A stretch of 64,000 nucleotides of DNA from Denitrificimonas caeni DSM 24390 (GTDB taxonomy: Bacteria; Pseudomonadota; Gammaproteobacteria; Pseudomonadales; Pseudomonadaceae), in contig NZ_ATXQ01000008.1 in assembly GCF_000421765.1 (NCBI RefSeq), forward strand, positions 1 to 64,000. The letters are read 5' to 3'. Both the position numbers and the translations under genes were made by a program. Below, piece by piece: positions 1-64,000 of this stretch; positions within the stretch are counted from its first letter, which is position 1, and each line of letters begins with the position of its first letter. The notes beneath the pieces were generated by a model. The model ran no database searches. It saw only the letters and a program-made list of their open reading frames with translations, and was not told the origin of the DNA.

Positions 1-355
1 GAATGAGGTTTTGTGCAGAAAGTTTTTACGGCAGTTGGCTATTTTCTCGTACACCTTGGCAACTTTTAATCGCTGCTTTTGGTAATTGCGGCTTTCAGAC
101 AGCTTACGATTGGCGGCTTTAGCCACCTCCCTGCGCTTGGCTAAAATCTTTTGTTCACGCGCCAGTTTCTTTTCGTACTTGGCTAGAAACTTAGGATTAA
201 CAACTTCGGTTTTATCTGATAAAATAATAAAGTCTGTTATGCCTAAATCAATGCCGACACTGCTGTTGGTTTTAGGTAAAGGCTGCACAATGGTTTCAAC
301 CAGTACACTGACAAAGTATCGACCCGCTGGGGTTTTAGATACCGTGGCGCTTTTG
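1..355 (-). pseudogene. tnpB: tnpB (IS200/IS605 OrfB), 3' portion, cut off by window edge
   Basis: This is the downstream part of a TnpB gene read on the minus strand. TnpB is the RNA-guided RuvC-type nuclease of IS200/IS605 elements. The frame is open from the IS21 junction to the window edge. It contains G-I-D-L-G-I, the first RuvC motif with its catalytic Asp, then a long basic helical stretch typical of TnpB. It joins in frame to the 5' portion at 2788-3220 when the IS21 element and one copy of the TTTTG duplication are removed. The remaining RuvC motifs, the zinc finger and any guide-RNA region would lie left of the window. The gene is disrupted and presumably inactive. The plus-strand frame at 86-361 is a shadow of this gene. 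Confidence 0.85.
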
Positions 356-406
356 TGTTAATGGCCATTTAAACTGATCCACTATTGGCCATTAATTTTG
401 ACCCAC
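356..406 (+). repeat. IS21 left terminal inverted repeat
   Basis: Left end of the IS21 element. It contains two GGCCATT motifs, each followed about ten bases later by a GATCCAC or GACCCAC motif. It pairs with 2737-2787. Confidence 0.88.
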
Positions 407-487
407 TTCTTGTGGCTTAGGCCACGTTTTTATGTACCGTCACCCGATCAACTTTAAGCTGGGGGCGGTGCATTGAAGGAGTGGACA

Positions 488-1990
488 GTGATTCATAAAA
501 TTAAAGCAATGCATAGCAAAGGCTCTGGACTTTCGATTCGAGCTATCAGTCGTGAGTTGAATATCTCACGCAACACCGTGAAGAAGTATCTGCAGATGGA
601 TGAACAGGCGATATCCATTATGCAAGCCGATCCGTCGCGCTATAAGTGGCTGGATAATTACCGTGACTACCTGATTAACCAGCTCAAGGAATACCCCAAA
701 CTGTCCGCTGTGAAGCTGATGCGGCGGCTGAAAAACAAAGTTGGCACACTACAAGTATCAGAGCGCAGCGTGCGCCGTTATGTGCAAGCGTTGAAGCAGC
801 AAGTAACCGTTGGCCAATTTCGATATTACGAGCCGATTATCGAAACCGTGCCCGGTGTGCAGTGCCAGGTTGATCCCGGCGAACTACGCCAAGTGCTGGT
901 CAATGGCCAACTTCAAACCGTACACTTCGTGGTGTTCGTGCTCTCGTACAGCCGCTTAATGTACGTGGGTTTATCGCTGCAGCCGATTAACACGCACAGC
1001 TTTATCCAGATGCATGATGAGGCATTCCGTTACTTCGGCGGGGTGACTGAAGAGTGCGTGTATGACCAGACCAAGCTGGTTGTGCTGCATGAGCAGTATC
1101 GGGAGCTCACGCTTAATCAACGCTTTGCGCAGTATGCGACCACGGCCAACTTTCGCATCCGTGCCTGCGAAGGTTTTGATCCTGAAAGTAAGGGCAAAGT
1201 GGAAGCTGGCGTTAAATACGTCAAGCAAGATTGCTTATATGGCGAAGTGTTTGCCAGCGAAACTGGGTTACGTGAGCATACCTTGCACTGGCTCAATAAC
1301 GTGGCCAACGTTCGAGAGCATGGCACGACCAAACAACAACCGCAAAGCCATTATGACCGACTAGAACGGCCACACATGAGCCATTATCAGCCCAAGCTAG
1401 ATGTGCTGAGTGACGCGCCTCTTGCTACACGCAAAGTGGATAAAACGGGATTGATCTCATGGCTTTCGAGCAAATACTCGGTGCCCATGCAATGGCAGCA
1501 AAACCGTATCGGAGTGAGTGAAAGCAATGGCAGTCTGTTTATTCATGATCTTGCCACTGTCGAAGTGATTGCCGAGCATAAGGTCAGCTTGGAAAAAGGC
1601 GCTATCATCAAAAACCGTGACCACTATCGCGACAAAGCCCAAGCTATAGAAGCATTAGAATTACAACTGCAGGAACGCATCGGTGAGGCCGCTGGCGTGG
1701 CCATGGCCGCGCTGTTAAAGACAACAATGCCCAGTTATTACAAAGACCAACTGCGTGGCGTACTTGATGTGCTTAGCAAGTATGAGGAAGTGCCTGAAGC
1801 GCTGCTGCAACACCTGATTGAGCGCGATACGCTCAGCGCGACGCAGTTGCGTGACCGTATCGAAGCATGGACGCGTGCCGAGAGCCGTGGCCACCTGCCA
1901 AGCATTGATGACGAGCCTATTTCAACACCGATCGACCTTAGCATGTATCAACGTGTCAGCCAGCCGGGCTTACAGGGAGCTCGGTTATGA
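488..1990 (+). CDS. istA: IS21 transposase IstA
   Basis: IstA is the DDE-type transposase of IS21 elements. It binds the terminal repeats and, with IstB, catalyses strand transfer. The N-terminus carries a helix-turn-helix (pattern SIRAISREL...SRNTVKKYL). The catalytic core shows Q-V-D-P-G-E (first Asp), Y-D-Q-T-K (second Asp) and S-K-G-K-V-E (Glu). About 500 residues is normal for the family. The GTG at 488 is preferred because GGAG lies six bases upstream; an in-frame TTG at 473 has no comparable site. The stop overlaps the istB start as ATGA, implying translational coupling. No frameshift or stop was seen. Confidence 0.92.
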   Translation: MIHKIKAMHSKGSGLSIRAISRELNISRNTVKKYLQMDEQAISIMQADPSRYKWLDNYRDYLINQLKEYPKLSAVKLMRRLKNKVGTLQVSERSVRRYVQALKQQVTVGQFRYYEPIIETVPGVQCQVDPGELRQVLVNGQLQTVHFVVFVLSYSRLMYVGLSLQPINTHSFIQMHDEAFRYFGGVTEECVYDQTKLVVLHEQYRELTLNQRFAQYATTANFRIRACEGFDPESKGKVEAGVKYVKQDCLYGEVFASETGLREHTLHWLNNVANVREHGTTKQQPQSHYDRLERPHMSHYQPKLDVLSDAPLATRKVDKTGLISWLSSKYSVPMQWQQNRIGVSESNGSLFIHDLATVEVIAEHKVSLEKGAIIKNRDHYRDKAQAIEALELQLQERIGEAAGVAMAALLKTTMPSYYKDQLRGVLDVLSKYEEVPEALLQHLIERDTLSATQLRDRIEAWTRAESRGHLPSIDDEPISTPIDLSMYQRVSQPGLQGARL

Positions 1991-2730
1991 GCCAGTTAGA
2001 TAGCGCCGTCAAACAACTGCGTAGCCTGAGTCTCACTGCGGCTGCCAGCCAGCTGGCCACCCTAGTAGCCAAAGCTGAGGCCAATGAAATCTCGTACCTT
2101 GGTTTTGTTCAGTCTCTGGCCGAACATGAGATGGTGCAACGCAATGTGAATCGTATTCAGCGTCACTTTAAGCAAGCCCAGTTTCCCAGTGAAAAGCGCC
2201 TCGATCAGTTTGATTATCGTCATAAAACCACCGTCACCAAGCGCCAAATCAGCGGGCTGCTCGACTTCAGTTTTATCGATGAACGTCAAAACCTGATCTT
2301 TATCGGACCGCCAGGCGTGGGTAAAACCCATTTGGCCATTGGTATTGGCCACGAAGCGATCCAAGCCGGTTACAAGGTGCTGTTCAAAAGCGCACTGGCG
2401 CTGGTTGAAGAGCTCGAGCTAGCTGAAATGAAAGGCGAGCTTAAAAAACGGCTCACACAGCTGAGCAAGTACGACGTGTTGATTATTGATGAGCTGGGCT
2501 ATCTGCCGATGTCACGCCAATCACGTTACAACTTGTTCCAGCTTATCAATAGCTTGTACGAGTACCGGTCAATCATTTTAACCACCAACAAAGACTTCAC
2601 CAGCTGGGGTGAGTTCTTCCATGACGACAACGTTGCCGTGCCTATTATCGACCGCGTCATCCATCACTCACACGTATTTATGCTAGGAGGTGAAAGCTAT
2701 CGATTAAAGCAAAAAGTGAATAAAACCTGA
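1987..2730 (+). CDS. istB: IS21 helper ATPase IstB
   Basis: IstB is the AAA+ ATPase (DnaC/DnaA-like) that helps IstA select and remodel target DNA. The 247-residue product has an N-terminal helical region, a Walker A motif GPPGVGKT at about 107-114 and a Walker B motif LIIDELGY at about 165-172, then a sensor-type TTN. Length and motifs are complete for the family. It overlaps the end of istA by four bases and stops seven bases before the right inverted repeat. The open frame beginning at 2678 on the minus strand is tnpB running into IS sequence, not a separate gene. Confidence 0.92.
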   Translation: MSQLDSAVKQLRSLSLTAAASQLATLVAKAEANEISYLGFVQSLAEHEMVQRNVNRIQRHFKQAQFPSEKRLDQFDYRHKTTVTKRQISGLLDFSFIDERQNLIFIGPPGVGKTHLAIGIGHEAIQAGYKVLFKSALALVEELELAEMKGELKKRLTQLSKYDVLIIDELGYLPMSRQSRYNLFQLINSLYEYRSIILTTNKDFTSWGEFFHDDNVAVPIIDRVIHHSHVFMLGGESYRLKQKVNKT

Positions 2731-2736
2731 TCGTAG

Positions 2737-2787
2737 GTGGGTCAATTTTAATGGCCGAAAGTGGATCAAAAGTAATGGCCATTGACA
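2737..2787 (-). repeat. IS21 right terminal inverted repeat
   Basis: Right end of the IS21 element, the inverse of 356-406 with ten mismatches. The second TTTTG target copy follows at 2788-2792. Confidence 0.88.
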
Positions 2788-3220
2788 TTTTGATTAAGCC
2801 ATTGATCTCTCGGTCAATCTTGGCTTTGATGAGACCGATTTTAGGCAGTTTAATTGAGCGACTGGTAACAGCCAACGTGCCTTTTTGGTTGTTGGTGGTG
2901 TAGCTATCCTTAATGCCTTTTCTCTTGAACTTAGGAAAGCCAAAACTGCTTTTGAAGAAGCTCTGAAAGGCTCTTTGCAGATCAAGCTGGACGTTGGCCA
3001 GCGCCAAGCTGTCCACTTCTTTGAGCCATTCAAATTCTTTTTTATATTGGGCGGGAGTGTTTTTCAGCGTGGTCTTGGTTTTTTCGTAATGCTCGATTTT
3101 ATCGTGAAGCATTTTATTCCAAACAAAGCGAGCGCAACCAAACGACTTAGCAAAAAACTCTTGCTGTTCAGTGTTTGGATAGAGCCTGTACTTATAGGCT
3201 TTTAGTATGCATGCACTCAT
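2788..3220 (-). pseudogene. tnpB: tnpB (IS200/IS605 OrfB), 5' portion, interrupted by IS21
   Basis: This is the first ~144 codons of a TnpB gene. The start used is the ATG whose product begins MSACILKAYKYRLYPN; the K-x-Y-R-L-Y-P-N pattern near the N-terminus is diagnostic of OrfB/TnpB. An upstream in-frame ATG at 3271 would add 17 residues with no family resemblance. The protein is then broken at 2788 by the IS21 element, and the rest continues at 1-350. No tnpA was seen beside it, so it may be a stand-alone TnpB (IS1341-like) element. Upstream at 3298-3319 a CCCACCACC / GGAGGGGG hairpin could be an element-end structure, but I could not place the true transposon end. Confidence 0.87.
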
Positions 3221-3402
3221 ACTGTATATAATGCCAGTAGCCTGCTGTAATGCAAAGGCTTCATAAGACAACAGGCTAGCGCCTGCATCGCATCCATCCC
3301 ACCACCTAAGAGGAGGGGGAATTCTGCTGGGTATTTGTTAAAGTGTCGAAAGAAGCTAAAGGATTAAACAGAGCGGTGACGTACAAATGTTTATGCACTC
3401 AA

Positions 3403-3427
3403 GCGAACCCGCCGTTAGCGGGTCGCT
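3403..3427 (-). terminator. Hairpin downstream of nhaD
   Basis: ACCCGC-CGTTA-GCGGGT forms a perfect 6-bp stem extended by a GCG/CGC pair with one bulge, 26 bases after the nhaD stop. There is no clear U-run on the minus strand, so termination is plausible but unproven. Confidence 0.45.
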
Positions 3428-3452
3428 TTCTGAGCTTATTAGGTTGCTGCTA

Positions 3453-4901
3453 TTAGTTATAAATATCAAACACGCCCAAGATATCGCCTAACCAAAGATG
3501 AACCAACATACTCGCAACATAGCCTAAGAAAATCACAGGCGTCCAGCGTAAGTGGCTCATAAAGGTGTAGTTACCACGTGCAGCGCCCATTAGCGCAACA
3601 CCAGCTGCCGAACCTACCGACAGTAAGCTACCACCGACACCGGCAGCTAACGTCACGAGCAACCAATGTCCATGGCTAATGGCTGGATTCATTTCCAAGA
3701 CCGCGAACATCACGGGAATGTTATCCACTACGGCAGAAATAATACCAATGCCAAAGGCTGCCCAGGATGCACCCAGACCGTCAAATAACATTACAGAGAC
3801 TAACTGTAAGTAGCCAAGGTAACCCAAGCCACCGACGCACATCACCACGCCGTAGAAGAACAACAAGGTGTCCCACTCAGCGCGGGCAACGTTTTTGAAA
3901 ATATCAAAAGGTACCACGCTACCTAAATAACGCAGTTGTTGGTCATCGTGTGCTTTCTCAGCAATTGTGCGTTTTTTTGCCAACGAAGAAGGCAGGCTCA
4001 TACGTAGGAAGTAACCGAAGAACTGTAAGTAACCTAAACCAACCATCATGCCAAACACGGGTGGTAAACCTAGGAACTGGTGACCACACACAGCAGTCAC
4101 AATCGTCAGTAAGAAAAACACCATAACGCGACGAGCGCCGCGCTTGAGTTCGACCTTTTCGGTGATGCTGTCAGGTTTTCCTTTAGGAATAAAGAAGGTC
4201 ATGATGATGGCTGGTACGGCAAAGTTCACCACTGCGGGTAAGAACAGATCAAAGAACTCGATGAACTGAACTTTGCCTGCTTGCCAGACCATCAGGGTGG
4301 TGATATCACCGAATGGGCTGAATGCGCCCCCGGCGTTAGCGGCCACCACAATGTTAATACAGCACATGGCAATAAAGCGTTTTTGTCCTTCAGCAACCTT
4401 AAGTACTACAGCGCACATCAGTAAAGCGGTGGTCAAGTTATCTGCGACAGGAGAAATAAGGAAGGCTAAAATACCGGTCAGCCAAAATAAGGTTTTATAG
4501 CCAAAACCTTTTTGCACCATCCATGCACGTAAACCTTCAAAGACGCGACGCTCTTCCATGGCGTTGATATAGGTCATCGCCACCAACAAAAAGAGCATCA
4601 ACTCTGTGAAATCGAGGAAGTTACGGCTAAAAGCCGCCTTGGTTGCCGCATGGTCGGGGCTAACAAGCCCAACGATAAGCCAAATAATACCGGCACCTAG
4701 TAAAACAGGCTTGGATTTACGCAGTTGTAGCTTTTCTTCCAGCACTACGATGATGTATGCAATCGCAAAGATAAAGACTGCCAAATAGCCAGCAAGGGTG
4801 GATGTCGCGTTCAAGTGTTGTACCGCTTCAGCAGATTCACTGGCTAAAGCTGGCATCGACAACACTGCAGCAGCAACACATGTAAACAAACTTCGCAGCA
4901 T
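3453..4901 (-). CDS. nhaD: NhaD-family Na+/H+ antiporter
   Basis: This is a 482-residue polytopic inner-membrane protein of the NhaD (ion transporter superfamily) type, which exchanges Na+ or Li+ for protons. Many hydrophobic segments run through it. Two internally repeated blocks carry S-P-V-A-D-N and A-V-V-D-N-I-P, the conserved Asp-Asn positions of the family. The N-terminus looks like a cleavable signal peptide (ending ALA-SE), which NhaD proteins often have. The ATG at 4901 is preferred over the upstream frame start at 4946: it begins exactly at the signal peptide and has a GAG-containing ribosome site. It is monocistronic. A role in pH or sodium tolerance is inferred from the family. 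Confidence 0.9.
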   Translation of the reverse strand: MLRSLFTCVAAAVLSMPALASESAEAVQHLNATSTLAGYLAVFIFAIAYIIVVLEEKLQLRKSKPVLLGAGIIWLIVGLVSPDHAATKAAFSRNFLDFTELMLFLLVAMTYINAMEERRVFEGLRAWMVQKGFGYKTLFWLTGILAFLISPVADNLTTALLMCAVVLKVAEGQKRFIAMCCINIVVAANAGGAFSPFGDITTLMVWQAGKVQFIEFFDLFLPAVVNFAVPAIIMTFFIPKGKPDSITEKVELKRGARRVMVFFLLTIVTAVCGHQFLGLPPVFGMMVGLGYLQFFGYFLRMSLPSSLAKKRTIAEKAHDDQQLRYLGSVVPFDIFKNVARAEWDTLLFFYGVVMCVGGLGYLGYLQLVSVMLFDGLGASWAAFGIGIISAVVDNIPVMFAVLEMNPAISHGHWLLVTLAAGVGGSLLSVGSAAGVALMGAARGNYTFMSHLRWTPVIFLGYVASMLVHLWLGDILGVFDIYN

Positions 4902-5286
4902 AAAAGTATTCTCAAGATTGGCCAAAGGAAGGTAGCGGTAAGGCAAGCGCTACGGACTGTGGCAAATGGTAACAAAATGTAAGACTTTATGCTTGAAGGT
5001 ATGAAAATTGAGGTAAGCGTATCTGGTGTTATTGACAGTGCGGGGGTATTTGTATCGGTTTGCTTTTTTAGGTCTGGATAGTTTGTCGCGCAGGAGGCCA
5101 ATCTTAATTAGCGAAGACGTGCTCAATCCTGCAAAAAAACGTTCAAGTTCTCGGTTAATTGCGCAGGTAGTGACTCGAATCAGGTGTTCATTGGCGGTTC
5201 GAGGCGACCGCTGAATGCTGTGTATTTAGAGAATGGTGACCGCTTAAGCGGCCACCATTTTTATAAAAATGAACAGTTAGATAGAA
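4902..5286. other. Intergenic region, no convincing gene
   Basis: This stretch lies upstream of nhaD and downstream of the lipoprotein gene. It contains a consensus-like TTGACA at 5032-5037 (plus strand) and a GCGGT/ACCGC hairpin near 5197-5214, followed by a strong terminator hairpin at 5232-5263. A 62-codon plus-strand frame (5026-5214) has no family resemblance and is low-complexity in its basic C-terminus. An untranslated RNA ending at the terminator is possible. Confidence 0.4.
5232..5263 (+). terminator. Rho-independent terminator with plus-strand U-run
   Basis: AATGGTG-a-CCGCTTAAGCGG-c-CACCATT is a long stem with one internal mismatch, followed by TTTTT on the plus strand. It lies 24 bases past the stop of the minus-strand lipoprotein gene and may serve it too, but its U-run faces the plus strand, where no gene was recognised. 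Confidence 0.75.
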
Positions 5287-5691
5287 TTACTTGATCGAGT
5301 CTTTAGCGTTTTGCTTGATGTTTTCGATGTTTTGTTTGCTAGTTTCAGCGGACTCATCAAGTTTGGCTTTAGCGTCTGCTTTAGCTTGCTCGCTTTCTTC
5401 AAGAATTTCGTCTAATTGCTCTTGTGCTTCTGCAGCGTGCTCTTTGGTAATCTCGACTTCTTCTTCAATTTTTTCTATAACTTTTTCTGTTGCTGCTTCA
5501 CTGGCTTCAGTTAGTTGCTCAGACTTATGCTCAACAGCATGCTTGGTTTCTTTGGCAGCTTCTTTAACTGATTGTGCTGCGTCAGATAAAGATTCTTTTG
5601 CAGAGTCCGTTTTATCCTGAGGTTCGCTATCGCAAGCGGCTAAGCCTAGAGTGGCAGCCAGCAGAACAGCAGTAAGGAAAGGCTTTTGCAT
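5287..5691 (-). CDS. Small helical lipoprotein, unknown function
   Basis: This encodes a 134-residue predicted lipoprotein. The N-terminus is a classical type II signal peptide ending in the lipobox L-A-A-C, so Cys 20 or so would be lipidated. The mature part is almost entirely charged helix (Glu, Lys and Ala rich, with recurring K-E-A, T-E-A and E-Q spacing), resembling LEA-like or YqjD-like coiled coils. No catalytic motif is visible. The ATG at 5691 is chosen because GGAG lies at good spacing upstream and the lipobox follows; the frame is open to 5745. A perfect 11-bp inverted repeat sits 26-51 bases upstream. Low-complexity helix prevents a firmer family call. Confidence 0.8.
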   Translation of the reverse strand: MQKPFLTAVLLAATLGLAACDSEPQDKTDSAKESLSDAAQSVKEAAKETKHAVEHKSEQLTEASEAATEKVIEKIEEEVEITKEHAAEAQEQLDEILEESEQAKADAKAKLDESAETSKQNIENIKQNAKDSIK

Positions 5692-5716
5692 AATAAATCT
5701 CCATGTGGGTTTTGAA

Positions 5717-5742
5717 ATAACGTATTTAAGCAAATACGTTAT
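5717..5742. promoter_or_regulatory. Perfect 11-bp inverted repeat upstream of the lipoprotein gene
   Basis: ATAACGTATTT-AAGC-AAATACGTTAT is a perfect palindrome with a 4-base spacer, placed just before the ribosome site of the minus-strand lipoprotein gene. It could be a repressor operator or a 5' UTR hairpin. The regulator is unknown. Confidence 0.55.
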
Positions 5743-5971
5743 CATTATTGCACAGCATTACAACGAATGGATAAAGCCGTTGGAACTGCTTCACGTTATT
5801 TAGTCTGCAGTGTTTGATTGTGTAAAGAATATACAAAATAGTCGGTATGATTACTGCGCGCAAGTTACGCTGTGGGTAACAGGTTTTAGAAGCCTGTGCG
5901 TTGCGCAGAATAAGAAGTGTATTGATTTAAAAGTACACGCAATGGCATTAACTGATGTTAAGGGTAGATGA

Positions 5972-7228
5972 ATGGCAGCCTTATTGATTCTTGGCGGCAT
6001 GTTACTAATTGTTTTGGGTTTGCTTTGGCTGATTGTTTTGGCGTTTGGAGTGAGCTTGCTGTGGGGCGTAGGCAGTCTGCTGCCTCCAATTTTGCTGCTG
6101 TTTATTATTAGCTGTTGGAAAGTTGCGCGTAAAGCGGTGATTTTTATTGCCTTAGGATTTGTACCTTTAATTGTTGGTATTACCCAGCTCGCCAGTATCG
6201 ATGCGACGCGCGTTGAAGCGTTGCTTAATTTGAGCTGGTTGCAGGGTGCTGAAGCGACGCACAGCAGTACGCAAATTGAATTAAATGGTGAGCTTTATGG
6301 TCAGCCCTTTCGTCCGCAATATGGCGAACTGATTGATGGTGTTTTGTTATTGCGTGAAGGTAAAGATTTTTTCGCCCAGCGCGAGTTGCGCATTGCTTTG
6401 CCCGCAGGAACGGCAGTATCGCCAGAAGGCTTGCGTTTAGATGTATTGCCACAAGATGTAGGTGAGCTGCCGGATGTTGAAATTATGTGGCTGTTGCCTG
6501 AGCAAACCTTGCCTGAAGCACGACGTGTTGGCCGTGGTTATACTTTGCATTTGGATTTGCAGCATCAGGCTCCGAACTTGCTAACAGGTAACTTTCATTT
6601 GGTGTTACCGCCACAGTTTAAAACCTCGATGAGTGGTGAAATTCAGCTGTTAAGTGACCGCTTACATTATCGTCATGGCAAAGTTGATCGCAGTTATGAC
6701 GATGTCAGCACGCTTGAGTATGTGGTGCATGACTACCTGGAACGACGCTTTAACCAAGATGTGATTGTCGAGCCCTTTGCCACCCCTGAAGCTTTTACCG
6801 CGCCACTTGATATGGACATCAAAACGTATGTCGCCGGCCAATTGCGCAGTGTGCCTGTGCGTTTTATTAAAAATGCAAACACTGAGTGGGCGATAGAAAA
6901 CGATTCATACTCGGCCCGTTCGGCTCCAGTGTTACCTGCAGAGTTGGTTGCTACAGTTGCTGAGCAGATTGCTCAAGCACCGAAAACAGTACGCAGTGTT
7001 GACCGTCGTTTACGCTTTACTTTACAGCGCTTATTAGTCAACCCTGCGCAGTATCAATATTTGCAAGTACATGCTGTAACAGTGCAAGGCAATCAGGTGA
7101 AGGGGCGTTTCATGGGCTTAGACACTGAGGGTGCGCTGATCATTAGTCGTGAGTTAAAAGCGCCTGGTACAGTGAGCTTTACTTTGTCGCCAGCAGAGAT
7201 TGCGCAGATCACCTTGCTTGAACCTTAG
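5972..7228 (+). CDS. Conserved membrane protein of unknown function upstream of htpG
   Basis: This encodes 418 residues. The first ~85 form three or so hydrophobic membrane segments (rich in Leu, Ile, Gly), and the remaining ~330 form a soluble domain with many beta-type strands and no recognisable catalytic motif. The soluble part probably lies on one face of the inner membrane. It sits directly upstream of htpG on the same strand; the 116-base gap holds no obvious terminator, so cotranscription is possible. I believe Pseudomonas genomes have a similar hypothetical protein next to htpG, but this is from memory. The ATG at 5972 begins the first membrane segment. No function is assigned. Confidence 0.75.
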   Translation: MAALLILGGMLLIVLGLLWLIVLAFGVSLLWGVGSLLPPILLLFIISCWKVARKAVIFIALGFVPLIVGITQLASIDATRVEALLNLSWLQGAEATHSSTQIELNGELYGQPFRPQYGELIDGVLLLREGKDFFAQRELRIALPAGTAVSPEGLRLDVLPQDVGELPDVEIMWLLPEQTLPEARRVGRGYTLHLDLQHQAPNLLTGNFHLVLPPQFKTSMSGEIQLLSDRLHYRHGKVDRSYDDVSTLEYVVHDYLERRFNQDVIVEPFATPEAFTAPLDMDIKTYVAGQLRSVPVRFIKNANTEWAIENDSYSARSAPVLPAELVATVAEQIAQAPKTVRSVDRRLRFTLQRLLVNPAQYQYLQVHAVTVQGNQVKGRFMGLDTEGALIISRELKAPGTVSFTLSPAEIAQITLLEP

Positions 7229-7344
7229 CTTGTACTAGCTGCTTAGATCGCAGCTACTCGCTATTGAATTTTTAACATCCAGCCCCATATCCATTGCATC
7301 GCCCGCACTGCGTGGCATGTTTAGTGGATATGGAGTTAATGAAG

Positions 7345-9249
7345 ATGGCTGTTGAAGCACAAAAAGAAACGCTAGGTTTTCAAACCGAAGTCAAACAACT
7401 GCTGCATTTAATGATTCACTCGCTGTACTCGAATAAAGAGATTTTTCTACGCGAGCTGATTTCTAACGCATCCGACGCGGCCGATAAACTGCGTTTTGAA
7501 GCCTTGTCTGCACCCGAGTTATTGGAAGGTGATGCCGAGTTAAAAATCCGCATCAGTTTTGATAAAGACGCCAATACCTTAACCATCGAAGACAACGCTA
7601 TCGGTATGAGCCGTGATGATGTGATCAATCATCTGGGTACCATTGCTAAGTCGGGTACCGCTGAGTTTTTCAAGAATTTATCCGGCGATGCCAAAAAAGA
7701 CTCACAGCTGATCGGTCAGTTTGGTGTGGGCTTTTACTCAGCCTTTATTGTTGCTGACAAAGTTGAAGTCTTCACCCGTCGTGCTGGCGCACCGGCTTCC
7801 GAGGGCGTGCTGTGGAGCTCGCAAGGCGAGGGCGAGTTTGATCTGTCTAACATTGAAAAAGCCGAGCGCGGCAGCCGTATTGTTCTGCACCTGAAAAAAG
7901 AAGAAAGCGAGTTTGCTGATGGTTGGCGTTTGCGCAACATCATCAAGAAATACTCTGACCATGTTGCTTTACCGATTGAACTGCCTAAAGAAGCATCTGG
8001 CGAAGAGAAAGAGGCTGACGCTGCGGTTGAATGGGAAGTGGTCAACCGTGCCAGCGCGCTGTGGACACGTCCGCGCACTGAAGTTAAAGACGAAGAGTAC
8101 CAAGAGTTTTATAAGCATGTGTCTCATGACTTTGAGAACCCGCTGGCGTGGAGTCATAACAAGGTTGAAGGCAAGCTTGAGTACACCTCGCTCCTCTATG
8201 TACCCACCCGTGCGCCCTTTGATTTATACCAACGTGAAGCACCGCGTGGCTTAAAGCTGTATGTGCAGCGCGTGTTCATCATGGATCAAGCGGATGAGTT
8301 TTTACCCTTATACCTGCGCTTTACTAAGGGTATCGTCGACTCCAACGATTTATCGCTGAACGTTTCCCGTGAAATCCTGCAAAAAGATCCGGTCATCGAC
8401 AGCATGAAATCTGCGCTGACCAAGCGTGTGCTGGATATGTTGGAGAAAATGGCCAAGAACAGCCTAGATGATTATAAAAAGTTCTGGGAAGCTTTTGGTC
8501 AAGTGCTTAAAGAAGGTCCAGCGGAAGATTTCTCTAACAAAGAGAAAATTGCCGGTCTATTGCGCTTTGCTTCAACCCAGAGCGGTAACGACGAGCAGGT
8601 CGTGGCACTGAGTGACTACATTGCACGTATGAAAGAAGGCCAGGACAAGATTTACTACCTGACCGGTGAAAGCTACGCGCAGGTTAAAAACAGTCCACAC
8701 CTTGAAGTGTTCCGTAAGAAAGGCATTGAAGTGCTACTGCTGACGGATCGCATTGATGAGTGGCTGATGAGCTACTTAACTGACTTTGATGGCAAAAGTT
8801 TTGTCGATGTAGCGCGTGGTGATCTTGATCTTGGTGCGTTGGATAGTGATGAAGACAAGCAAGCGCAAGATGAAGTAGCCAAAAGCAAAGAAGCGTTAGT
8901 CACTCGTTTGAAAACTGTTTTGGGTGATCAGGTCGCTGATGTGCGTGTTTCACACCGTCTCACTGACTCGCCAGCGATTTTGGCAATCGGTGAGCAGGAT
9001 CTTGGTTTGCAAATGCGCCAAATCCTTGAAGCCAGCGGGCAGAAAGTGCCTGAGTCGAAGCCTGTGTTTGAGATTAATCCAGCACACAGCTTGGTTGAAA
9101 AGCTGGATGCTGAGAGCAATGAGCAGCGCTTTGAAGACCTGTCGATGATCTTGTTTGATCAGGCCGCATTGGCTGCAGGTGACAGCTTGAAAGACCCTGC
9201 CGCCTACGTGCAGCGTTTGAATAAGTTGTTAGTTGAATTGAGCAGCTAA
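7345..9249 (+). CDS. htpG: Molecular chaperone HtpG (Hsp90)
   Basis: Bacterial Hsp90 is a homodimeric cytosolic ATP-dependent chaperone. The 634-residue product has the N-terminal GHKL ATPase signatures: [12 protein letters not shown] (N box), D-N-A-I-G-M (normally D-N-G-I-G-M) and G-Q-F-G-V-G-F-Y-S (lid region). A middle domain includes N-V-S-R-E-I-L-Q with its conserved Arg, followed by a C-terminal dimerisation domain. The ATG at 7345 is preferred, with GGAG nine bases upstream; the frame is open from 7294. A strong terminator follows. Ala replaces Gly in the DNxIGM ATP-binding motif, a mild deviation. Confidence 0.97.
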
Positions 9250-9271
9250 ATGCTTGCTTAGGTGAATAAAA

Positions 9272-9297
9272 AGCCGCGATTGATTCGCGGTTTTTTT
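9272..9297 (+). terminator. Rho-independent terminator of htpG
   Basis: CCGCGA-TTGAT-TCGCGG is followed by seven T residues, 23 bases after the htpG stop. Confidence 0.92.
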
Positions 9298-9440
9298 ATG
9301 CTCCATAGAACGTGGCGTACGGTACATATTGTCAGCCAGTGTGACTTAAGCATTGCACTGCTGGGACGAAAGCCTTTGTACATTGTCCCCAGTGCTTTAG
9401 ACTTGTGCGCCTAATTTGAAGTTTAAGCTAAAGGACTCTC

Positions 9441-10781
9441 ATGAATACCTCTCCAGCGACATCAGTCAACTTTAGTCGGCGTGATGTATTTGCACTGGGC
9501 TTTATGACGTTTGCTCTGTTTTTGGGCGCTGGTAATATCATCTTTCCTGCCGAGTCTGGTTTGCAGGCGGGCGATTCCGTCTGGCGTGCAGCCATCGGTT
9601 TTTTGCTGACTGGAGTTGGTTTGCCACTATTGACTGTTGTCGCGTTGGCGCGCGTTGGCGGTGGTTTAACAGCATTGACCCAGCCTTTGGGGAAGGCCGC
9701 CGGCACTGTGCTGGCCGTAGCCGTGTATTTAGCGATTGGACCTTTTTTTGCCACACCGCGAACCGCTGTGGTGTCCTATGAAATTGGGGTCGTGCCTTTC
9801 TTCGGTAACAGTGACTCTGGGTTGCTAATCTACTCAACGGCCTATTTTGCCTTGGTCCTGTATTTATCGATTACGCCGAATAAGATTATTGATCGCATCG
9901 GCACCTTGATTACGCCGGTGCTATTGCTGGCTTTAGCAATTCTTGGCGGCGCTGCCTTTTTAAAACCCGCAGGTTCGGTTGGTGAGGCGCTGGCCTTGTA
10001 TCAGCAGGAAGCTTTTTTACAAGGTTTTCTACATGGTTATCTGACTATGGATGCGCTGGGAGCTTTAGCCTTTGGCGTCGTGATTGCCAGTGCGCTGCGC
10101 AGTAAAGGCGTGCAAGCTGAGCGCCTGATTACGCGTTACTCGATCTATGCGGGTTTGATTGCAGCAGTGGGGCTGTCTGCGGTGTATTTATCGCTGTTTT
10201 ATCTGGGCGCAACCAGCCAAGGGATTGCCAGTGAAGCGCAAAATGGTGGACAAGTTTTAGCCTTGTATGTGCAGCATGTGTTTGGCCCAGTGGGTAATCT
10301 GCTATTGGCTGTGGTAATCGGTTTGGCTTGTTTGACCACTGCAGTGGGTTTGCTAGTGGCTTGCGGTGAGTTTTTTAGTGAACGCATGAATATCGCTTAC
10401 AAGTATGTGGTGATCTTTTTTGTTTTATTCAGTTGGGTGGTGTCGAATCAAGGTTTAGATCAACTGATTAAAGTGTCGATACCGGTATTGACTGGTTTGT
10501 ATCCGCTGGCGATTGTGTTGGTGGTGTTGAGTCTGCTGGATCGCTGTTGGCGCTCCAGTCAGTTGGTTTTTCGCGGCACCATGTTGGTTACTTTAGTTTT
10601 TGGAGTGATGGATGGTTTGGCCGCGGCTGGGTTTTCAGCCTGGGTGCCTGAGTTGTTTAACCGATTGCCCTTAGCTGAGCAGCAAATGGGTTGGTTGGTG
10701 CCGGCTATTGTGGTTATGTTGAGTTTGGCAGTTTTCGATCGCTACCGTTCCAATCATCACGCTTTGCCTGAACAGCAGTAA
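9441..10781 (+). CDS. brnQ: Branched-chain amino acid carrier BrnQ
   Basis: This is a 446-residue inner-membrane symporter of the LIVCS family, importing leucine, isoleucine and valine with Na+ or H+. The conserved N-terminal signature F-A-L-F-L-G-A-G-N-I-I-F-P is present at about 25-40. About twelve hydrophobic segments follow, and the length is typical. An AAGGA ribosome site lies seven bases before the ATG. It is a single gene: htpG upstream ends at a strong terminator, and a shared hairpin separates brnQ from the convergent photolyase gene. Confidence 0.95.
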   Translation: MNTSPATSVNFSRRDVFALGFMTFALFLGAGNIIFPAESGLQAGDSVWRAAIGFLLTGVGLPLLTVVALARVGGGLTALTQPLGKAAGTVLAVAVYLAIGPFFATPRTAVVSYEIGVVPFFGNSDSGLLIYSTAYFALVLYLSITPNKIIDRIGTLITPVLLLALAILGGAAFLKPAGSVGEALALYQQEAFLQGFLHGYLTMDALGALAFGVVIASALRSKGVQAERLITRYSIYAGLIAAVGLSAVYLSLFYLGATSQGIASEAQNGGQVLALYVQHVFGPVGNLLLAVVIGLACLTTAVGLLVACGEFFSERMNIAYKYVVIFFVLFSWVVSNQGLDQLIKVSIPVLTGLYPLAIVLVVLSLLDRCWRSSQLVFRGTMLVTLVFGVMDGLAAAGFSAWVPELFNRLPLAEQQMGWLVPAIVVMLSLAVFDRYRSNHHALPEQQ

Positions 10782-10800
10782 GATAACTGACAATGAAAAT

Positions 10801-10830
10801 GGCCTGCAGCAACTTCAATTGATGCAGGCC
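10801..10830 (-). terminator. Terminator hairpin between convergent brnQ and phr
   Basis: GGCCTGCA and TGCAGGCC pair across a 14-base loop. On the minus strand the stem is followed by ATTTTC, so it mainly suits phr, but it lies between both stops. Confidence 0.65.
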
Positions 10831-10841
10831 AACTGGCTTGG

Positions 10842-12302
10842 TCAGTTGATGTCTGGCAAATTTTTAAAGGCACTTAAAGCGCGCTGACGACTGGCAGATA
10901 AATCAACAATAGGCTTGGGGTAATCTGCTGTACCAAACAAACCTGTAAGCAGTTTTGGCTGGTGAATTTCTTTATCGCTCAGATGCTTGAGTTCAGGAAT
11001 CCACTGCCGAATAAAAGTGCCCTTAGGGTCAAATCTCTGCGATTGACTGACGGGGTTAAAGATACGGAAATAAGGCACTGCATCAGTGCCTGTTGAGGCG
11101 CTCCATTGCCAGCCACCGTTATTCGCGGCTAAGTCGCCATCGATTAAATGCTGCATAAAGAAGCGCTCGCCTTCGCGCCAATCAATCAATAAGTTCTTAG
11201 TTAAAAACATTGCCACAACCATGCGCAAGCGATTGTGCATCCAGCCTGTGGCCAGCAATTGGCGCATGGCGGCATCTATAATTGGAAAGCCAGTGCGACC
11301 TTGCTGCCAGGCCAGTAAATCTTTAGGCGAATGACGCCAAGCTAAAAACTCAGTCTCAGGCTTAAAAGCACGGCTGCGCGATACTTTTGGATAGCCGACT
11401 AAAATATGTTTATAAAACTCGCGCCAGAGCAGTTCGTTAATCCAAGTCACCACGCCGGGTTTACCTGAATCAAACTCACCTTGGTTGGCTGCTAGTGCGG
11501 CATGCAAGCATTGGCGAACCGAAATAACTCCGGCTGCTAAATAAGCTGACAATTGGCTGGTGCCGGGTAGGGCGGGGATGTCACGCTCATCTAAATAGTC
11601 ATCAATAGCCTGTTCAGCAAATGTCTGTAGGCGGTGCTGCGCGGCCTGTTCACCGGCAGGCCAGAGTGCTTGCACACTCGGATCAGTTGCAGCAAAACCA
11701 GCGACAGCGTTAGGGATAGCATCACTGGCAATATCCAGAGCGGCTTGCGCTTTAGGTGTAGCTATTGTCTCTGGTAAATAACCATATAAACGTTGGTAGC
11801 AGATTTTTTTAAATTGACTAAACACTTTGAAATAAGTGCCTGTTTGCGTCAGCACGCTGCCGGGTTTAAACAGCAGTTGGTCAAAGTGATTATGAAATAA
11901 AATACCTTGGTCAACCAGAAGAGCGCCGACGGCGAGGTCGCGCTGGCTTTCATGGATACCGTATTCAGTATTGACCTGTACGGCGCTGATATTCAATTGC
12001 TGACAAAGCTCGGCAATCACCTCGGGAGCCTGCTGCCACTCAGCGGCATAGCGGATCAATAGCGGTACATTCAGTGTGGCGAGGCTTTCTTCTAGTTCAA
12101 CAAGATTACGCAGCCAAAAATCTACTTTGCAGGCTGCATCATCGTGGGCTAGCCATTGCTCCGGACTGAGCAGAAAAACTGCCACAGTTGGACCCGCCTG
12201 TAATGCAGCAGCTAGGGCGGTATTATCCTGTATGCGTAAATCATTACGCAGCCACAGGAGTTGTCGTGGCACGGACTTTTCTACAACGTTAGATGTGCTC
12301 AT
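10842..12302 (-). CDS. phrB: Deoxyribodipyrimidine photolyase
   Basis: This is a class I CPD photolyase/cryptochrome-family flavoprotein that repairs cyclobutane pyrimidine dimers with blue light. The 486 residues contain the N-terminal Rossmann antenna domain (L-L-W-L-R-N-D-L-R start) and a C-terminal FAD domain with W-R-E-F-Y-K-H, M-R-Q-L-L-A-T-G-W-M-H-N-R and N-G-G-W-Q-W-S-A-S-T-G-T-D-A. The last two include the conserved FAD and lesion-site residues. Its ATG overlaps the stop of the upstream ybgA-like gene by four bases, so the two are an operon. In many pseudomonads a MerR-type regulator gene sits nearby; none is between these genes here. Confidence 0.96.
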   Translation of the reverse strand: MSTSNVVEKSVPRQLLWLRNDLRIQDNTALAAALQAGPTVAVFLLSPEQWLAHDDAACKVDFWLRNLVELEESLATLNVPLLIRYAAEWQQAPEVIAELCQQLNISAVQVNTEYGIHESQRDLAVGALLVDQGILFHNHFDQLLFKPGSVLTQTGTYFKVFSQFKKICYQRLYGYLPETIATPKAQAALDIASDAIPNAVAGFAATDPSVQALWPAGEQAAQHRLQTFAEQAIDDYLDERDIPALPGTSQLSAYLAAGVISVRQCLHAALAANQGEFDSGKPGVVTWINELLWREFYKHILVGYPKVSRSRAFKPETEFLAWRHSPKDLLAWQQGRTGFPIIDAAMRQLLATGWMHNRLRMVVAMFLTKNLLIDWREGERFFMQHLIDGDLAANNGGWQWSASTGTDAVPYFRIFNPVSQSQRFDPKGTFIRQWIPELKHLSDKEIHQPKLLTGLFGTADYPKPIVDLSASRQRALSAFKNLPDIN

Positions 12303-13258
12303 ATAGCGTTCCGCAAGCTGAGATTCTCGGGGTGCGGCTGCAGATACACTTGTCCTGCAATGTAATGATCAGGATGCCTTTTAAAGTGATGCTTGAGCAG
12401 GGTCAAGGGCACAATTAATGGCACGATGCCGCTGCGGTATTGGCTGATCAGTGTTTGTAATTCTTGACGTTCATCTGCAGCCAATGAGCGTTTAATGTAA
12501 CCACTGATATGCTGCAGTACATTGGTATGTGAGCCACGATTAGCAATTTTTTTCAGTGCCGACATAAATTTACTAAAGTACTGGGTTGCTAAAATACCTA
12601 GGCGTAGCTGATGGTTGCTGGCCAGTAAGCGGCCTAGTGCCGAGCAGTCAGCGGGACTGTTGGCCATCAGTTGATATTTATAGCGGGCATGGAAGTCGTA
12701 GAGTTTCTTACGCGTTAAACCGCTGCTTAATAGTTGTTGCCACTGTGCATAAGCAAACACTCGGGTAATAAAGTTTTCCCGTAGCACCGGATCATTTAAG
12801 CGGCCGTCTTCTTCGACAGGTAAATTGGGTTGTGCGAGCATCAAAGCTGCGGCAAACAAACCAACGCCACCGTGCTCAGCAGTGTGCCCGCTGTATTGAT
12901 AGACCTTGACGCGCTCCATGCCACAGGAGGGCGATTTTTGCATCAGGATAAAGCCACTCAGATCGGTCAGTTCGGCAGCGGTACGTTGCCCGTAAGCGGT
13001 TAATGCATCAGTCACATCAAGCTCTGCGTTGACTGTGCCCACTGCACGCGGATTACTCGTCTCGCCAACTAGACGGATCGGCTCGCGTGGCGTGCCAAGA
13101 CCTATGGCTTGCTCTGGGCACACAGACACATAAGTAAAGTATTGACTGAGTACGTCTTTACATAGATGGGATTGTTTATGACCGCCATTAAAGCGTACAG
13201 GTGCGCCTAGCAAACATGCGCTAATGCCAACTTTAATTAGGTTATCTGGACTGCTCAT
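12299..13258 (-). CDS. DUF523-DUF1722 protein (YbgA-like)
   Basis: This 319-residue protein fuses two families. The N-terminal DUF523 domain (about 1-160) has I-S-A-C-L-L-G-x-x-V-R-F-N-G-G-H-K and K-S-P-S-C-G, conserved Cys-containing motifs. The C-terminal DUF1722/YbgA domain (about 180-310) includes H-x-R-Y-K-Y and a G-Y-I-K-R motif. The biochemical role is not established. YbgA-type genes are repeatedly found beside photolyase genes, which suggests a light-stress or DNA-damage link; here the coupling is tight (ATGA overlap with phr). The gene is preceded by a 42-bp palindrome that likely regulates the operon. Confidence 0.9.
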   Translation of the reverse strand: MSSPDNLIKVGISACLLGAPVRFNGGHKQSHLCKDVLSQYFTYVSVCPEQAIGLGTPREPIRLVGETSNPRAVGTVNAELDVTDALTAYGQRTAAELTDLSGFILMQKSPSCGMERVKVYQYSGHTAEHGGVGLFAAALMLAQPNLPVEEDGRLNDPVLRENFITRVFAYAQWQQLLSSGLTRKKLYDFHARYKYQLMANSPADCSALGRLLASNHQLRLGILATQYFSKFMSALKKIANRGSHTNVLQHISGYIKRSLAADERQELQTLISQYRSGIVPLIVPLTLLKHHFKRHPDHYIAGQVYLQPHPENLSLRNAI

Positions 13259-13286
13259 AATAGGACTTTATAGGCTGTTGAATATG

Positions 13287-13315
13287 CCTATAAGAATATA
13301 GCTATAGTTGTACAA
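13287..13315 (-). promoter_or_regulatory. Candidate sigma-70 promoter for ybgA-phr
   Basis: On the minus strand TTGTAC (13315-13310) and TATAGG (13292-13287) are separated by 17 bases, about 30 bases upstream of the ybgA-like start. The -35 hexamer lies inside the left arm of the palindrome, so a bound regulator would block it. Confidence 0.4.
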
Positions 13316-13341
13316 GTCAAATGCTTTGTACAACTATAGCT
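13300..13341. promoter_or_regulatory. Perfect 16-bp inverted repeat, candidate LitR/MerR-type light operator
   Basis: The arms AGCTATAGTTGTACAA (13300-13315) and its exact complement (13326-13341) flank a 10-base spacer. Within them TGTACA (13309-13314) and TGTACA (13327-13332) are exactly 12 bases apart. I recall a T(G/A)TACA-N12-TGTA(C/T)A consensus for class II LitR regulators of light-induced photolyase genes in Pseudomonas, and this fits. There is no U-run on either side, so a terminator for the upstream DUF481 gene is less likely. Confidence 0.7.
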
Positions 13342-13436
13342 TCTTGAAACGATCTGAACAGAGTGTTTTCGGAGGCCTAATCTTCAGTGCCACGCAGTTG
13401 TTTTGCTGTATGGCACTCTTTCAAGTAAGGCAATGG

Positions 13437-14444
13437 TTACCAGCCAACCCCGAAACCAATCAAATAACGACGATCATTGAGGTCACCGTATTGACTGGAT
13501 ACTTTATTCCACTCAGCTTTTAAGGTGATTGCTGCCCAACTGTTGACCTTGTAACGCAGCCCCGCTTCGCTATCTAAAACGTAATCAATGCTACTAATAA
13601 AAGGCACGCCTACTTCACCTTGGGTGTACAGTTCAAAGCTTTTGCCATGGACGTAGCGATTATAATCCCAGGAAAAGGTGCTGGAGTTAAAGCTTTGTTG
13701 TTCACCAGAATCAAAGAGAAATTTATTATGATTAATTAGACTTGATACAGAAAAGGCGCCTAGCTCATTATCCCAGAATTGATAACCTGGACCGGTACCA
13801 TAGGTGTGCTGCCGACGAAGTTCTTCAAGATGGTCGTTGGTATATTTAACTTTGTTTTTCCAGAACCATTTCTCAGTAATAAAGCGATCGAGCGCATAGC
13901 TGGCTTCAAAACGTTCAGTTTTTTTAGCATTATTTTTGGTTTCGTAATCATACTCAGTATCCAGCTTATGTCGCCACAGACCGTGACGAAGCTCAGAGCT
14001 CACGTCAAGGTCATAATCTTTGACATCATTTTCTTTTTTCTTGTAGTCGGCAGAAAAGCTGATATTACCTTTCCAGCGTAAGTCTTCGATGATTGGCTTG
14101 GGTTTCATTAATTGTTGGATGTCCGTTAGCGCAATCGTTTTTGGTGTTTCACCATTGATTAACGTGACACTGCCTTCAGGAGCTGGACGTAATGCTTTAC
14201 TGCTTTGAGTGGTAAAGGTATCCAGTTTAACCAATAAAGGTTGGTCGGTTTCTAGTGTGGCAATTTTCTTGATATTTAAAGTGATTGTGTCAGCATAATC
14301 AGTCTCTAATAGCAGTTTCCCACTGTCTAGGAGTAGGATACGCCCTGTCATTCGGTCGCCGTTTTTTAACCATACGGTATCGGCATATGCACCGAGAGAA
14401 AAAGTTAAGCTGATGAGTAAAGCAAACAAAGAAATATGACGCAT
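13437..14444 (-). CDS. DUF481 (YdiY-like) outer-membrane protein
   Basis: This 335-residue protein has a type I signal peptide (start MRHISLFALLISLTFSLGAYA, cleavage near AYA-D). An N-terminal segment of about 100 residues follows, with V-W-L-K-N-G-D-R-M-T-G-R, the typical opening of DUF481/YdiY proteins. The rest is rich in alternating aromatic beta strands (Y-D-Y-E-T, F-S-W-D-Y-N-R-Y) and ends in G-F-G-V-G-W, a terminal aromatic as in outer-membrane barrels. The ATG at 14444 is chosen since the signal peptide begins there; the frame is open to 14606. It is divergent from the alkyltransferase-like gene with about 96 bases between. The function of the family is unknown. Confidence 0.88.
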   Translation of the reverse strand: MRHISLFALLISLTFSLGAYADTVWLKNGDRMTGRILLLDSGKLLLETDYADTITLNIKKIATLETDQPLLVKLDTFTTQSSKALRPAPEGSVTLINGETPKTIALTDIQQLMKPKPIIEDLRWKGNISFSADYKKKENDVKDYDLDVSSELRHGLWRHKLDTEYDYETKNNAKKTERFEASYALDRFITEKWFWKNKVKYTNDHLEELRRQHTYGTGPGYQFWDNELGAFSVSSLINHNKFLFDSGEQQSFNSSTFSWDYNRYVHGKSFELYTQGEVGVPFISSIDYVLDSEAGLRYKVNSWAAITLKAEWNKVSSQYGDLNDRRYLIGFGVGW

Positions 14445-14540
14445 GATGACAAGCTCAAAGTAAGGGAGTCGAGGTATATTTAGGGTGCGCAGTTTACAGC
14501 CATGCAGTAACAGACTCATAGCGCTAAATAGGGTTCCGTA

Positions 14541-14891
14541 TTGAATATAGATAATCAGCAGCAAAGACGGATCATCCTGTATATGTTGCTGTCCAACATC
14601 CCGCAAGGTCGTTTAACAACCTATGGGCAATTGGCAAAACTGATGGGCTACCCCGGTGCTGCACGTTGGGTAGGGCGTACTCTTAGCCAATTGCCAGAAG
14701 ATACGCAGTTGCCTTGGCATCGAGTCATTGCTGCGGGTGGTCGTTTAAGCTTGCCGGCCAATACCCCAGCAGGCGATGAGCAACGACAACGTTTGCGCAG
14801 TGAGGGGATCTTCGTACAGGGCGACCGTGTTAAATTACGTGATTATGAATGGCAGCCTAATGCTGTTAGCCAGAACAAGGTATGTTTTTAA
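14541..14891 (+). CDS. Alkyltransferase-like protein (ATL/YbaZ family)
   Basis: This 116-residue protein matches the DNA-binding C-terminal domain of Ada/MGMT: I-P-x-G-R-L-T-T-Y-G-Q-L-A at 20-32 and R-W-V-G-R-T-L at 42-48. At the active-site motif it has P-W-H-R-V in place of P-C-H-R-V, so the acceptor Cys is replaced by Trp. That is the defining feature of ATL proteins, which bind O6-alkylguanine and hand lesions to nucleotide excision repair instead of repairing them. The start appears to be TTG at 14541; the next ATG (14583) would remove part of the domain. It lies 17 bases upstream of ampG and is probably cotranscribed. Confidence 0.9.
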   Translation: MNIDNQQQRRIILYMLLSNIPQGRLTTYGQLAKLMGYPGAARWVGRTLSQLPEDTQLPWHRVIAAGGRLSLPANTPAGDEQRQRLRSEGIFVQGDRVKLRDYEWQPNAVSQNKVCF

Positions 14892-14908
14892 GATGAAATT
14901 TGTAAAAT

Positions 14909-16444
14909 ATGTCTGATAACAGTTGGCGTACAGCGCTACAGGCTTATTCCAACCCAGCAGCCTTAGCCCTGTTGTTATTAGGCTTTGCTGCCGGCTTACC
15001 TTATATGCTGGTTTTCTCTACCTTGTCGGTATGGTTGCGTGAGGCTGGAGTAGCTCGCGAAACCATTGGCTATGCTAGTCTGATTGGTCTTGCTTATGCA
15101 TTCAAATGGGTTTGGTCTCCGCTGCTTGATCAATGGCGTTTACCTCTCTTAGGGCGCTTAGGCCGTCGCCGTTCTTGGTTGGTGTTCTCGCAAGTATTGG
15201 TGGCTATTGGTCTTGCTGGCATGGCGCTGAGTAATCCGCAAAGTCATCTGGCCGTATTAATTGCCTTGGCCGTGTTGGTTGCGTTTGCTTCCGCAACGCA
15301 AGACATCGCCGTCGATGCCTATCGTTTAGAAATTGTGGATAACAGCCGTCAAGCCGCGCTGGCAGCCAGTTATATGGCGGGTTATCGTGTTGCAGCACTG
15401 TTAGCCACCGCTGGCGCTTTGTATTTTGCTGAGTGGTTTGGTTCAACCGGCGTGCAATACCGACATGCAGCCTGGGCTAGCACCTACTTATTGTTTGCTT
15501 TGCTAATGCTGCCTGGTTTGTTGACCACGTTATGGATGAAAGAGCCGCAAGTGGCTCTACAAGCAGAAGATGCAGTCAACCGCTACAAGCTGAGTCATCA
15601 ATTGATCTCAGTTGTTGTGTTGATGGTGCTGTTGGTTTCGGTGCCAGCAATGATGACGCAGTTCTACCAAACTGACTTTCAATCGTTAGTTTCTGGGCAG
15701 TCGGGACTTGATGATCTATTTTACAGTGATCGTGCATTTTTACGCGCCTTGCTTTATACCATTTTGACGTTGTTCTGTTTGTCCACGATTGGCCGTAAAG
15801 GACTGGCTCCGGTACTCACGCCGGTCAGTGACTTTGTTGTGCGCTATCGTTGGCAGGCGCTGTTGTTGCTTGGTTTAGTCGCCACCTATCGTATGTCGGA
15901 TACAGTGATGGGCGTAATGGCCAACGTGTTTTATATCGATCAGGGTTTCAGTAAAGATCAGATTGCTGGGGTCAGTAAGGTCTTTGGCTTGATAATGACC
16001 TTGTTGGGTGCCGGTATCGGCGGTTTGCTGATTGTGCGTTTTGGCATCATGCCGATTTTATTAATAGGTGGTGTTACTTCTGCGGCGACCAACTTAATGT
16101 TTGTGATGCTCGCGGGAATGGGCGCTGATTTGAATATGTTGATCGTCACTATTTCGTGCGACAACTTCAGTGCAGGTCTAGCTACGGCAGCCTTTGTCGC
16201 TTATCTATCGAGTCTGACCAACCTTAGGTTTTCCGCCACTCAATACGCCTTGCTGAGTTCAATTATGTTGCTGCTGCCGCGTCTGATTGGTGGTTACTCT
16301 GGCGTGCTGGTGGATAAGTTTGGCTATGAACAGTTCTTTCTAATAACGGCTCTGCTTGGTGTACCTACACTTATTTTGATTGTGTGGCAGTGGCGTAACG
16401 ATCGGCGTAAAGCGAGGTTTGCTGAGATAGATTCAGAAAGTTAA
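14909..16444 (+). CDS. ampG: AmpG-family muropeptide permease
   Basis: This 511-residue major-facilitator protein resembles AmpG, the inner-membrane permease importing anhydromuropeptides released by lytic transglycosylases for cell-wall recycling. The N-terminal region G-F-A-A-G-L-P-Y-M-L-V-F-S-T-L-S-V-W-L and the loop P-L-L-G-R-L-G-R-R-R-S-W are characteristic, as is D-I-A-V-D-A-Y-R. It has about 12-14 hydrophobic segments, with an extra loop near 220-250. Only 17 bases separate it from the ATL gene. A lytic transglycosylase in the same window (23.6-24.8 kb) is a plausible source of its substrate. Confidence 0.92.
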   Translation: MSDNSWRTALQAYSNPAALALLLLGFAAGLPYMLVFSTLSVWLREAGVARETIGYASLIGLAYAFKWVWSPLLDQWRLPLLGRLGRRRSWLVFSQVLVAIGLAGMALSNPQSHLAVLIALAVLVAFASATQDIAVDAYRLEIVDNSRQAALAASYMAGYRVAALLATAGALYFAEWFGSTGVQYRHAAWASTYLLFALLMLPGLLTTLWMKEPQVALQAEDAVNRYKLSHQLISVVVLMVLLVSVPAMMTQFYQTDFQSLVSGQSGLDDLFYSDRAFLRALLYTILTLFCLSTIGRKGLAPVLTPVSDFVVRYRWQALLLLGLVATYRMSDTVMGVMANVFYIDQGFSKDQIAGVSKVFGLIMTLLGAGIGGLLIVRFGIMPILLIGGVTSAATNLMFVMLAGMGADLNMLIVTISCDNFSAGLATAAFVAYLSSLTNLRFSATQYALLSSIMLLLPRLIGGYSGVLVDKFGYEQFFLITALLGVPTLILIVWQWRNDRRKARFAEIDSES

Positions 16445-16548
16445 CTGGGTTTTGAGGTATTTTGTTACACAGTGCAAAACATGCTGCCCTTGAGATTTTG
16501 CTGTGGTGGGCGCATTAATTAAATATCGATATTGTTAAGGTGTACCTG

Positions 16549-17019
16549 ATGCGTGTTTTTTTCTTATTGTTTTTAGTCTTTCCGTTGCTTGAGCTCTTTG
16601 TCATGATTCGTGTGGGTTCCAGCATTGGAGCCGCCGCAACTTTATTACTGGTCTTGGCCAGTGGTGTTTTGGGTGTTTTGTGTATCCGTCTGGCTGGCTT
16701 GACCACAGCATTAAATGTGCGTCAACGCATGGCGCAGGGCGAGGTGCCTAACCGTGAAATGCTCAATGGTTTATTGTTGGTCGTGGCAGGTGGTTTGTTA
16801 TTTTTGCCAGGCTTTATCAGTGATGTTATCGGCCTTATTGGTCTGCTACCGATGACGCGCTCTTGGTTGATTAAACGTATTGCTTTGCATATGACCCAAG
16901 GCGCAGGGCAAACGGCAGGATTTTATTCCGCTAAACAGACCTACAGCCAGCACAGTAAGGAAGCGCAGCGTACGCAAGTGCAGATTATTGAAGGCGAATT
17001 CGAGCGCAAAGATCCTTAA
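16549..17019 (+). CDS. fxsA: FxsA-family membrane protein
   Basis: This 156-residue protein starts MRVFFLLFLVFPLLELFVMI; the F-P-L-L-E pattern typifies FxsA. The L-L-x-L-P-G-F-I-S-D-V-I-G motif at about 86-100 is the other conserved block. Three or so transmembrane segments are followed by a short charged cytoplasmic tail. In E. coli FxsA overproduction counteracts F-plasmid exclusion of phage T7; its normal role is unclear. The ATG at 16549 follows AAGG at eight bases; a GTG at 16540 is less likely. It lies immediately upstream of the groES promoter, a neighbourhood also seen in other gammaproteobacteria. Confidence 0.9.
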   Translation: MRVFFLLFLVFPLLELFVMIRVGSSIGAAATLLLVLASGVLGVLCIRLAGLTTALNVRQRMAQGEVPNREMLNGLLLVVAGGLLFLPGFISDVIGLIGLLPMTRSWLIKRIALHMTQGAGQTAGFYSAKQTYSQHSKEAQRTQVQIIEGEFERKDP

Positions 17020-17060
17020 ACTCTGTTGTCACGATATTGCTGAAAATTTCTTATCTAGGC

Positions 17061-17088
17061 CTTGAAATATTCAATCACGCCTCCATAT
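17061..17088 (+). promoter_or_regulatory. Sigma-32 heat-shock promoter of groESL
   Basis: CTTGAAA (17061-17067) and CTCCATAT (17081-17088) are separated by 13 bases, an excellent match to the RpoH consensus (CTTGAA, 13-15 bases, CCCCAT-T). It is located 143 bases before groES. No CIRCE-type inverted repeat (TTAGCACTC) was seen. Confidence 0.85.
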
Positions 17089-17230
17089 AGAAGACACCAA
17101 GAGATTCTGCATTAGCAGATCATCCTGCGTGCTGTGCATTTTGCCCAGTACGCCCCGGCTTGCCGGATCTAATAAACGTGCCGATGAGTATCATCGGTTG
17201 ATGTAACTAACCCGTTGGGAGAGATCGACA

Positions 17231-17524
17231 ATGAAGCTTCGTCCTCTGCATGACCGTGTGGTAATCCGCCGCAGCGAAGAAGAAACAAAAACCGCTGGTG
17301 GCATTGTGCTGCCGGGTTCAGCAGCTGAAAAACCAAACCAAGGCGAAATTGTTGCCGTTGGCACTGGTCGTGTTTTAGACAATGGTGATGTGCGTGCACT
17401 CGCTGTAAAAGTCGGTGATAAAGTTGTATTTGGCCCTTATTCCGGCAGCAACGCTATCAAAGTTGATGGCGAAGAGTTGTTGGTAATGAACGAAAGCGAA
17501 ATTCTCGCGGTTGTCGAAGCTTAA
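17231..17524 (+). CDS. groES: Co-chaperonin GroES
   Basis: This 97-residue GroES forms the heptameric lid of the GroEL folding chamber. It starts [10 protein letters not shown], contains the mobile loop [10 protein letters not shown] and the conserved [12 protein letters not shown], and ends V-V-E-A. Length and sequence are normal. GGGAGA lies shortly before the ATG. It is the first gene of the groES-groEL operon behind a sigma-32 promoter. Confidence 0.99.
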
Positions 17525-17557
17525 TTTATCCCCTTTGCGTAAATGACACAGAATTGA

Positions 17558-19207
<1,650 letters not shown>

Positions 19208-19241
19208 GGTTTTTTACCTTACTGTTTCGCTCTAAAGCATC

Positions 19242-19279
19242 AAAAAAACGGCTACCAAGTGATTGGTAGCCGTTTTTTA
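19242..19279 (+). terminator. Rho-independent terminator of groESL
   Basis: CGGCTACCA-AGTGAT-TGGTAGCCG is a perfect 9-bp stem with A-run and T-run flanks, so it may act in both directions, toward groEL and toward the convergent acyl-CoA hydrolase gene. A smaller AAGGT/ACCTT hairpin directly follows the groEL stop. Confidence 0.92.
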
Positions 19280-19343
19280 TTGGGTTAAATAAATCAATTA
19301 AAGAGACTTGTTCTGTGCAAAATACGGCTCTGAAAACGTATTT

Positions 19344-20417
19344 CTACTGCTTTGTCGAGGCAGGTAATCCTGTAAAAAAATCTTGGATTTGCTGATCTTT
19401 TAACTCTGTATAAACAGCTGGGTTCCACTGTGGGTTTTTATCTTTATCGATAATCAAGGCTCGCACGCCTTCGAGAAAGTCATTGTTTCCGAACCATCGG
19501 CAGCCAAGGTGATATTCCATATTGAAGCATTCACTCAATGACAGCTGCTTGCCACGCTGTAATAGTTCTAGCGTTACTGCCATGGCTAAGGGTGAGCGGC
19601 TATTTAATGTAACGAGGGTATCTTGGCACCACGCTTGTGCGGCAGGATCAGTTTCATTGGCGAGCGAGGTAAAGATTTTATCCAGCGTATTGTGCGAAAA
19701 ATGTTTATTAATTAGACCATGTTTGCTGGTCAGTTCCGCGCTTGATGTTTCATTACCGGCAAAACTCACAAGTAATTGCTCAATAGAGCGGCTGGCGTCT
19801 GCTGACCACTCTAAATGATCAAGCTTGTGATCAAAGTCAGCGATATCTTGATGCGCGAGATAACGGTCAGCTAAGCCTAACTCTAGAGCATCTGCAAAAT
19901 TGATTGAGTTGCCCGTTACGCCCATGTACAGACCGGTAGCACTGGGCATGCGTGATAAAAAGTAGCTACTGCCGACATCAGGAAAGTAGCCAATACAAAC
20001 TTCAGGCATACCCAGAACTGCTTTCTCGGTGACTACACGAAAGTTCGCACCTTGTATTAAGCCCATGCCACCGCCCAAAACCAAACCATCAACTAAAGCA
20101 ATAAAAGGTTTGGGGTAAGCATGAATCAGCTGATCGAGAGCATACTCCTCACGAAAGAAGATGGCGTTACCTTGGTTGCCAGCTTTTTGATTGTTATACA
20201 TGTCGCGAATGTCACCGCCGGCGCAAAAAGCTTTATCACCATTGGCACGTAAGACGATTGCTCGCACATGATTGTCTGCAGCCCAAAGATCGAGCTGCTC
20301 TCGAAGCTCACGAACCATTTGCAGATTAATTGCATTAAAGGCAGAGACTCGATTAAGAGTGATATGGCCGATTTTGTTGCGTATTTCTGTCAGTATCAAA
20401 GAGTGAGCTGCGGACAT
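19344..20417 (-). CDS. 3-hydroxyisobutyryl-CoA hydrolase (crotonase superfamily)
   Basis: This 357-residue protein resembles bacterial 3-hydroxyisobutyryl-CoA hydrolases, which release free hydroxyisobutyrate in valine breakdown. It has N-R-V-S-A-F-N-A-I-N near the N-terminus, the oxyanion-hole motif F-C-A-G-G-D-I-R, G-L-V-L-G-G-G-M-G-L and M-P-E-V-C-I-G-Y-F-P-D-V-G-S-S-Y-F. The last block, with its E and D, separates hydrolases of this group from plain enoyl-CoA hydratases. Length also fits (about 350-380). The ATG at 20417 has AGGAG seven bases upstream; the open frame extends to 20432. It is a single gene with no other valine-catabolism gene nearby, so substrate preference is inferred. Confidence 0.87.
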   Translation of the reverse strand: MSAAHSLILTEIRNKIGHITLNRVSAFNAINLQMVRELREQLDLWAADNHVRAIVLRANGDKAFCAGGDIRDMYNNQKAGNQGNAIFFREEYALDQLIHAYPKPFIALVDGLVLGGGMGLIQGANFRVVTEKAVLGMPEVCIGYFPDVGSSYFLSRMPSATGLYMGVTGNSINFADALELGLADRYLAHQDIADFDHKLDHLEWSADASRSIEQLLVSFAGNETSSAELTSKHGLINKHFSHNTLDKIFTSLANETDPAAQAWCQDTLVTLNSRSPLAMAVTLELLQRGKQLSLSECFNMEYHLGCRWFGNNDFLEGVRALIIDKDKNPQWNPAVYTELKDQQIQDFFTGLPASTKQ

Positions 20418-20528
20418 AGAAACTCCTAGCAAAAGAAAATGATGAGCTTGCTGTGTTTAAACAGCTCAGTAAGTCTTGAGAGAGGTTAATATTCTATGAA
20501 TGCTGGCATATAGCAAGACCACCAAAGA

Positions 20529-20577
20529 CCACTAAAGACCACACGCAGACTCGCTGCCGTGCTGTGATCTTTAGTGG
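20529..20577 (-). terminator. Hairpin downstream of the DUF2333 gene
   Basis: CCACTAAAGACCACA and TGTGATCTTTAGTGG pair with one mismatch across a 19-base loop, just past the stop of the DUF2333 gene. The upstream side overlaps three AGACCAC direct repeats (about 20514-20542). There is no clear U-run, so its role is uncertain. Confidence 0.45.
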
Positions 20578-20586
20578 GGAGGGTAA

Positions 20587-21675
20587 TTAGCCCTGTGACA
20601 GCAATTGACGCAGTTCGATGATCGCCGCGTTAGCGCGGGAAATATAGTTGGCCATAACCAATGAATGGTTAGCCAGAACACCATAGCCATCACCGTTTAG
20701 AATCATCGGGCTCCACAGTGGTTCTTGCGCGGCTTCTAGCTCTCGAATGATTTGGCGCACGCTGACGGTAGCGTTTTTCTTAGCAATCACGTCAGCAAAA
20801 TCAATCTCAATGGCACGTAAAAAATGTGATAACGCCCAAGCCTGACCACGGGCTTCATAGAAGACGTTATCAATTTGCAGCCAAGGTGTTTTAACGATTT
20901 CTTCGACACCATCTTTACCATTGGACATTACCGAAGGAGCGCCTGATAGGCTGGTTTCCTCTTGGTTGCTATCCATATTCAAACGAGCCTTACCTACGCT
21001 TGCTGATAAACGTTGTGACAATGAACCCAGACGTGTTGCGACATCGCCTAGCCAATTGTTGAGGTTGTCGGCACGCGCATAAAACTGTGTGTTGGTTTTT
21101 TCTGGATCACTTAAACGCGCTAAATAACGGTCTAAAGACTTAATGCCTAAGCGGTATTCGTCTTCGGTTGCTGGCAATACCCAGCTTTTATTGTCGAAGT
21201 TGAAACGTGGCTCGGCTTTAGCTAGATCAGGATCTTCGGTGGATTGCGACTGTGAACGAGCAAAGTCTTTACGCAGCGCGCGAGATAAGTCACGCATCTG
21301 TACCAACACGCCGTATTCCCATGAGGGTGTGTTGTCTAGCCAAATACCTGGAGGCGCGATGTCATTGGTCAAATAGCCGCCGGGTTTGTCTAAAAGAGTG
21401 GTCGCCACCTGTTTAAGGGTTACCACAGTGGTGTAACCGGTAACGATAGAGTGCTGAGCTTTATCGGCAGAGTGCTGAGTGTGCTCTTGCACCGAGAAAA
21501 ATTCCGGCTCTTGGCTCCAATACCAACCAATAATAATGGTCACTATTAAATAAACAGCGACGACAGTGAGCAGTGTTCGACTGAACCAGATGCCACCGAG
21601 GTAACTTTTAACATCGTCGACAGAGTCATTGACCTGATCACGAGTATCTCGTGAACGTTTTTTCCAATTGAGCAT
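20587..21675 (-). CDS. DUF2333 family membrane-anchored protein
   Basis: This 362-residue protein has a single N-terminal transmembrane segment at about 32-52 (L-L-T-V-V-A-V-Y-L-I-V-T-I-I-I-G-W-Y-W) after a charged cytoplasmic stretch. A large, mostly helical, probably periplasmic domain follows. It resembles the DUF2333 family common in pseudomonads; function is unknown. It starts 234 bases from the divergent diguanylate cyclase start used here, so the two may share a promoter region. No catalytic motif was recognised. A hairpin lies beyond its stop. Confidence 0.82.
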   Translation of the reverse strand: MLNWKKRSRDTRDQVNDSVDDVKSYLGGIWFSRTLLTVVAVYLIVTIIIGWYWSQEPEFFSVQEHTQHSADKAQHSIVTGYTTVVTLKQVATTLLDKPGGYLTNDIAPPGIWLDNTPSWEYGVLVQMRDLSRALRKDFARSQSQSTEDPDLAKAEPRFNFDNKSWVLPATEDEYRLGIKSLDRYLARLSDPEKTNTQFYARADNLNNWLGDVATRLGSLSQRLSASVGKARLNMDSNQEETSLSGAPSVMSNGKDGVEEIVKTPWLQIDNVFYEARGQAWALSHFLRAIEIDFADVIAKKNATVSVRQIIRELEAAQEPLWSPMILNGDGYGVLANHSLVMANYISRANAAIIELRQLLSQG

Positions 21676-21909
21676 GATTAAGCCCTTTTATTGTGCAGCG
21701 CTAGCAGCATATGCATTGTGTTGTTGAAGTGTACTATAAAGTTGATGTTTGCTGTTGTGGCTGATCTTGTTGAATATAATTATTGCATTTGTCAATATCA
21801 AGGTTATATTGGTTTAATCGCGTTGATGGCATTTCGCTATCAATCATACTTGCTAGCCGCTAAAAATACGCTGGTTGATGAGGTAGTCAACAGTATGACA
21901 GGCATACAA

Positions 21910-23541
21910 ATGGATAGTTTAGAACGATTAAAGCAGCATTTTGCGCAGCGTGTCATTCATCAGTCGCGACAACTTTTAGAAATCTGGCAAAACTTGCACA
22001 GCACCCAATGGAGTTCGCAAGAGCTGGTTAGTATGCAAGATGCAGCGCAGCGTTTATTACGTTATGCCGAGCGTTTTGAACAGCATGCTCACCTCAAAAT
22101 AGCTCAAGCTATGCTAGATAATCTTGATGCTATCGAAAATAATAATAATCGCTTAAACAGCCAATTTATCGAAACCATTACGCAGCTTTTGCAAGAGTTG
22201 TTGCAGACCGGTCTGCGTCAAGGTGAAAGCATTGACAATGTCTTCTTGCCTCCTATGGTGCGCAAACCATTGTATGTGCTTTTGCAGGATTATGAAAAAG
22301 CTGAACGTTTTGTTCAGCAAATGCATTCATTTTCTTTGCAGGCAGAGGTCTTTCGTGATGCATCGTCTTTTCTACAAGCAATGGCTAAGCGTCATCCAGC
22401 ATTAATCGTTTTAGATGTTGATTTTTCAGGCGATGAGCAAGGTTTGCAGCTAGCACTGACTTTAAAAAATGAGCATGAAAGTAACGTTCCTGTTTTGTTT
22501 TATAGCTCTGTAGAGGCTGATGCGCATATACGCTTAGCGGCTGTGCGAGCAGGAGGTCAGGCGTTTTTTGTTGGTGAGTTGGATGCTGCCAGTGTTTTAG
22601 AAAAAGTTGAGGCCTCAACTCGCTTTGCGCACACTGAGCCTTATCGAGCTTTAGTTGTCGATGATTCTAAGGCGCAAGCGACATTTACTGAGCGTGTGCT
22701 GAACTCAGCAGGGATTGTTACGCGCGCGATCAATGATCCAACCTTAGCCTTAACCGAGTTATTAGACTTTGATCCAGATTTAATTATTCTCGACATGTAT
22801 ATGCCGCAGTGTGATGGGCCTGAGTTGGCGAAAGTGATTCGTCATAATGATCGTTTTGTTGGGGTTCCGATTATCTATTTGTCTGCCGAAGATGACTTAG
22901 ATAAACAACTCGATGCCATGAGCGAAGGTGCCGATGATTTTTTAATGAAACCTGTTAAGCCACGGCATTTAGTTGCTACGGTGCGCAACCGAGCTGCACG
23001 CGCTCGTAACTTGAAGTCGCGTATTGTGCGCGACAGCTTAACTGGCTTGTTTAACCACACGCATATTTTGCAGTTGCTTGATGATGCACGGGTGCGTGCG
23101 AGCAAGTCTACGCATGCCTTATCTTTTGTGATGATTGATATTGACCATTTTAAACAGGTCAATGATACCTACGGACATCCGATGGGCGATAAAGTGATTA
23201 AAAGTTTAGCGCTGTTTCTTCGGCAGCGCTTGCGACGCACTGATTATATTGGCCGTTATGGTGGGGAAGAGTTTGCGGTAATTTTACCTAATACTGATGC
23301 CGAGTCTGCACAAAAGGTCATGGATGATATTCGTAAGCATTTTTCTGAGATAAGTTTTCCTGCACAATCCCGTGATTTAAGATGTACTTTCAGTGCGGGT
23401 GTTGTCGAGTACTCGGTTGAAATGGATGATATAGATGCTGCACAACTGGCTGGTTATGCGGATGAAGCATTGTATGCCGCTAAACATGCTGGACGTAATT
23501 GTGTGAAAATTTATACAGCAGCACCAAAACCATCCTTTTAG
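21910..23541 (+). CDS. Diguanylate cyclase with two receiver domains
   Basis: This is a predicted cytosolic response-regulator diguanylate cyclase of about 543 residues. Residues 1-115 are helical and may be an HPt-like module. A first receiver (about 121-237) keeps the acceptor Asp (L-I-V-L-D-V-D) but lacks the acidic pair and the C-terminal Lys. A second receiver (about 246-360) is complete: D251-D252, D295, S325, K347. The GGDEF domain (about 374-540) has G-G-E-E-F at 451-455 and the inhibitory I-site R442-x-x-D445 five residues before it. It is therefore likely active and product-inhibited. The start is uncertain: ATG 21910 (AGG seven bases upstream) or 21895; the frame is open from 21691. 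Confidence 0.88.
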   Translation: MDSLERLKQHFAQRVIHQSRQLLEIWQNLHSTQWSSQELVSMQDAAQRLLRYAERFEQHAHLKIAQAMLDNLDAIENNNNRLNSQFIETITQLLQELLQTGLRQGESIDNVFLPPMVRKPLYVLLQDYEKAERFVQQMHSFSLQAEVFRDASSFLQAMAKRHPALIVLDVDFSGDEQGLQLALTLKNEHESNVPVLFYSSVEADAHIRLAAVRAGGQAFFVGELDAASVLEKVEASTRFAHTEPYRALVVDDSKAQATFTERVLNSAGIVTRAINDPTLALTELLDFDPDLIILDMYMPQCDGPELAKVIRHNDRFVGVPIIYLSAEDDLDKQLDAMSEGADDFLMKPVKPRHLVATVRNRAARARNLKSRIVRDSLTGLFNHTHILQLLDDARVRASKSTHALSFVMIDIDHFKQVNDTYGHPMGDKVIKSLALFLRQRLRRTDYIGRYGGEEFAVILPNTDAESAQKVMDDIRKHFSEISFPAQSRDLRCTFSAGVVEYSVEMDDIDAAQLAGYADEALYAAKHAGRNCVKIYTAAPKPSF

Positions 23542-23553
23542 TAAATTAGATCA

Positions 23554-24849
23554 TCACTGGGCTGGAGTTTTGCGCGCTACTTTGCGCACGCTTTCTAGTA
23601 GTGCTTCATTTGGATAGCCATCGGCGGGTAAGCCTTGCATTTGTTGGAAGCTGCGCACGGCTTGGCGTGAGTTAACGCCGATAATACCGTCAGCGTTACC
23701 GCTACTAAAGCCGAGCTGATTAAGCAAAGTTTGTAGTTCAACGCGTTCTTGACGACTTAGCATACGGTCGTGTTTTGGCCACGCAGCAGGTGTGCGGTAA
23801 TCACCTTCTAAGGTGTTTGAAAGTAAACCGATTGCTAATGCGTAAGAGGTTGAGTTGTTGTACTTCAAAATGCTGCGAAAATTATCCATAAATAGATAGG
23901 CTGGACCTTGGTGACCGCTGGGTAAAAACAGGGTTGCCGATTGTTGATCTAAGTGCCGAGATGCTTTTTCATCGTTGCGCAAGGAAACACCTAAAGCGCG
24001 CCACTCTTTCAGTGTTTTGCGTTGTGCGCCATCCGCAAGCTGATAGTCAAAATTTTGTGCGGGTAACTGCACTTCAAAGCCCCACGGCTGTCCGTGTTGC
24101 CAGCCGGATAAGTTTAAATAATTCGCCGCAGAGGCGAGCGCATCAGCGCTAGATTTCCAGATGTCACGGCGGCCATCACCATCAAAATCAACGGCATACT
24201 GGCGGTAGGTGGTGGGCATAAATTGCGTTTGCCCCATAGCACCTGCCCAAGAACCAATCATGCCATTTATGCTGGTATCGCCTTCTTGCAGAATATGTAA
24301 AGCAGCAAGTAATTGCTCACGCCAAAAAGCGTTGCGACGGCCTTCATAGGCCAATGTTGCTAATGAGCGAATGACGCTTTTACTACCGATTTGTTGGCCG
24401 AAACTGCTTTCCATGCCCCAGACGGCGACTAATATGCTGGGTTCGACTTGGTATTGTGCTTCGATAGCTTTTAGTGTTTTAGCATGTTCGGCCAGTAAGG
24501 CTTTACCCCTGGCAACGCGCCAAGAAGATACGGCGCTGTCAAGGTATTCCCATACCGGGCGGCTGAATTCTGGTTGGCTTTGGTCAGCGGCAATCACTTG
24601 TGGATCTGGCGTTAAGCCAGCAAAGGCTTGTTCAAACAACAGTGGCGTGATGCCTTGGCTTAGGGCTTCCATGCGTAAACCAGCGCGCCAGTCAGTAAAG
24701 CTTTGTTGAGGAGCTAAAAACGAATTATTTGGCGTAGACGAAAGGGTGACGCTTGGGGTGACCAATGGCGCGACAGTACTGGCTGACACTTGGCTGGCAA
24801 ACAAGCCAAACAAGATCAACATTAAAAAAGATGATAAGCGCTCTAACAT
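23554..24849 (-). CDS. Lytic murein transglycosylase (MltB family) with peptidoglycan-binding domain
   Basis: This 431-residue periplasmic enzyme cleaves glycan strands of murein to anhydromuropeptides. A signal peptide (cleavage near VSA-S) precedes an MltB-type SLT domain with the catalytic Glu in G-M-E-S-S-F-G, then A-M-G-Q-T-Q-F-M-P and D-F-D-G-D-G-R-R-D-I. A C-terminal PG_binding_1 domain spans about 365-425 (N-A-D-G-I-I-G-V-N-S-R-Q-A-V-R-S-F-Q). No lipobox was seen, so it is probably soluble, unlike MltB proper. The ATG at 24849 is used; a TTG at 24861 would add four residues. It converges on the diguanylate cyclase gene with only 12 bases between stops. Confidence 0.93.
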   Translation of the reverse strand: MLERLSSFLMLILFGLFASQVSASTVAPLVTPSVTLSSTPNNSFLAPQQSFTDWRAGLRMEALSQGITPLLFEQAFAGLTPDPQVIAADQSQPEFSRPVWEYLDSAVSSWRVARGKALLAEHAKTLKAIEAQYQVEPSILVAVWGMESSFGQQIGSKSVIRSLATLAYEGRRNAFWREQLLAALHILQEGDTSINGMIGSWAGAMGQTQFMPTTYRQYAVDFDGDGRRDIWKSSADALASAANYLNLSGWQHGQPWGFEVQLPAQNFDYQLADGAQRKTLKEWRALGVSLRNDEKASRHLDQQSATLFLPSGHQGPAYLFMDNFRSILKYNNSTSYALAIGLLSNTLEGDYRTPAAWPKHDRMLSRQERVELQTLLNQLGFSSGNADGIIGVNSRQAVRSFQQMQGLPADGYPNEALLESVRKVARKTPAQ

Positions 24850-24954
24850 AGGTGTTCTCAATATTCAGTTGGGCTCAACTTTAACATGTTGAACGACAAT
24901 ACATAGTCAGTAAAAAGCATAGAGCGGAGCAGTTGTGCATGCCAATGGCTCATA

Positions 24955-25122
24955 TCAAGCCGCTAGACATAAAAAAGCCTCTGGGCTATTAGACCAAGAG
25001 GCTTTGTTGTTACGGCGGTAGCTGCCTTTGCCTTTTTTAGGCTGCTCTTCGCGGCTTCTAAACAGCGGTTGCGCAATAATTGATTTGGCTTTATTGGTGC
25101 GTTTTTCAGAACGCTGGCTCAT
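24955..25122 (-). CDS. arfA: Alternative ribosome-rescue factor ArfA
   Basis: This short gene encodes 55 residues starting M-S-Q-R-S-E-K-R. The block A-Q-P-L-F-R-S-R-E-E-Q-P-K-K-G-K-G-S-Y-R matches the conserved P-L-F-R-x-R-x-E-x-x-K-K-G-K-G-S-Y core of ArfA. ArfA recruits release factor 2 to ribosomes stalled on mRNAs lacking a stop codon, backing up tmRNA. AGGAG lies nine bases before the ATG. A rho-independent terminator sits inside the reading frame, before the stop, so most transcripts should be non-stop. This is the known arfA control logic: tmRNA normally tags and destroys the product, and active truncated ArfA accumulates when tmRNA fails. The encoded tail ends in L-A-A. Confidence 0.9.
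   Translation of the reverse strand: MSQRSEKRTNKAKSIIAQPLFRSREEQPKKGKGSYRRNNKASWSNSPEAFLCLAA
24971..25004 (-). terminator. Terminator inside the arfA reading frame
   Basis: On the minus strand AAGCCTCT and AGAGGCTT pair across a 14-base loop (with possible extra G-C pairs), followed by TTTTTT. The U-run covers the codons around Phe50, five codons before the stop, so terminated mRNA would have no stop codon. Confidence 0.88.
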
Positions 25123-25229
25123 TACAGACTCCTTGCGAGCATGGGCTCGTAGTGGCTTTTTACGGTGTTTTAAAAGCGCTATTAGTATTCTACTCTATTG
25201 TATGGATGTCCAGTGGTTTTCTTCTTCGC

Positions 25230-25277
25230 TTTTTATCAGACAGACTGCACCAGAAAAAGTGCAGCTGCTGATAAAAA
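25230..25277 (-). terminator. Terminator of ettA, bidirectional
   Basis: TTTTTATCAG and CTGATAAAAA form the outer stem, and CTGCAC and GTGCAG the inner one, with A-rich and T-rich flanks. It lies 12 bases after the ettA stop and separates ettA from arfA. Confidence 0.85.
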
Positions 25278-25288
25278 TATTCGCTGAC

Positions 25289-26953
25289 TTAAGCTAAACG
25301 CTTGTAACGCACACGCTTAGGTTGGGCTGCAGCATCGCCTAAACGCTTTTTACGGTCTGCTTCGTATTCAGTGTAGTTGCCTTCGAAGAACACAACGCTA
25401 GAGTCATCTTCATAGGACAAGATGTGCGTGGCGATACGGTCAAGGAACCAGCGGTCGTGCGAGATCACAATAGCTGAGCCTGGGAAGTCCAAGAGGGCTT
25501 CTTCTAGGGCACGCAAGGTTTCTACGTCAAGGTCGTTGGAGGGTTCATCGAGCAGTAAGACGTTAGCCCCTTGCTTAAGGGTTAAGGCCAAGTGCAAACG
25601 ACCGCGCTCACCACCAGAGAGGTCTTTAACAAACTTTTGCTGGTCTGAACCTTTAAAGTTAAAACGACCGACATAACCGCGCGATGGCACTTCATAGTTG
25701 CCGACTTTAATCATGTCGTAACCGTCAGAAATCTGCTCCCAAACAGTTTTTGAACCGTCGAGGCTGTCTCGTTGCTGGTCAACACTGGCGAGTTTGACTG
25801 TTTCGCCAATAATGATTTCGCCAGAGTCAGGTTGCTCGACACCCATAATCATGCGAAATAGGGTGGACTTACCGGCACCGTTACCACCGATCACGCCAAC
25901 CAGTGCGCCTTTTGGCACAACGAAGGATAGATCGTCGATCAGTACACGCTCACCGTAGGCTTTGCTGACATTTTTGACTTCAATGACTTGGTCGCCTAAG
26001 CGCTCACCTGCAGGAATGTAAATTTCGTTGGTTTCGCTGCGCTTCTGGAATTCTTGCGATTGCATTTCTTCAAAGCGGGCGAGGCGAGCTTTGGACTTTG
26101 ACTGACGTGCTTTTGCACCTTTGCGCACCCACTCAAGTTCCGCCTTCATAGCTTTGTTGTGCGATGACTCTTGCTTGGCTTCTTGACTTAAGCGTGCAGA
26201 TTTTGCTTCCAGCCACTGCGAGTAGTTGCCTTCAAAAGGAATACCTTGGCCACGGTCGAGTTCCAAAATCCAGCCGGCGACGTTATCGAGGAAGTAACGG
26301 TCGTGGGTGATGGCTACCACTGTGCCGGTGAAGTCATGTAGGAAACGTTCGAGCCAGGCGACGGAGTCAGCATCCAAGTGGTTGGTTGGCTCATCGAGCA
26401 ATAGCATGTCGGGTGCTGACAATAATAGACGGCACAGAGCGACACGGCGTTTTTCACCACCGGATAAATGCTCAATTTTTGCATCCCAAGCCGGTAGGCG
26501 TAGAGCATCCGCAGCAACTTCCAGTTGGCGTTCAATGTTATGGCCATCGCTGGCTTGGATGATGGCTTCTAGCTTAGCTTGCTCGCTGGCCAGTGCATCA
26601 AAGTCAGCATCAGGTTCTGCGTAAGCGGCATATACTTCATCTAAACGTGCTTGTGCGGCTTTGACTTCGCCAAGGGCTTCTTCAACAATTTCACGCACAG
26701 TTTTGCTGGGATCAAGCTGCGGCTCTTGCGGTAAGTAGCCGATATTGAGGCCAGGCATAGGGCGCGCTTCACCGTTAAATTCGGTGTCAACGCCAGCCAT
26801 GATGCGCAGTAATGTCGATTTACCTGAGCCGTTTAGACCAAGCACACCAATTTTTGCGCCTGGGAAAAATGATAAAGAAATATCTTTGAGAATCTCGCGC
26901 TTAGGTGGCACAACTTTGCCGAGACGGTGCATGGTGAAAACATATTGAGACAT
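25289..26953 (-). CDS. ettA: Energy-dependent translational throttle protein EttA (ABC-F)
   Basis: This 554-residue soluble ABC-F protein has two ATP-binding domains and no membrane segment. It binds the ribosomal E site and tunes early elongation with the ATP/ADP ratio. Walker A motifs are G-L-N-G-S-G-K-S-T and G-G-N-G-A-G-K-S-T; signatures are L-S-G-G-E-K-R-R and L-S-G-G-E-R-G-R; both Walker B regions read L-L-L-D-E-P. The P-tRNA interaction linker lies between, followed by G-E-R-L-G-D-Q-V-I. The C-terminus has the basic R-V-R-Y-K-R tail. The ATG at 26953 (MSQYVFTM) matches EttA starts; an upstream codon at 26959 is unlikely. Confidence 0.96.
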
Positions 26954-27220
26954 GAGCAACCTAAATAGTTAATGGGTAAGTGGTGGGTCTGGTGTCTATT
27001 GTTAAAACAGCGACCTTTAAAGTGCCAAGATTGTAGCGTTTTACAGAGAATTAAGCAGTAGTTGCAGATGTTTGTCTTCTTTGCCGGTGCTTAACTCTTA
27101 TGTGAACTGCTGGCTGGGAGCGCAGGCGGCTCGCCCGCAAAGAATCCCGCGGGTTGTGTCATGTACATATTTGTTGTTTGTTTTGTAGTGCTAGTGGTGT
27201 TGATGAGTCAGGTTCATACC

Positions 27221-27316
27221 GTACTTCGGGGTAGGTGTTCATCCGTCGTTGAGCCCATCCTGGGCTCAACGACGGCGCTCGCCATCCCTGGCTCGCTCGT
27301 CACACCAACCCCGAAG
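27221..27316 (+). repeat. Palindromic repeat family, copy R1
   Basis: The outer arms are complementary (GTACTTCGGGGTAGGTGT against ACACCAACCCCGAAG). The inner stem is a perfect 15-bp palindrome around TCC at 27243-27275. The conserved box CGCCATCCCTGGCT follows at about 27280-27293. The copy is in forward orientation. Confidence 0.85.
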
Positions 27317-27446
27317 CACTCGTTGACCAGTTGCGTGGTTTTCACTATTGCAGTAGCAGTCAGCTGTGCAGATTTACATTTATTGCAGAGCAATGGTTTT
27401 AAAAGCGTCATGCGCAAAACTCACAGGCAACACCGATATTTAATGA

Positions 27447-27545
27447 GTACCTTGTTTGTGTCGCGACTAGCGTAGCCAGGGATGGCGGAGCGCCCGAATC
27501 GGGTCAGGATGACCCGTTGAGGGAGCAGCGATACGAACAAGGTAC
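27447..27545 (-). repeat. Palindromic repeat family, copy R2
   Basis: The outer arms GTACCTTGTTTGTGTCGC and GCGATACGAACAAGGTAC are complementary at 16 of 18 positions. The inner hairpin is CGGGTCA-GGA-TGACCCG on the plus strand. The conserved box reads AGCCAGGGATGGCG on the plus strand, so this copy is reversed relative to R1. GGCACGCAC follows on the right, as in copy R6. Confidence 0.85.
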
Positions 27546-27604
27546 GGCACGCACAAATCGATCAATATACTTGGCTTTATTAACAGGGATAATTGGGGCA
27601 TACC

Positions 27605-27700
27605 GTACTTCGGGATCGGTGTTCATCCGTCGATGAACCCATCCTGAGTTCAACTCCGACGCTCGCCATCCCTGGCTCGCTCGTCACACCAACCCCGAAG
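27605..27700 (+). repeat. Palindromic repeat family, copy R3
   Basis: This copy is closely similar to R1, with arms GTACTTCGGGATCGGTGT and ACACCAACCCCGAAG. The inner stem GAACCCA-TCC-TGAGTTC has one mismatch, and the box is CGCCATCCCTGGCT. Both R1 and R3 are followed by CACTCGTTGA. Confidence 0.85.
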
Positions 27701-27855
27701 CACTCGTTGATCATATTCAGTGCTTGCATTCTTTACGTATCAATCATCAAGGCAGTGGTAAAAGTATTAAAAATAGTAACAGTAGCGAATTGATGACATA
27801 GATTTTAGCTCAGCTCATGACATTCGACTGACTTGCAAACAACGCCAATGATTGA

Positions 27856-27960
27856 GACACCGCGCGTGAGTGTCGTGGCCAGCGTAGCCAAGGATGGCGT
27901 AGCGCACGAATCGGGTTAGGAAGACCCGTTGAGGGAAGAACGATACTCACGCGTGGTGTC
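27856..27960 (-). repeat. Palindromic repeat family, copy R4
   Basis: The outer arms GACACCGCGCGTGAGTGTCGT and ACGATACTCACGCGTGGTGTC are complementary at 19 of 21 positions but unlike the arms of the other copies. The inner stem is weaker (CGGGT/ACCCG). The box on the plus strand is AGCCAAGGATGGCG. Confidence 0.85.
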
Positions 27961-28162
27961 GTACACGAGTCTCTGTTCAATGCTTCTGCTTCTCGCTGTG
28001 TCTAGATTGCTCAATAGTTTTGGGTCGTTATTTTTGTAATAAAATCTACGTGAGTAAGACTTATTGTCAGAGTGATCGCCTTTCATGTGCCAAGGCCGTT
28101 TAGATAATGTAGAATCCCTAACTTATATTTCTATTAGCCTTGTTGATTCCATGAGGACCGCT

Positions 28163-29416
28163 ATGTTCAGCCGTGATTTGACTGTTGCCCGATTTGACGC
28201 CGAACTTTTTGATGCGATGGAGAAAGAAGCCCAGCGCCAAGAAGAGCATATTGAGCTGATTGCATCAGAAAACTACACCAGCCCTGCGGTTATGGAGGCA
28301 CAAGGTTCTGTGCTGACCAATAAATACGCCGAAGGTTACCCAGGAAAGCGCTACTACGGTGGTTGTGAGTACGTCGATATTATTGAGCAGTTGGCCATTG
28401 ATCGTGCTAAAGAGTTGTTTGGCGCCGACTACGCTAACGTGCAGCCGCATGCCGGCTCACAAGCCAATGCTGCTGTTTACCTCGCCTTACTTGAAGGTGG
28501 CGATACCATCTTAGGTATGAGCTTGGCGCACGGTGGTCACTTGACCCACGGTGCTAGCGTGAGCTCTTCAGGCAAACTCTATAATGCCATTCAGTACGGT
28601 ATTAACGATGCAGGCCTGATTGACTACGACGAAGTTGAGCGTTTGGCTGTAGAGCACAAACCAAAAATGATCGTGGCTGGTTTCTCTGCCTACTCACAGG
28701 TTCTAGATTTCCCACGTTTCCGTGAAATCGCTGACAAAGTAGGTGCTTACCTATTCGTTGATATGGCTCACGTAGCTGGTTTGGTTGCTGCAGGTGTGTA
28801 CCCCAACCCAGTGCCTTATGCTGACGTAGTAACCACCACCACGCACAAAACTTTACGCGGACCACGTGGCGGTTTGATCCTTGCACGTGCTAACGAAGCG
28901 ATTGAGAAGAAACTTAACTCTGCAGTGTTCCCAGGCACCCAAGGTGGCCCGCTGGAGCACGTGATTGCTGGTAAAGCGATCTGCTTTAAAGAAGCATTGC
29001 AGCCTGAGTTTAAAGAGTATCAAAAGCAAGTGATCAAGAACGCGCAGGTCATGGCTCAGGTCTTTATGGATCGTGGCTTTGATGTGGTATCAGGCGGTAC
29101 GTTTAACCACCTGTTCTTGGTTTCACTGATCAAGCAAGAAATCACTGGTAAAGATGCCGATGCTGCATTGGGCGAAGCTTTTATCACTGTTAACAAAAAC
29201 GCAGTACCGAATGATCCGCGCTCACCTTTCGTGACCTCAGGTTTACGTATTGGTACACCTGCAGTAACGACGCGCGGCTTTAAAGAAGCAGAGTGCAGCG
29301 AGTTGGCCGGCTGGATTTGCGACATCCTCGACAACATGGGTGATGCTTCTGTCATCGATGCGGTACGCGCCAAAGTGCTCGCAGTGTGCGCTAAGCACCC
29401 TGTATACGGTAAATAA
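28163..29416 (+). CDS. glyA: Serine hydroxymethyltransferase
   Basis: This 417-residue PLP enzyme interconverts serine and glycine, charging tetrahydrofolate with one carbon. The PLP lysine lies in [15 protein letters not shown]. Other signatures are [10 protein letters not shown] near residue 35 and [14 protein letters not shown]. Length is standard. The start is ATG 28163 (M-F-S-R-D), with GAGGA five bases upstream; in-frame codons back to 28085 add no family sequence. It is a single gene with its own terminator. The upstream region carries the repeat cluster rather than an obvious operator. Confidence 0.97.
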
Positions 29417-29430
29417 GTTAACGTTTGATA

Positions 29431-29458
29431 AAAAACCCAGCTTCAGCTGGGTTTTTTT
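29431..29458 (+). terminator. Rho-independent terminator of glyA
   Basis: ACCCAGCT-TC-AGCTGGGT with A-run before and seven T residues after, 14 bases past the glyA stop. Confidence 0.93.
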
Positions 29459-29719
29459 ATGCCTGCAAAAAAGCATTGAACACCGACAGCTAGGCTTGCT
29501 GGTTTAAGCACCAAGGCATATTGGTCTGCTGCGTTGCTTGAGTTGTAGGCGTGATGGCGAGCTGTATGACGTTAGCTGTCGAATCACTGGATGGACTGCT
29601 ATCAAAGTTAAATAAGCCTATTTGTTAGAAAACCTTTGCATTGAATGCTAATCTTTCGCATTATTGTTCTCTGGTTTTGATCATCATCAATTTTGCTTTA
29701 ACCCTTCAAGGATATTCTA
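29459..29719. other. Intergenic region before the imelysin operon
   Basis: About 260 bases without a gene. Near 29647-29665 AATGC and GCATT flank a TAATC-containing centre, a weak match (about 12 of 19 by eye) to a Fur box, as might be expected before an iron-regulated imelysin gene. AAGGA precedes the next ATG. Nothing else was recognised. Confidence 0.3.
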
Positions 29720-31057
29720 ATGCGTGTTTTTTCATTTGCTCATCTGAGCGTATTGGCTTTGGCAATTAATTTAGCGGCCTGTGGCGATAGCGAGCCGACC
29801 ACATCTGCGACTGCAGTGACACCAGCGCCTGCTGCGGCAACCTTAACAACAACTAAAACTGCAGATACGCAAGCCATTACCCGCGAGCAAGTGATCAGTC
29901 ACTACGCTGATATCGCGCATGCTACTTTTAGTGATGCGCACAGCACCGCGCAAGCTTTACAGGTTGCGGTCAATGTTTTTGTTGCCGCGCCGAGTGCACA
30001 AACCCAGCAAGCGGCCAAAGAGGCGTGGTTAGCTGCGCGTGTGCCGTATATGCAATCTGAAGTGTTCCGCTTTGGTAATGCTTTGGTGGATGAGTGGGAA
30101 GGGCAGGTCAACGCTTGGCCGCTGGATGAAGGCTTGATTGATTATGTTGATGGCGATTACCAATATGCGTTAGGCAATGACGGTGCAACCGCCAATATTA
30201 TTGCCAGCCAGAGCATTCAGGTGGGTGAAGAGAAAGTTGATGTCAGTGAGTTAACGGCTGAGTTATTAGCCGGTTTAAATGAGCTGGGTGGTTCTGAAGC
30301 CAACGTTGCGACGGGTTACCATGCCATTGAGTTTTTGCTCTGGGGGCAGGATTTAAATGGCACCCAGCCCGGTGCCGGTGAGCGTTCTTATACCGATTAT
30401 TTAACCGATGAAAACTGCACTGGCGGCAACTGCGAACGCCGCGGCCAGTATTTAAAAGTTGTCACTGATTTACTGGTGGATGATCTCGCTGAGATGACGG
30501 CGCAGTGGGCAACCGGTAATCCTGACAACTACCGCACTGAATTGCTGGCGGACAGCGCTGAAAAAGGCTTACGCAAAGCATTCTTTGGCATGGGCAGTTT
30601 GAGTTTAGGAGAGCTGGCTGGTGAGCGCATGAAAGTTGCGCTAGAAGCAAGCTCCACTGAAGATGAGCATGACTGCTTCAGTGATAACACCCACAATTCG
30701 CATTTCTACAACGCCAAAGGCGTGCGTAATGTGTATTTGGGTGAATATAAGAAAGTGGATGGTACTGTGCTGACAGGGCCGAGCATTGCCCAGTTGGTGC
30801 AAACAGCGGATGCCAACGCAGACCAGTTGTTACAAGCTAAGTTAGACGCTACTGAAAAAAGCTTGCAGGTGATGGTCGATGCAGCTGAAAATGGCATGGC
30901 ATTTGATCAGATGATTGATCCGGAAAATACAGATGGGCAGCAAATTGTGCGTGATTCGATAGCTGCGCTAGTTGAGCAAACCACAGCCATTGAGCAAGCG
31001 GCTTTGGCTTTAGGTATCACTGAGTTAAATCCAGATACGGCTGATCACGCCTTTTAA
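29720..31057 (+). CDS. Imelysin-family (M75) lipoprotein, iron-regulated-protein-A type
   Basis: This 445-residue envelope protein has a type II signal peptide ending in L-A-A-C, followed by an Ala/Thr-rich linker to about residue 55 and one large imelysin domain. The domain has the conserved G-Y-H-A-I-E-F-L-L-W-G-Q motif, matching the family G-x-H-x-x-E. Related proteins (IcmP in P. aeruginosa, IrpA in cyanobacteria) are linked to iron; the peptidase assignment of the family is doubtful. It starts a run of four same-strand genes: imelysin, di-heme protein, imelysin, DUF1513. It is probably anchored in the outer membrane facing the periplasm. The 126 bases to the next gene hold no strong terminator. 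Confidence 0.92.
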   Translation: MRVFSFAHLSVLALAINLAACGDSEPTTSATAVTPAPAAATLTTTKTADTQAITREQVISHYADIAHATFSDAHSTAQALQVAVNVFVAAPSAQTQQAAKEAWLAARVPYMQSEVFRFGNALVDEWEGQVNAWPLDEGLIDYVDGDYQYALGNDGATANIIASQSIQVGEEKVDVSELTAELLAGLNELGGSEANVATGYHAIEFLLWGQDLNGTQPGAGERSYTDYLTDENCTGGNCERRGQYLKVVTDLLVDDLAEMTAQWATGNPDNYRTELLADSAEKGLRKAFFGMGSLSLGELAGERMKVALEASSTEDEHDCFSDNTHNSHFYNAKGVRNVYLGEYKKVDGTVLTGPSIAQLVQTADANADQLLQAKLDATEKSLQVMVDAAENGMAFDQMIDPENTDGQQIVRDSIAALVEQTTAIEQAALALGITELNPDTADHAF

Positions 31058-31183
31058 AGTGCGCATGCTTACTACGTGTTACTAGCAGGTAAATAACCTG
31101 TTGTATTAGTGGTATTAGTGCAGTTAACCCCGAATGCCGACATTTGTCGGCGTTCTTATTTTTATAGGTTTTAGGTTGTGGGC

Positions 31184-32593
31184 ATGAATGTTTTTTTAGC
31201 GCTAGGTTTGCTCAGCATAAGCAGTTTAGCCATGGCACAAACAGCGACAGATTTGAGCGGCTTTGATCCACAAGAGCGTTTCTCTGGTGGCGCGACGACA
31301 GTTAATAAATTTGATGCCAATGCATTTTCTTTACCTTCGGCTAATTTAGCGCCAACACGCCGTTTGGATTTTAGTGTGGGCAATAGCTTCTTTCGCAGCC
31401 CTTGGGTGATCGCTCCAGCAACTACCACGTCACGTGATGGTTTAGGACCGTTGTTCAATACCAATGCCTGCCAAAACTGCCATATCAAAGATGGCCGTGG
31501 CCACCCACCAGGGGCTGATGCTGTGAATGCGGTGTCGATGCTGGTGCGTTTATCGATTCCTAGTACCCCTGCAGCTGCTGCCCTGTACGCTAAAAAAGGC
31601 ATTGTGCCTGAGCCTAACTATGGCGGACAACTGCAAGATATGGCGATTCCCGGTGTTGCACCGGAAGGCCGCGTGCGTGTCAGCTATACGCCGCTACCCG
31701 TGACGTTTGCCGATGGCAGCGTGGTTGAGTTACAACAACCGCAGGTGCAAATTAGCGATCTAGGTTATGGACCTATGCACCCTGATGTTCTGATGTCGGC
31801 GCGGGTGGCACCGCCGATGATAGGTTTGGGTTTACTCGAAGCCATTGCTGAAGACGATATTCTAGCCAATCAAGACCCTGATGATCTAAATGGCGATGGT
31901 ATTCGTGGTCGCGCCAATCAGGTCTGGTCACATGAGGCGCAAGCCTTGGCGCTGGGCCGTTTTGGTTGGAAAGCGGGACAGCCGAGCATGCGTCAGCAAA
32001 ATGCTGATGCGTTCTTCAATGATATGGGCTTATCGACACCGTTGCTCAGCGGCAGTGCCTGCACTGAGCAACAAACCGATTGTCTCGCCGCACCTGACGG
32101 TGGTGCGCCTGAGGTCAATGAAAAAATTGAAGCACAGGTGTTGTTTTATTCACGTAACTTAGCCGTGCCAGCACGACGTAACCCTGATAGTCCTGAGGTA
32201 TTAAAGGGTAAGCAGTTGTTCCAGCAAGCCAATTGTCACAGCTGTCACACGCCACGCTTTGTCACGCGTAAAGATGCGGCTGAACCTGAGTTAGCCGAGC
32301 AAGTGATTTTCCCTTATACAGATTTACTGCTGCATGATATGGGTGAGGGTTTAGCTGATCAGCGTCCTGAGTTTTTGGCCAGCGGTCGTGATTGGCGTAC
32401 GCCACCTTTGTGGGGCATTGGTTTAACTGAGGCAGTCAGTGGTCATACGCGATTTCTGCATGATGGCCGCGCGCGCAATCTAATGGAGGCTGTGCTCTGG
32501 CATTCTGGCGAAGCAGAAGCAGCCAAACAGCAGGTGTTAAAGTTCTCGCAGCCTGAGCGCGAAGCTTTGTTAGCTTTTCTTAATTCTCTTTAG
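31184..32593 (+). CDS. Di-heme c-type cytochrome, DUF1111 (thiol-oxidoreductase-like) family
   Basis: This 469-residue periplasmic protein has a type I signal peptide (cleavage near AMA-Q) and two c-type heme sites, C-Q-N-C-H at about 96-100 and C-H-S-C-H near 350. The architecture (G-L-G-P-L-F-N-T-N-A-C before heme 1, and L-H-D-M-G-E-G-L-A-D and G-H-T-R-F-L-H-D-G-R-A after heme 2) matches the DUF1111 di-heme oxidoreductase family. The ATG at 31184 is preferred, eight bases after AGG; a GTG at 31178 is possible. Its position between two imelysins suggests a redox step in periplasmic metal handling. That role is inference. Confidence 0.92.
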   Translation: MNVFLALGLLSISSLAMAQTATDLSGFDPQERFSGGATTVNKFDANAFSLPSANLAPTRRLDFSVGNSFFRSPWVIAPATTTSRDGLGPLFNTNACQNCHIKDGRGHPPGADAVNAVSMLVRLSIPSTPAAAALYAKKGIVPEPNYGGQLQDMAIPGVAPEGRVRVSYTPLPVTFADGSVVELQQPQVQISDLGYGPMHPDVLMSARVAPPMIGLGLLEAIAEDDILANQDPDDLNGDGIRGRANQVWSHEAQALALGRFGWKAGQPSMRQQNADAFFNDMGLSTPLLSGSACTEQQTDCLAAPDGGAPEVNEKIEAQVLFYSRNLAVPARRNPDSPEVLKGKQLFQQANCHSCHTPRFVTRKDAAEPELAEQVIFPYTDLLLHDMGEGLADQRPEFLASGRDWRTPPLWGIGLTEAVSGHTRFLHDGRARNLMEAVLWHSGEAEAAKQQVLKFSQPEREALLAFLNSL

Positions 32594-32602
32594 GTGCCAA
32601 CG

Positions 32603-33664
32603 ATGTTTAAAAAAATAGTCTATGCCATTGCCAGTGTCAGCTTGTTGGCCTGCAGCAACAGCGGTGATCCCTATCAACAAACCAGTGCTGCTTTAGCAGA
32701 GCAAGTGATTTACCAAGCACACCAAGACTGGCAAGCCAGTAATCAGAATTTGCTGAGTAGTGCACAAGCGTTCTGTCAGGGTGAGCAAGACCTTACGCAA
32801 ACGCGCGAAGATTTCTTGCAGGCTCAGCACAGTTGGGCGGCGTTACAGCCGTTATTGATTGGACCATTGAATGAAGGTAATCGGGCCTGGCAAGTGCAGT
32901 TTTGGCCAGATAAGAAAAACTTAGTGGCGCGTCAAGTGCAGCAGTTTCTTAAAGCCAATCCTGAGCCAAGTCTAGCCAGCCTCGAGCGTGCCAGCGTGGT
33001 CGTACAAGGCCTCAGTGCGTATGAGTATGTGCTGTTTGATCCAGAGCTTGATCTTGCTGATGCCGCACAAAAGCAACGCTACTGCCCACTGCTAGAAAAC
33101 ATCGCTGCGCATCAGCAAAAACTGGCAAATGATGTGCTCACACAGTGGCAGGGCGAACAAGGCATGCTGGCGCAGTTAACCAGATTCCCGAATGAACGCT
33201 ACGCTGAGCCACTGGAAGCACTGACAGCGATTGTGCAGGCACAAGTCATCAGTCTCGATGGTCTGAAGAAAAAGCTTGGCACACCGCTGGGACGTAGCAT
33301 TAAAGATATTGCTCAGCCGTATCAAGCGCAGTCATGGCGCAGTCAGGCTTCACTCAGCAATTTGTCTGCTGAAGTCGAGAGTGCCTTAGCGATTTGGCAG
33401 GGCGCAGAGCAGCATTCCATTCGCGCACTGTTAGCGACTGAGCATGCGGATCTGGTTAAGCAAATTGATGCCGCTTATTTGCAAGCTCAGCAAGAGTTGG
33501 CTGCTTTCAAACAGCCGTTAACGCTATTGCTGCAAGATGAGCAGCAGCGCCAAGCCTTGTTTACCTTATATGACAGCTTTGATCGCCTGCACCGCCTGCA
33601 TGAAAAAGATGTGGCGCGCGCACTGGGTGTGCAACTGGGCTTTAATGCCCATGATGGTGACTAA
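32603..33664 (+). CDS. Second imelysin-family lipoprotein, lacking the GxHxxE histidine
   Basis: This 353-residue protein has a type II signal peptide with S-L-L-A-C lipobox and an imelysin-like helical domain. At the position of the family G-x-H-x-x-E motif it reads G-L-S-A-Y-E-Y, so Ser replaces the His. That suggests a divergent binding role or lost activity. The ATG at 32603 has AGG eight bases upstream; the GTG at 32594 directly abuts the previous stop. It follows the di-heme gene by nine bases and precedes the DUF1513 gene by two, so the four genes form one operon. It is shorter than the first imelysin (353 against 445). Confidence 0.88.
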   Translation: MFKKIVYAIASVSLLACSNSGDPYQQTSAALAEQVIYQAHQDWQASNQNLLSSAQAFCQGEQDLTQTREDFLQAQHSWAALQPLLIGPLNEGNRAWQVQFWPDKKNLVARQVQQFLKANPEPSLASLERASVVVQGLSAYEYVLFDPELDLADAAQKQRYCPLLENIAAHQQKLANDVLTQWQGEQGMLAQLTRFPNERYAEPLEALTAIVQAQVISLDGLKKKLGTPLGRSIKDIAQPYQAQSWRSQASLSNLSAEVESALAIWQGAEQHSIRALLATEHADLVKQIDAAYLQAQQELAAFKQPLTLLLQDEQQRQALFTLYDSFDRLHRLHEKDVARALGVQLGFNAHDGD

Positions 33665-33666
33665 GT

Positions 33667-34764
33667 ATGCAGCGTCGTACATTTTTAGCGGCCAGTTTGG
33701 TCGCTGTGGCTGGCAGCGCTGTGTTGGGCTGGCGTTGGTGGCCACAAGGTCGTCAGCCGGTGTTGCTGTCAGCCCGAGACAATGCTCAAGGCGAGCATTT
33801 TGCGGTGGGTTATACCTTAGCCGGTGAGCAGCTGTTTGCTACGCAGGTCACTGAGCGTTGCCATGATATTTGTGTGCATCCGTCGTTACCCTTAGCGGTG
33901 TTTACTGGGCGCAGGCCATCGACTGAAAGTTATTTAATTGATTTGCAAACAGGGCGCTTAGTACAAACCTTTGTAACCCCACTCAATCGTCACTTTCAAG
34001 GTCATGCGGTGTTTGATGCGCGTGGCGAGCGCCTGTACAGCACAGAAAATGATACCGACGAGCCAGGGCGCGGTGTGATTGGCGTCTGGCAGCTGGATAC
34101 TGCGCAACGCTTACAACGAGTGGATGATTTATCCAGTCATGGTGTGGGGCCACATCAATTGCTGTGGCTGCCCGATGGCAAAACTTTAGTTGTCGCCAAT
34201 GGCGGAATTCGTACCGAGTCGGGCAGTCGTGAAGAGCTTAATCTCGACGCGATGGAGCCCAGTTTAGTGCTGATGAATACTCAAGGTGAGCTCTTAAGTA
34301 AAGAGTTACTGGCCGATTCGATGAACAGCATTCGTCATTTGGCTGTGGCCGATGACGGTACTGTGATTGCCGTGCAGCAATATCAAGGTTCATTAACTGA
34401 GCGCATTGATTTGCTTGCCATCAAGCGTCCGCAGCAAGCTTTTCAGGTATTTCCCGTAGCTGAAGCCCAGCGCAGTAAAATGCAGCAGTACGCCGCCAGT
34501 GTGGCCATTCATAATGAGCTGCGTCTAGTGGCGATGACTGCGCCACGTGGCGGGCGGATGTTTATCTGGGATTTAGACAGTGCCGAGTTACGCCTCGATG
34601 CGCCTTTTCCGGATTGCGCAGGTGTTGTCGCCAGTGCAGAAGGTTTTGTGGTGACCACCGGAGTCGGGCGTTGCCGTGCCTATGATTGCCGTAGCGATAG
34701 CATCCGTATGCAGGCGTTGAATATGCCGGCAGGGCTTTGGGATAATCACGCTTTGATGGTGTAA
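33667..34764 (+). CDS. DUF1513 protein with Tat-like signal
   Basis: This 365-residue protein begins M-Q-R-R-T-F-L, a twin-arginine-like motif before a short hydrophobic segment, suggesting folded export. The rest is beta-rich with recurring strand patterns (H-D-I-C-V-H-P, V-F-D-A-R-G-E-R-L-Y-S-T-E-N-D, G-P-H-Q-L-L-W-L-P-D-G-K-T-L-V-V-A-N-G-G), consistent with the beta-propeller-like DUF1513 family. That family is regularly encoded with imelysin and di-heme genes. It starts two bases after the previous stop. The function of DUF1513 is unknown; a periplasmic metal-related role is inferred from context only. Confidence 0.88.
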   Translation: MQRRTFLAASLVAVAGSAVLGWRWWPQGRQPVLLSARDNAQGEHFAVGYTLAGEQLFATQVTERCHDICVHPSLPLAVFTGRRPSTESYLIDLQTGRLVQTFVTPLNRHFQGHAVFDARGERLYSTENDTDEPGRGVIGVWQLDTAQRLQRVDDLSSHGVGPHQLLWLPDGKTLVVANGGIRTESGSREELNLDAMEPSLVLMNTQGELLSKELLADSMNSIRHLAVADDGTVIAVQQYQGSLTERIDLLAIKRPQQAFQVFPVAEAQRSKMQQYAASVAIHNELRLVAMTAPRGGRMFIWDLDSAELRLDAPFPDCAGVVASAEGFVVTTGVGRCRAYDCRSDSIRMQALNMPAGLWDNHALMV

Positions 34765-34768
34765 CGGT

Positions 34769-34800
34769 TTATTTGCCGAGCAAAAGAGCTCGGCAAATAA
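34769..34800. terminator. Hairpin between convergent DUF1513 gene and apeB
   Basis: TTATTTGCCGAGC and GCTCGGCAAATAA form a perfect 13-bp stem with a 6-base loop. Its AT-rich base could serve as a U-run in either direction. Confidence 0.75.
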
Positions 34801-34816
34801 GCAATGTTGCAGTCGG

Positions 34817-36106
34817 TTAGGGCAGTTGTGGGCTGTTATAAAACGCCTGTAAAGCACTGACCAAATAGCCTAAGTCCTTGCTACCTGCTAACTCGCGAAT
34901 CGAGTGCATGGCAAAAGTGGGTACGCCAATATCGATGGTCTGTACGCCCAGTTGACTGGCGGTAATCGGGCCAATGGTCGAGCCGCAACCTAGATCGCTG
35001 CGGGTGACAAAACTTTGCACAGGGATATCGGCTTGCTGACACAACAGCTTAAAGAAGCTGGAGGTTTCGCTAGTGGTGGCGTAGCGCTGGTTGGCATTCA
35101 CTTTAATCACCGGGCCGTGGTTCAGCAACGGGCCGTGATTAGCATCGTGCTTGTCGGCGTAGTTTGGATGAATACCGTGCGCGTTATCCGCGGAAATCAG
35201 CAGCGAGTGCTGAATGCAGCGCACAAAATCTTCTTCTGAGTTGAGCACGCGGCGTAGCACTTGTTCGAGGAATGGGCCGTCAGCGCCACAAGCAGAGTTA
35301 GAACCGACCTCTTCGTGGTCAGTACAGACCAAAACTTGGCTGTGCTGATCATCGCTGTGTAACAGTGCTTGTAAGCCGCTGTAACAAGACAGTAAGTTGT
35401 CTAAGCGCGCACTGGCAATAAAGTCTTGGTTGAGACCAATGAATGCGGCGGGTTGGCTATCATAAAAACACAACTCGTAATCCAGTACGCAGGCATCGCT
35501 GATGGCGTGCTCACGTTGCAGTTGATCCGCCAATAGGGCTCTGAAGTCTTTCTTCGTCTCACCTTGCAATTGCGCCAAAACCGGTGGCAATTCAGTTTGC
35601 GCGTTAATCGCCCAGCCGCTATTGGCTTCACGATTGAGGTGAATCGCTAAGCTTGGAATGCTGGCAATCGCGTGTTTGAAATCGATTAAGCGGCTTTGCA
35701 GTTGCTCGTTGTGCTTGAAGGTGACGCGGCCAGCCAAAGATAAGTCGCGATCAAACCAAGGGCTAAGTAATACGCCGCCATAGACTTCAACCCCTAACTG
35801 CCAATAACCATGGCGCGATAACTCAGGCTGTGGCTTAACTTTTAGGCAAGGGCTGTCGGTGTGTGCGCCGACCATACGTATGCCATGCTGCACCGGGTCG
35901 TGCTGACCGAGCTTAATTGCAATGATTGAAGAGTCGTTGCGGGTAACGTAGTAACGTCCCTGTGGCTGCAGTTGCCATGTTTCACGCTCATCTAAGGCTT
36001 GATAGCCTGCGGCTTGTAACGCCTCAGCCATGCTTTGCGTGGCATGGAAAGGGCTTGGCGAGCGCTTTAGAAAATCCAATAAACCCTGACTGGGCGTGTT
36101 GTGCAT
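34817..36106 (-). CDS. apeB: M18-family aminopeptidase ApeB
   Basis: This 429-residue cytosolic zinc aminopeptidase is of the aspartyl-aminopeptidase/M18 type. Zinc-site motifs are visible: V-G-A-H-T-D-S-P (His and following Asp), C-T-D-H-E-E-V-G-S (Glu pair) and a C-terminal T-F-A-M-H-S-I-R-E with the last His. Length agrees with Pseudomonas ApeB. The ATG at 36106 has GGAG six bases upstream; the frame extends to 36124. It is convergent with the imelysin operon. The physiological substrate cannot be told from sequence. Confidence 0.94.
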
Positions 36107-36244
36107 GGTAACTCCGACTATCAAATCAATCGCAAAAGCTTAGCATTCTTGGCTGAGCGCCGCGACCTCTGGCTGGTCCGTGACTGTTAGCGTTAGGCTG
36201 CTTGTGTTGATCAGTGCTCAATTTTAGTTGGCGTGATCAGGTTT

Positions 36245-36655
36245 TCAAGGTTGCTCGATGGACCACAACTTAATCGCTGCACCTTGCTCTGGCCATAATA
36301 ATAACTGTTGGTGCTCGGCAAACTCCCAACGTTGCACCGTGGCCAAGGCAGCTAAAAAGCGTTGCTCTTGTTCCATCAGTGCGGGTGCGCAGAGCTTGCG
36401 CGTTGTGGCAATGTTATCCAGTCTCAATCCATTGCCACTCAGTTGGTACTTTGCCATCCAGTTATTGCAGCCGGCTAATCCAGACGCTTGGTTATTATCG
36501 CCAAGGGTCAGCGTCAGCATGCTGCGATCAATCAGCGGGCGCTCACCAATCCATTCGACTTGGTAGCTTTCTAAGGGCTGTAATTGTGTGCTGGGCACGC
36601 TGCTGCAAGCAGTTAATATTGCGATTGCGCTGCCGATAAATACAAGTTTTTTCAT
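36245..36655 (-). CDS. META-domain (HslJ-like) lipoprotein
   Basis: This 136-residue predicted lipoprotein has a signal peptide ending L-T-A-C at about residue 17. It contains one META domain with A-S-G-L-A-G-C-N-N-W, the hallmark N-N-W-like turn, and a late A-T-T-R-K-L-C-A-P pattern. HslJ in E. coli is a heat-inducible outer-membrane META protein linked to novobiocin resistance; whether this one shares that role is unknown. The ATG at 36655 is preferred with AGGAG ten bases upstream; a TTG at 36661 is possible. It is on the same strand as the zinc-ribbon gene, 35 bases away. Confidence 0.85.
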   Translation of the reverse strand: MKKLVFIGSAIAILTACSSVPSTQLQPLESYQVEWIGERPLIDRSMLTLTLGDNNQASGLAGCNNWMAKYQLSGNGLRLDNIATTRKLCAPALMEQEQRFLAALATVQRWEFAEHQQLLLWPEQGAAIKLWSIEQP

Positions 36656-36690
36656 GATCAACTGACTCCTAGTTTAAACCAGCGATGAGA

Positions 36691-37128
36691 TTAAGCCTCG
36701 GTCTGCTGGCAGGCGCGGCACAAATGACGACCGTGACGATTTTCCCAACCGACTTCTTGTAGACGCTGTTCCGCAGCGGGTTGAAGCGCTGCTTTGCCGA
36801 GGCTGGCGTCCACGGCGAACTCCAAGTCGAGCAGGCTGCCGCAACCATCACAGTTGACCTGCCAAGTATGGATGGCCAGTTCCTTAAATACAGGTCCTGT
36901 GGTCACCGCCGTCCATTGCCCAGGAGGGTTGATCAGGTGACGAACCTTGCTGACCTGTAAGCGCATACTCAGCGACTTGCTGCCTTTGAGACTGACTTGC
37001 AAGGTGTCACCCGCTTGAATTGAGCCGCCTTGACCGGTGACTTGGTATTGTCCCGGAGCTAATGCGCGACACTCGGTTAACGTGTGCTGAGGGTTGAGTA
37101 AGGTGTAGCGAAAATCATGTTCGGCCAT
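36691..37128 (-). CDS. Small zinc-ribbon protein of unknown function
   Basis: This 145-residue protein has beta-strand-rich N-terminal residues (to about 80) and a C-terminal part with two Cys pairs, C-D-G-C near 92-95 and C-R-A-C near 137-140, suggesting a zinc ribbon. The first half contains a W-T-A-V-T-T-G-P-V-F stretch. I do not recognise a named family. It begins 36 bases after pilR on the same strand, so it may be the last cistron of the pilSR transcript. The ATG at 37128 has GGAG eight bases upstream. Confidence 0.75.
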   Translation of the reverse strand: MAEHDFRYTLLNPQHTLTECRALAPGQYQVTGQGGSIQAGDTLQVSLKGSKSLSMRLQVSKVRHLINPPGQWTAVTTGPVFKELAIHTWQVNCDGCGSLLDLEFAVDASLGKAALQPAAEQRLQEVGWENRHGRHLCRACQQTEA

Positions 37129-37164
37129 GCCGATCTCCAAATATTTGATAAAAGACGCGGCGTT

Positions 37165-38541
37165 TTAATCAATACCGAGTTTTTTCAAGCGGTAGCGCAA
37201 TGAGCGAAAGCTTAAACCAAGACGCTCAGCGGCAGCTGTGCGGTTCCAGCGCGTTTCTTCAAGGGCTTGGGTGATTAGTTTACGCTCAATGTCTTCAAGG
37301 TGGTCTTCGAGGTTGTCGACACGCTCACGTGGCTGCGCTGCTGGCATTGCGGCAGGCTCGGGCGCTGCGTTGGCAACGCTGTTGTCGCTGGTTTTATGCA
37401 GGACAGCCTGCTGAAACTGTAGGTCATCGGCGTGAATAAACTCGCCTTCGGCGAGGGTGTAAGCACGCTCAAGCATGTTTTCCAGTTCACGGACATTGCC
37501 AGAGAAACGATAGCCTTGCAGCTTGTTTAGCGCCTCAGCGTGCAAATGAACCGGTGGGCCGCCAGCGCTTAAGCGTTGCAGAATCGACTCACTGAGCAAA
37601 CCAATATCTTCAGGACGTTCGCGCAGCGGTGGCACTGCCAGCTCAATCACATTGAGGCGATAATACAAGTCTTGGCGGAAACGCTCAGCGGCGACTTCAT
37701 TAGCGAGGTTTTTATGTGTGGCGCTTAAAATGCGCACATCAACCACCTGTTCTTGTTGACTGCCAACCGGACGAATGGCTTTTTCTTGTAGCGCACGCAG
37801 TAACTTAACCTGCATGGATAAAGGTAAATCAGCCACTTCATCTAAAAATAAAGTACCACCATGGGCGGCTTGGAATAATCCAGGCTTGTCTTCGCTAGCA
37901 CCAGTAAAGCTGCCTTTTTTATGACCGAAAAACTCACTTTCCATGAGTTCTGCTGGAATTGCACCGCAGTTAACTGGAATGAAAGGTTGTTTGGCACGCG
38001 CGCTTTGCAGATGAATTTGCCGTGCCACCAACTCTTTCCCGCTACCTGATTCACCGCTGATATACACCGGAGCTTGGCTGCGCGCGAGCTTATCAATTTT
38101 TTCACGTAACTTTTGCATCGGCCGAGACTGACCTAGTAGCGGCCCTTCAGTGATTTGCGCAGGAACATTGGGTTCGCGTAGGCGTAAAGCGCTATTGACC
38201 AGTTCACGTAGGCGCACTAAATCAACCGGCTTGGTAATGAAATCAAAAGCACCGGCTTTGAGCGCATGCGTGGCTGTTTCGACGCAACCATAAGCGGTAA
38301 TCATCGCGATTGGCATTTGGCTGTAATTTTTCTGCACAAACTCAATGATGTCTAAGCCGGTACCATCGGGCAGGCGCATATCCGTTAAACATAAAGCAAA
38401 GGGCTCGCGGGCTAACCACTGATAAGCTTCTTTGACATTGCAGGCGCTGCGCGTCTGCAGGTTCATACGGCCAAGGGTAATCTCCAGCAGTTCGCGAATG
38501 TCGGGCTCGTCATCAATGATCAGGGCCGTTGGTATTGTCAT
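37165..38541 (-). CDS. pilR: Sigma-54-dependent response regulator PilR
   Basis: This 458-residue NtrC-family activator turns on sigma-54-dependent pilin (pilA) transcription. An N-terminal receiver (about 1-120) has the acidic pair D-D-E-P, acceptor Asp in L-T-D-M-R-L-P and Lys in I-T-K-P-V-D. The AAA+ domain has Walker A G-E-S-G-S-G-K-E, the loop G-S-F-T-G-A (canonical GAFTGA with Ser, as I recall for PilR) and G-G-T-L-F-L-D-E. The C-terminal Fis-type helix-turn-helix is in N-R-T-A-A-A-E-R-L-G-L and ends K-K-L-G-I-D. It lies three bases downstream of pilS, its cognate kinase gene. Confidence 0.96.
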   Translation of the reverse strand: MTIPTALIIDDEPDIRELLEITLGRMNLQTRSACNVKEAYQWLAREPFALCLTDMRLPDGTGLDIIEFVQKNYSQMPIAMITAYGCVETATHALKAGAFDFITKPVDLVRLRELVNSALRLREPNVPAQITEGPLLGQSRPMQKLREKIDKLARSQAPVYISGESGSGKELVARQIHLQSARAKQPFIPVNCGAIPAELMESEFFGHKKGSFTGASEDKPGLFQAAHGGTLFLDEVADLPLSMQVKLLRALQEKAIRPVGSQQEQVVDVRILSATHKNLANEVAAERFRQDLYYRLNVIELAVPPLRERPEDIGLLSESILQRLSAGGPPVHLHAEALNKLQGYRFSGNVRELENMLERAYTLAEGEFIHADDLQFQQAVLHKTSDNSVANAAPEPAAMPAAQPRERVDNLEDHLEDIERKLITQALEETRWNRTAAAERLGLSFRSLRYRLKKLGID

Positions 38542-38544
38542 AAC

Positions 38545-40140
38545 TTAAACACTCATCTTGTGCGGGTGTGCGAAGGTTATTTTAAAACAACTGCCGCCAC
38601 TCTCGCGGGGGCTGTAGTCAAGGCGTGCTTGATTACTTTCACAGAGTTCGCGAGAAATGTACAAACCAAGGCCTGTGCCTTTGTTTTCAGTGGTGAAAAA
38701 AGGCTCAAAAATATTCTGTTGATCGTTAAGCGGCACGCCAGGACCATCATCGTGGATTTCTAAGGTTGGCAAATCAGTCTGTGGATGACGGTAGAGGTGC
38801 AGCCAAACCTGGCTTTGAGAATTTAACTTACCGCTGTAACGCATGCCGTTTTCAACTAAGTTGCTGAGTACTTGGTCGAGTTGGTGTGGATCCATGCGTG
38901 TTTGTAGACCGCTGCCTTTGGTGGTTAAGTGCAGGATGCGGTTCGGGTGAACGCTACTGCGAAATTCACTGGCAAAGCGGTGCAGCCAGTACTTTAGGTC
39001 CAATAACTGTGGCTCGGCTTGGCGCTGTCTTGATAGCTGTAAAACGTTTTCAATCACGGTATTCATGCGCCGTGATTGATCTTGAATAATTTGGGTTAAG
39101 CGCTGGTCGGCAGCATCAAGATGCGTGGACTCATGCAGCAATTGCGCTGCATGACTGATAGCGCCCAGAGGGTTGCGGATCTCGTGAGCAATCCCAGCAG
39201 TAAGGCGGCCAAGTGAAACCAGTTTAAGTTGCTGAGCATGCTGATTGAGTTGCGAGGTGTCTTCTAAGAAAATTAAAATCTGCGAGCTATGATCGTTTTG
39301 CAATTGTACAAAGCTGGCTTGTAACTGTGTGCTATTTTTCGTTGTTTGAATTGGCGGAGTGCGTAGCGCTGGGTTATTTAACCATTGCTCTAAGCTGTTG
39401 ATTAACGCTGGGAAGTGCGGGTCAAGAATCCGGCCTTGCAGTTTTTCATAGCCAATCATCGTCAGCGCTGACTGGTTGGCTTGTAGCACGCGGTGCATTG
39501 AGTCCATCACTACAATACCGGTGCGCATCCGTTGAATGACGACTGCGTTAAGTTCTTCTAGATTGGCTACATCGCTGGCACGTTGCTCTGCTAAGACCTC
39601 ACTGGCACGCAAGCGTCTACTGAGACCTTGGACAAATAACGCCGCAGCAAAACACAGCGTGCCTAAAATTCCGGCCTGCATAAACTGATTGCTAGCAGCG
39701 CTATTGGAAATACTTAAGTAAAAGGTGAGATAGATAATACCTGCTGCGGCGACGGCAGCAATTAAAAAGCCGATGCGCCCGCGCAGTAAAATGTTAGCGA
39801 CGGCAACGGCGACAATAATTAAGTTACCAATTCCGCTGGGTGTGCCGCCTGCTGCGTAAAATAAGACGCATAGCTGCACAACATCAAATAACGCGAGGGA
39901 GAATAGCGGCGTTAAACGGTCGACGCGATGCATGCTGGCGATGGCAATAACGTTAACAGCCAAGTATGTCCAACTGCTGTAACGAAACAATTGAGAATTG
40001 GTCAGTTCAAGAAGTTGGCCGTCTAAATCGCTAGAAATCAGCAGTACTAAAGCAAAACCGATCAGCAAACGATAGAGATGGTAGAGCCGTAAAATACGCT
40101 GCCCTTGTCGGCCAGAAACGGCAACGTGATGATTAGTCAC
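38545..40140 (-). CDS. pilS: Sensor histidine kinase PilS
   Basis: This 531-residue inner-membrane kinase controls PilR. About six hydrophobic segments occupy the first ~190 residues, as in Pseudomonas PilS. A PAS-like region (about 205-310) and the kinase core follow. The H box is A-G-I-A-H-E-I-R-N-P, the N box L-V-E-N-G-M-R-Y-S, G1 D-D-G-P-G-V-P and G2 G-T-G-L-G-L-Y-I. It overlaps the upstream small PP0621-type gene by eight bases and abuts pilR, giving a tight three-gene unit. In Pseudomonas PilS senses pilin levels in the membrane; no pilin gene is in this window. Confidence 0.96.
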   Translation of the reverse strand: MTNHHVAVSGRQGQRILRLYHLYRLLIGFALVLLISSDLDGQLLELTNSQLFRYSSWTYLAVNVIAIASMHRVDRLTPLFSLALFDVVQLCVLFYAAGGTPSGIGNLIIVAVAVANILLRGRIGFLIAAVAAAGIIYLTFYLSISNSAASNQFMQAGILGTLCFAAALFVQGLSRRLRASEVLAEQRASDVANLEELNAVVIQRMRTGIVVMDSMHRVLQANQSALTMIGYEKLQGRILDPHFPALINSLEQWLNNPALRTPPIQTTKNSTQLQASFVQLQNDHSSQILIFLEDTSQLNQHAQQLKLVSLGRLTAGIAHEIRNPLGAISHAAQLLHESTHLDAADQRLTQIIQDQSRRMNTVIENVLQLSRQRQAEPQLLDLKYWLHRFASEFRSSVHPNRILHLTTKGSGLQTRMDPHQLDQVLSNLVENGMRYSGKLNSQSQVWLHLYRHPQTDLPTLEIHDDGPGVPLNDQQNIFEPFFTTENKGTGLGLYISRELCESNQARLDYSPRESGGSCFKITFAHPHKMSV

Positions 40141-40363
40141 GGGCTTTTGGTCCTTGCGCTAGATGCTGATTGCAGCAGTACCAGTGCTGTCCTTTTTGCA
40201 GCGCGCGGTCACTGGGGGTATGTACATGGCATTGTGCGCAGCGCACCATAGTCTTGGCTGATGGCTGGTTTTCTACAGCAGAGTGACGGCTGTTAAAACG
40301 ACGCCACGCCCATACACCGAGACCAATAATAATACCTAGCAGAATTAAACGAGGTAAGCCCAT
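40133..40363 (-). CDS. Small PP0621-type membrane-anchored zinc-ribbon protein
   Basis: This 76-residue protein has one N-terminal hydrophobic segment (L-I-L-L-G-I-I-I-G-L-G-V-W-A-W), then a linker and two Cys pairs (C-A-Q-C at about 43-46 and C-C-N near 63) with an intervening H-x-H. It resembles the PP0621 family found next to pilS in pseudomonads. Function is unknown. Its 3' end overlaps the pilS start by eight bases, so it is translationally linked to the pilSR operon and is probably its first gene. Confidence 0.87.
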   Translation of the reverse strand: MGLPRLILLGIIIGLGVWAWRRFNSRHSAVENQPSAKTMVRCAQCHVHTPSDRALQKGQHWYCCNQHLAQGPKARD

Positions 40364-40462
40364 TGCATTGCTCCTTGGTCACGCAATCTGATGCGTTAAA
40401 GGCGCTAAGTGTACCTGTTTTTTGTCTATAGCGTGCCATCCTTGGCTGGTTGCTAGCGTAAT

Positions 40463-41719
40463 TTAATGGCTCTGTGGCTCAGTGTTGAGCTGCTGACCGA
40501 GCGCGCGCATATCTGCACCACTTGGGGCTTGGTAAACGCGTAAGTTGAATTCTGGAGCAATAGCCAGTAAATGGTCGAAGATATCGGATTGAATGCCTTC
40601 GTAGACCGTCCATGCTGTAGTGGTAGTGAAGCAGTAAATCTCGATGGGCAAACCTTCTGGAGTGGGGCTTAATTGGCGCACCATTAAAGTCATGCCGCTT
40701 TGGTGGATACCTGGGTTGTTGCGCAGGTAATGTTCAACATAAGCGCGGAAACTGCCAATATTGGTGAGTCTGCGCGAATCGAGCGAGTCGCCGCTGCTGG
40801 ACCTTACGTAAGCTTCATTCCACTTATTCAGCTCATTGATTTTGTTATCAAAATAACCATCCAATAAGTTAAAGCGCTTCAAGTGCTCAAGTTCTTCTTT
40901 AGATAGAAAATGAATGCTGTGTTGATCAATCAGTAGACTGCGCTTAATTCGACGGCCGCCACTTTCTTGCATGCCCCGCCAGTTTTTAAATGAGTCACTG
41001 ATAAAGCGCTTAGTGGGAACCGTGGTGATGGTTTTATCCCAATTTTGAATTTTCACGGTGTGTAGGGCGATATCAATCACATCACCATCCGCATTTAGTT
41101 GTGGCATCTCGATCCAGTCGCCGACGCGAATCATATCGCCAGAAGATATCTGCACGCTGGCCACCAATGACAATAAAGTATCTTGGAAAATCAACATTAA
41201 TACTGCCGCCATTGCACCTAACCCTGATAACAAGATCAGTGGTGAGCGGTCAATCAATGTAGCGACAATTAGAATTGTGGCAATGGCATAAATGACGATT
41301 TTAATAACTTGTATATAGCCTTTAATAGGCTTGAGATGCGCGTTTTTACGGCGCATATACAGCAAATTGATGACTTCTAGGATGGCGCCTAAGCCTAGCG
41401 CAATGGTTAAAATAATAAAGCCGCCCGCGACATTTTTAACCACAGTGATAGCAGCTTCAGGTAAGCCAGGAACCAGGCCAATGCTTGAAGAAATGATCAA
41501 TGCTGGAACAATGTTAGACAGGCGCTTTACCACGCCGAAATCGTTTTTGTTGGAACCACCAAAGCGTTGCAGCATGCTATAGAAGCCGCGCACCAAAATA
41601 TGCTTCACCAGCCAGTTGGCGAGTGCTGCAACGATAATTAATGCGAAGCAGGCAAGTAATGTTTGCAGTTGCGGATGTTGACTAAGTAAGTCTAACCAAG
41701 AGGTTACTTCTTCTTGCAT
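40463..41719 (-). CDS. Mechanosensitive channel of the MscS/YbdG family
   Basis: This 418-residue inner-membrane protein has about five transmembrane segments and a MscS-type pore helix and beta domain (Q-D-T-L-L-S-L-V-A-S-V-Q, then G-D-W-I-E-M-P). The block K-N-W-R-G-M-Q-E-S-G-G-R-R-I-K-R-S in the cytosolic domain is characteristic of the YbdG (MscM-type) branch. It would open at high membrane tension during hypo-osmotic shock. It is a single gene, about 100 bases upstream of the pilSR unit and 59 bases from xseA, on the same strand. Confidence 0.92.
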   Translation of the reverse strand: MQEEVTSWLDLLSQHPQLQTLLACFALIIVAALANWLVKHILVRGFYSMLQRFGGSNKNDFGVVKRLSNIVPALIISSSIGLVPGLPEAAITVVKNVAGGFIILTIALGLGAILEVINLLYMRRKNAHLKPIKGYIQVIKIVIYAIATILIVATLIDRSPLILLSGLGAMAAVLMLIFQDTLLSLVASVQISSGDMIRVGDWIEMPQLNADGDVIDIALHTVKIQNWDKTITTVPTKRFISDSFKNWRGMQESGGRRIKRSLLIDQHSIHFLSKEELEHLKRFNLLDGYFDNKINELNKWNEAYVRSSSGDSLDSRRLTNIGSFRAYVEHYLRNNPGIHQSGMTLMVRQLSPTPEGLPIEIYCFTTTTAWTVYEGIQSDIFDHLLAIAPEFNLRVYQAPSGADMRALGQQLNTEPQSH

Positions 41720-41778
41720 TATTGACTCCTGAAATAGAGATAGAAGGGTTGGTGAGTATGCGGTCTGTTGCGCGAGAG

Positions 41779-43146
41779 TTAGCCGGCAGTTGTAGCGCTA
41801 ACTTGGGTGACTTGCAGGGTGGCATGCCCATCAATTAAGCGCGCTTGCACAGTTTGAGGGGGCTTTAGATCTTCGATGCTGCGAATGATCTGCTGTTCGT
41901 CGGTAGTGCTCAGAATGCTGTAGCCGCGTTCGAGAGTGGCTAGAGGGCTGACTACGTGCAGCGACTGCATTAACATCTGCAGGCGCTGTTTGCTTTGGTT
42001 TAAGTGTTGCTGGGAGGCGCGCAGCAAGCGCTGTTCCAATTGTTTGATATGCAGTTGCTGGGTAACTATAGACTGCTGCGGATGCTGCACATTCAGGCGC
42101 GCTCGCAGGTGATCTAAACGCTGGTTACGTTGTTGCTGTTGCGTTTGTACTGCGCGCTGCAAACGTAAAGTTAAATCGTCTAAACGCTGACTGTGCTGCT
42201 GTAAACGTTCGCGCGGATGACGCAAGCGCTGGCGCAGGTGTTGCAGTTGTAAGTGTTTACGGTTTAAGGCTTCTTGTAGGCGCAGCGTGAGCCGGCGTTC
42301 AATGCTGCGTAACGTTGTCAGCAGTTCTAGCCGATTAGGCGCTAACAGTTCGGCAGCTGCAGAGGGTGTTGGTGCGCGCACGTCAGCGACAAAGTCACTG
42401 ATTGAAACATCGGTTTCATGGCCAACGGCGCTGACAATAGGCGTGCGGCACTGGGCAACGGCTCTGGCAAGCGCTTCCTCGTTAAAACACCACAAGTCTT
42501 CTAGCGAGCCACCACCGCGAGCCAAAATAATTGCATCAAACTCTGCGCGATCGGCCAGTTCTAGCGCGCGCACTAATTGCGCAGTGGCTTCGCGGCCTTG
42601 GACGGCGCTTGGAATCAGGGTTAATTGCACATGCGGTGCACGTCGTGCAAACACGCTCATGATGTCATGTAAGACTGCACCGGATGCTGATGTGATAATG
42701 CCGATGCGCTGTGGATGCGCGGGTAAAGCCTGTTTGCGTTCTTGGGCGAATAAACCTTCAGCTTGCAATGCGGTTTTTAGTGCTTCGAAAGCTAAGCGTA
42801 ATGCACCGTCACCGGCTGCCTCGACACTGTCGAGGATCATTTGATAATCGCCGCGACCTTCATATAAAGAAACGCGGCCACGCACACGCACTAAAAGACC
42901 GTCGCGCAGTAAGTCACGGACACGGCTGGCTTGCTGTTTGAAAATAGCGCAGCGCACCTGAGCATTACGATCTTTTAGTGTGAAATAAACATGACCAGAA
43001 GCCGGGCGAGCTATGTTAGACAGTTCACCTTCAACCCATACTTGTGGAAATACATCCTCAAGCAGGAGGCGGGCACGCTGATTAAGTTGGCTGACGGTGA
43101 GTACTTCACGGTCGAGGCCTAAGCGCTGGAAAGGATCAGTAAGCAT
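41779..43146 (-). CDS. xseA: Exodeoxyribonuclease VII large subunit
   Basis: This 455-residue catalytic subunit of ExoVII degrades single-stranded DNA in both directions. An N-terminal OB fold (V-W-V-E-G-E-L-S-N near residue 37) precedes the catalytic core with I-G-I-I-T-S, A-R-G-G-G-S-L-E-D-L-W-x-F-N and A-V-G-H-E-T-D. A long Gln/Leu/Arg-rich coiled coil spans about 265-400, the region binding XseB. xseB is not adjacent. The ATG at 43146 lacks a strong ribosome site; the frame extends to 43164. It is divergent from rpsB. Confidence 0.96.
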   Translation of the reverse strand: MLTDPFQRLGLDREVLTVSQLNQRARLLLEDVFPQVWVEGELSNIARPASGHVYFTLKDRNAQVRCAIFKQQASRVRDLLRDGLLVRVRGRVSLYEGRGDYQMILDSVEAAGDGALRLAFEALKTALQAEGLFAQERKQALPAHPQRIGIITSASGAVLHDIMSVFARRAPHVQLTLIPSAVQGREATAQLVRALELADRAEFDAIILARGGGSLEDLWCFNEEALARAVAQCRTPIVSAVGHETDVSISDFVADVRAPTPSAAAELLAPNRLELLTTLRSIERRLTLRLQEALNRKHLQLQHLRQRLRHPRERLQQHSQRLDDLTLRLQRAVQTQQQQRNQRLDHLRARLNVQHPQQSIVTQQLHIKQLEQRLLRASQQHLNQSKQRLQMLMQSLHVVSPLATLERGYSILSTTDEQQIIRSIEDLKPPQTVQARLIDGHATLQVTQVSATTAG

Positions 43147-43230
43147 ATGGCAATGATAAAGCAACGGCTATTTATAAGCGAGTCCTGCCCATTGCAGTAG
43201 AATGTTGGTGAAAGTTTATTGCTCGGCGAC

Positions 43231-43259
43231 TTGGTTAATCATGCTGGATATGGTATAAA
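43231..43259 (+). promoter_or_regulatory. Candidate rpsB promoter
   Basis: TTGGTT (43231-43236) and TATAAA (43254-43259) have a 17-base spacer and are followed by a GC-rich discriminator (ACGCGCCGC), as is usual for stringently controlled ribosomal promoters. Confidence 0.65.
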
Positions 43260-43299
43260 ACGCGCCGCTTTACTTGAATATTCAAGAGAGCTTTAAAAT

Positions 43300-43380
43300 C
43301 CACACACATATCGACACGAATTTCTGGGTGCCTTCGGGTTGAAAGTCGGGATATGTGGAGGCCTAACCCGTTTTATTATT
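43300..43380 (+). promoter_or_regulatory. Structured rpsB 5' leader (probable S2 autoregulatory element)
   Basis: In the ~130-base leader CACATATC (43305-43312) pairs with GATATGTG (43350-43357), enclosing a CC-TTCG-GG hairpin. CGGGTT (43335-43340) can also pair with AACCCG (43365-43370) outside that helix, a pseudoknot-like arrangement. Ribosomal protein S2 is known to repress rpsB-tsf through a leader structure in gammaproteobacteria; this layout fits. Confidence 0.6.
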
Positions 43381-43392
43381 TTAGGAATGATC

Positions 43393-44133
43393 ATGACTCA
43401 ACAAGTCACTATGCGCGAAATGTTAAAGGCTGGTGTGCACTTCGGACACCAAACTCGTTACTGGAATCCGAAAATGGGTAAATACATTTTTGGTGCGCGC
43501 AACAAGATTCACATCATTAACTTAGAAAAAACCTTGCCAATGTTCAATGACGCGATGTCAGTCATTGAGAAGTTATCAAACGGTAAGAATAAGATTCTAT
43601 TTGTTGGTACTAAGCGTTCAGCCAGCAAAATCATTGCTGAGCAAGCAACGCGTTGCAACATGCCTTACGTTAACCACCGCTGGTTAGGTGGTATGTTGAC
43701 CAACTACAAAACCATCCGTGATTCAATCAAGCGTCTGCGCGATTTAGAAGTGCAAGCGGCTGATGGCACCTTTGAAAAGCTGACTAAGAAAGAAGCTTTG
43801 ATGCGTACTCGTGATTTAGAAAAACTTGAGCGCAGCATCGGTGGTATTAAAAACATGGGCGGTTTGCCTGATGCAATGTTCGTAGTGGACGTTGATCACG
43901 AGCGTATTGCTATTCAAGAAGCCAACAAGCTAGGTATTCCAGTTATTGGTATCGTTGATACTAACAGCAGCCCAGATGGTGTTGATTACATCATTCCAGG
44001 TAACGATGACGCGATTCGTGCCATCCAGCTGTACCTAGGTGCAGCAGCTGATTGCGTACTACGTGTACGTCAAGGTGCAGCGACTACAGCTGAAGAGTTT
44101 GTTGAAGTGGCTGGTGAAGCGACTGAGGGCTAA
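43393..44133 (+). CDS. rpsB: 30S ribosomal protein S2
   Basis: This 246-residue S2 joins the 30S subunit late and helps bind S1. It starts [19 protein letters not shown] and contains [11 protein letters not shown] and the late [18 protein letters not shown] signature. AGGA lies eight bases before the ATG at 43393; codons upstream to 43339 are leader. It is the first gene of the rpsB-tsf unit, with a leaky-type terminator before tsf. Confidence 0.98.
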
Positions 44134-44156
44134 GGCTCTGTAAGTCCGCCAGTGAC

Positions 44157-44183
44157 GAAAAAGGGGGCTTGGCCCCCTTTTTG
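44157..44183 (+). terminator. Terminator/attenuator between rpsB and tsf
   Basis: AAAAAGGGGGC-TTG-GCCCCCTTTTT gives an 11-bp stem. It likely reduces, without abolishing, tsf expression relative to rpsB, as seen in other bacteria. Confidence 0.85.
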
Positions 44184-44242
44184 CCTGATTTGATCGGCAG
44201 TTTAAAACTGCTGTTTATACTGAATTAAAGAGGAATGTGAAG

Positions 44243-45112
44243 ATGACTCAGATCACTGCTGCTATGGTAAAAGAACTGCGTGAGCGTACTGGCCAAGGCA
44301 TGATGGATTGCAAGAAAGCCCTAGAAGTTTCTGGTGGCGATATTGAAAAAGCCATTGATGACATGCGTTCTGCTGGTGCAATTAAAGCGGCTAAAAAAGC
44401 CGGTAACATTGCAGCTGAAGGTTCTATTGCGGTTAAAGTGGCTGACGACAACAAAAGTGCTGTAATTGTTGAAGTGAACTCACAAACAGACTTCCTAGCA
44501 CTGCAAGACGACTTTAAAAACTTTGTAACAGCGACCTTGGATTTAGCTTTTGCTGACAAAAATCTTGATGTTGCTGGATTAATTGCTGCACAAGAGCCAG
44601 CGCGTGAAGCGGTGGTTGCTAAGTGTGGTGAGAACGTCAATATTCGTCGTTTAACTCGCGTTGAAGGCGACGTGGTTGGTGCTTACCTGCACGGTAACCG
44701 CATTGGTGTTGTCGTTGCGTTGAGCGGTGGCGATACAGAATTGGCCAAAGACATTGCGATGCACGTTGCTGCAAGCAGCCCGCAGTTCCTCGATCCAACT
44801 CAAGTTTCTGATGAAGCAATTGCTAAAGAAAAAGAAATTTTCTTGGCGTTGAACGAAGATAAGATCAAAGGCAAGCCAGACAACATTGTTGAAAACATGA
44901 TTGCCGGTCGTATCAAGAAGTTCTTGGCTGAAGCAAGCTTGGTTGAGCAAGCATTCATTAAGAACCCAGAAGTCACCGTTGGTAAGTTGGCGCAACAAGC
45001 CGGCGCAGCCATCGTTTCTTTTGTACGTTTTGAAGTGGGCGAAGGTATTGATCGTGGCGAAGTTGATTTCGCTGCAGAAGTTGCTGCACAGTTGGCTGCT
45101 GCAAAAAAATAA
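44243..45112 (+). CDS. tsf: Elongation factor Ts
   Basis: This 289-residue guanine nucleotide exchange factor recycles EF-Tu. The N-terminal UBA-like domain includes K-E-L-R-E-R-T-G-Q-G-M-M-D-C-K-K-A-L. The core has S-Q-T-D-F-L-A (the T-D-F motif that contacts EF-Tu) and H-V-A-A-S-S-P-Q-F-L. Length is normal. The ATG at 44243 follows GAGGA; two upstream codons (from 44237) are probably untranslated. It sits 109 bases after rpsB across the attenuator and before its own terminator. Confidence 0.98.
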   Translation: MTQITAAMVKELRERTGQGMMDCKKALEVSGGDIEKAIDDMRSAGAIKAAKKAGNIAAEGSIAVKVADDNKSAVIVEVNSQTDFLALQDDFKNFVTATLDLAFADKNLDVAGLIAAQEPAREAVVAKCGENVNIRRLTRVEGDVVGAYLHGNRIGVVVALSGGDTELAKDIAMHVAASSPQFLDPTQVSDEAIAKEKEIFLALNEDKIKGKPDNIVENMIAGRIKKFLAEASLVEQAFIKNPEVTVGKLAQQAGAAIVSFVRFEVGEGIDRGEVDFAAEVAAQLAAAKK

Positions 45113-45130
45113 GCATCTACTGGTAACACC

Positions 45131-45165
45131 AAAAGGCTGCCCGCAATTGCGCGCGGCCTTTTTTA
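45131..45165 (+). terminator. Rho-independent terminator of tsf
   Basis: AAAAGGC and GCCTTTT bracket a GC-rich, slightly mismatched stem, followed by a run of T residues, about 20 bases after the tsf stop. Confidence 0.85.
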
Positions 45166-45290
45166 TAAAAAAGACACTGTGCTTTATACGGCTGTCTTGT
45201 AATATGTGCGCACATAAACAGCACTGTTTGCATTAGCTGTGGTCAGAATACGCCACAGACGTTAAATCACATCCGTAGGAGACACAGATC

Positions 45291-46034
45291 ATGGCTCAAC
45301 AAGTCGGTGGACGCCAACCCCGCTATAAACGAATTTTACTTAAGCTCAGTGGTGAAGCGTTGATGGGTACCGAAGAGTTCGGTATTGATCCAAAAGTGCT
45401 TGATCGCATGGCTTTAGAAATTGGCCAGTTGATCGGTATTGGTGTGCAAGTCGGCTTAGTGATTGGTGGTGGTAACCTATTCCGTGGTGCTGCATTGTCT
45501 GCCGCGGGTATGGATCGAGTCACCGGTGATCATATGGGTATGCTGGCGACTGTAATGAACTCATTGGCCATGCGTGATGCTTTAGAACGTTCGAATATCC
45601 CTGCATTGGTGATGTCGGCTATTTCGATGGTCGGTGTGACGGACCATTACGACCGCCGTAAAGCAGTAGGACATTTAAAGAAAGGTGAGGTGGTGATTTT
45701 CTCTGCGGGCACCGGTAATCCATTCTTTACGACCGACTCTGCGGGTTGCTTGCGCGGCATTGAGATCAGTGCTGATGTGGTTCTTAAAGCAACTAAAGTG
45801 GATGGTGTATATACTGCCGATCCCCTGAAAGACCCGAATGCGGAAAAGTTTGACTATTTGACCTACGACGAAGTATTGGATCGTAAATTGGAAGTGATGG
45901 ATTTGACGGCTATTTGTTTGTGCCGCGACCACAAAATGCCATTACGGGTTTTTAATATGAATAAGCCAGGTGCTCTGCTAAACGTTATTTTAGGTGGCGC
46001 AGAAGGCACCCTGATCGAGGAAAATAAACAATGA
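45291..46034 (+). CDS. pyrH: Uridylate kinase
   Basis: This 247-residue hexameric UMP kinase of the amino acid kinase fold makes UDP for RNA, DNA and sugar-nucleotide synthesis. Motifs include L-K-L-S-G-E-A-L near 17-24, [10 protein letters not shown] and [18 protein letters not shown] lies upstream of the ATG. The stop overlaps the frr start (ATGA). It follows the tsf terminator, so it probably has its own promoter in the 178-base gap; no strong consensus stood out there. Confidence 0.98.
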
Positions 46035-46588
46035 TCAATGAAATTAAAAAAGATGCACAGGTGCGTATGCACAAGTCAGTTGAATCTTTACAGCATGCTT
46101 TTGCAAAGATTCGCACCGGCCGTGCCCACCCAGGTATTTTAGATACAGTGATGGTGTCCTACTACGGTAACGATACGCCGCTGCGTCAGGTGGCTAACGT
46201 AACAGTTGAAGATTCACGTACTTTAGCCTTGTCTGTGTTTGATAAAAGCATGATTCAAGCTGTAGAAAAAGCGATTTTAGTGGCTGATTTAGGTCTAAAT
46301 CCAGCAACCTCTGGTACGACTATTCGCGTACCTATGCCTGCCTTGACTGAAGAAACGCGCAAAGGTTACACCAAACAAGCGCGTCAAGAATCAGAGAACG
46401 CTCGTGTTGCCGTGCGCAATATTCGCCGTGATGCCTTGGCGCAGTTGAAAGATTTGGTCAAAGAAAAAGAAATCAGCGAAGACGAAGAGCGCCGTGGTGC
46501 TGATGAAATCCAGAAAATCACTGATCATGCGATTGAGGAAATCGATAAGCTGTTAGCAGCCAAAGAAACTGACTTGATGGCAGTGTGA
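46031..46588 (+). CDS. frr: Ribosome recycling factor
   Basis: This 185-residue RRF splits post-termination ribosomes with EF-G. The sequence has the typical [20 protein letters not shown] and [11 protein letters not shown] blocks and a C-terminal three-helix region. Length is standard. Its ATG overlaps the pyrH stop by four bases, and uppS follows after 16 bases. Confidence 0.98.
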
Positions 46589-46604
46589 TTTAGGGGTCGC
46601 TGTA

Positions 46605-47378
46605 ATGAGCAAAGCAACGCAGGATGCGCAGTGTATCGTACCGCGTCATGTCGCGATTATTATGGATGGCAATAATCGCTGGGCTAAGAAACTCTTTTTA
46701 CCTGGCGTTGCCGGCCACAAAGCTGGTGTGGATGCTGTTCGAGCGGTGGTTGAGGTCTGCGCTGAAGCCGGCGTTGAGGTGCTGACGCTGTTTGCCTTCT
46801 CCAGTGAGAATTGGCAGCGTCCTGCCGCTGAGGTAGGCGCTTTGATGGAGTTGTTTTTAGTGGCTTTGCGCCGTGAATCTAAAAAACTTGATCAAAATGG
46901 CATCCGTTTGCGCATTATTGGTGATCGTTCACGCTTTCACCCTGAGTTGCAAGCAGCGATGCAAGAAGCTGAACAGCGCACTGCTCATCACTCTAAGTTT
47001 CTCCTACAAGTGGCCGCCAATTATGGTGGTCAGTGGGATATTGTGCAGGCAGCGCAGCAGCTCGCACGTTCTGTTCAAGCGGGCGAGTTGCAGCCTGATG
47101 ATATCAGTGCTGAACGCTTGCAGAACTGCTTGAGTACAGCATCACAGCCGCTCCCTGATTTATGTATTCGTACAGGCGGAGAGCGTCGTATCAGTAATTT
47201 TTTATTGTGGCAGTTAGCCTACAGTGAATTGTATTTTTCGAGTTTGTTTTGGCCCGACTTCAAGCATCAAGCCATGCGCGATGCTTTAGCTGATTTCTCA
47301 TCACGGCAGCGCCGCTTTGGGAAAACCAGCGAACAAGTGGCCGCAGAGGAACGCACACCATGCTCAAACAACGAATAA
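46605..47378 (+). CDS. uppS: Undecaprenyl (isoprenyl) diphosphate synthase
   Basis: This 257-residue cis-prenyltransferase makes the C55 lipid carrier for murein and O-antigen. The catalytic Asp lies in I-I-M-D-G-N-N-R-W-A-K; F-S-S-E-N-W follows, and C-I-R-T-G-G-E-R-R-I-S-N-F-L-L-W-Q is the IPP-binding block. AGGGG lies before the ATG. The gene overlaps cdsA by 19 bases. It belongs to the envelope-synthesis run continuing to rnhB. Confidence 0.97.
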   Translation: MSKATQDAQCIVPRHVAIIMDGNNRWAKKLFLPGVAGHKAGVDAVRAVVEVCAEAGVEVLTLFAFSSENWQRPAAEVGALMELFLVALRRESKKLDQNGIRLRIIGDRSRFHPELQAAMQEAEQRTAHHSKFLLQVAANYGGQWDIVQAAQQLARSVQAGELQPDDISAERLQNCLSTASQPLPDLCIRTGGERRISNFLLWQLAYSELYFSSLFWPDFKHQAMRDALADFSSRQRRFGKTSEQVAAEERTPCSNNE

Positions 47379-48175
47379 TTACCGCACTTTGGTTGGCACC
47401 TCTAGCTTTACTAGGCTTCTTTGCTTTGCAAGGCGCAGCTTTTTTAGCTTTTGTCGCTTTAATTGTAGCGCTGGCAGGTTGGGAATGGGCGCGCTTGGCG
47501 GGTTATGACACGCAAGGTCAGCGGATTGCTTATGCTGTGTTTGTGGCGATTACGTTAGTACTGCTCAATAGCAATACGATGTTGTTGCTGCCAATTTTGT
47601 GTTTAGCTCTGGTTTGGTGGTTATTCGCCACAGCTATGGTGATCGTTTTTCCGCGCAGTATTGCTTATTGGGGCGGTAATCTTGGTAAGCGCGTGATGGG
47701 CTTGGGTATTCTTATTCCTGCCGGCTTAGGCTTGGTTGTTCTGAAGAATCAGCCGCAAGGCAATATGCTTATTTTGAGTTTGATGCTGCTGGTTTGGGGC
47801 GCTGACATTGGCGCGTACTTTTTTGGCCGAGCCTTCGGTAAGCGCAAATTAGCACCGCGTGTCAGTCCTGGTAAAAGCTGGGCAGGCTTCTTTGGTGGTC
47901 TATTTACCAGTGTCTGTATTGCTGCAGGTTTAGCCTTGTATCTACAGGTGCCTGTTAGTCAGTTTGCTGTGGTACTGCTTTGTGCCGCAGTCGTGGTGCT
48001 TTTTTCTGTGGTCGGTGATTTAACTGAAAGTATGTTTAAGCGGCAGATGGGTATCAAAGACAGCAGCCAGTTGTTGCCCGGCCATGGTGGTGTGTTAGAT
48101 CGAATTGACAGTCTGACAGCCGCAGCGCCAGTGTTTGCGTTGTTATTGTTGTTAAGTGGTTGGACGCTTTCTTGA
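47360..48175 (+). CDS. cdsA: Phosphatidate cytidylyltransferase
   Basis: This 271-residue inner-membrane enzyme makes CDP-diacylglycerol for phospholipid synthesis. It has about eight transmembrane segments. The C-terminal family signature is complete: [16 protein letters not shown], then [13 protein letters not shown]. It overlaps uppS by 19 bases. Its stop overlaps the likely TTG start of dxr. Confidence 0.97.
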
Positions 48176-49392
48176 ATACCGACAAACCTCGTCTGCAACA
48201 GATTACAGTATTGGGTGCGACCGGCTCGATCGGCAGCAGCACCCTCGATGTGATTAGGCAACACCCAGACCGTTATCAGGTTTTTGCCTTAACTGCACAT
48301 TCGCGCATGGCTGAGCTACAAGCCTTGTGCATACAGCATCGCCCACGCTTTGCTGTGGTTGCAGATGCTGCAAGTGCTAAGCGCTTACAAAGTGATTTGC
48401 ATACTGCTGGAGTCGCCACTGCGGTTTTATTTGGCCAACAAGGCTTGGCAGAGGTTGCTGCGCACCCTGATGTGGATGCAGTCATGGCGGCCATTGTCGG
48501 TGCTGCAGGTTTGCCGTCAGCCATGGCTGCAGTGCAGGCAGGTAAGAAAATCTTATTGGCCAATAAAGAAGCGTTAGTGATGTCTGGCGCGCTGTTTATG
48601 AGTGCAGTACGCGAGCATGGTGCGCAGTTACTGCCAATTGACAGCGAGCATAATGCGATTTTTCAGTGCCTGCCTTGTAACTATGCAGAAGGTTTGGCAC
48701 CTGTTGGCGTGCGCCGTATTTTGTTAACTGCATCAGGTGGGCCGTTTCGTAACAGCAGTTATGCTGAGTTAGAAAGGGTCACTCCTGCGCAAGCCTGTGC
48801 GCATCCAAACTGGTCAATGGGACAGAAAATTTCTGTCGATTCAGCGACGATGATGAATAAAGGTTTGGAGTTGATTGAGGCGTGTTGGTTGTTTGCAGCG
48901 CGCCCAACGCAAGTCGAAGTGGTGATTCATCCGCAAAGCGTGATCCACTCTTTAGTTGATTACATTGACGGTTCGGTGCTGGCGCAGTTGGGTAACCCTG
49001 ATATGCGCACACCTATTGCGCATGCCATGGCGTGGCCGGAGCGTATTGCTTCAGGAGTGGCACCTTTAGATTTATTTACTTTAGCACGCATGGATTTTAT
49101 TGCCCCAGATTTACAACGGTTTGCCTGCTTACGCTTAGCCATTGCAGCGGCGCAAGCAGGTGCTGCTGCACCGATTGTTTTGAATGCGGCTAACGAGGTT
49201 GCGGTTGCGGCATTTTTGCAGGAACGCATTCGTTTTACCCAGATTCCACAATTGATCGAAGATGTACTGAGTTTGCAGATGAGCACTACAGTGCACGATC
49301 TTGAAAATGTACTTGAAATCGATCAGCAGGCTCGCGCATACGCGAATACATGGTTGAATAAGCAGTCGATCACTGCAGGGGTAGGGTTATGA
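48172..49392 (+). CDS. dxr: 1-deoxy-D-xylulose 5-phosphate reductoisomerase
   Basis: This 406-residue enzyme is the second step of the MEP isoprenoid pathway and uses NADPH and a divalent metal. It has the NADPH-binding [12 protein letters not shown] at the N-terminus, A-N-K-E-A-L-V and [10 protein letters not shown] (metal ligands), and later the flexible-loop N-W-S-M-G. There is no ATG near the N-terminus. TTG at 48172, overlapping the cdsA stop as TTGA, gives a family-like start; TTG at 48160 would add four residues. It is followed by rseP with an ATGA overlap. Its product ultimately feeds UppS. Confidence 0.95.
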
Positions 49393-50741
49393 GTGGTTTG
49401 TATATGTTGCTTGGCACGCTCGTTACGCTAGGTGTTCTGGTGACAATTCATGAGTACGGACATTTCTGGGTGGCGCGCCGCTGCGGCGTCAAAGTGTTAC
49501 GTTTTTCGATTGGTTTCGGTACACCTTTGTTGCGTTGGCATGACCGATATGGCACGGAGTTTGTTATCGCTCTGATTCCGCTTGGCGGCTATGTGAAGAT
49601 GCTCGATGAGCGCGAAACACCGGTCGCTGAAGCGCAGCAAAGCCAATCATTTAACCGCAAAACAGTGGGTCAGCGTATTGCCATTGTGATCGCCGGGCCT
49701 GTGGCTAACTTTGCGTTAGCATTTGTATTGTTTTGGTGCTTGGCAATGCTCGGCAGTCAACAGGTTAAACCTGTGATTGGTGAAGTGGCTGCTGAAAGTT
49801 TAGCTGCGCAGGCAGGTTTACGCAGTGGGCAAGAGATCATTGCCGTTGACGGCCAAGCTGTTTCAGGCTGGTCGGATGTTAATTTGCAACTTATTCAGCG
49901 TTTGGGTAACAGCGGTACCTTGCGCATTGATGCCCAAACTCCGGGTAACTCTGCTGTCAGTAGCTATACGCTAAACTTGGATAAGTGGCTGTACGGTGCT
50001 GAAGAGCCTAATCCAATCAGTGATTTAGGTATTGAGCCTTGGCGTCCACAGGTCGCAGCGGTTGTTGCACAGCTTGATCCTGAAGGGCCAGCGCAGCATG
50101 CGGGCTTGCAATTGCAGGACAAAGTGATTGCGATCGATGGTCAAGCCGTCGAAGATTGGCAAAGTGTCGTCAGTTATGTGCAGGCACGTCCCAATACAAC
50201 GATAGAATTGAGCGTTGAGCGAGCTGGGCAGCGTATAGAGTTGCCAGTGCTGTTAACTGCTCAAGGAGTCGCTGCTGAAGCCCGTGGTTATTTAGGTATG
50301 GGCGTGACGGGTGGTGAGTGGCCAGCAGAAATGCTGCGCGATGTCCGTTATGGTCCGTTGGATGCGATTGTGCAAGGTGCGCAGCGAACTTGGACCATGA
50401 GTGCTTTAACTCTAGGCTCGTTGAAAAAGATGCTGTTTGGCGAACTCTCAGTAAAAAACTTGAGTGGACCGATAACCATTGCTAAAGTGGCCGGCGCTTC
50501 GGCTGAAAGTGGCCTGAGAAGTTTTTTGAACTTCATGGCTTATTTGAGTATTAGCTTAGGCGTGTTGAATTTATTGCCAATTCCTGTGCTTGATGGCGGA
50601 CATCTGCTATTTTATATCGTTGAGTGGGTCCGTGGTCGACCGTTGTCAGAACGTATCCAAGCTTTAGGGATGCAGATCGGTATTGCTTTAGTGGTTGGTG
50701 TTATGGTTCTTGCGGTATTTAATGATTTAGCGCGTTTGTAA
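49389..50741 (+). CDS. rseP: Site-2 protease RseP (sigma-E regulator)
   Basis: This 450-residue inner-membrane zinc metalloprotease cuts the anti-sigma factor RseA/MucA within the membrane and degrades leftover signal peptides. The zinc site H-E-Y-G-H is at about 21-25 in the first transmembrane segment; the third ligand lies in P-I-P-V-L-D-G-G near 398. Two PDZ domains lie between (about 125-190 and 215-295), with G-L-R-S-G-Q-E-I and G-L-Q-L-Q-D-K-V cores. Its ATG overlaps the dxr stop. It precedes bamA, the usual arrangement. Confidence 0.97.
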
Positions 50742-50802
50742 AAATACTGATTCGCTGCTTGGCAGTGGGTTTTATATATATCGTTGAAAAAGAAAGGTTT
50801 GC

Positions 50803-53166
50803 ATGAAACGTCTGCTGCTACCTGCGGTTATATCCGCGCTAATAATTTCTGAAGCTCACGCTGCACCCTTCACTGTCTCTGATATCCGTGTTAACGGTTT
50901 ACAGCGCGTGTCTGCTGGCAGTGTCTTTGCTGCTTTACCCTTGAATGTCGGTGAGCCGGTTGATGATCGCCGTTTGGCAGAAGCAACGCGTTCGTTATTT
51001 AAAACGGGTTTTTTTGAAGATATTCAACTCAGTCGTGATGGTGACATCTTAATTATTAACTTAGTTGAGCGTCCTTCCATTTCCAGCGTGGAAATTGAGG
51101 GTAATAAAGCCATCAGTAAAGAAGACTTGCTCAAAGGTTTAAAACAGTCTGGACTCGCTGAAGGCGAGATTTTCCAGCAGGCGACCTTAGAAGGCGTGCG
51201 CAATGAATTGCAGCGCCAATATGTTTCTCAAGGCCGTTACTCTGCCAATATTGATGCGCAGGTGATTGCTCAGCCACGCAACCGTGTAGCGTTGAAAATT
51301 AACGTTACTGAAGGTTCAGTGGCATCGATTCAGCACATCAACGTTGTCGGTAATAAAGTATTTAAAGATCAAGATTTGATCGACCTGTTTGAACTGAAAA
51401 CCAAAAACTGGTTATCGTTTTTCCGTAACGATGACAAATATGCGCGGGAAAAACTGTCAGGTGACTTAGAGCGTTTGCGTTCTTATTACTTTGACCGTGG
51501 TTATATCAATATGGATATAAGTTCCACGCAGGTTTCTATCACTCCAGATAAAAAGCACGTTTATATCACTGTGAACGTTGATGAGGGTGAGCAGTACACC
51601 ATCCGCGATGTGAAACTGTCAGGTGACCTGAAAGTACCTGAAGAAGATGTAAGAGCTTTGCTGCTGTCCCGCGAAGGGCAAGTGTTCTCACGTAAAGTGA
51701 TGACCACCACGTCAGAATTAATCACTCGTCGCTTAGGTAATGATGGTTACACCTTTGCCAACGTCAATGGTGTGCCAGAAACCCACGACGAAGACAATAC
51801 GGTATCTCTTACTTTTGTGGTTGACCCAGGTAAGCGCTCTTACGTTAATCGTATCAATTTCCGTGGCAATACTAAGACCATGGATGAAGTGCTGCGTCGT
51901 GAAATGCGTCAAATGGAAGGCGGTTGGGCCTCCACTTACTTAATTGATCAGTCGAAAACGCGTTTAGAGCGTTTAGGCTACTTCAAAGAAGTCAACGTGG
52001 AAACACCGCAAGTGCCGGGTACTGACGATCAAATTGATGTCAATTACAGCGTTGAAGAGCAGCCGTCAGGTTCGATTACTGCCAGTGTTGGTTTTGCTCA
52101 GAATGCCGGTTTGATTCTTGGTGGGTCAATCAGTCAGAGCAACTTCTTAGGTACGGGTAACAGAGTCAGCGCGGGCTTAACTCGCAGTGAGTATCAAAGT
52201 AATTATAACTTCAGTTTCGTTGATCCGTACTGGACCGTCGATGGCGTGAGTTTAGGCTACAATGCTTTCTACCGCACCACTGACTACGATAAGTTAGACG
52301 TTGATGTGTCAAGTTACTCCGTCGATAGTTTGGGCGGTGGTATTAATATTGGTTATCCAATCAATGAAACATCACGCCTTAACTTTGGCCTCAGTGCTCA
52401 GCAAGATAAGTTAAAAACAGGGCGTTATACTGTTGATGAGATTTTTGACTTTGTCGAGAAAGAGGGTGACAACTACACTAACTTTAAAGCTTCGGTGGGT
52501 TGGTCAGAGTCAACCCTGAATCGTGGGATGATGGCAACCCGTGGTCACTCACAAAGTTTGGTGTTAGAAACAACCATTCCGGGCAGTGATCTATCGTTTT
52601 ATCGTTTAGATTACCGCGGTCAACTTTTCAAACCATTAACCACGAACTACACCTTACGTTTCCATACTGAACTAGGTTATGCGGAAAGTTATGGTTCTAC
52701 TTCGGAGTTGCCATTCTTTGAACATTATTATGCCGGTGGTTTTAACTCGGTACGAGGGTTTAAAGACAGCAGTTTAGGTCCACGTAGTACTCCGAGCACA
52801 GGTACACGACCAGGCACCTTGAAAGATCCAGATGATGACAATTTGCCATTCGGTGGTAACGTACTCGTGCAAGGTGGTGTTGAATTACTCTTCCCAATGC
52901 CCTTTGTTAAAGATCAGCGTTCATTACGTACAGTATTGTTCTGGGATGTCGGTAATGTGTTTGACACACACTGTAGCTCAGCACAGAAAAGCCGTAATGA
53001 AGCAGGTTGTGGCCTTAAGTACGATAACTTAGCCAGCTCAGTTGGTGTTGGGCTAACATGGGTGACTGCGCTAGGGCCGTTAAGCTTTAGTTTAGGTGTG
53101 CCAGTGAAAAAGCCAGACAATGCGGATACCCAAGTATTCCAGTTCTCTTTGGGCCAAACATTCTAA
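50803..53166 (+). CDS. bamA: Outer-membrane protein assembly factor BamA
   Basis: This 787-residue Omp85 protein inserts beta-barrel proteins into the outer membrane. A signal peptide (cleavage after A-H-A) is followed by five POTRA repeats (about 25-425), beginning with F-T-V-S-D-I-R-V-N-G-L-Q-R. The C-terminal 16-strand barrel carries the essential loop-6 motif V-R-G-F in N-S-V-R-G-F-K-D-S-S-L-G-P. It ends with a terminal Phe (L-G-Q-T-F), the expected outer-membrane signature. AAAGG precedes the ATG. It is in the usual order rseP-bamA-skp. Confidence 0.98.
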   Translation: MKRLLLPAVISALIISEAHAAPFTVSDIRVNGLQRVSAGSVFAALPLNVGEPVDDRRLAEATRSLFKTGFFEDIQLSRDGDILIINLVERPSISSVEIEGNKAISKEDLLKGLKQSGLAEGEIFQQATLEGVRNELQRQYVSQGRYSANIDAQVIAQPRNRVALKINVTEGSVASIQHINVVGNKVFKDQDLIDLFELKTKNWLSFFRNDDKYAREKLSGDLERLRSYYFDRGYINMDISSTQVSITPDKKHVYITVNVDEGEQYTIRDVKLSGDLKVPEEDVRALLLSREGQVFSRKVMTTTSELITRRLGNDGYTFANVNGVPETHDEDNTVSLTFVVDPGKRSYVNRINFRGNTKTMDEVLRREMRQMEGGWASTYLIDQSKTRLERLGYFKEVNVETPQVPGTDDQIDVNYSVEEQPSGSITASVGFAQNAGLILGGSISQSNFLGTGNRVSAGLTRSEYQSNYNFSFVDPYWTVDGVSLGYNAFYRTTDYDKLDVDVSSYSVDSLGGGINIGYPINETSRLNFGLSAQQDKLKTGRYTVDEIFDFVEKEGDNYTNFKASVGWSESTLNRGMMATRGHSQSLVLETTIPGSDLSFYRLDYRGQLFKPLTTNYTLRFHTELGYAESYGSTSELPFFEHYYAGGFNSVRGFKDSSLGPRSTPSTGTRPGTLKDPDDDNLPFGGNVLVQGGVELLFPMPFVKDQRSLRTVLFWDVGNVFDTHCSSAQKSRNEAGCGLKYDNLASSVGVGLTWVTALGPLSFSLGVPVKKPDNADTQVFQFSLGQTF

Positions 53167-53210
53167 TTTAGTTTTAAATCAATCAATAACAGCGTTTCTA
53201 GGGGTGTACC

Positions 53211-53714
53211 GTGCGTAAGTTAACTCAACTTGTTTTACTGACAACTGCTTTAATCAGTGGTCCTGTGTTTGCGGAAATGAAAATCGCTGTATTGAACTAT
53301 CAAATGGCTCTGTTGGAATCTGACGCTGCCAAGAAATATGCGGTTGATGCGGAAAAGAAATTTAGTCCACAACTGACTAAACTGAAAAACCTAGAAAGCG
53401 ATGCCAAGCGTATTCAAGATCGTTTGATGAAAGATGGCGAGCGTATGCAACAAGCTGAGCTTGAGCGTTTAGAGCTTGAGTTCAAACAAAAAGCCCGTGA
53501 CTTTCAAACCCAGTCCAAAGACTTAAACGAAGCTAAAGCGGTTGCTGATCGCGATATGCTACAAAAACTTAAGCCTAAACTGGATAAAGCCGTTGAAGAT
53601 GTATTGAAGAGCGGCAACTATGACTTAGTCTTAGAGCGCGGTGCGGTAGTTGATGTTAAGCCTCAGTTTGACATCACCTTGCGTGTTATTGAGCGCATGA
53701 ATCAGTTACGTTGA
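53211..53714 (+). CDS. skp: Periplasmic chaperone Skp/OmpH
   Basis: This 167-residue protein has a signal peptide (cleavage near VFA-E). A short beta region starts K-I-A-V-L-N-Y, and long charged helices form the Skp tentacles that cradle unfolded outer-membrane proteins. The start is GTG at 53211 with AGGGG eight bases upstream. It lies 44 bases after bamA, and lpxD begins one base after its stop. Confidence 0.94.
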
Positions 53715-53715
53715 T

Positions 53716-54735
53716 ATGAAACAGTTTAATCTTGCTCAGTTAGCCGAGATGCTCGGCGCTGAGCTGCGTGGTGATGCACAGAAAAATATTTTTGGTTTGG
53801 CGACGCTGCAAGAAGCCAGTGCCGATCAATTAAGTTTTTTAGCCAATGCCCATTACCGTAAGCAGCTTGAAACCAGTCAGGCAGGCGCGATGTTGTTGTC
53901 TGCTAAGGATGCGGTTGATTACAGCGGTAATTGCTTGATTGTGGCTGATCCTTATTTGGCCTATGCAAAACTCTCTCATTTTTTTGATCGCACGCCGAAG
54001 CAGCCTGCAGGTATTCACCCAAGCGCAGTAGTTGCTGAGAGTGCCTTGGTTGATTCAACTGCTTGTATTGGGCCAGGCGTAGTGATTGATGAAGATGCAG
54101 TGATTGGTGCTGGCGTCAGTATCGGTGCACATTGTGTGATTGGTGCGCGCAGTCGTATTGCCGAGCAGGGTCGCTTAGCACCACGAGTGACGCTTTACCA
54201 TGACGTCACTATCGGTGCACGTGTGGTGATTCAATCGGGCGCCGTGATTGGTGGTGAAGGTTTTGGTTTTGCTAAGCATCAAGGTGAATGGCATAAGATT
54301 GCCCAGATTGGCGGCGTGACCATTGGTGACGATGTTGAGATTGGTGCTAATACCTGTATTGACCGCGGTGCGCTTGCTGATACCTTAATTGGTAATGGGG
54401 TCAAGCTAGACAACCAAATCCAGATTGCCCATAACGTACAGATTGGCGACAATACAGCGATTGCAGCCTGTGTCGGGATTTCCGGTAGTGCAAAAATTGG
54501 CCGCAACTGTATGTTGGCGGGTGGTGTCGGTTTAGTTGGTCATATTGATATTTGTGATGATGTGTTTATTACAGGTATGACCATGGTTACCCATTCTATT
54601 AGTGAGCCGGGTGCGTATTCGTCAGGTACGGCGATGCAGCCAGCAGCGGAATGGAAAAAAAGCGCGGTACGTTTTCGTCAGTTGGATGACATGGCGAAAC
54701 GTCTTCGAGTATTGGAAAAACATACTCAGAAGTGA
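53716..54735 (+). CDS. lpxD: UDP-3-O-(3-hydroxyacyl)glucosamine N-acyltransferase
   Basis: This 339-residue cytosolic trimer performs the third lipid A step, adding the N-linked hydroxyacyl chain from acyl-ACP. The N-terminal uridine-binding domain (about 1-100) is followed by a left-handed beta helix of hexapeptide repeats, with catalytic-region H-N-V-Q-I-G-D-N and I-A-H. A C-terminal helix ends the protein. It starts one base after the skp stop. A 145-base gap separates it from fabZ, unusually wide within this tight cluster. Confidence 0.97.
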
Positions 54736-54880
54736 CTGCGTGTATGGATATATCATCTGACTGCTTATCGACCTTTATTGCTAATCAGCTTTAATTTAGC
54801 GCATTAAGTGCCGTTCAGTTGAGGGTGGTAGGTTGTGTGTACGGTATACACAGCCTCACTTATTTGATTAAGGCTTTTTT

Positions 54881-55321
54881 ATGATGGACATTAACGAGAT
54901 TCGTCAACTTCTCCCGCACCGCTACCCTTTTTTATTAGTGGATCGTGTTGTGGCGATTGATTTAGAGCAGAAGACGATCAATGCTTATAAAAACGTAAGC
55001 ATCAACGAGCCTTTTTTTAATGGCCATTTCCCACAGCACCCGATTATGCCAGGCGTTCTAATTATTGAAGCTATGGCACAAGCAGCAGGCGTGTTGGGCT
55101 TTAAAATGATGAATGCTTCGCCAGAAGACGGTACCTTGTATTACTTTGTTGGTTCTGACAAATTGCGCTTTCGTCAGCCAGTCGTACCAGGCGATCGTCT
55201 TGATTTAAAAGCACGTTTTCTGAGCTCGAAACGTGGTATTTGGAAGTTTGAATGCCAAGCAACAGTAGCTGATGTATTGGTTTGTTCGGCTGAAATTATC
55301 TGTGCGGAACGCAAACTATGA
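54881..55321 (+). CDS. fabZ: 3-hydroxyacyl-ACP dehydratase FabZ
   Basis: This 146-residue hot-dog-fold enzyme dehydrates 3-hydroxyacyl-ACP in fatty-acid elongation and competes with LpxA/LpxD for substrate. The active-site block [15 protein letters not shown] contains the catalytic His, and the Glu follows in L-I-I-E-A-M-A-Q. It starts [17 protein letters not shown]; either Met could initiate. Its stop overlaps the lpxA start (ATGA). Confidence 0.98.
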
Positions 55322-56094
55322 GTTTAATTGATCCTAGCGCCATTATTGATCCAACAGCTCAGCTTGCGGATGACGTGACTGTTGGGCCATGGACCATCAT
55401 TGGGCCTGGTGTCGAAATAGGTGCTGGATCAATTATCGCATCGCACGTGGTGATTAAAGGGCCAACGAAAATTGGCTGTCATAATCACATCTACCAGTTT
55501 TCATCGGTAGGTGAAGATACCCCAGATTTAAAGTATCAAGGCGAAGCTACACGCTTAGTGATTGGCGATCATAACGTCATTCGTGAAGGTGTCACCATTC
55601 ACCGTGGTACCGTGCAAGACCGCTCTGAAACCACCATTGGTAATCACAACTTAATCATGGCCTACGCGCATATCGGCCATGACAGCGTGATTGCGAATCA
55701 CTGTATTTTAGTCAATAACACAGCCTTAGCAGGGCATGTACATATGGATGACTGGGCTATTTTATCCGGTTACACCTTGGTTCATCAGTATTGTCATATT
55801 GGCGCGCACAGCTTTACGGCGATGGGCGCTGCGATTGGTAAAGATATTCCTGCTTTTGTCACTGTCGCCGGTAACCCTGCGGAAGCACGTAGTATGAACT
55901 TTGAGGGCATGCGCCGCCGTGGTTTCACCGAGGATGCGATACAGGCGTTACGTCGTGCTTATAAGGCTGTTTATCGCCAGGGCTTGACAGTGGAAGAGGC
56001 ATTGGACGCCTTAACTGAGAGTGCAGCTGAGCACCCGGAAGTAGAATTGTTTTGTGATTCAATACGCCGATCTTCCCGCGGTATTACTCGCTAA
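55318..56094 (+). CDS. lpxA: UDP-N-acetylglucosamine O-acyltransferase
   Basis: This 258-residue trimeric left-handed beta-helix enzyme performs the first committed acylation of lipid A. Hexapeptide repeats run to about 190. The catalytic His region is M-A-Y-A-H-I-G-H-D, and [13 protein letters not shown] and the chain-length ruler region G-Y-T-L-V-H-Q-Y follow the family. A helical C-terminus completes it. It overlaps fabZ by four bases and lpxB by one base (TAATG). Confidence 0.98.
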
Positions 56095-57242
56095 TGACTG
56101 AGCAGTTGCTGCAGCCTTTAAAAGTTGCTCTGGTGGCTGGTGAAGCCTCGGGTGATATTTTGGGGGCTGGTCTCATGCAGGCTATACGCAATCATTGTCC
56201 ACAAGTTGAATTCATTGGCGTTGGCGGGCCTTTAATGGAAGCGCAAGGCTTGCAATCGTATTTCCCGATGGAACGTCTGGCTATTATGGGCTTGGTGGAA
56301 GTGCTGGGTCGATTGCCTGAGCTGTTATCGCGGCGCAAGCGTTTGGTCGCCACGTTAAAGCAACAGCAACCAGATGTGTTTATTGGTATCGATGCACCAG
56401 ACTTCAATTTAACGATCGAGCTGCAGTTGCGTGAAGCAGGCATTAAAACTGTGCATTACGTAAGTCCTTCAGTTTGGGCATGGCGCCAAAAGCGGGTGTT
56501 AAAAATTCGCCAAGGCTGTGATTTGATGCTGACTTTGCTGCCTTTTGAAGCGCAGTTCTATCAAGATAATCAAGTCCCAGTGCTGTTTGTCGGTCATCCG
56601 TTGGCTGATAGCGTAGCCATGCATAATGATCCGCTGCCTGCGCGCGAGCAACTAGGTCTACCAGCTGATGCGCAAGTGGTCGCTTTGTTGCCGGGCAGTC
56701 GTGGTGGTGAAGTCGCGAAGTTAGGTGCTCTGTTTGTTGATACGGCGCGCTATTTGTTAGCTGAAAAGCCGCAACTACGTTTTATCATTCCAGCGGCCAA
56801 TCAAGCACGCCGTGAGCAGTTAGCAGCAATTTTAGCCGAAGCACCCAATCTGCCTATTGAGATTCTCGATGGTCAATCACAAACTGCATTGCAAGCCTGT
56901 GATGCAGTGTTGATTGCTTCTGGCACTGCAACCCTAGAAGCCATGTTGTTTAAAAAACCGATGGTGGTTGCTTACAAGTTGGCACCCTTAAGCCATTGGC
57001 TGTTGAAGAAAATGGTGAAAAGCCCTTACATTTCTCTGCCTAACTTATTAGCCGCTGAGATGCTGGTGCCTGAATTTATTCAAGACGCGGCCACACCTGA
57101 AGTTTTGGGCGAGGCGGTGTTAACACAGTTGCGTGATGGCTCAAAGCAAACCCAGCGCTTTGCTGAACTACATCAGTCCTTGCGCTGCGATGCCTCACAG
57201 CGTGCTGCGCAGGGTGTGTTACAGCTATTAGGGCGTATGTAG
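56094..57242 (+). CDS. lpxB: Lipid-A-disaccharide synthase
   Basis: This 382-residue GT19 glycosyltransferase at the inner membrane joins UDP-diacylglucosamine with lipid X. Motifs include [11 protein letters not shown] near the N-terminus, [18 protein letters not shown] and [10 protein letters not shown]. Late S-G-T-A-T-L-E completes the donor site. It overlaps lpxA by one base, and its TAG overlaps the GTG start of rnhB. Confidence 0.98.
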
Positions 57243-57844
57243 TGCAACTCGGTCTACTTCAGCAGGCGCGTGCTGGCAAGATTGTAGCGGGTGTCGATGA
57301 AGTGGGACGAGGGCCTTTATGTGGGCCTGTTGTTACCGCTGCGGTCATTCTCGATCCACAACGTCCTATTTTTGGCTTGAATGACTCGAAAAAACTCACG
57401 GAGAAAAAACGTGAAGCTTTGTTTGTAGAGATTCAAGAAAAAGCTTTAGCGTGGTCTATTGGGCGTGCTGAAGTTGAAGAAATCGATCAGTTAAATATCC
57501 TTCAGGCCACGATGCTGGCCATGCAGCGCGCTGTTGAGGGTTTGTCGATCACCCCAGACTTAGCTTTGATTGATGGTAATCGTTGCCCGCAATTGAGTAT
57601 GGCCAGCGAGGCTGTGGTGCAGGGTGATGGTTTGATTGCGGAAATATCTGCAGCATCGATTTTGGCGAAAGTCAGTCGTGATCGAGAAATGGCGATTCTG
57701 GATGCGCAATACCCAGGATATGGAATTGCTAAGCACAAAGGCTATCCAACCCCTGCGCATTTGAAAGCTTTGCAAGAGCTTGGCCCAACGCCTATTTATC
57801 GCCGTTCATTTGGCCCAGTACGGCGGTTTTTCGAAGCGGACTGA
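57242..57844 (+). CDS. rnhB: Ribonuclease HII
   Basis: This 200-residue RNase H type 2 removes ribonucleotides misincorporated in DNA. The catalytic acidic residues sit in G-V-D-E-V-G-R-G (Asp-Glu near 17-18), L-I-D-G-N (about 108) and A-K-V-S-R-D (about 140). It starts at GTG, sharing the G of the lpxB TAG stop. In many pseudomonads dnaE follows rnhB; here the downstream stretch is a cluster of repeats and then convergent mlaA. Confidence 0.97.
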
Positions 57845-57960
57845 TTCTCAGCCAAGTCACTTGATAGTGATGTAAAAAACTAAAATCCTCCTGTGGGCAT
57901 GGCGATCTGCGCTAAGTCTGCTTTTCCCTTTAAACCGTGTTGCAAGCCAAGTTTGCGCCT

Positions 57961-58064
57961 GACGTACCTCGCTAATACTGCTATTCCCTCAACGGGTCAT
58001 CCTGACCCGATTCGGGCGCTACGCCATCCTTGGCTCGCTCGCCGCAGCACTAGCGATGTACTTC
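57961..58064 (+). repeat. Palindromic repeat family, copy R5
   Basis: The outer arms GACGTACCTCGCTAATACTGC and GCAGCACTAGCGATGTACTTC are complementary at most positions. The inner hairpin is CGGGTCA-TCC-TGACCCG, and the box CGCCATCCTTGGCT is in forward orientation. TTGACCAT follows on the right. Confidence 0.85.
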
Positions 58065-58202
58065 TTGACCATGTGTGTTGATAGCAACCTTGCAGCAGGT
58101 ATCTTTTGAATTGTATTGATTGAGAGATACTGACTGCTGGCGTGAATCGCATAGTTTGCATGATTAAAACTGCGCTAATGCAAACAATACAAAAGGTCAC
58201 AG

Positions 58203-58310
58203 GCGTGCTTCGGGGTTAGTGTGCTGAGTGAGCCAAGGATGGCGAACGCCGGAGTTGAACCCTGGATGAGTTCATCGACGGATTAACACTGACCCCGAAG
58301 TACGGCACGC
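58203..58310 (-). repeat. Palindromic repeat family, copy R6
   Basis: This is a reversed copy of the R1/R3 type. The arms CTTCGGGGTTAGTGT and ACACTGACCCCGAAG are complementary at 14 of 15 positions. The inner stem is degenerate around GGA, and the box reads AGCCAAGGATGGCG on the plus strand. Confidence 0.85.
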
Positions 58311-58350
58311 ACAGTATTTGCCAATTAAAAACTACAAACAGTATGTGAGC

Positions 58351-58464
58351 ATGGCGAACTGCGCTCAGTCTGCTTTTCCCTCACGAGACATCCTGTCTCG
58401 ATTCGGGCGCTACGTCATCCCTGGCTACGCTTACCGCCGACTTAGCGCAGCTCACCTTGACCAT
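58351..58464 (+). repeat. Palindromic repeat family, copy R7
   Basis: The arms GCGAACTGCGCTCAGTCTGC and GCCGACTTAGCGCAGCTCAC are complementary with a few mismatches. The inner hairpin CGAGACA-TCC-TGTCTCG is perfect but differs from R5 at two compensated base pairs. The box is CGTCATCCCTGGCT. CTTGACCAT follows on the right. Confidence 0.85.
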
Positions 58465-58500
58465 CGTTGTTGTGCGCTAGCTCAGGTTGCTTGACCGTTG

Positions 58501-59286
58501 CTATTCCGCAATCTTCAGTTCGCGTGACTTAGTGTAAACGTAGCGGATTTTTTCATACTCGAAAGGAGAGTTCAGCTGCCCATAACGTAGTTTGGTGATA
58601 TAGCGCTGATCAACAATTTTCAGAGCAAAAATCTCTGGATGACGTTCACTTTCCTTGGCAACATTGAGCCAATTAACCGAGAAGTCGAGAGTGTAGTCAG
58701 CGACTAGTCCGCCAGTATCTCGCACGTTTGATGGGCCTAGTAGCGGCAGCATCAAATACGGACCGTGTGGCACGCCGTAATAGCCTAAAGTTTGGCCAAA
58801 ATCCTCGTTATTTTTAGCCAGCCCCATCTTTGTCGCAGGATCCCATACTCCAGCCAAACCAAAAGTAGTGTTAAATAAAATACGCGCTGTTGTCTCCATT
58901 GCGCGATGACCTTTAAGCTGTAATAGGCTATTGGCTAAAGTTGGAATTTCGCCTAAGTTGCTAAAAAAGTTACTGACCCCTTTACGCAAAAAATGCGGCG
59001 TCACCTTGGTATAACCTTTCACTACAGGTAAAAATACCCATTGATCAAAGCGATAGTTAAAGTGATAAACACGTCGATTCCATTGCTCCAAAGGGTCACT
59101 GATGTGCAACGCATCTAAAGCTGCGCGCTCAAATTCATGCTGCCCTGCGTGCTGATTAAACTTTAAATTTTGCAGTGGATTTTTAAAACCATCGTCATCG
59201 ACTTGTTGTGCATGACTAAAATTTGTAAGGCTCAATAACAGTAAGCTGGCTGCGCAGTAATTACCTAAAGAGTGAGTTTTATTCAT
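58501..59286 (-). CDS. mlaA: MlaA/VacJ-family phospholipid-asymmetry protein
   Basis: This 261-residue protein is of the MlaA type, which removes misplaced phospholipids from the outer leaflet of the outer membrane and passes them to MlaC. Family blocks include D-P-L-E-Q-W-N-R-R-V-Y-H-F-N, F-F-S-N-L-G-E-I-P-T-L-A-N, F-G-L-A-G-V-W-D-P-A and D-F-G-Q-T-L-G-Y-Y-G-V. The signal peptide ends S-H-A-Q with no lipobox Cys, unlike lipoprotein VacJ of E. coli. The ATG at 59286 has GGAG nine bases upstream. It overlaps the preceding hydrolase gene by eight bases, so the two form an operon. Confidence 0.93.
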   Translation of the reverse strand: MNKTHSLGNYCAASLLLLSLTNFSHAQQVDDDGFKNPLQNLKFNQHAGQHEFERAALDALHISDPLEQWNRRVYHFNYRFDQWVFLPVVKGYTKVTPHFLRKGVSNFFSNLGEIPTLANSLLQLKGHRAMETTARILFNTTFGLAGVWDPATKMGLAKNNEDFGQTLGYYGVPHGPYLMLPLLGPSNVRDTGGLVADYTLDFSVNWLNVAKESERHPEIFALKIVDQRYITKLRYGQLNSPFEYEKIRYVYTKSRELKIAE

Positions 59287-60613
59287 GGAAAAACTCCAGT
59301 ATATCTGCACCATTATCTCGATAATCTAAATTTCCGAGATGGCCACCATAGGGGTAAAGGGTTAAACGTTCAGCAAAATTTTCTTTTAAAAAGCCTAAAT
59401 CACCCGTTCCCAAAATGATGTCATCAGCATTGTGCATTACACCAATTTTGCTGGTTGTGCTGAGATAGTCCGCCAGTGCATACAAACTGCTGGCCTGACT
59501 CAATGACTCAAAGTCCTCAGTTGTAGGGCTTTCAAGCGCAAGTTTTTGCTCCTTGAAGTGGACTTTCCAGAACGGGAGTAATTGCTGCTCGATATAACAG
59601 TCAAAATCACAGAGTAACGCGCGTTTAAAAAACGGTGTCAGGCTAGTGCCATCATTAATTTTTTGCTGCGCTGGAGTGATAATGCCCCGGCGATTGATCA
59701 AGTCTGAGGTGAAGTTAATGTCCGCTGAGGCGAAGCGGAAAGCACTACCAATGAGCATCGCCAGCTGATTGTCGCTGAGTTTTTGCTTGGAGTTTTGAAA
59801 GTCAAACAGCACTGCTTCGTTAAAGTCAAAATGACCTTTTTGATTAAAATAGCGCGTCAGCTTATCCATTAATAGCTCATAGAAAGTACGATGATCATTG
59901 CTATCAACAGCTTGTGTATTGACTAAGCTACTGAGGTTCTTGATTGATGCATATAAGTTGACCGGCGGGTTGATGAGCAAGACTCGCTTAAAATTAAAAG
60001 CTTGCTCTTGTTCATCTAAATGGCTGACAAAAGCTGCTTGTAAGCCGCCGAGACTATAACCGGTTAAATGCCATTCAGTGACTTCTAGATTGTCCTGTTG
60101 CTTTTTTATTGCTTGCATAACTGAGTATAAATCGCGCGCATCTTGTGGCGAATACCCAGGGGTGGCATAAGGTGATGCGCCAACCATAAAGTCATAGGCG
60201 GTTGGCGAAGAGATTTGCGCCACATGAAAACCCGCGCCATAAAAGAGTTTTTTCAGGTATTCCATGGTCGAGCTGGAATAGTGCGCGCCAGTGCCAGCAA
60301 TGATAAAAATCAGTGGCGCAGGGCCTGATTGCTCGGCTAAGCGGTAGCGAAAGGTTTTCACCGGCCAAAAGTTGCTTGGCAGAGTAAATTCGCGCTCTGG
60401 ACGCAGGCGTAAACTGTAATCACGTTGTTTGATATCAGCATCGTCAGGCAGTTGCGGGCGAAAAATGCTGGGTGTGCCGGCAATAGTTGCCTCAAACGCA
60501 TTGGTGAGAGGGAACTGATAGTCTGCCGGAACTGGTTTTGCTAGAGCGTTAAACGACAGCGCACAGAGAGAACTCAGCACAAAGCAAAGTGGTGTTAGCA
60601 AGCGTGTGAGCAT
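59279..60613 (-). CDS. Exported alpha/beta-hydrolase-like protein
   Basis: This 444-residue protein has a type I signal peptide (cleavage near ALA-K) and an alpha/beta-hydrolase-like core. It has L-I-F-I-I-A-G-T-G-A-H-Y (oxyanion region), the nucleophile elbow G-Y-S-L-G-G with Ser, and a C-terminal Y-G-G-H-L-G-N supplying a candidate His. An Asp in H-N-A-D-D could complete the triad. The substrate is unknown. The 3' end overlaps mlaA by eight bases, so a lipid-related envelope role is plausible by context only. Similar genes are sometimes labelled serine/threonine kinase in databases; nothing here supports that. Confidence 0.8.
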   Translation of the reverse strand: MLTRLLTPLCFVLSSLCALSFNALAKPVPADYQFPLTNAFEATIAGTPSIFRPQLPDDADIKQRDYSLRLRPEREFTLPSNFWPVKTFRYRLAEQSGPAPLIFIIAGTGAHYSSSTMEYLKKLFYGAGFHVAQISSPTAYDFMVGASPYATPGYSPQDARDLYSVMQAIKKQQDNLEVTEWHLTGYSLGGLQAAFVSHLDEQEQAFNFKRVLLINPPVNLYASIKNLSSLVNTQAVDSNDHRTFYELLMDKLTRYFNQKGHFDFNEAVLFDFQNSKQKLSDNQLAMLIGSAFRFASADINFTSDLINRRGIITPAQQKINDGTSLTPFFKRALLCDFDCYIEQQLLPFWKVHFKEQKLALESPTTEDFESLSQASSLYALADYLSTTSKIGVMHNADDIILGTGDLGFLKENFAERLTLYPYGGHLGNLDYRDNGADILEFFHE

Positions 60614-60736
60614 AATGTTGTCTCGTTGATTAGCGGAAGAGTCGTCCTAGATCTAACACCGCTAGGGGCAGCGTGATAGTTGTTTCTCAGTGTGCTACTT
60701 ATTAGATTTATGACGCACAATAGCAGTAAAAGAATC

Positions 60737-60770
60737 AACATAAGTGTGCGCAATACACACTTATGTTGAT
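60737..60770 (-). terminator. Hairpin downstream of metG
   Basis: CAACATAAGTGTG and CACACTTATGTTG form a perfect 13-bp stem with a 7-base loop, seven bases beyond the metG stop. On the minus strand ATTCTTTT follows, giving a weak U-run. Confidence 0.75.
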
Positions 60771-60776
60771 GTTTAT

Positions 60777-62828
60777 TTACATTACGCGCTGGCCAGGACG
60801 CGCGCCGGAGTCAGGGCTGAGCAAGTGAATTTCTTCACCACCAGGACCTGCCGCCAGCACCATGCCTTCTGAGACACCGAATTTCATTTTTCGTGCAGCC
60901 AGGTTGGCCACATATAAGGTCAAACGACCTTCGAGTGCTTTGGGATCAGGGTAGGCGCTTTTGATACCAGAAAACACGTTACGTTTCACCCCGCCAAGGT
61001 CGAGGGTGAGTTGCAATAACTTATCTGCGCCCTCAACAAAAGCAGCTTTTTCGATTAAAGCAATTCGCAAATCGACCGCAGCAAAAGCATTAAAGTCGAT
61101 TTCTTTAGCTAGTGGCTCTTTCTCTAGTTCGCCATTACAGATAATTTCTTCAACGCTGTTTGTGTTTTCCATTTCTAATAAATCTTCTTTTGAGGACTCA
61201 ATCAAGGCTTCGACGTGTTTAGGGTCGACGCGGGTCAATAACGGTATGAAAGGATTGAGTTGATGATCACCTAACGCAGTGCCTAAATCATCCCAAGTGA
61301 GCGATGGCACATTGAGGAACTGTTCAGCATCGGCTGCGAGTTTTGGCAGCACAGGTTTTAACAAGATCACTAGTTGTTTAAACAGATTAATGGCTTGTGA
61401 ACAAACCGCTTGAACTTGCGCCTGCTGACCTTCAATTTTACTCATGGCCCACGGTGCCTGCTCAGCAATCCAAGCATTGGCAGCATCGGCTAAAGCCATG
61501 ATTTCACGCATTGCACGGGCGAAGTCGCGGGCTTCGTAGGCTTTGGCAATGGAAGGTGTCGCTTCTACGAAATGCCCCCACAATGCAGGATTGGGCATAT
61601 CCGCGACTAGCATGCCAGCGTTACCTTTGTGAATGAAGCCGGCGCAACGACTGGCGATGTTCACTACTTTGCCCACGAGGTCGGAGTTGACCTTTTGAAT
61701 AAAGTCCTCAAGGTTGAGATCTAAATCTTCCACGCCACGGCCCAGTTTCGCGGCGTAGTAGTAACGCAAGTATTCAGGGTTTAAATGATCAAGGTAAGTG
61801 CGCGCTTTAATAAAAGTACCGCGCGATTTGGACATTTTCGCACCATTAACTGTTAGGTAACCGTGCACATTCACTCCGGTTGGTTTGCGGTAGTCAGCGC
61901 CTTCAAGCATCGCCGGCCAAAACAGTGCGTGGAAGTTAATGATGTCTTTACCGATAAAATGGTACAGCTCGGCGGTGGAGTCTTTATTCCAGAACGCATC
62001 AAAATCTAAATCAGGACGGCGCGCGCAGAGATTTTTAAAGCTGGCCATGTAACCAATCGGCGCATCCAACCACACGTAGAAATATTTACCCGGAGCTCCT
62101 GGAATCTCAAAACCAAAGTAAGGGGCGTCGCGGGAGATATCCCACTCTTGTAGACCGCTATCAAGCCACTCAGCGAGCTTGTTGGCGACTGACTCTTGCA
62201 GAGCTCCGCTACGCGTCCACTCTTTCAGCATGCTTTGGAAATTAGGCAGTTTAAAAAAGTAATGCTCAGAATCTTTGAGTACCGGCGTCGCACCAGAAAT
62301 AGCTGAGCGTGGATCTTTCAGCTCAGTTGGATGATAAGTGGCACCACATTTTTCGCAGTTATCACCGTATTGATCAGGTGTTGCGCATTTTGGGCAGGTG
62401 CCTTTGATGAAACGGTCGGCAAGGAACATGCCCTTTTCAGGATCAAAATACTGAGTCACAGAGCGGGTGGCAATATGCCCGGCCGCTTGCAGACGTTGAT
62501 AGATCTGCTCGGACAGTTCGCGGTTTTCTTCACTATGGGTCGTGTAAAAGTTATCGAAATCGACCATGAAATCAGCAAAGTCAGCGCTGTGTTCAGCGTG
62601 CACGTTGTCAATTAACTGCTCTGGGGTAATGCCTTCTTTTTCGGCGCGCAACATAATCGCTGAACCATGAGCGTCATCAGCGCAAACATAGATGCATTGG
62701 TTGCCGCGCATTTTTTGAAAGCGAACCCACATATCAGTTTGAATATACTCAAGCATATGGCCAAGGTGAATGGAACCATTGGCATAGGGTAGGGCGCTGG
62801 TCACTAAAATTTTGCGGGCTTCGCTCAT
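60777..62828 (-). CDS. metG: Methionyl-tRNA synthetase
   Basis: This 683-residue class I synthetase charges tRNA-Met. The ATP-site motif is H-L-G-H in G-S-I-H-L-G-H-M, and the second signature is K-M-S-K-S in [10 protein letters not shown] zinc knuckle with C-P-K-C and C-E-K-C lies near 145-165. The C-terminal ~100 residues are the EMAPII-like tRNA-binding dimerisation domain (F-A-A-V-D-L-R-I-A). The ATG at 62828 ([11 protein letters not shown]) has AGGA six bases upstream; 32 codons upstream to 62924 are out of family. It is divergent from apbC. Confidence 0.97.
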
Positions 62829-62995
62829 GGTTTTCCTAACTACTAAACAGTGAATAGAAATAAGCCGACTACTATATAGGCAATGACTGTTTTTTTCATC
62901 CCTTGCGCCATGCGAGCTTGCCAACGATTACGGTCTTAACGTTTAGATTAGGCTAGAATGTTCGTCATTGAGTCTATTTCGCAGTGGAGAACGTC

Positions 62996-64000
62996 ATGAG
63001 TGCAGTAACCCGCGCCGCAGTTGAAGAAACCTTAAGCCGCCTGATTGATCCCAATTTGAATCTTGATCCAGTGACTGCTGGCTGTGTACGCGCCATTGAT
63101 ATTCAAGGTGATCGCGTCAGTGTACAGCTTGAATTAGGCTATCCCGCCGATTTATTTAAAACCGGTTGGGCGCAAATGCTGCAAATGACGCTTGAGCAAA
63201 TGCCCGGCGTAGCCAGTGCTGAAGTGAAAATTTCCACACTGATTCATCCGCATAAAGGCCGCAGTGATGTTCCAGGTTTAGCTGGCGTAAAGAATGTGAT
63301 TGCCGTGGCATCGGGTAAGGGAGGTGTCGGTAAATCAACTACAGCTGCGAACTTAGCCTTAGCTTTGGCACGCGAAGGTGCTCGTGTGGGTATTCTGGAT
63401 GCTGATATTTACGGTCCTAGTCAAGGGATTATGCTTGGTGTTCCCAGCGGCACTAAGCCGCAAGTGCGTGATGAGAAATATTTCATCCCAATTCAAGCGC
63501 ATGGCGTATCGGTAATGTCGATGGCCTTTCTTACCACCGACAACACACCGATGGTTTGGCGTGGTCCGATGGCCTCTGGCGCGCTACTGCAGATGATCAC
63601 GCAGACTGCTTGGGATAATCTTGATTATCTTGTGGTAGATATGCCACCAGGTACTGGTGATATTCAGTTGACCCTCGCGCAGAAAGTGCCGGTGGCGGGA
63701 GCAGTGATTGTCACCACACCGCAAGATATTGCTTTGCTCGATGCGCGCAAAGGCATTGAGATGTTCCGTAAAGTTAATATTCCTATTTTGGGTGTTGTCG
63801 AAAACATGGCGGTGCATATCTGCTCTAACTGCGGGCACGCTGAGCACCTGTTTGGCGAGGGCGGTGGTGAGCGCTTAGCGGCCAGTTATGACGTTGAACT
63901 GTTAGCTTCATTGCCCTTGTCGATGGCAATTCGTATGCAGTGTGATGGTGGCGAGCCGACCACGAGCGCTGACCCGGAAAGCCAAATTGCGATGATCTAC
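62996..64000 (+). CDS. apbC: Iron-sulfur cluster carrier ATPase ApbC/Mrp, cut by window edge
   Basis: The first 335 codons of an ApbC/Mrp protein are present; the frame is open to the last base, so the stop lies outside. An N-terminal MIP18/DUF59 domain (about 1-85) is followed by a deviant Walker A P-loop S-G-K-G-G-V-G-K-S near 104-112. D-A-D-I-Y-G-P-S-Q follows, as does V-V-D-M-P-P-G-T-G-D. The cluster-binding C-S-N-C (C-x-x-C) motif is near 278-281. ApbC transfers Fe-S clusters to apoproteins in the cytosol. GGAG lies nine bases before the ATG. Divergent placement from metG is common in gammaproteobacteria. Confidence 0.97.
   Translation, partial: MSAVTRAAVEETLSRLIDPNLNLDPVTAGCVRAIDIQGDRVSVQLELGYPADLFKTGWAQMLQMTLEQMPGVASAEVKISTLIHPHKGRSDVPGLAGVKNVIAVASGKGGVGKSTTAANLALALAREGARVGILDADIYGPSQGIMLGVPSGTKPQVRDEKYFIPIQAHGVSVMSMAFLTTDNTPMVWRGPMASGALLQMITQTAWDNLDYLVVDMPPGTGDIQLTLAQKVPVAGAVIVTTPQDIALLDARKGIEMFRKVNIPILGVVENMAVHICSNCGHAEHLFGEGGGERLAASYDVELLASLPLSMAIRMQCDGGEPTTSADPESQIAMIY

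Follow-up and report, generated by a model that had tools for sequence, protein, structure and literature searches.

A sequence-only reading of a 64-kb window, the whole stretch of Denitrificimonas caeni DNA analysed here, described seven palindromic repeats in two gene-free regions and took the matched changes in their arms as selection for folding, either as RNA or as cruciform DNA. Which strand of these repeats folds, and what such a fold could be kept for, are the questions that this locus raises.

Seven Elements of Two Types in the Window

We built a covariance model, R1, on 74 genomic copies that were picked through their box. This set was derived from 75 exact boxes genome-wide by removing L010 and L015 before alignment A1 (both lie outside any element, and R1 finds none there) as well as one copy cut by a contig end, and by adding two one-base variants. 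R1 matched seven elements in the window, with scores of 105.9 to 131.4 bits, and 117 copies in the whole genome, in agreement with the seven repeats described earlier. The single architecture that had been claimed for them was recovered as a common fold, but the copies belong to two types, A and B, which were set by alignment features.

Cluster 1, whose flanking genes are divergent, consists of element 1 (27209-27336, minus strand, type A), element 2 (27430-27557, plus strand, type B), element 3 (27593-27720, minus strand, type A) and element 4 (27842-27969, plus strand, type B). Their R1 scores are 113.5, 131.4, 112.9 and 113.3 bits, and the predicted folds of their element strands reach −69.4, −56.8, −54.0 and −60.9, versus −60.4, −44.3, −34.7 and −47.2 for the other strand, respectively. 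Element 4 lies upstream of glyA and is oriented to it, and six relatives have a copy at a comparable distance that points the same way. Elements 5 (57952-58078, minus strand, type B), 6 (58187-58315, plus strand, type A) and 7 (58344-58470, minus strand, type B) share one gap, whose flanking genes, encoding ribonuclease HII and MlaA, are convergent; these elements score 129.5, 105.9 and 114.0 bits and fold at −46.4, −55.4 and −49.0, versus −37.4, −42.3 and −39.2 on the other strand.

The element strand carries GCCANGGATGRC, the reverse complement of the box noted earlier, in which element 7 has a single change (CGTCATCC on the plus strand). The motif CCATCCNTGGC, with one mismatch at most, occurs 11 times in the window versus 3.0 times expected, and 8 of the 11 occurrences are inside elements, one of these 8 in hairpin 2.

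Covariation and the Folding Strand

On the folding strand, an 18-bp outer stem encloses two hairpins with the loops ANGGAU and NGGAN, and the aligned copies establish a predicted unit of ~110 nt, in which the outer helix and the two hairpins form a three-way junction. The inner hairpin formerly described as centred on TCC is present and has a GGA loop on this strand; the box is indeed a recurrent sequence, but is itself the other hairpin. All seven window elements folded better on this strand than 200 of 200 dinucleotide shuffles (z −5.1 to −10.0). The opposite strand also beat its shuffles (z −3.7 to −9.2), and the folding strand was better than the opposite one by 9 to 19 kcal/mol in all seven.

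Genome-wide, 96% of structure pairs were paired, and double changes were found in 30 of the 34 pairs. The arms indeed differ between copies while staying self-complementary, and the inner stem changes from CGGGTCA/TGACCCG to CGAGACA/TGTCTCG, both as quoted in the sequence-only reading. In both the 74-copy and the 118-copy set, five covariation measures exceeded all 500 shuffles as well as all slid controls, and all five were again above controls in 85 copies from relatives' loci; note that alignments A2, A3 and A4 were fitted to the model structure. A tree-based test of 7626 column pairs, which is our own imitation of R-scape with one tree, 30 nulls and one row left out, returned seven significant pairs, six of them structural. 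These results support selection for folding, as had been proposed. Identity between own copies was 55% in the outer arms, versus 75% in the hairpin stems and in the unpaired parts. The bases G73/A101 and A74/G100 in the internal loop of hairpin 2, and G49/A66 and A51/G64 in hairpin 1 (columns of A2), are each conserved in 110 to 116 of 118 rows, and we infer that they form tandem G.A pairs as in the TwoAYGGAY RNA.

We then compared the mismatches that each strand would tolerate. In the outer stems of the own genome, G.T outnumbered A.C by 261 to 28 (type A, 129/9; type B, 132/19), and the same direction was seen in relatives' outer stems (123 vs 22) and in single steps between a copy and its nearest neighbour (245 vs 30, reciprocal pairs being counted twice). 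A column-shuffle baseline gave 235 vs 116, against 162 vs 12 observed. The unpaired flanks are also skewed the same way, by ~2:1 (C>T 122/704, G>A 44/470; A>G 88/939, T>C 15/353), and the hairpins have hardly any G.T bias in the own genome (41 vs 29) and 30 vs 12 in relatives. Since a two-stranded cruciform would not yield such an excess of G.T over A.C, cruciform DNA was rejected, and of the two forms proposed earlier the one that stands is folding of one particular strand alone, most simply as RNA. Folding of single-stranded DNA is likewise expected to give a G.T bias.

Loop Sequences and Known RNA Families

The loop of hairpin 1 reads ANGGAY in 112 of the 117 rows having this hairpin (118 rows; it is deleted in one), with the free position being T in 42, G in 40, A in 26 and C in 4, and in 76 of 85 relatives' loci; GGA forms the tip of hairpin 2 in 110 of 117 own rows and 80 of 84 rows from relatives. 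Hairpin 1 guided both the choice of the initial 74 copies and the retrieval of most relatives' loci; hairpin 2 was used for neither, yet R1 itself favours it. PMC4066749 lists AAGGA, ACGGA, ATGGA, AGGGA and AGGA as primary CsrA sites and CTGGA, CGGGA and TGGGA as secondary ones. Hairpin 1 displays the first four of these primary sites and hairpin 2 mainly AGGA (58 CA-GGA) or CTGGA (34), so that, by this list, paired CsrA-type site sequences are found in the hairpin loops. In element 2, the hairpin 1 core at 27475-27487 (plus strand, GCCA-GGGA-TGGC, loop ANGGAU) is such a putative site. The consensus RUACARGGAUGU, located in hairpin loops, is given in PMC7937890. CsrA was detected in 12 of 12 genus genomes, the own copy being a 63-aa frame.

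The closest known family is TwoAYGGAY (RF01731, clan CL00106), which likewise has an outer stem round two GGA-loop hairpins and G.A positions in the stem, and is described as a predicted CsrA binder with tandem G.A pairs in PMC4333381. Both loops agree with that family, as ANGGAY in hairpin 1 and NGGAN in hairpin 2, with the second loop mostly without the first A. It was the top-scoring Rfam match on the scanned window copies and the sole one over the full model, with a weak, full-length match to element 2 (27440-27552, 22.3 bits, E 1.3) that stays under the gathering score of 43 bits. TwoAYGGAY gave no match on the other three of the four copies scanned there, nor on 8 additional own loci that were put through a single larger scan, and only t44 attained its gathering score in an Rfam scan of the whole window. 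Part of element 1 matched gyrA RNA (20.5 bits) with an E-value, 0.041, that is better than the one of element 2 to TwoAYGGAY. On the other hand, six of seven tested loci of another genus passed the TwoAYGGAY threshold. The earlier statement that no named family applies hence needs qualification, as the architecture is that of TwoAYGGAY and the window copies are sub-threshold (22 vs 43 bits); they also differ from that family in their very large copy number and in having two types that alternate in orientation.

RsmY, RsmW, rsmX and TwoAYGGAY share one Rfam clan, and the sponge RNAs RsmY (RF00195), RsmZ (RF00166) and CsrB also have GGA in hairpin loops. However, RsmY, RsmZ and CsrB are single genes with a promoter and a terminator, whereas the elements number over 100 and neither feature was seen. 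The sponge function of these RNAs is described in PMC4333381. An RsmY-like gene of the own genome scored 46.3 bits (cut-off 57). RsmZ was picked up in none of the 12 genus genomes, in 14 of the 18 genomes from the rest of the family and in none of 17 from other families of the order (stricter filters). A replacement of RsmZ by the elements has a weak link, as RsmZ was also undetected in 4 of the 18 family genomes and all 17 from other families.

Gene Context and Transcription

With genes taken as the longest open frames, 45 gaps were classifiable, of which 28 were convergent, 13 tandem and 4 divergent. The convergent-gap bias is also compatible with mere tolerance, an argument that PMC2718517 makes for other repeats of Pseudomonas. 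Elements adjoining a gene end were opposite to that gene in 49 cases and in the same direction in 22, so read-through RNA would first hold the less stable strand. Cis-regulation of one kind of gene was rejected, since the four window neighbours are unrelated and gaps of all orientations are occupied. Within 100 bases upstream, sigma-70-like promoters were no more frequent than in shuffles (A, 3.9% vs 8.8%; B, 6.0% vs 9.0%), and own promoters were therefore rejected; a T-run of at least 4 lies just downstream of 35 of 118 copies, a count without control. Judged by sigma-70 consensus and T-runs, the own promoter and intrinsic terminator of a Csr/Rsm sRNA gene were not found. Given the lack of promoters above chance, transcription would be supplied by neighbouring genes.

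Distribution and Mobility

Copies are present in 12 of 12 genus genomes, at 13 to at least 150 per genome (at least 150 in G003 and 81 in G008), as counted among the best 150 scored candidates per genome; the family search used the best 14, and weak relatives may be missed. R1 also finds dispersed repeats in another genus of the same family, where five genomes have between 6 and 30 matches each; among the contig matches listed, the spread of the repeat is at least this wide. Copies in two low-copy genomes are decaying: 89.2% of cells are paired, and of 26 matches, which come from 22 of 30 loci, 18 have ANGGAY in hairpin 1 and 11 a paired GGA tip in hairpin 2, as scored by a cruder test than the one applied to the own genome. 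Both genomes retain CsrA, and the decay suggests that they can do without the family. Judged by both flanks, 13 of the 30 low-copy matches sit in gaps that are also occupied by elements in the own genome, and many sites are therefore old. Three sites were aligned for an empty-site test. Relatives carry a diverged element at two of them; they seem to be without one at the third (L026 vs L094 and L136), where the gap is too diverged for the ends or a target duplication to be made out.

A MITE with fixed ends was rejected, since the arms vary (55% identity). Present-day spread by a Y1 (RAYT) transposase was also rejected: Y1_Tnp (PF01797) was found in 6 of 12 genus genomes and not in G003 or G008, though it may have been lost there after the spread. 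Carriage by phages or plasmids fared no better, as a type B element searched against both gave no match, the related element of the other genus matched one Aeromonas record over 35% of its length, and three viral contigs with the pattern contain no element. Ten proteins beside the elements of the other genus, at 9 of 24 scanned loci, included no transposase, and four had no Pfam family at 1e-5. Integron attC sites have complementary RYYYAAC/GTTRRRY core boxes at their two ends; no paired core boxes of this type were noticed in the flank consensus, which was read by eye.

Competing Explanations

The leading explanation, in our view an even call, is that the elements are diverged TwoAYGGAY-like RNAs that bind CsrA/RsmA. 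A transcribed element would offer two CsrA/RsmA sites at fixed spacing, enough for one CsrA dimer, and the copies would jointly titrate CsrA/RsmA or recruit it to the 3' regions of carrier transcripts. The main rival, which we regard as somewhat unlikely, is a selfish or REP/BIME-like repeat whose one-strand DNA hairpin serves a transposase or recombinase as substrate, with the GGA loops being part of the recognition. REP/BIME repeats are intergenic and clustered, have two types in alternating orientation and lie mainly at gene ends. The elements resemble them in all these respects: 57 of 68 neighbouring pairs are inverted, all 57 join A with B like BIME units, and the 11 same-direction pairs are each of a single type. 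The varying copy number among genomes fits such a repeat, as does the preference for G.T, which folding single-stranded DNA would also show. Unlike REP/BIME repeats, however, the elements are ~110-nt three-way junctions with variable arms and a one-strand G.T bias, and the Y1 transposase, the only recombinase searched for, was not found in the highest-copy genome. The divergence of the arms, the lack of phage or plasmid matches for one type B element and the age of many sites also speak against this rival. By description, the dispersed, hairpin-forming P. fluorescens families, R0, R2 and R178 among others, are alike in dispersal, hairpins and tail-tail gene-pair bias, and R0 and R2 are called MITE-like, in PMC2718517.

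That the hairpins merely stop RNA decay or read-through on both sides of convergent genes, with no specific protein partner, would account for the excess of convergent gaps, but generic stabilisers need neither an invariant loop with one free position nor conserved internal-loop bases; the mostly antisense copies at gene ends and the divergent genes around cluster 1 further make this quite unlikely. Finally, palindromes could be kept by one-step copying (template switching or gene conversion) that alters both arms with no selection for a one-strand fold. Part of the palindromy may have this origin, because hairpin 2 of element 1 is a perfect helix that replaces the usual G.A internal loop, and 79 double Watson-Crick-to-Watson-Crick changes separate copies from their nearest neighbours. 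As the whole explanation, it is weakened to a very improbable one, since it predicts no excess of G.T over A.C and would wipe out the conserved internal loops; 245 single steps pass through G.T.

Implications

On the CsrA/RsmA reading, the genome may carry a dispersed CsrA sponge, whose clusters probably grow by duplication of A/B units. An unlikely extension is a genome-wide sponge in which copy number would set CsrA/RsmA titration, selection would act on RNA without visible promoters, the elements would possibly be a successor of RsmZ, and TwoAYGGAY would be, instead of one cis-element, a class of dispersed repeats that links repeat biology to a global regulator and may occur in more than one phylum. 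TwoAYGGAY, typed as cis-regulatory in Rfam, is here placed in a new setting, that of dispersed repeats, and the published pull-down of P. putida Rsm proteins offers a check on this; these proteins recover intergenic sequences beside ISPpu8 and a 'long palindromic region', according to PMC7937890. Binding of CsrA/RsmA to the elements would give a high-copy intergenic repeat a defined protein partner, and a global regulator would then be retuned whenever the number of repeats changes.

Copy number, arrangement and age of the elements

The search of the window with R1, a covariance model built from 74 genomic copies of the repeat, returned seven elements, the number claimed in the sequence-only reading. 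The own genome (Denitrificimonas caeni DSM 24390) gave 117 R1 matches, of which 116 scored at least 67.3 bits and the last 38.8, and a 118th element was truncated by a contig end. Elements were present in all 12 genomes of the genus, with counts ranging from 13 up to 150 or more in a genome. In a family-wide R1 search of 248 genomes under stricter filters, 17 gave matches: the 12 of the genus (strong) and five of another genus (weak).

The 50 gaps holding elements were convergent (28), tandem (13), divergent (4) or at contig edges (5). Among 68 neighbouring element pairs, 37 had a head-to-head arrangement and 20 a tail-to-tail one, all of these joining an element of type A with one of type B, and the same-direction neighbours comprised 10 cases of B after B and one of A after A. 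Of the 30 matches in G001 and G002, two low-copy genomes, 13 lay in gaps that hold elements in the own genome, as judged by both flanks, indicating that many element sites are old; the remaining matches correspond on one flank or none, and the comparison included few element-free loci of the own genome. In seven genomes including the own, the counterpart of element 4, from the window cluster at 27209-27969, lies 194 to 390 bases before the glyA start codon in the same direction. An eighth genome has an element upstream of glyA in the opposite direction, G002 likewise has an element upstream of glyA, and the contig of a ninth ends too near to tell. Several clusters also have nearby a shorter palindromic repeat of type GCGGGCGAGCCGCCCGCGCTCCCA, seen at 27110-27145 in the window and elsewhere in gaps such as L016, L021 and L027. 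A further short repeat reads GTCGCTGGCATGGCCAGCTCATACAG, and both look like ordinary REP sequences.

The fold and its strand

The folding strand is the one carrying GCCANGGATGGC, and the conserved flank includes TGATCAAnGAG. An outer stem of 18 bp, closed by the second outer arm after hairpin 2, encloses two hairpins. Hairpin 1 consists of GC, an internal loop (G-N-A/G-N-A or GA/GA), GCCA, the loop NGGA and TGGC, and its loop reads ANGGAY, with N free, in 112 of 117 rows. Hairpin 2 begins with three pairs followed by G and A on both sides, and continues with one pair varying between A-T and G-C, a T-T mismatch, a six-pair stem and a GGA loop; GGA was present in 110/117 rows. Element 1 (27209-27336) is an exception to the G.A internal loop kept in other copies: its hairpin 2 is perfectly palindromic, which looks like a one-step correction.

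Selection for folding, as claimed earlier, was borne out in three copy sets, by pairing well above shuffles and by changes on both sides of most pairs. Specifically, standard pairs filled 97.4% of pair cells in the 74 copies (shuffles, 77.9%), with changes on both sides seen at 27 of the 34 pairs. The corresponding values were 96.3% and 30/34 in 118 copies assembled without requiring the box, and 96.4% and 27/34 in 85 copies, of which 84 are distinct, taken from relatives' loci. When one arm was shifted by 1 to 3 columns, pairing fell to 27-45% in all three sets. In addition, our own tree-based covariation test on 117 rows gave seven of 7626 column pairs reaching E 0.05, six of them structural; when corrected for the 34 structural pairs only, 19 passed, as counted from printed values.

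The ratio of G.T to A.C pairs reveals the folding strand, because a G.T pair becomes A.C when the complementary strand is read. The outer stems of the own copies contained 261 G.T and 28 A.C, with the excess in both types, and the counts were 69 and 8 after thinning to 34 copies below 80% identity, and 123 and 22 in copies from relatives. When the columns of the initial 74-copy set were shuffled, the counts were 235 and 116 (observed, 162 and 12), and unpaired flanks showed an approximately twofold bias in the same direction, so that neither baseline explains the ninefold excess. On sequence grounds, one strand therefore folds by itself, without its complement. The simplest view is that this strand is RNA, and single-stranded DNA is possible. 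The own hairpins showed little G.T bias (41 vs. 29). Note that on the folding strand of the unpaired flanks in the 118-copy alignment, C>T exceeded G>A and A>G exceeded T>C.

Relation to known RNAs and distant look-alikes

Among Rfam families, TwoAYGGAY gave the top score and the sole full-length match to the elements of the 27209-27969 cluster, its 22.3 bits falling short of the 43-bit cut-off; part of element 1 matched gyrA RNA (20.5 bits) and RsmW (14.8 bits), both below cut-off. The window's only Rfam match at gathering score was a t44 RNA at 43283-43367 (74.3 bits). Each of the five other-genus genomes gave 6 to 30 R1 matches. The 24 loci taken from these genomes fold with two ANGGAU loops; of seven tested, six passed the TwoAYGGAY cut-off and one, at 42.6, did not. 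TwoAYGGAY is predicted to bind CsrA (PMC4333381), its discovery is described in PMC2864571, and it is also treated in PMC11701678 and PMC7657543.

Two MAGs labelled Oscillospiraceae held at least 10 loci matching R1 at 58-66 bits, plus one at 39 (L048, L057, L067, L084, L085, L099 (weaker), L103, L115, L131, L135 and L151); they are AT-rich, and those folded adopt the same fold as the own elements. Weaker matches (22-33 bits) came from two sources. One is a repeat peculiar to the Pseudomonadales MAG PL25a_bin.22 (L068, L072 and L118), which combines GGA hairpins with a long outer stem exceeding 20 pairs; the other is a group of planctomycete loci, five of which were folded and lacked the junction of the own elements. 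The hairpin 1 pattern served to retrieve all of the other-genus, MAG and planctomycete loci, so independent evidence in these distant loci comes only from the remainder of the fold; MAG labels are as given.

A possible role through CsrA

The chief rival explanation is that the elements are a REP/BIME-like selfish repeat. Against a role through CsrA, a sigma-70-like promoter signal was looked for at the elements and none was seen, and the loops are eroded in two low-copy genomes that nevertheless retain CsrA. On the other side, a CsrA gene was found in all 12 genus genomes, the own one being a 63-aa frame that we take to be ordinary, and the element loops match primary and secondary CsrA sites as listed in PMC4066749. 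A precedent comes from Pseudomonas putida, whose Rsm proteins capture intergenic sequences flanking ISPpu8 and a long palindromic region (PMC7937890); in one open-access library, surveyed mostly at listing level, we found no paper linking CsrA to such repeats. As for known Rsm RNAs, RsmZ (RF00166) was undetected, and an RsmY-like match fell below cut-off, in each of the 12 genus genomes.

We give roughly even odds to the prediction, drawn from loops and fold, that the elements bind and act through CsrA. They would be transcribed from neighbouring genes, and the resulting RNA would bind CsrA and may titrate this global regulator.
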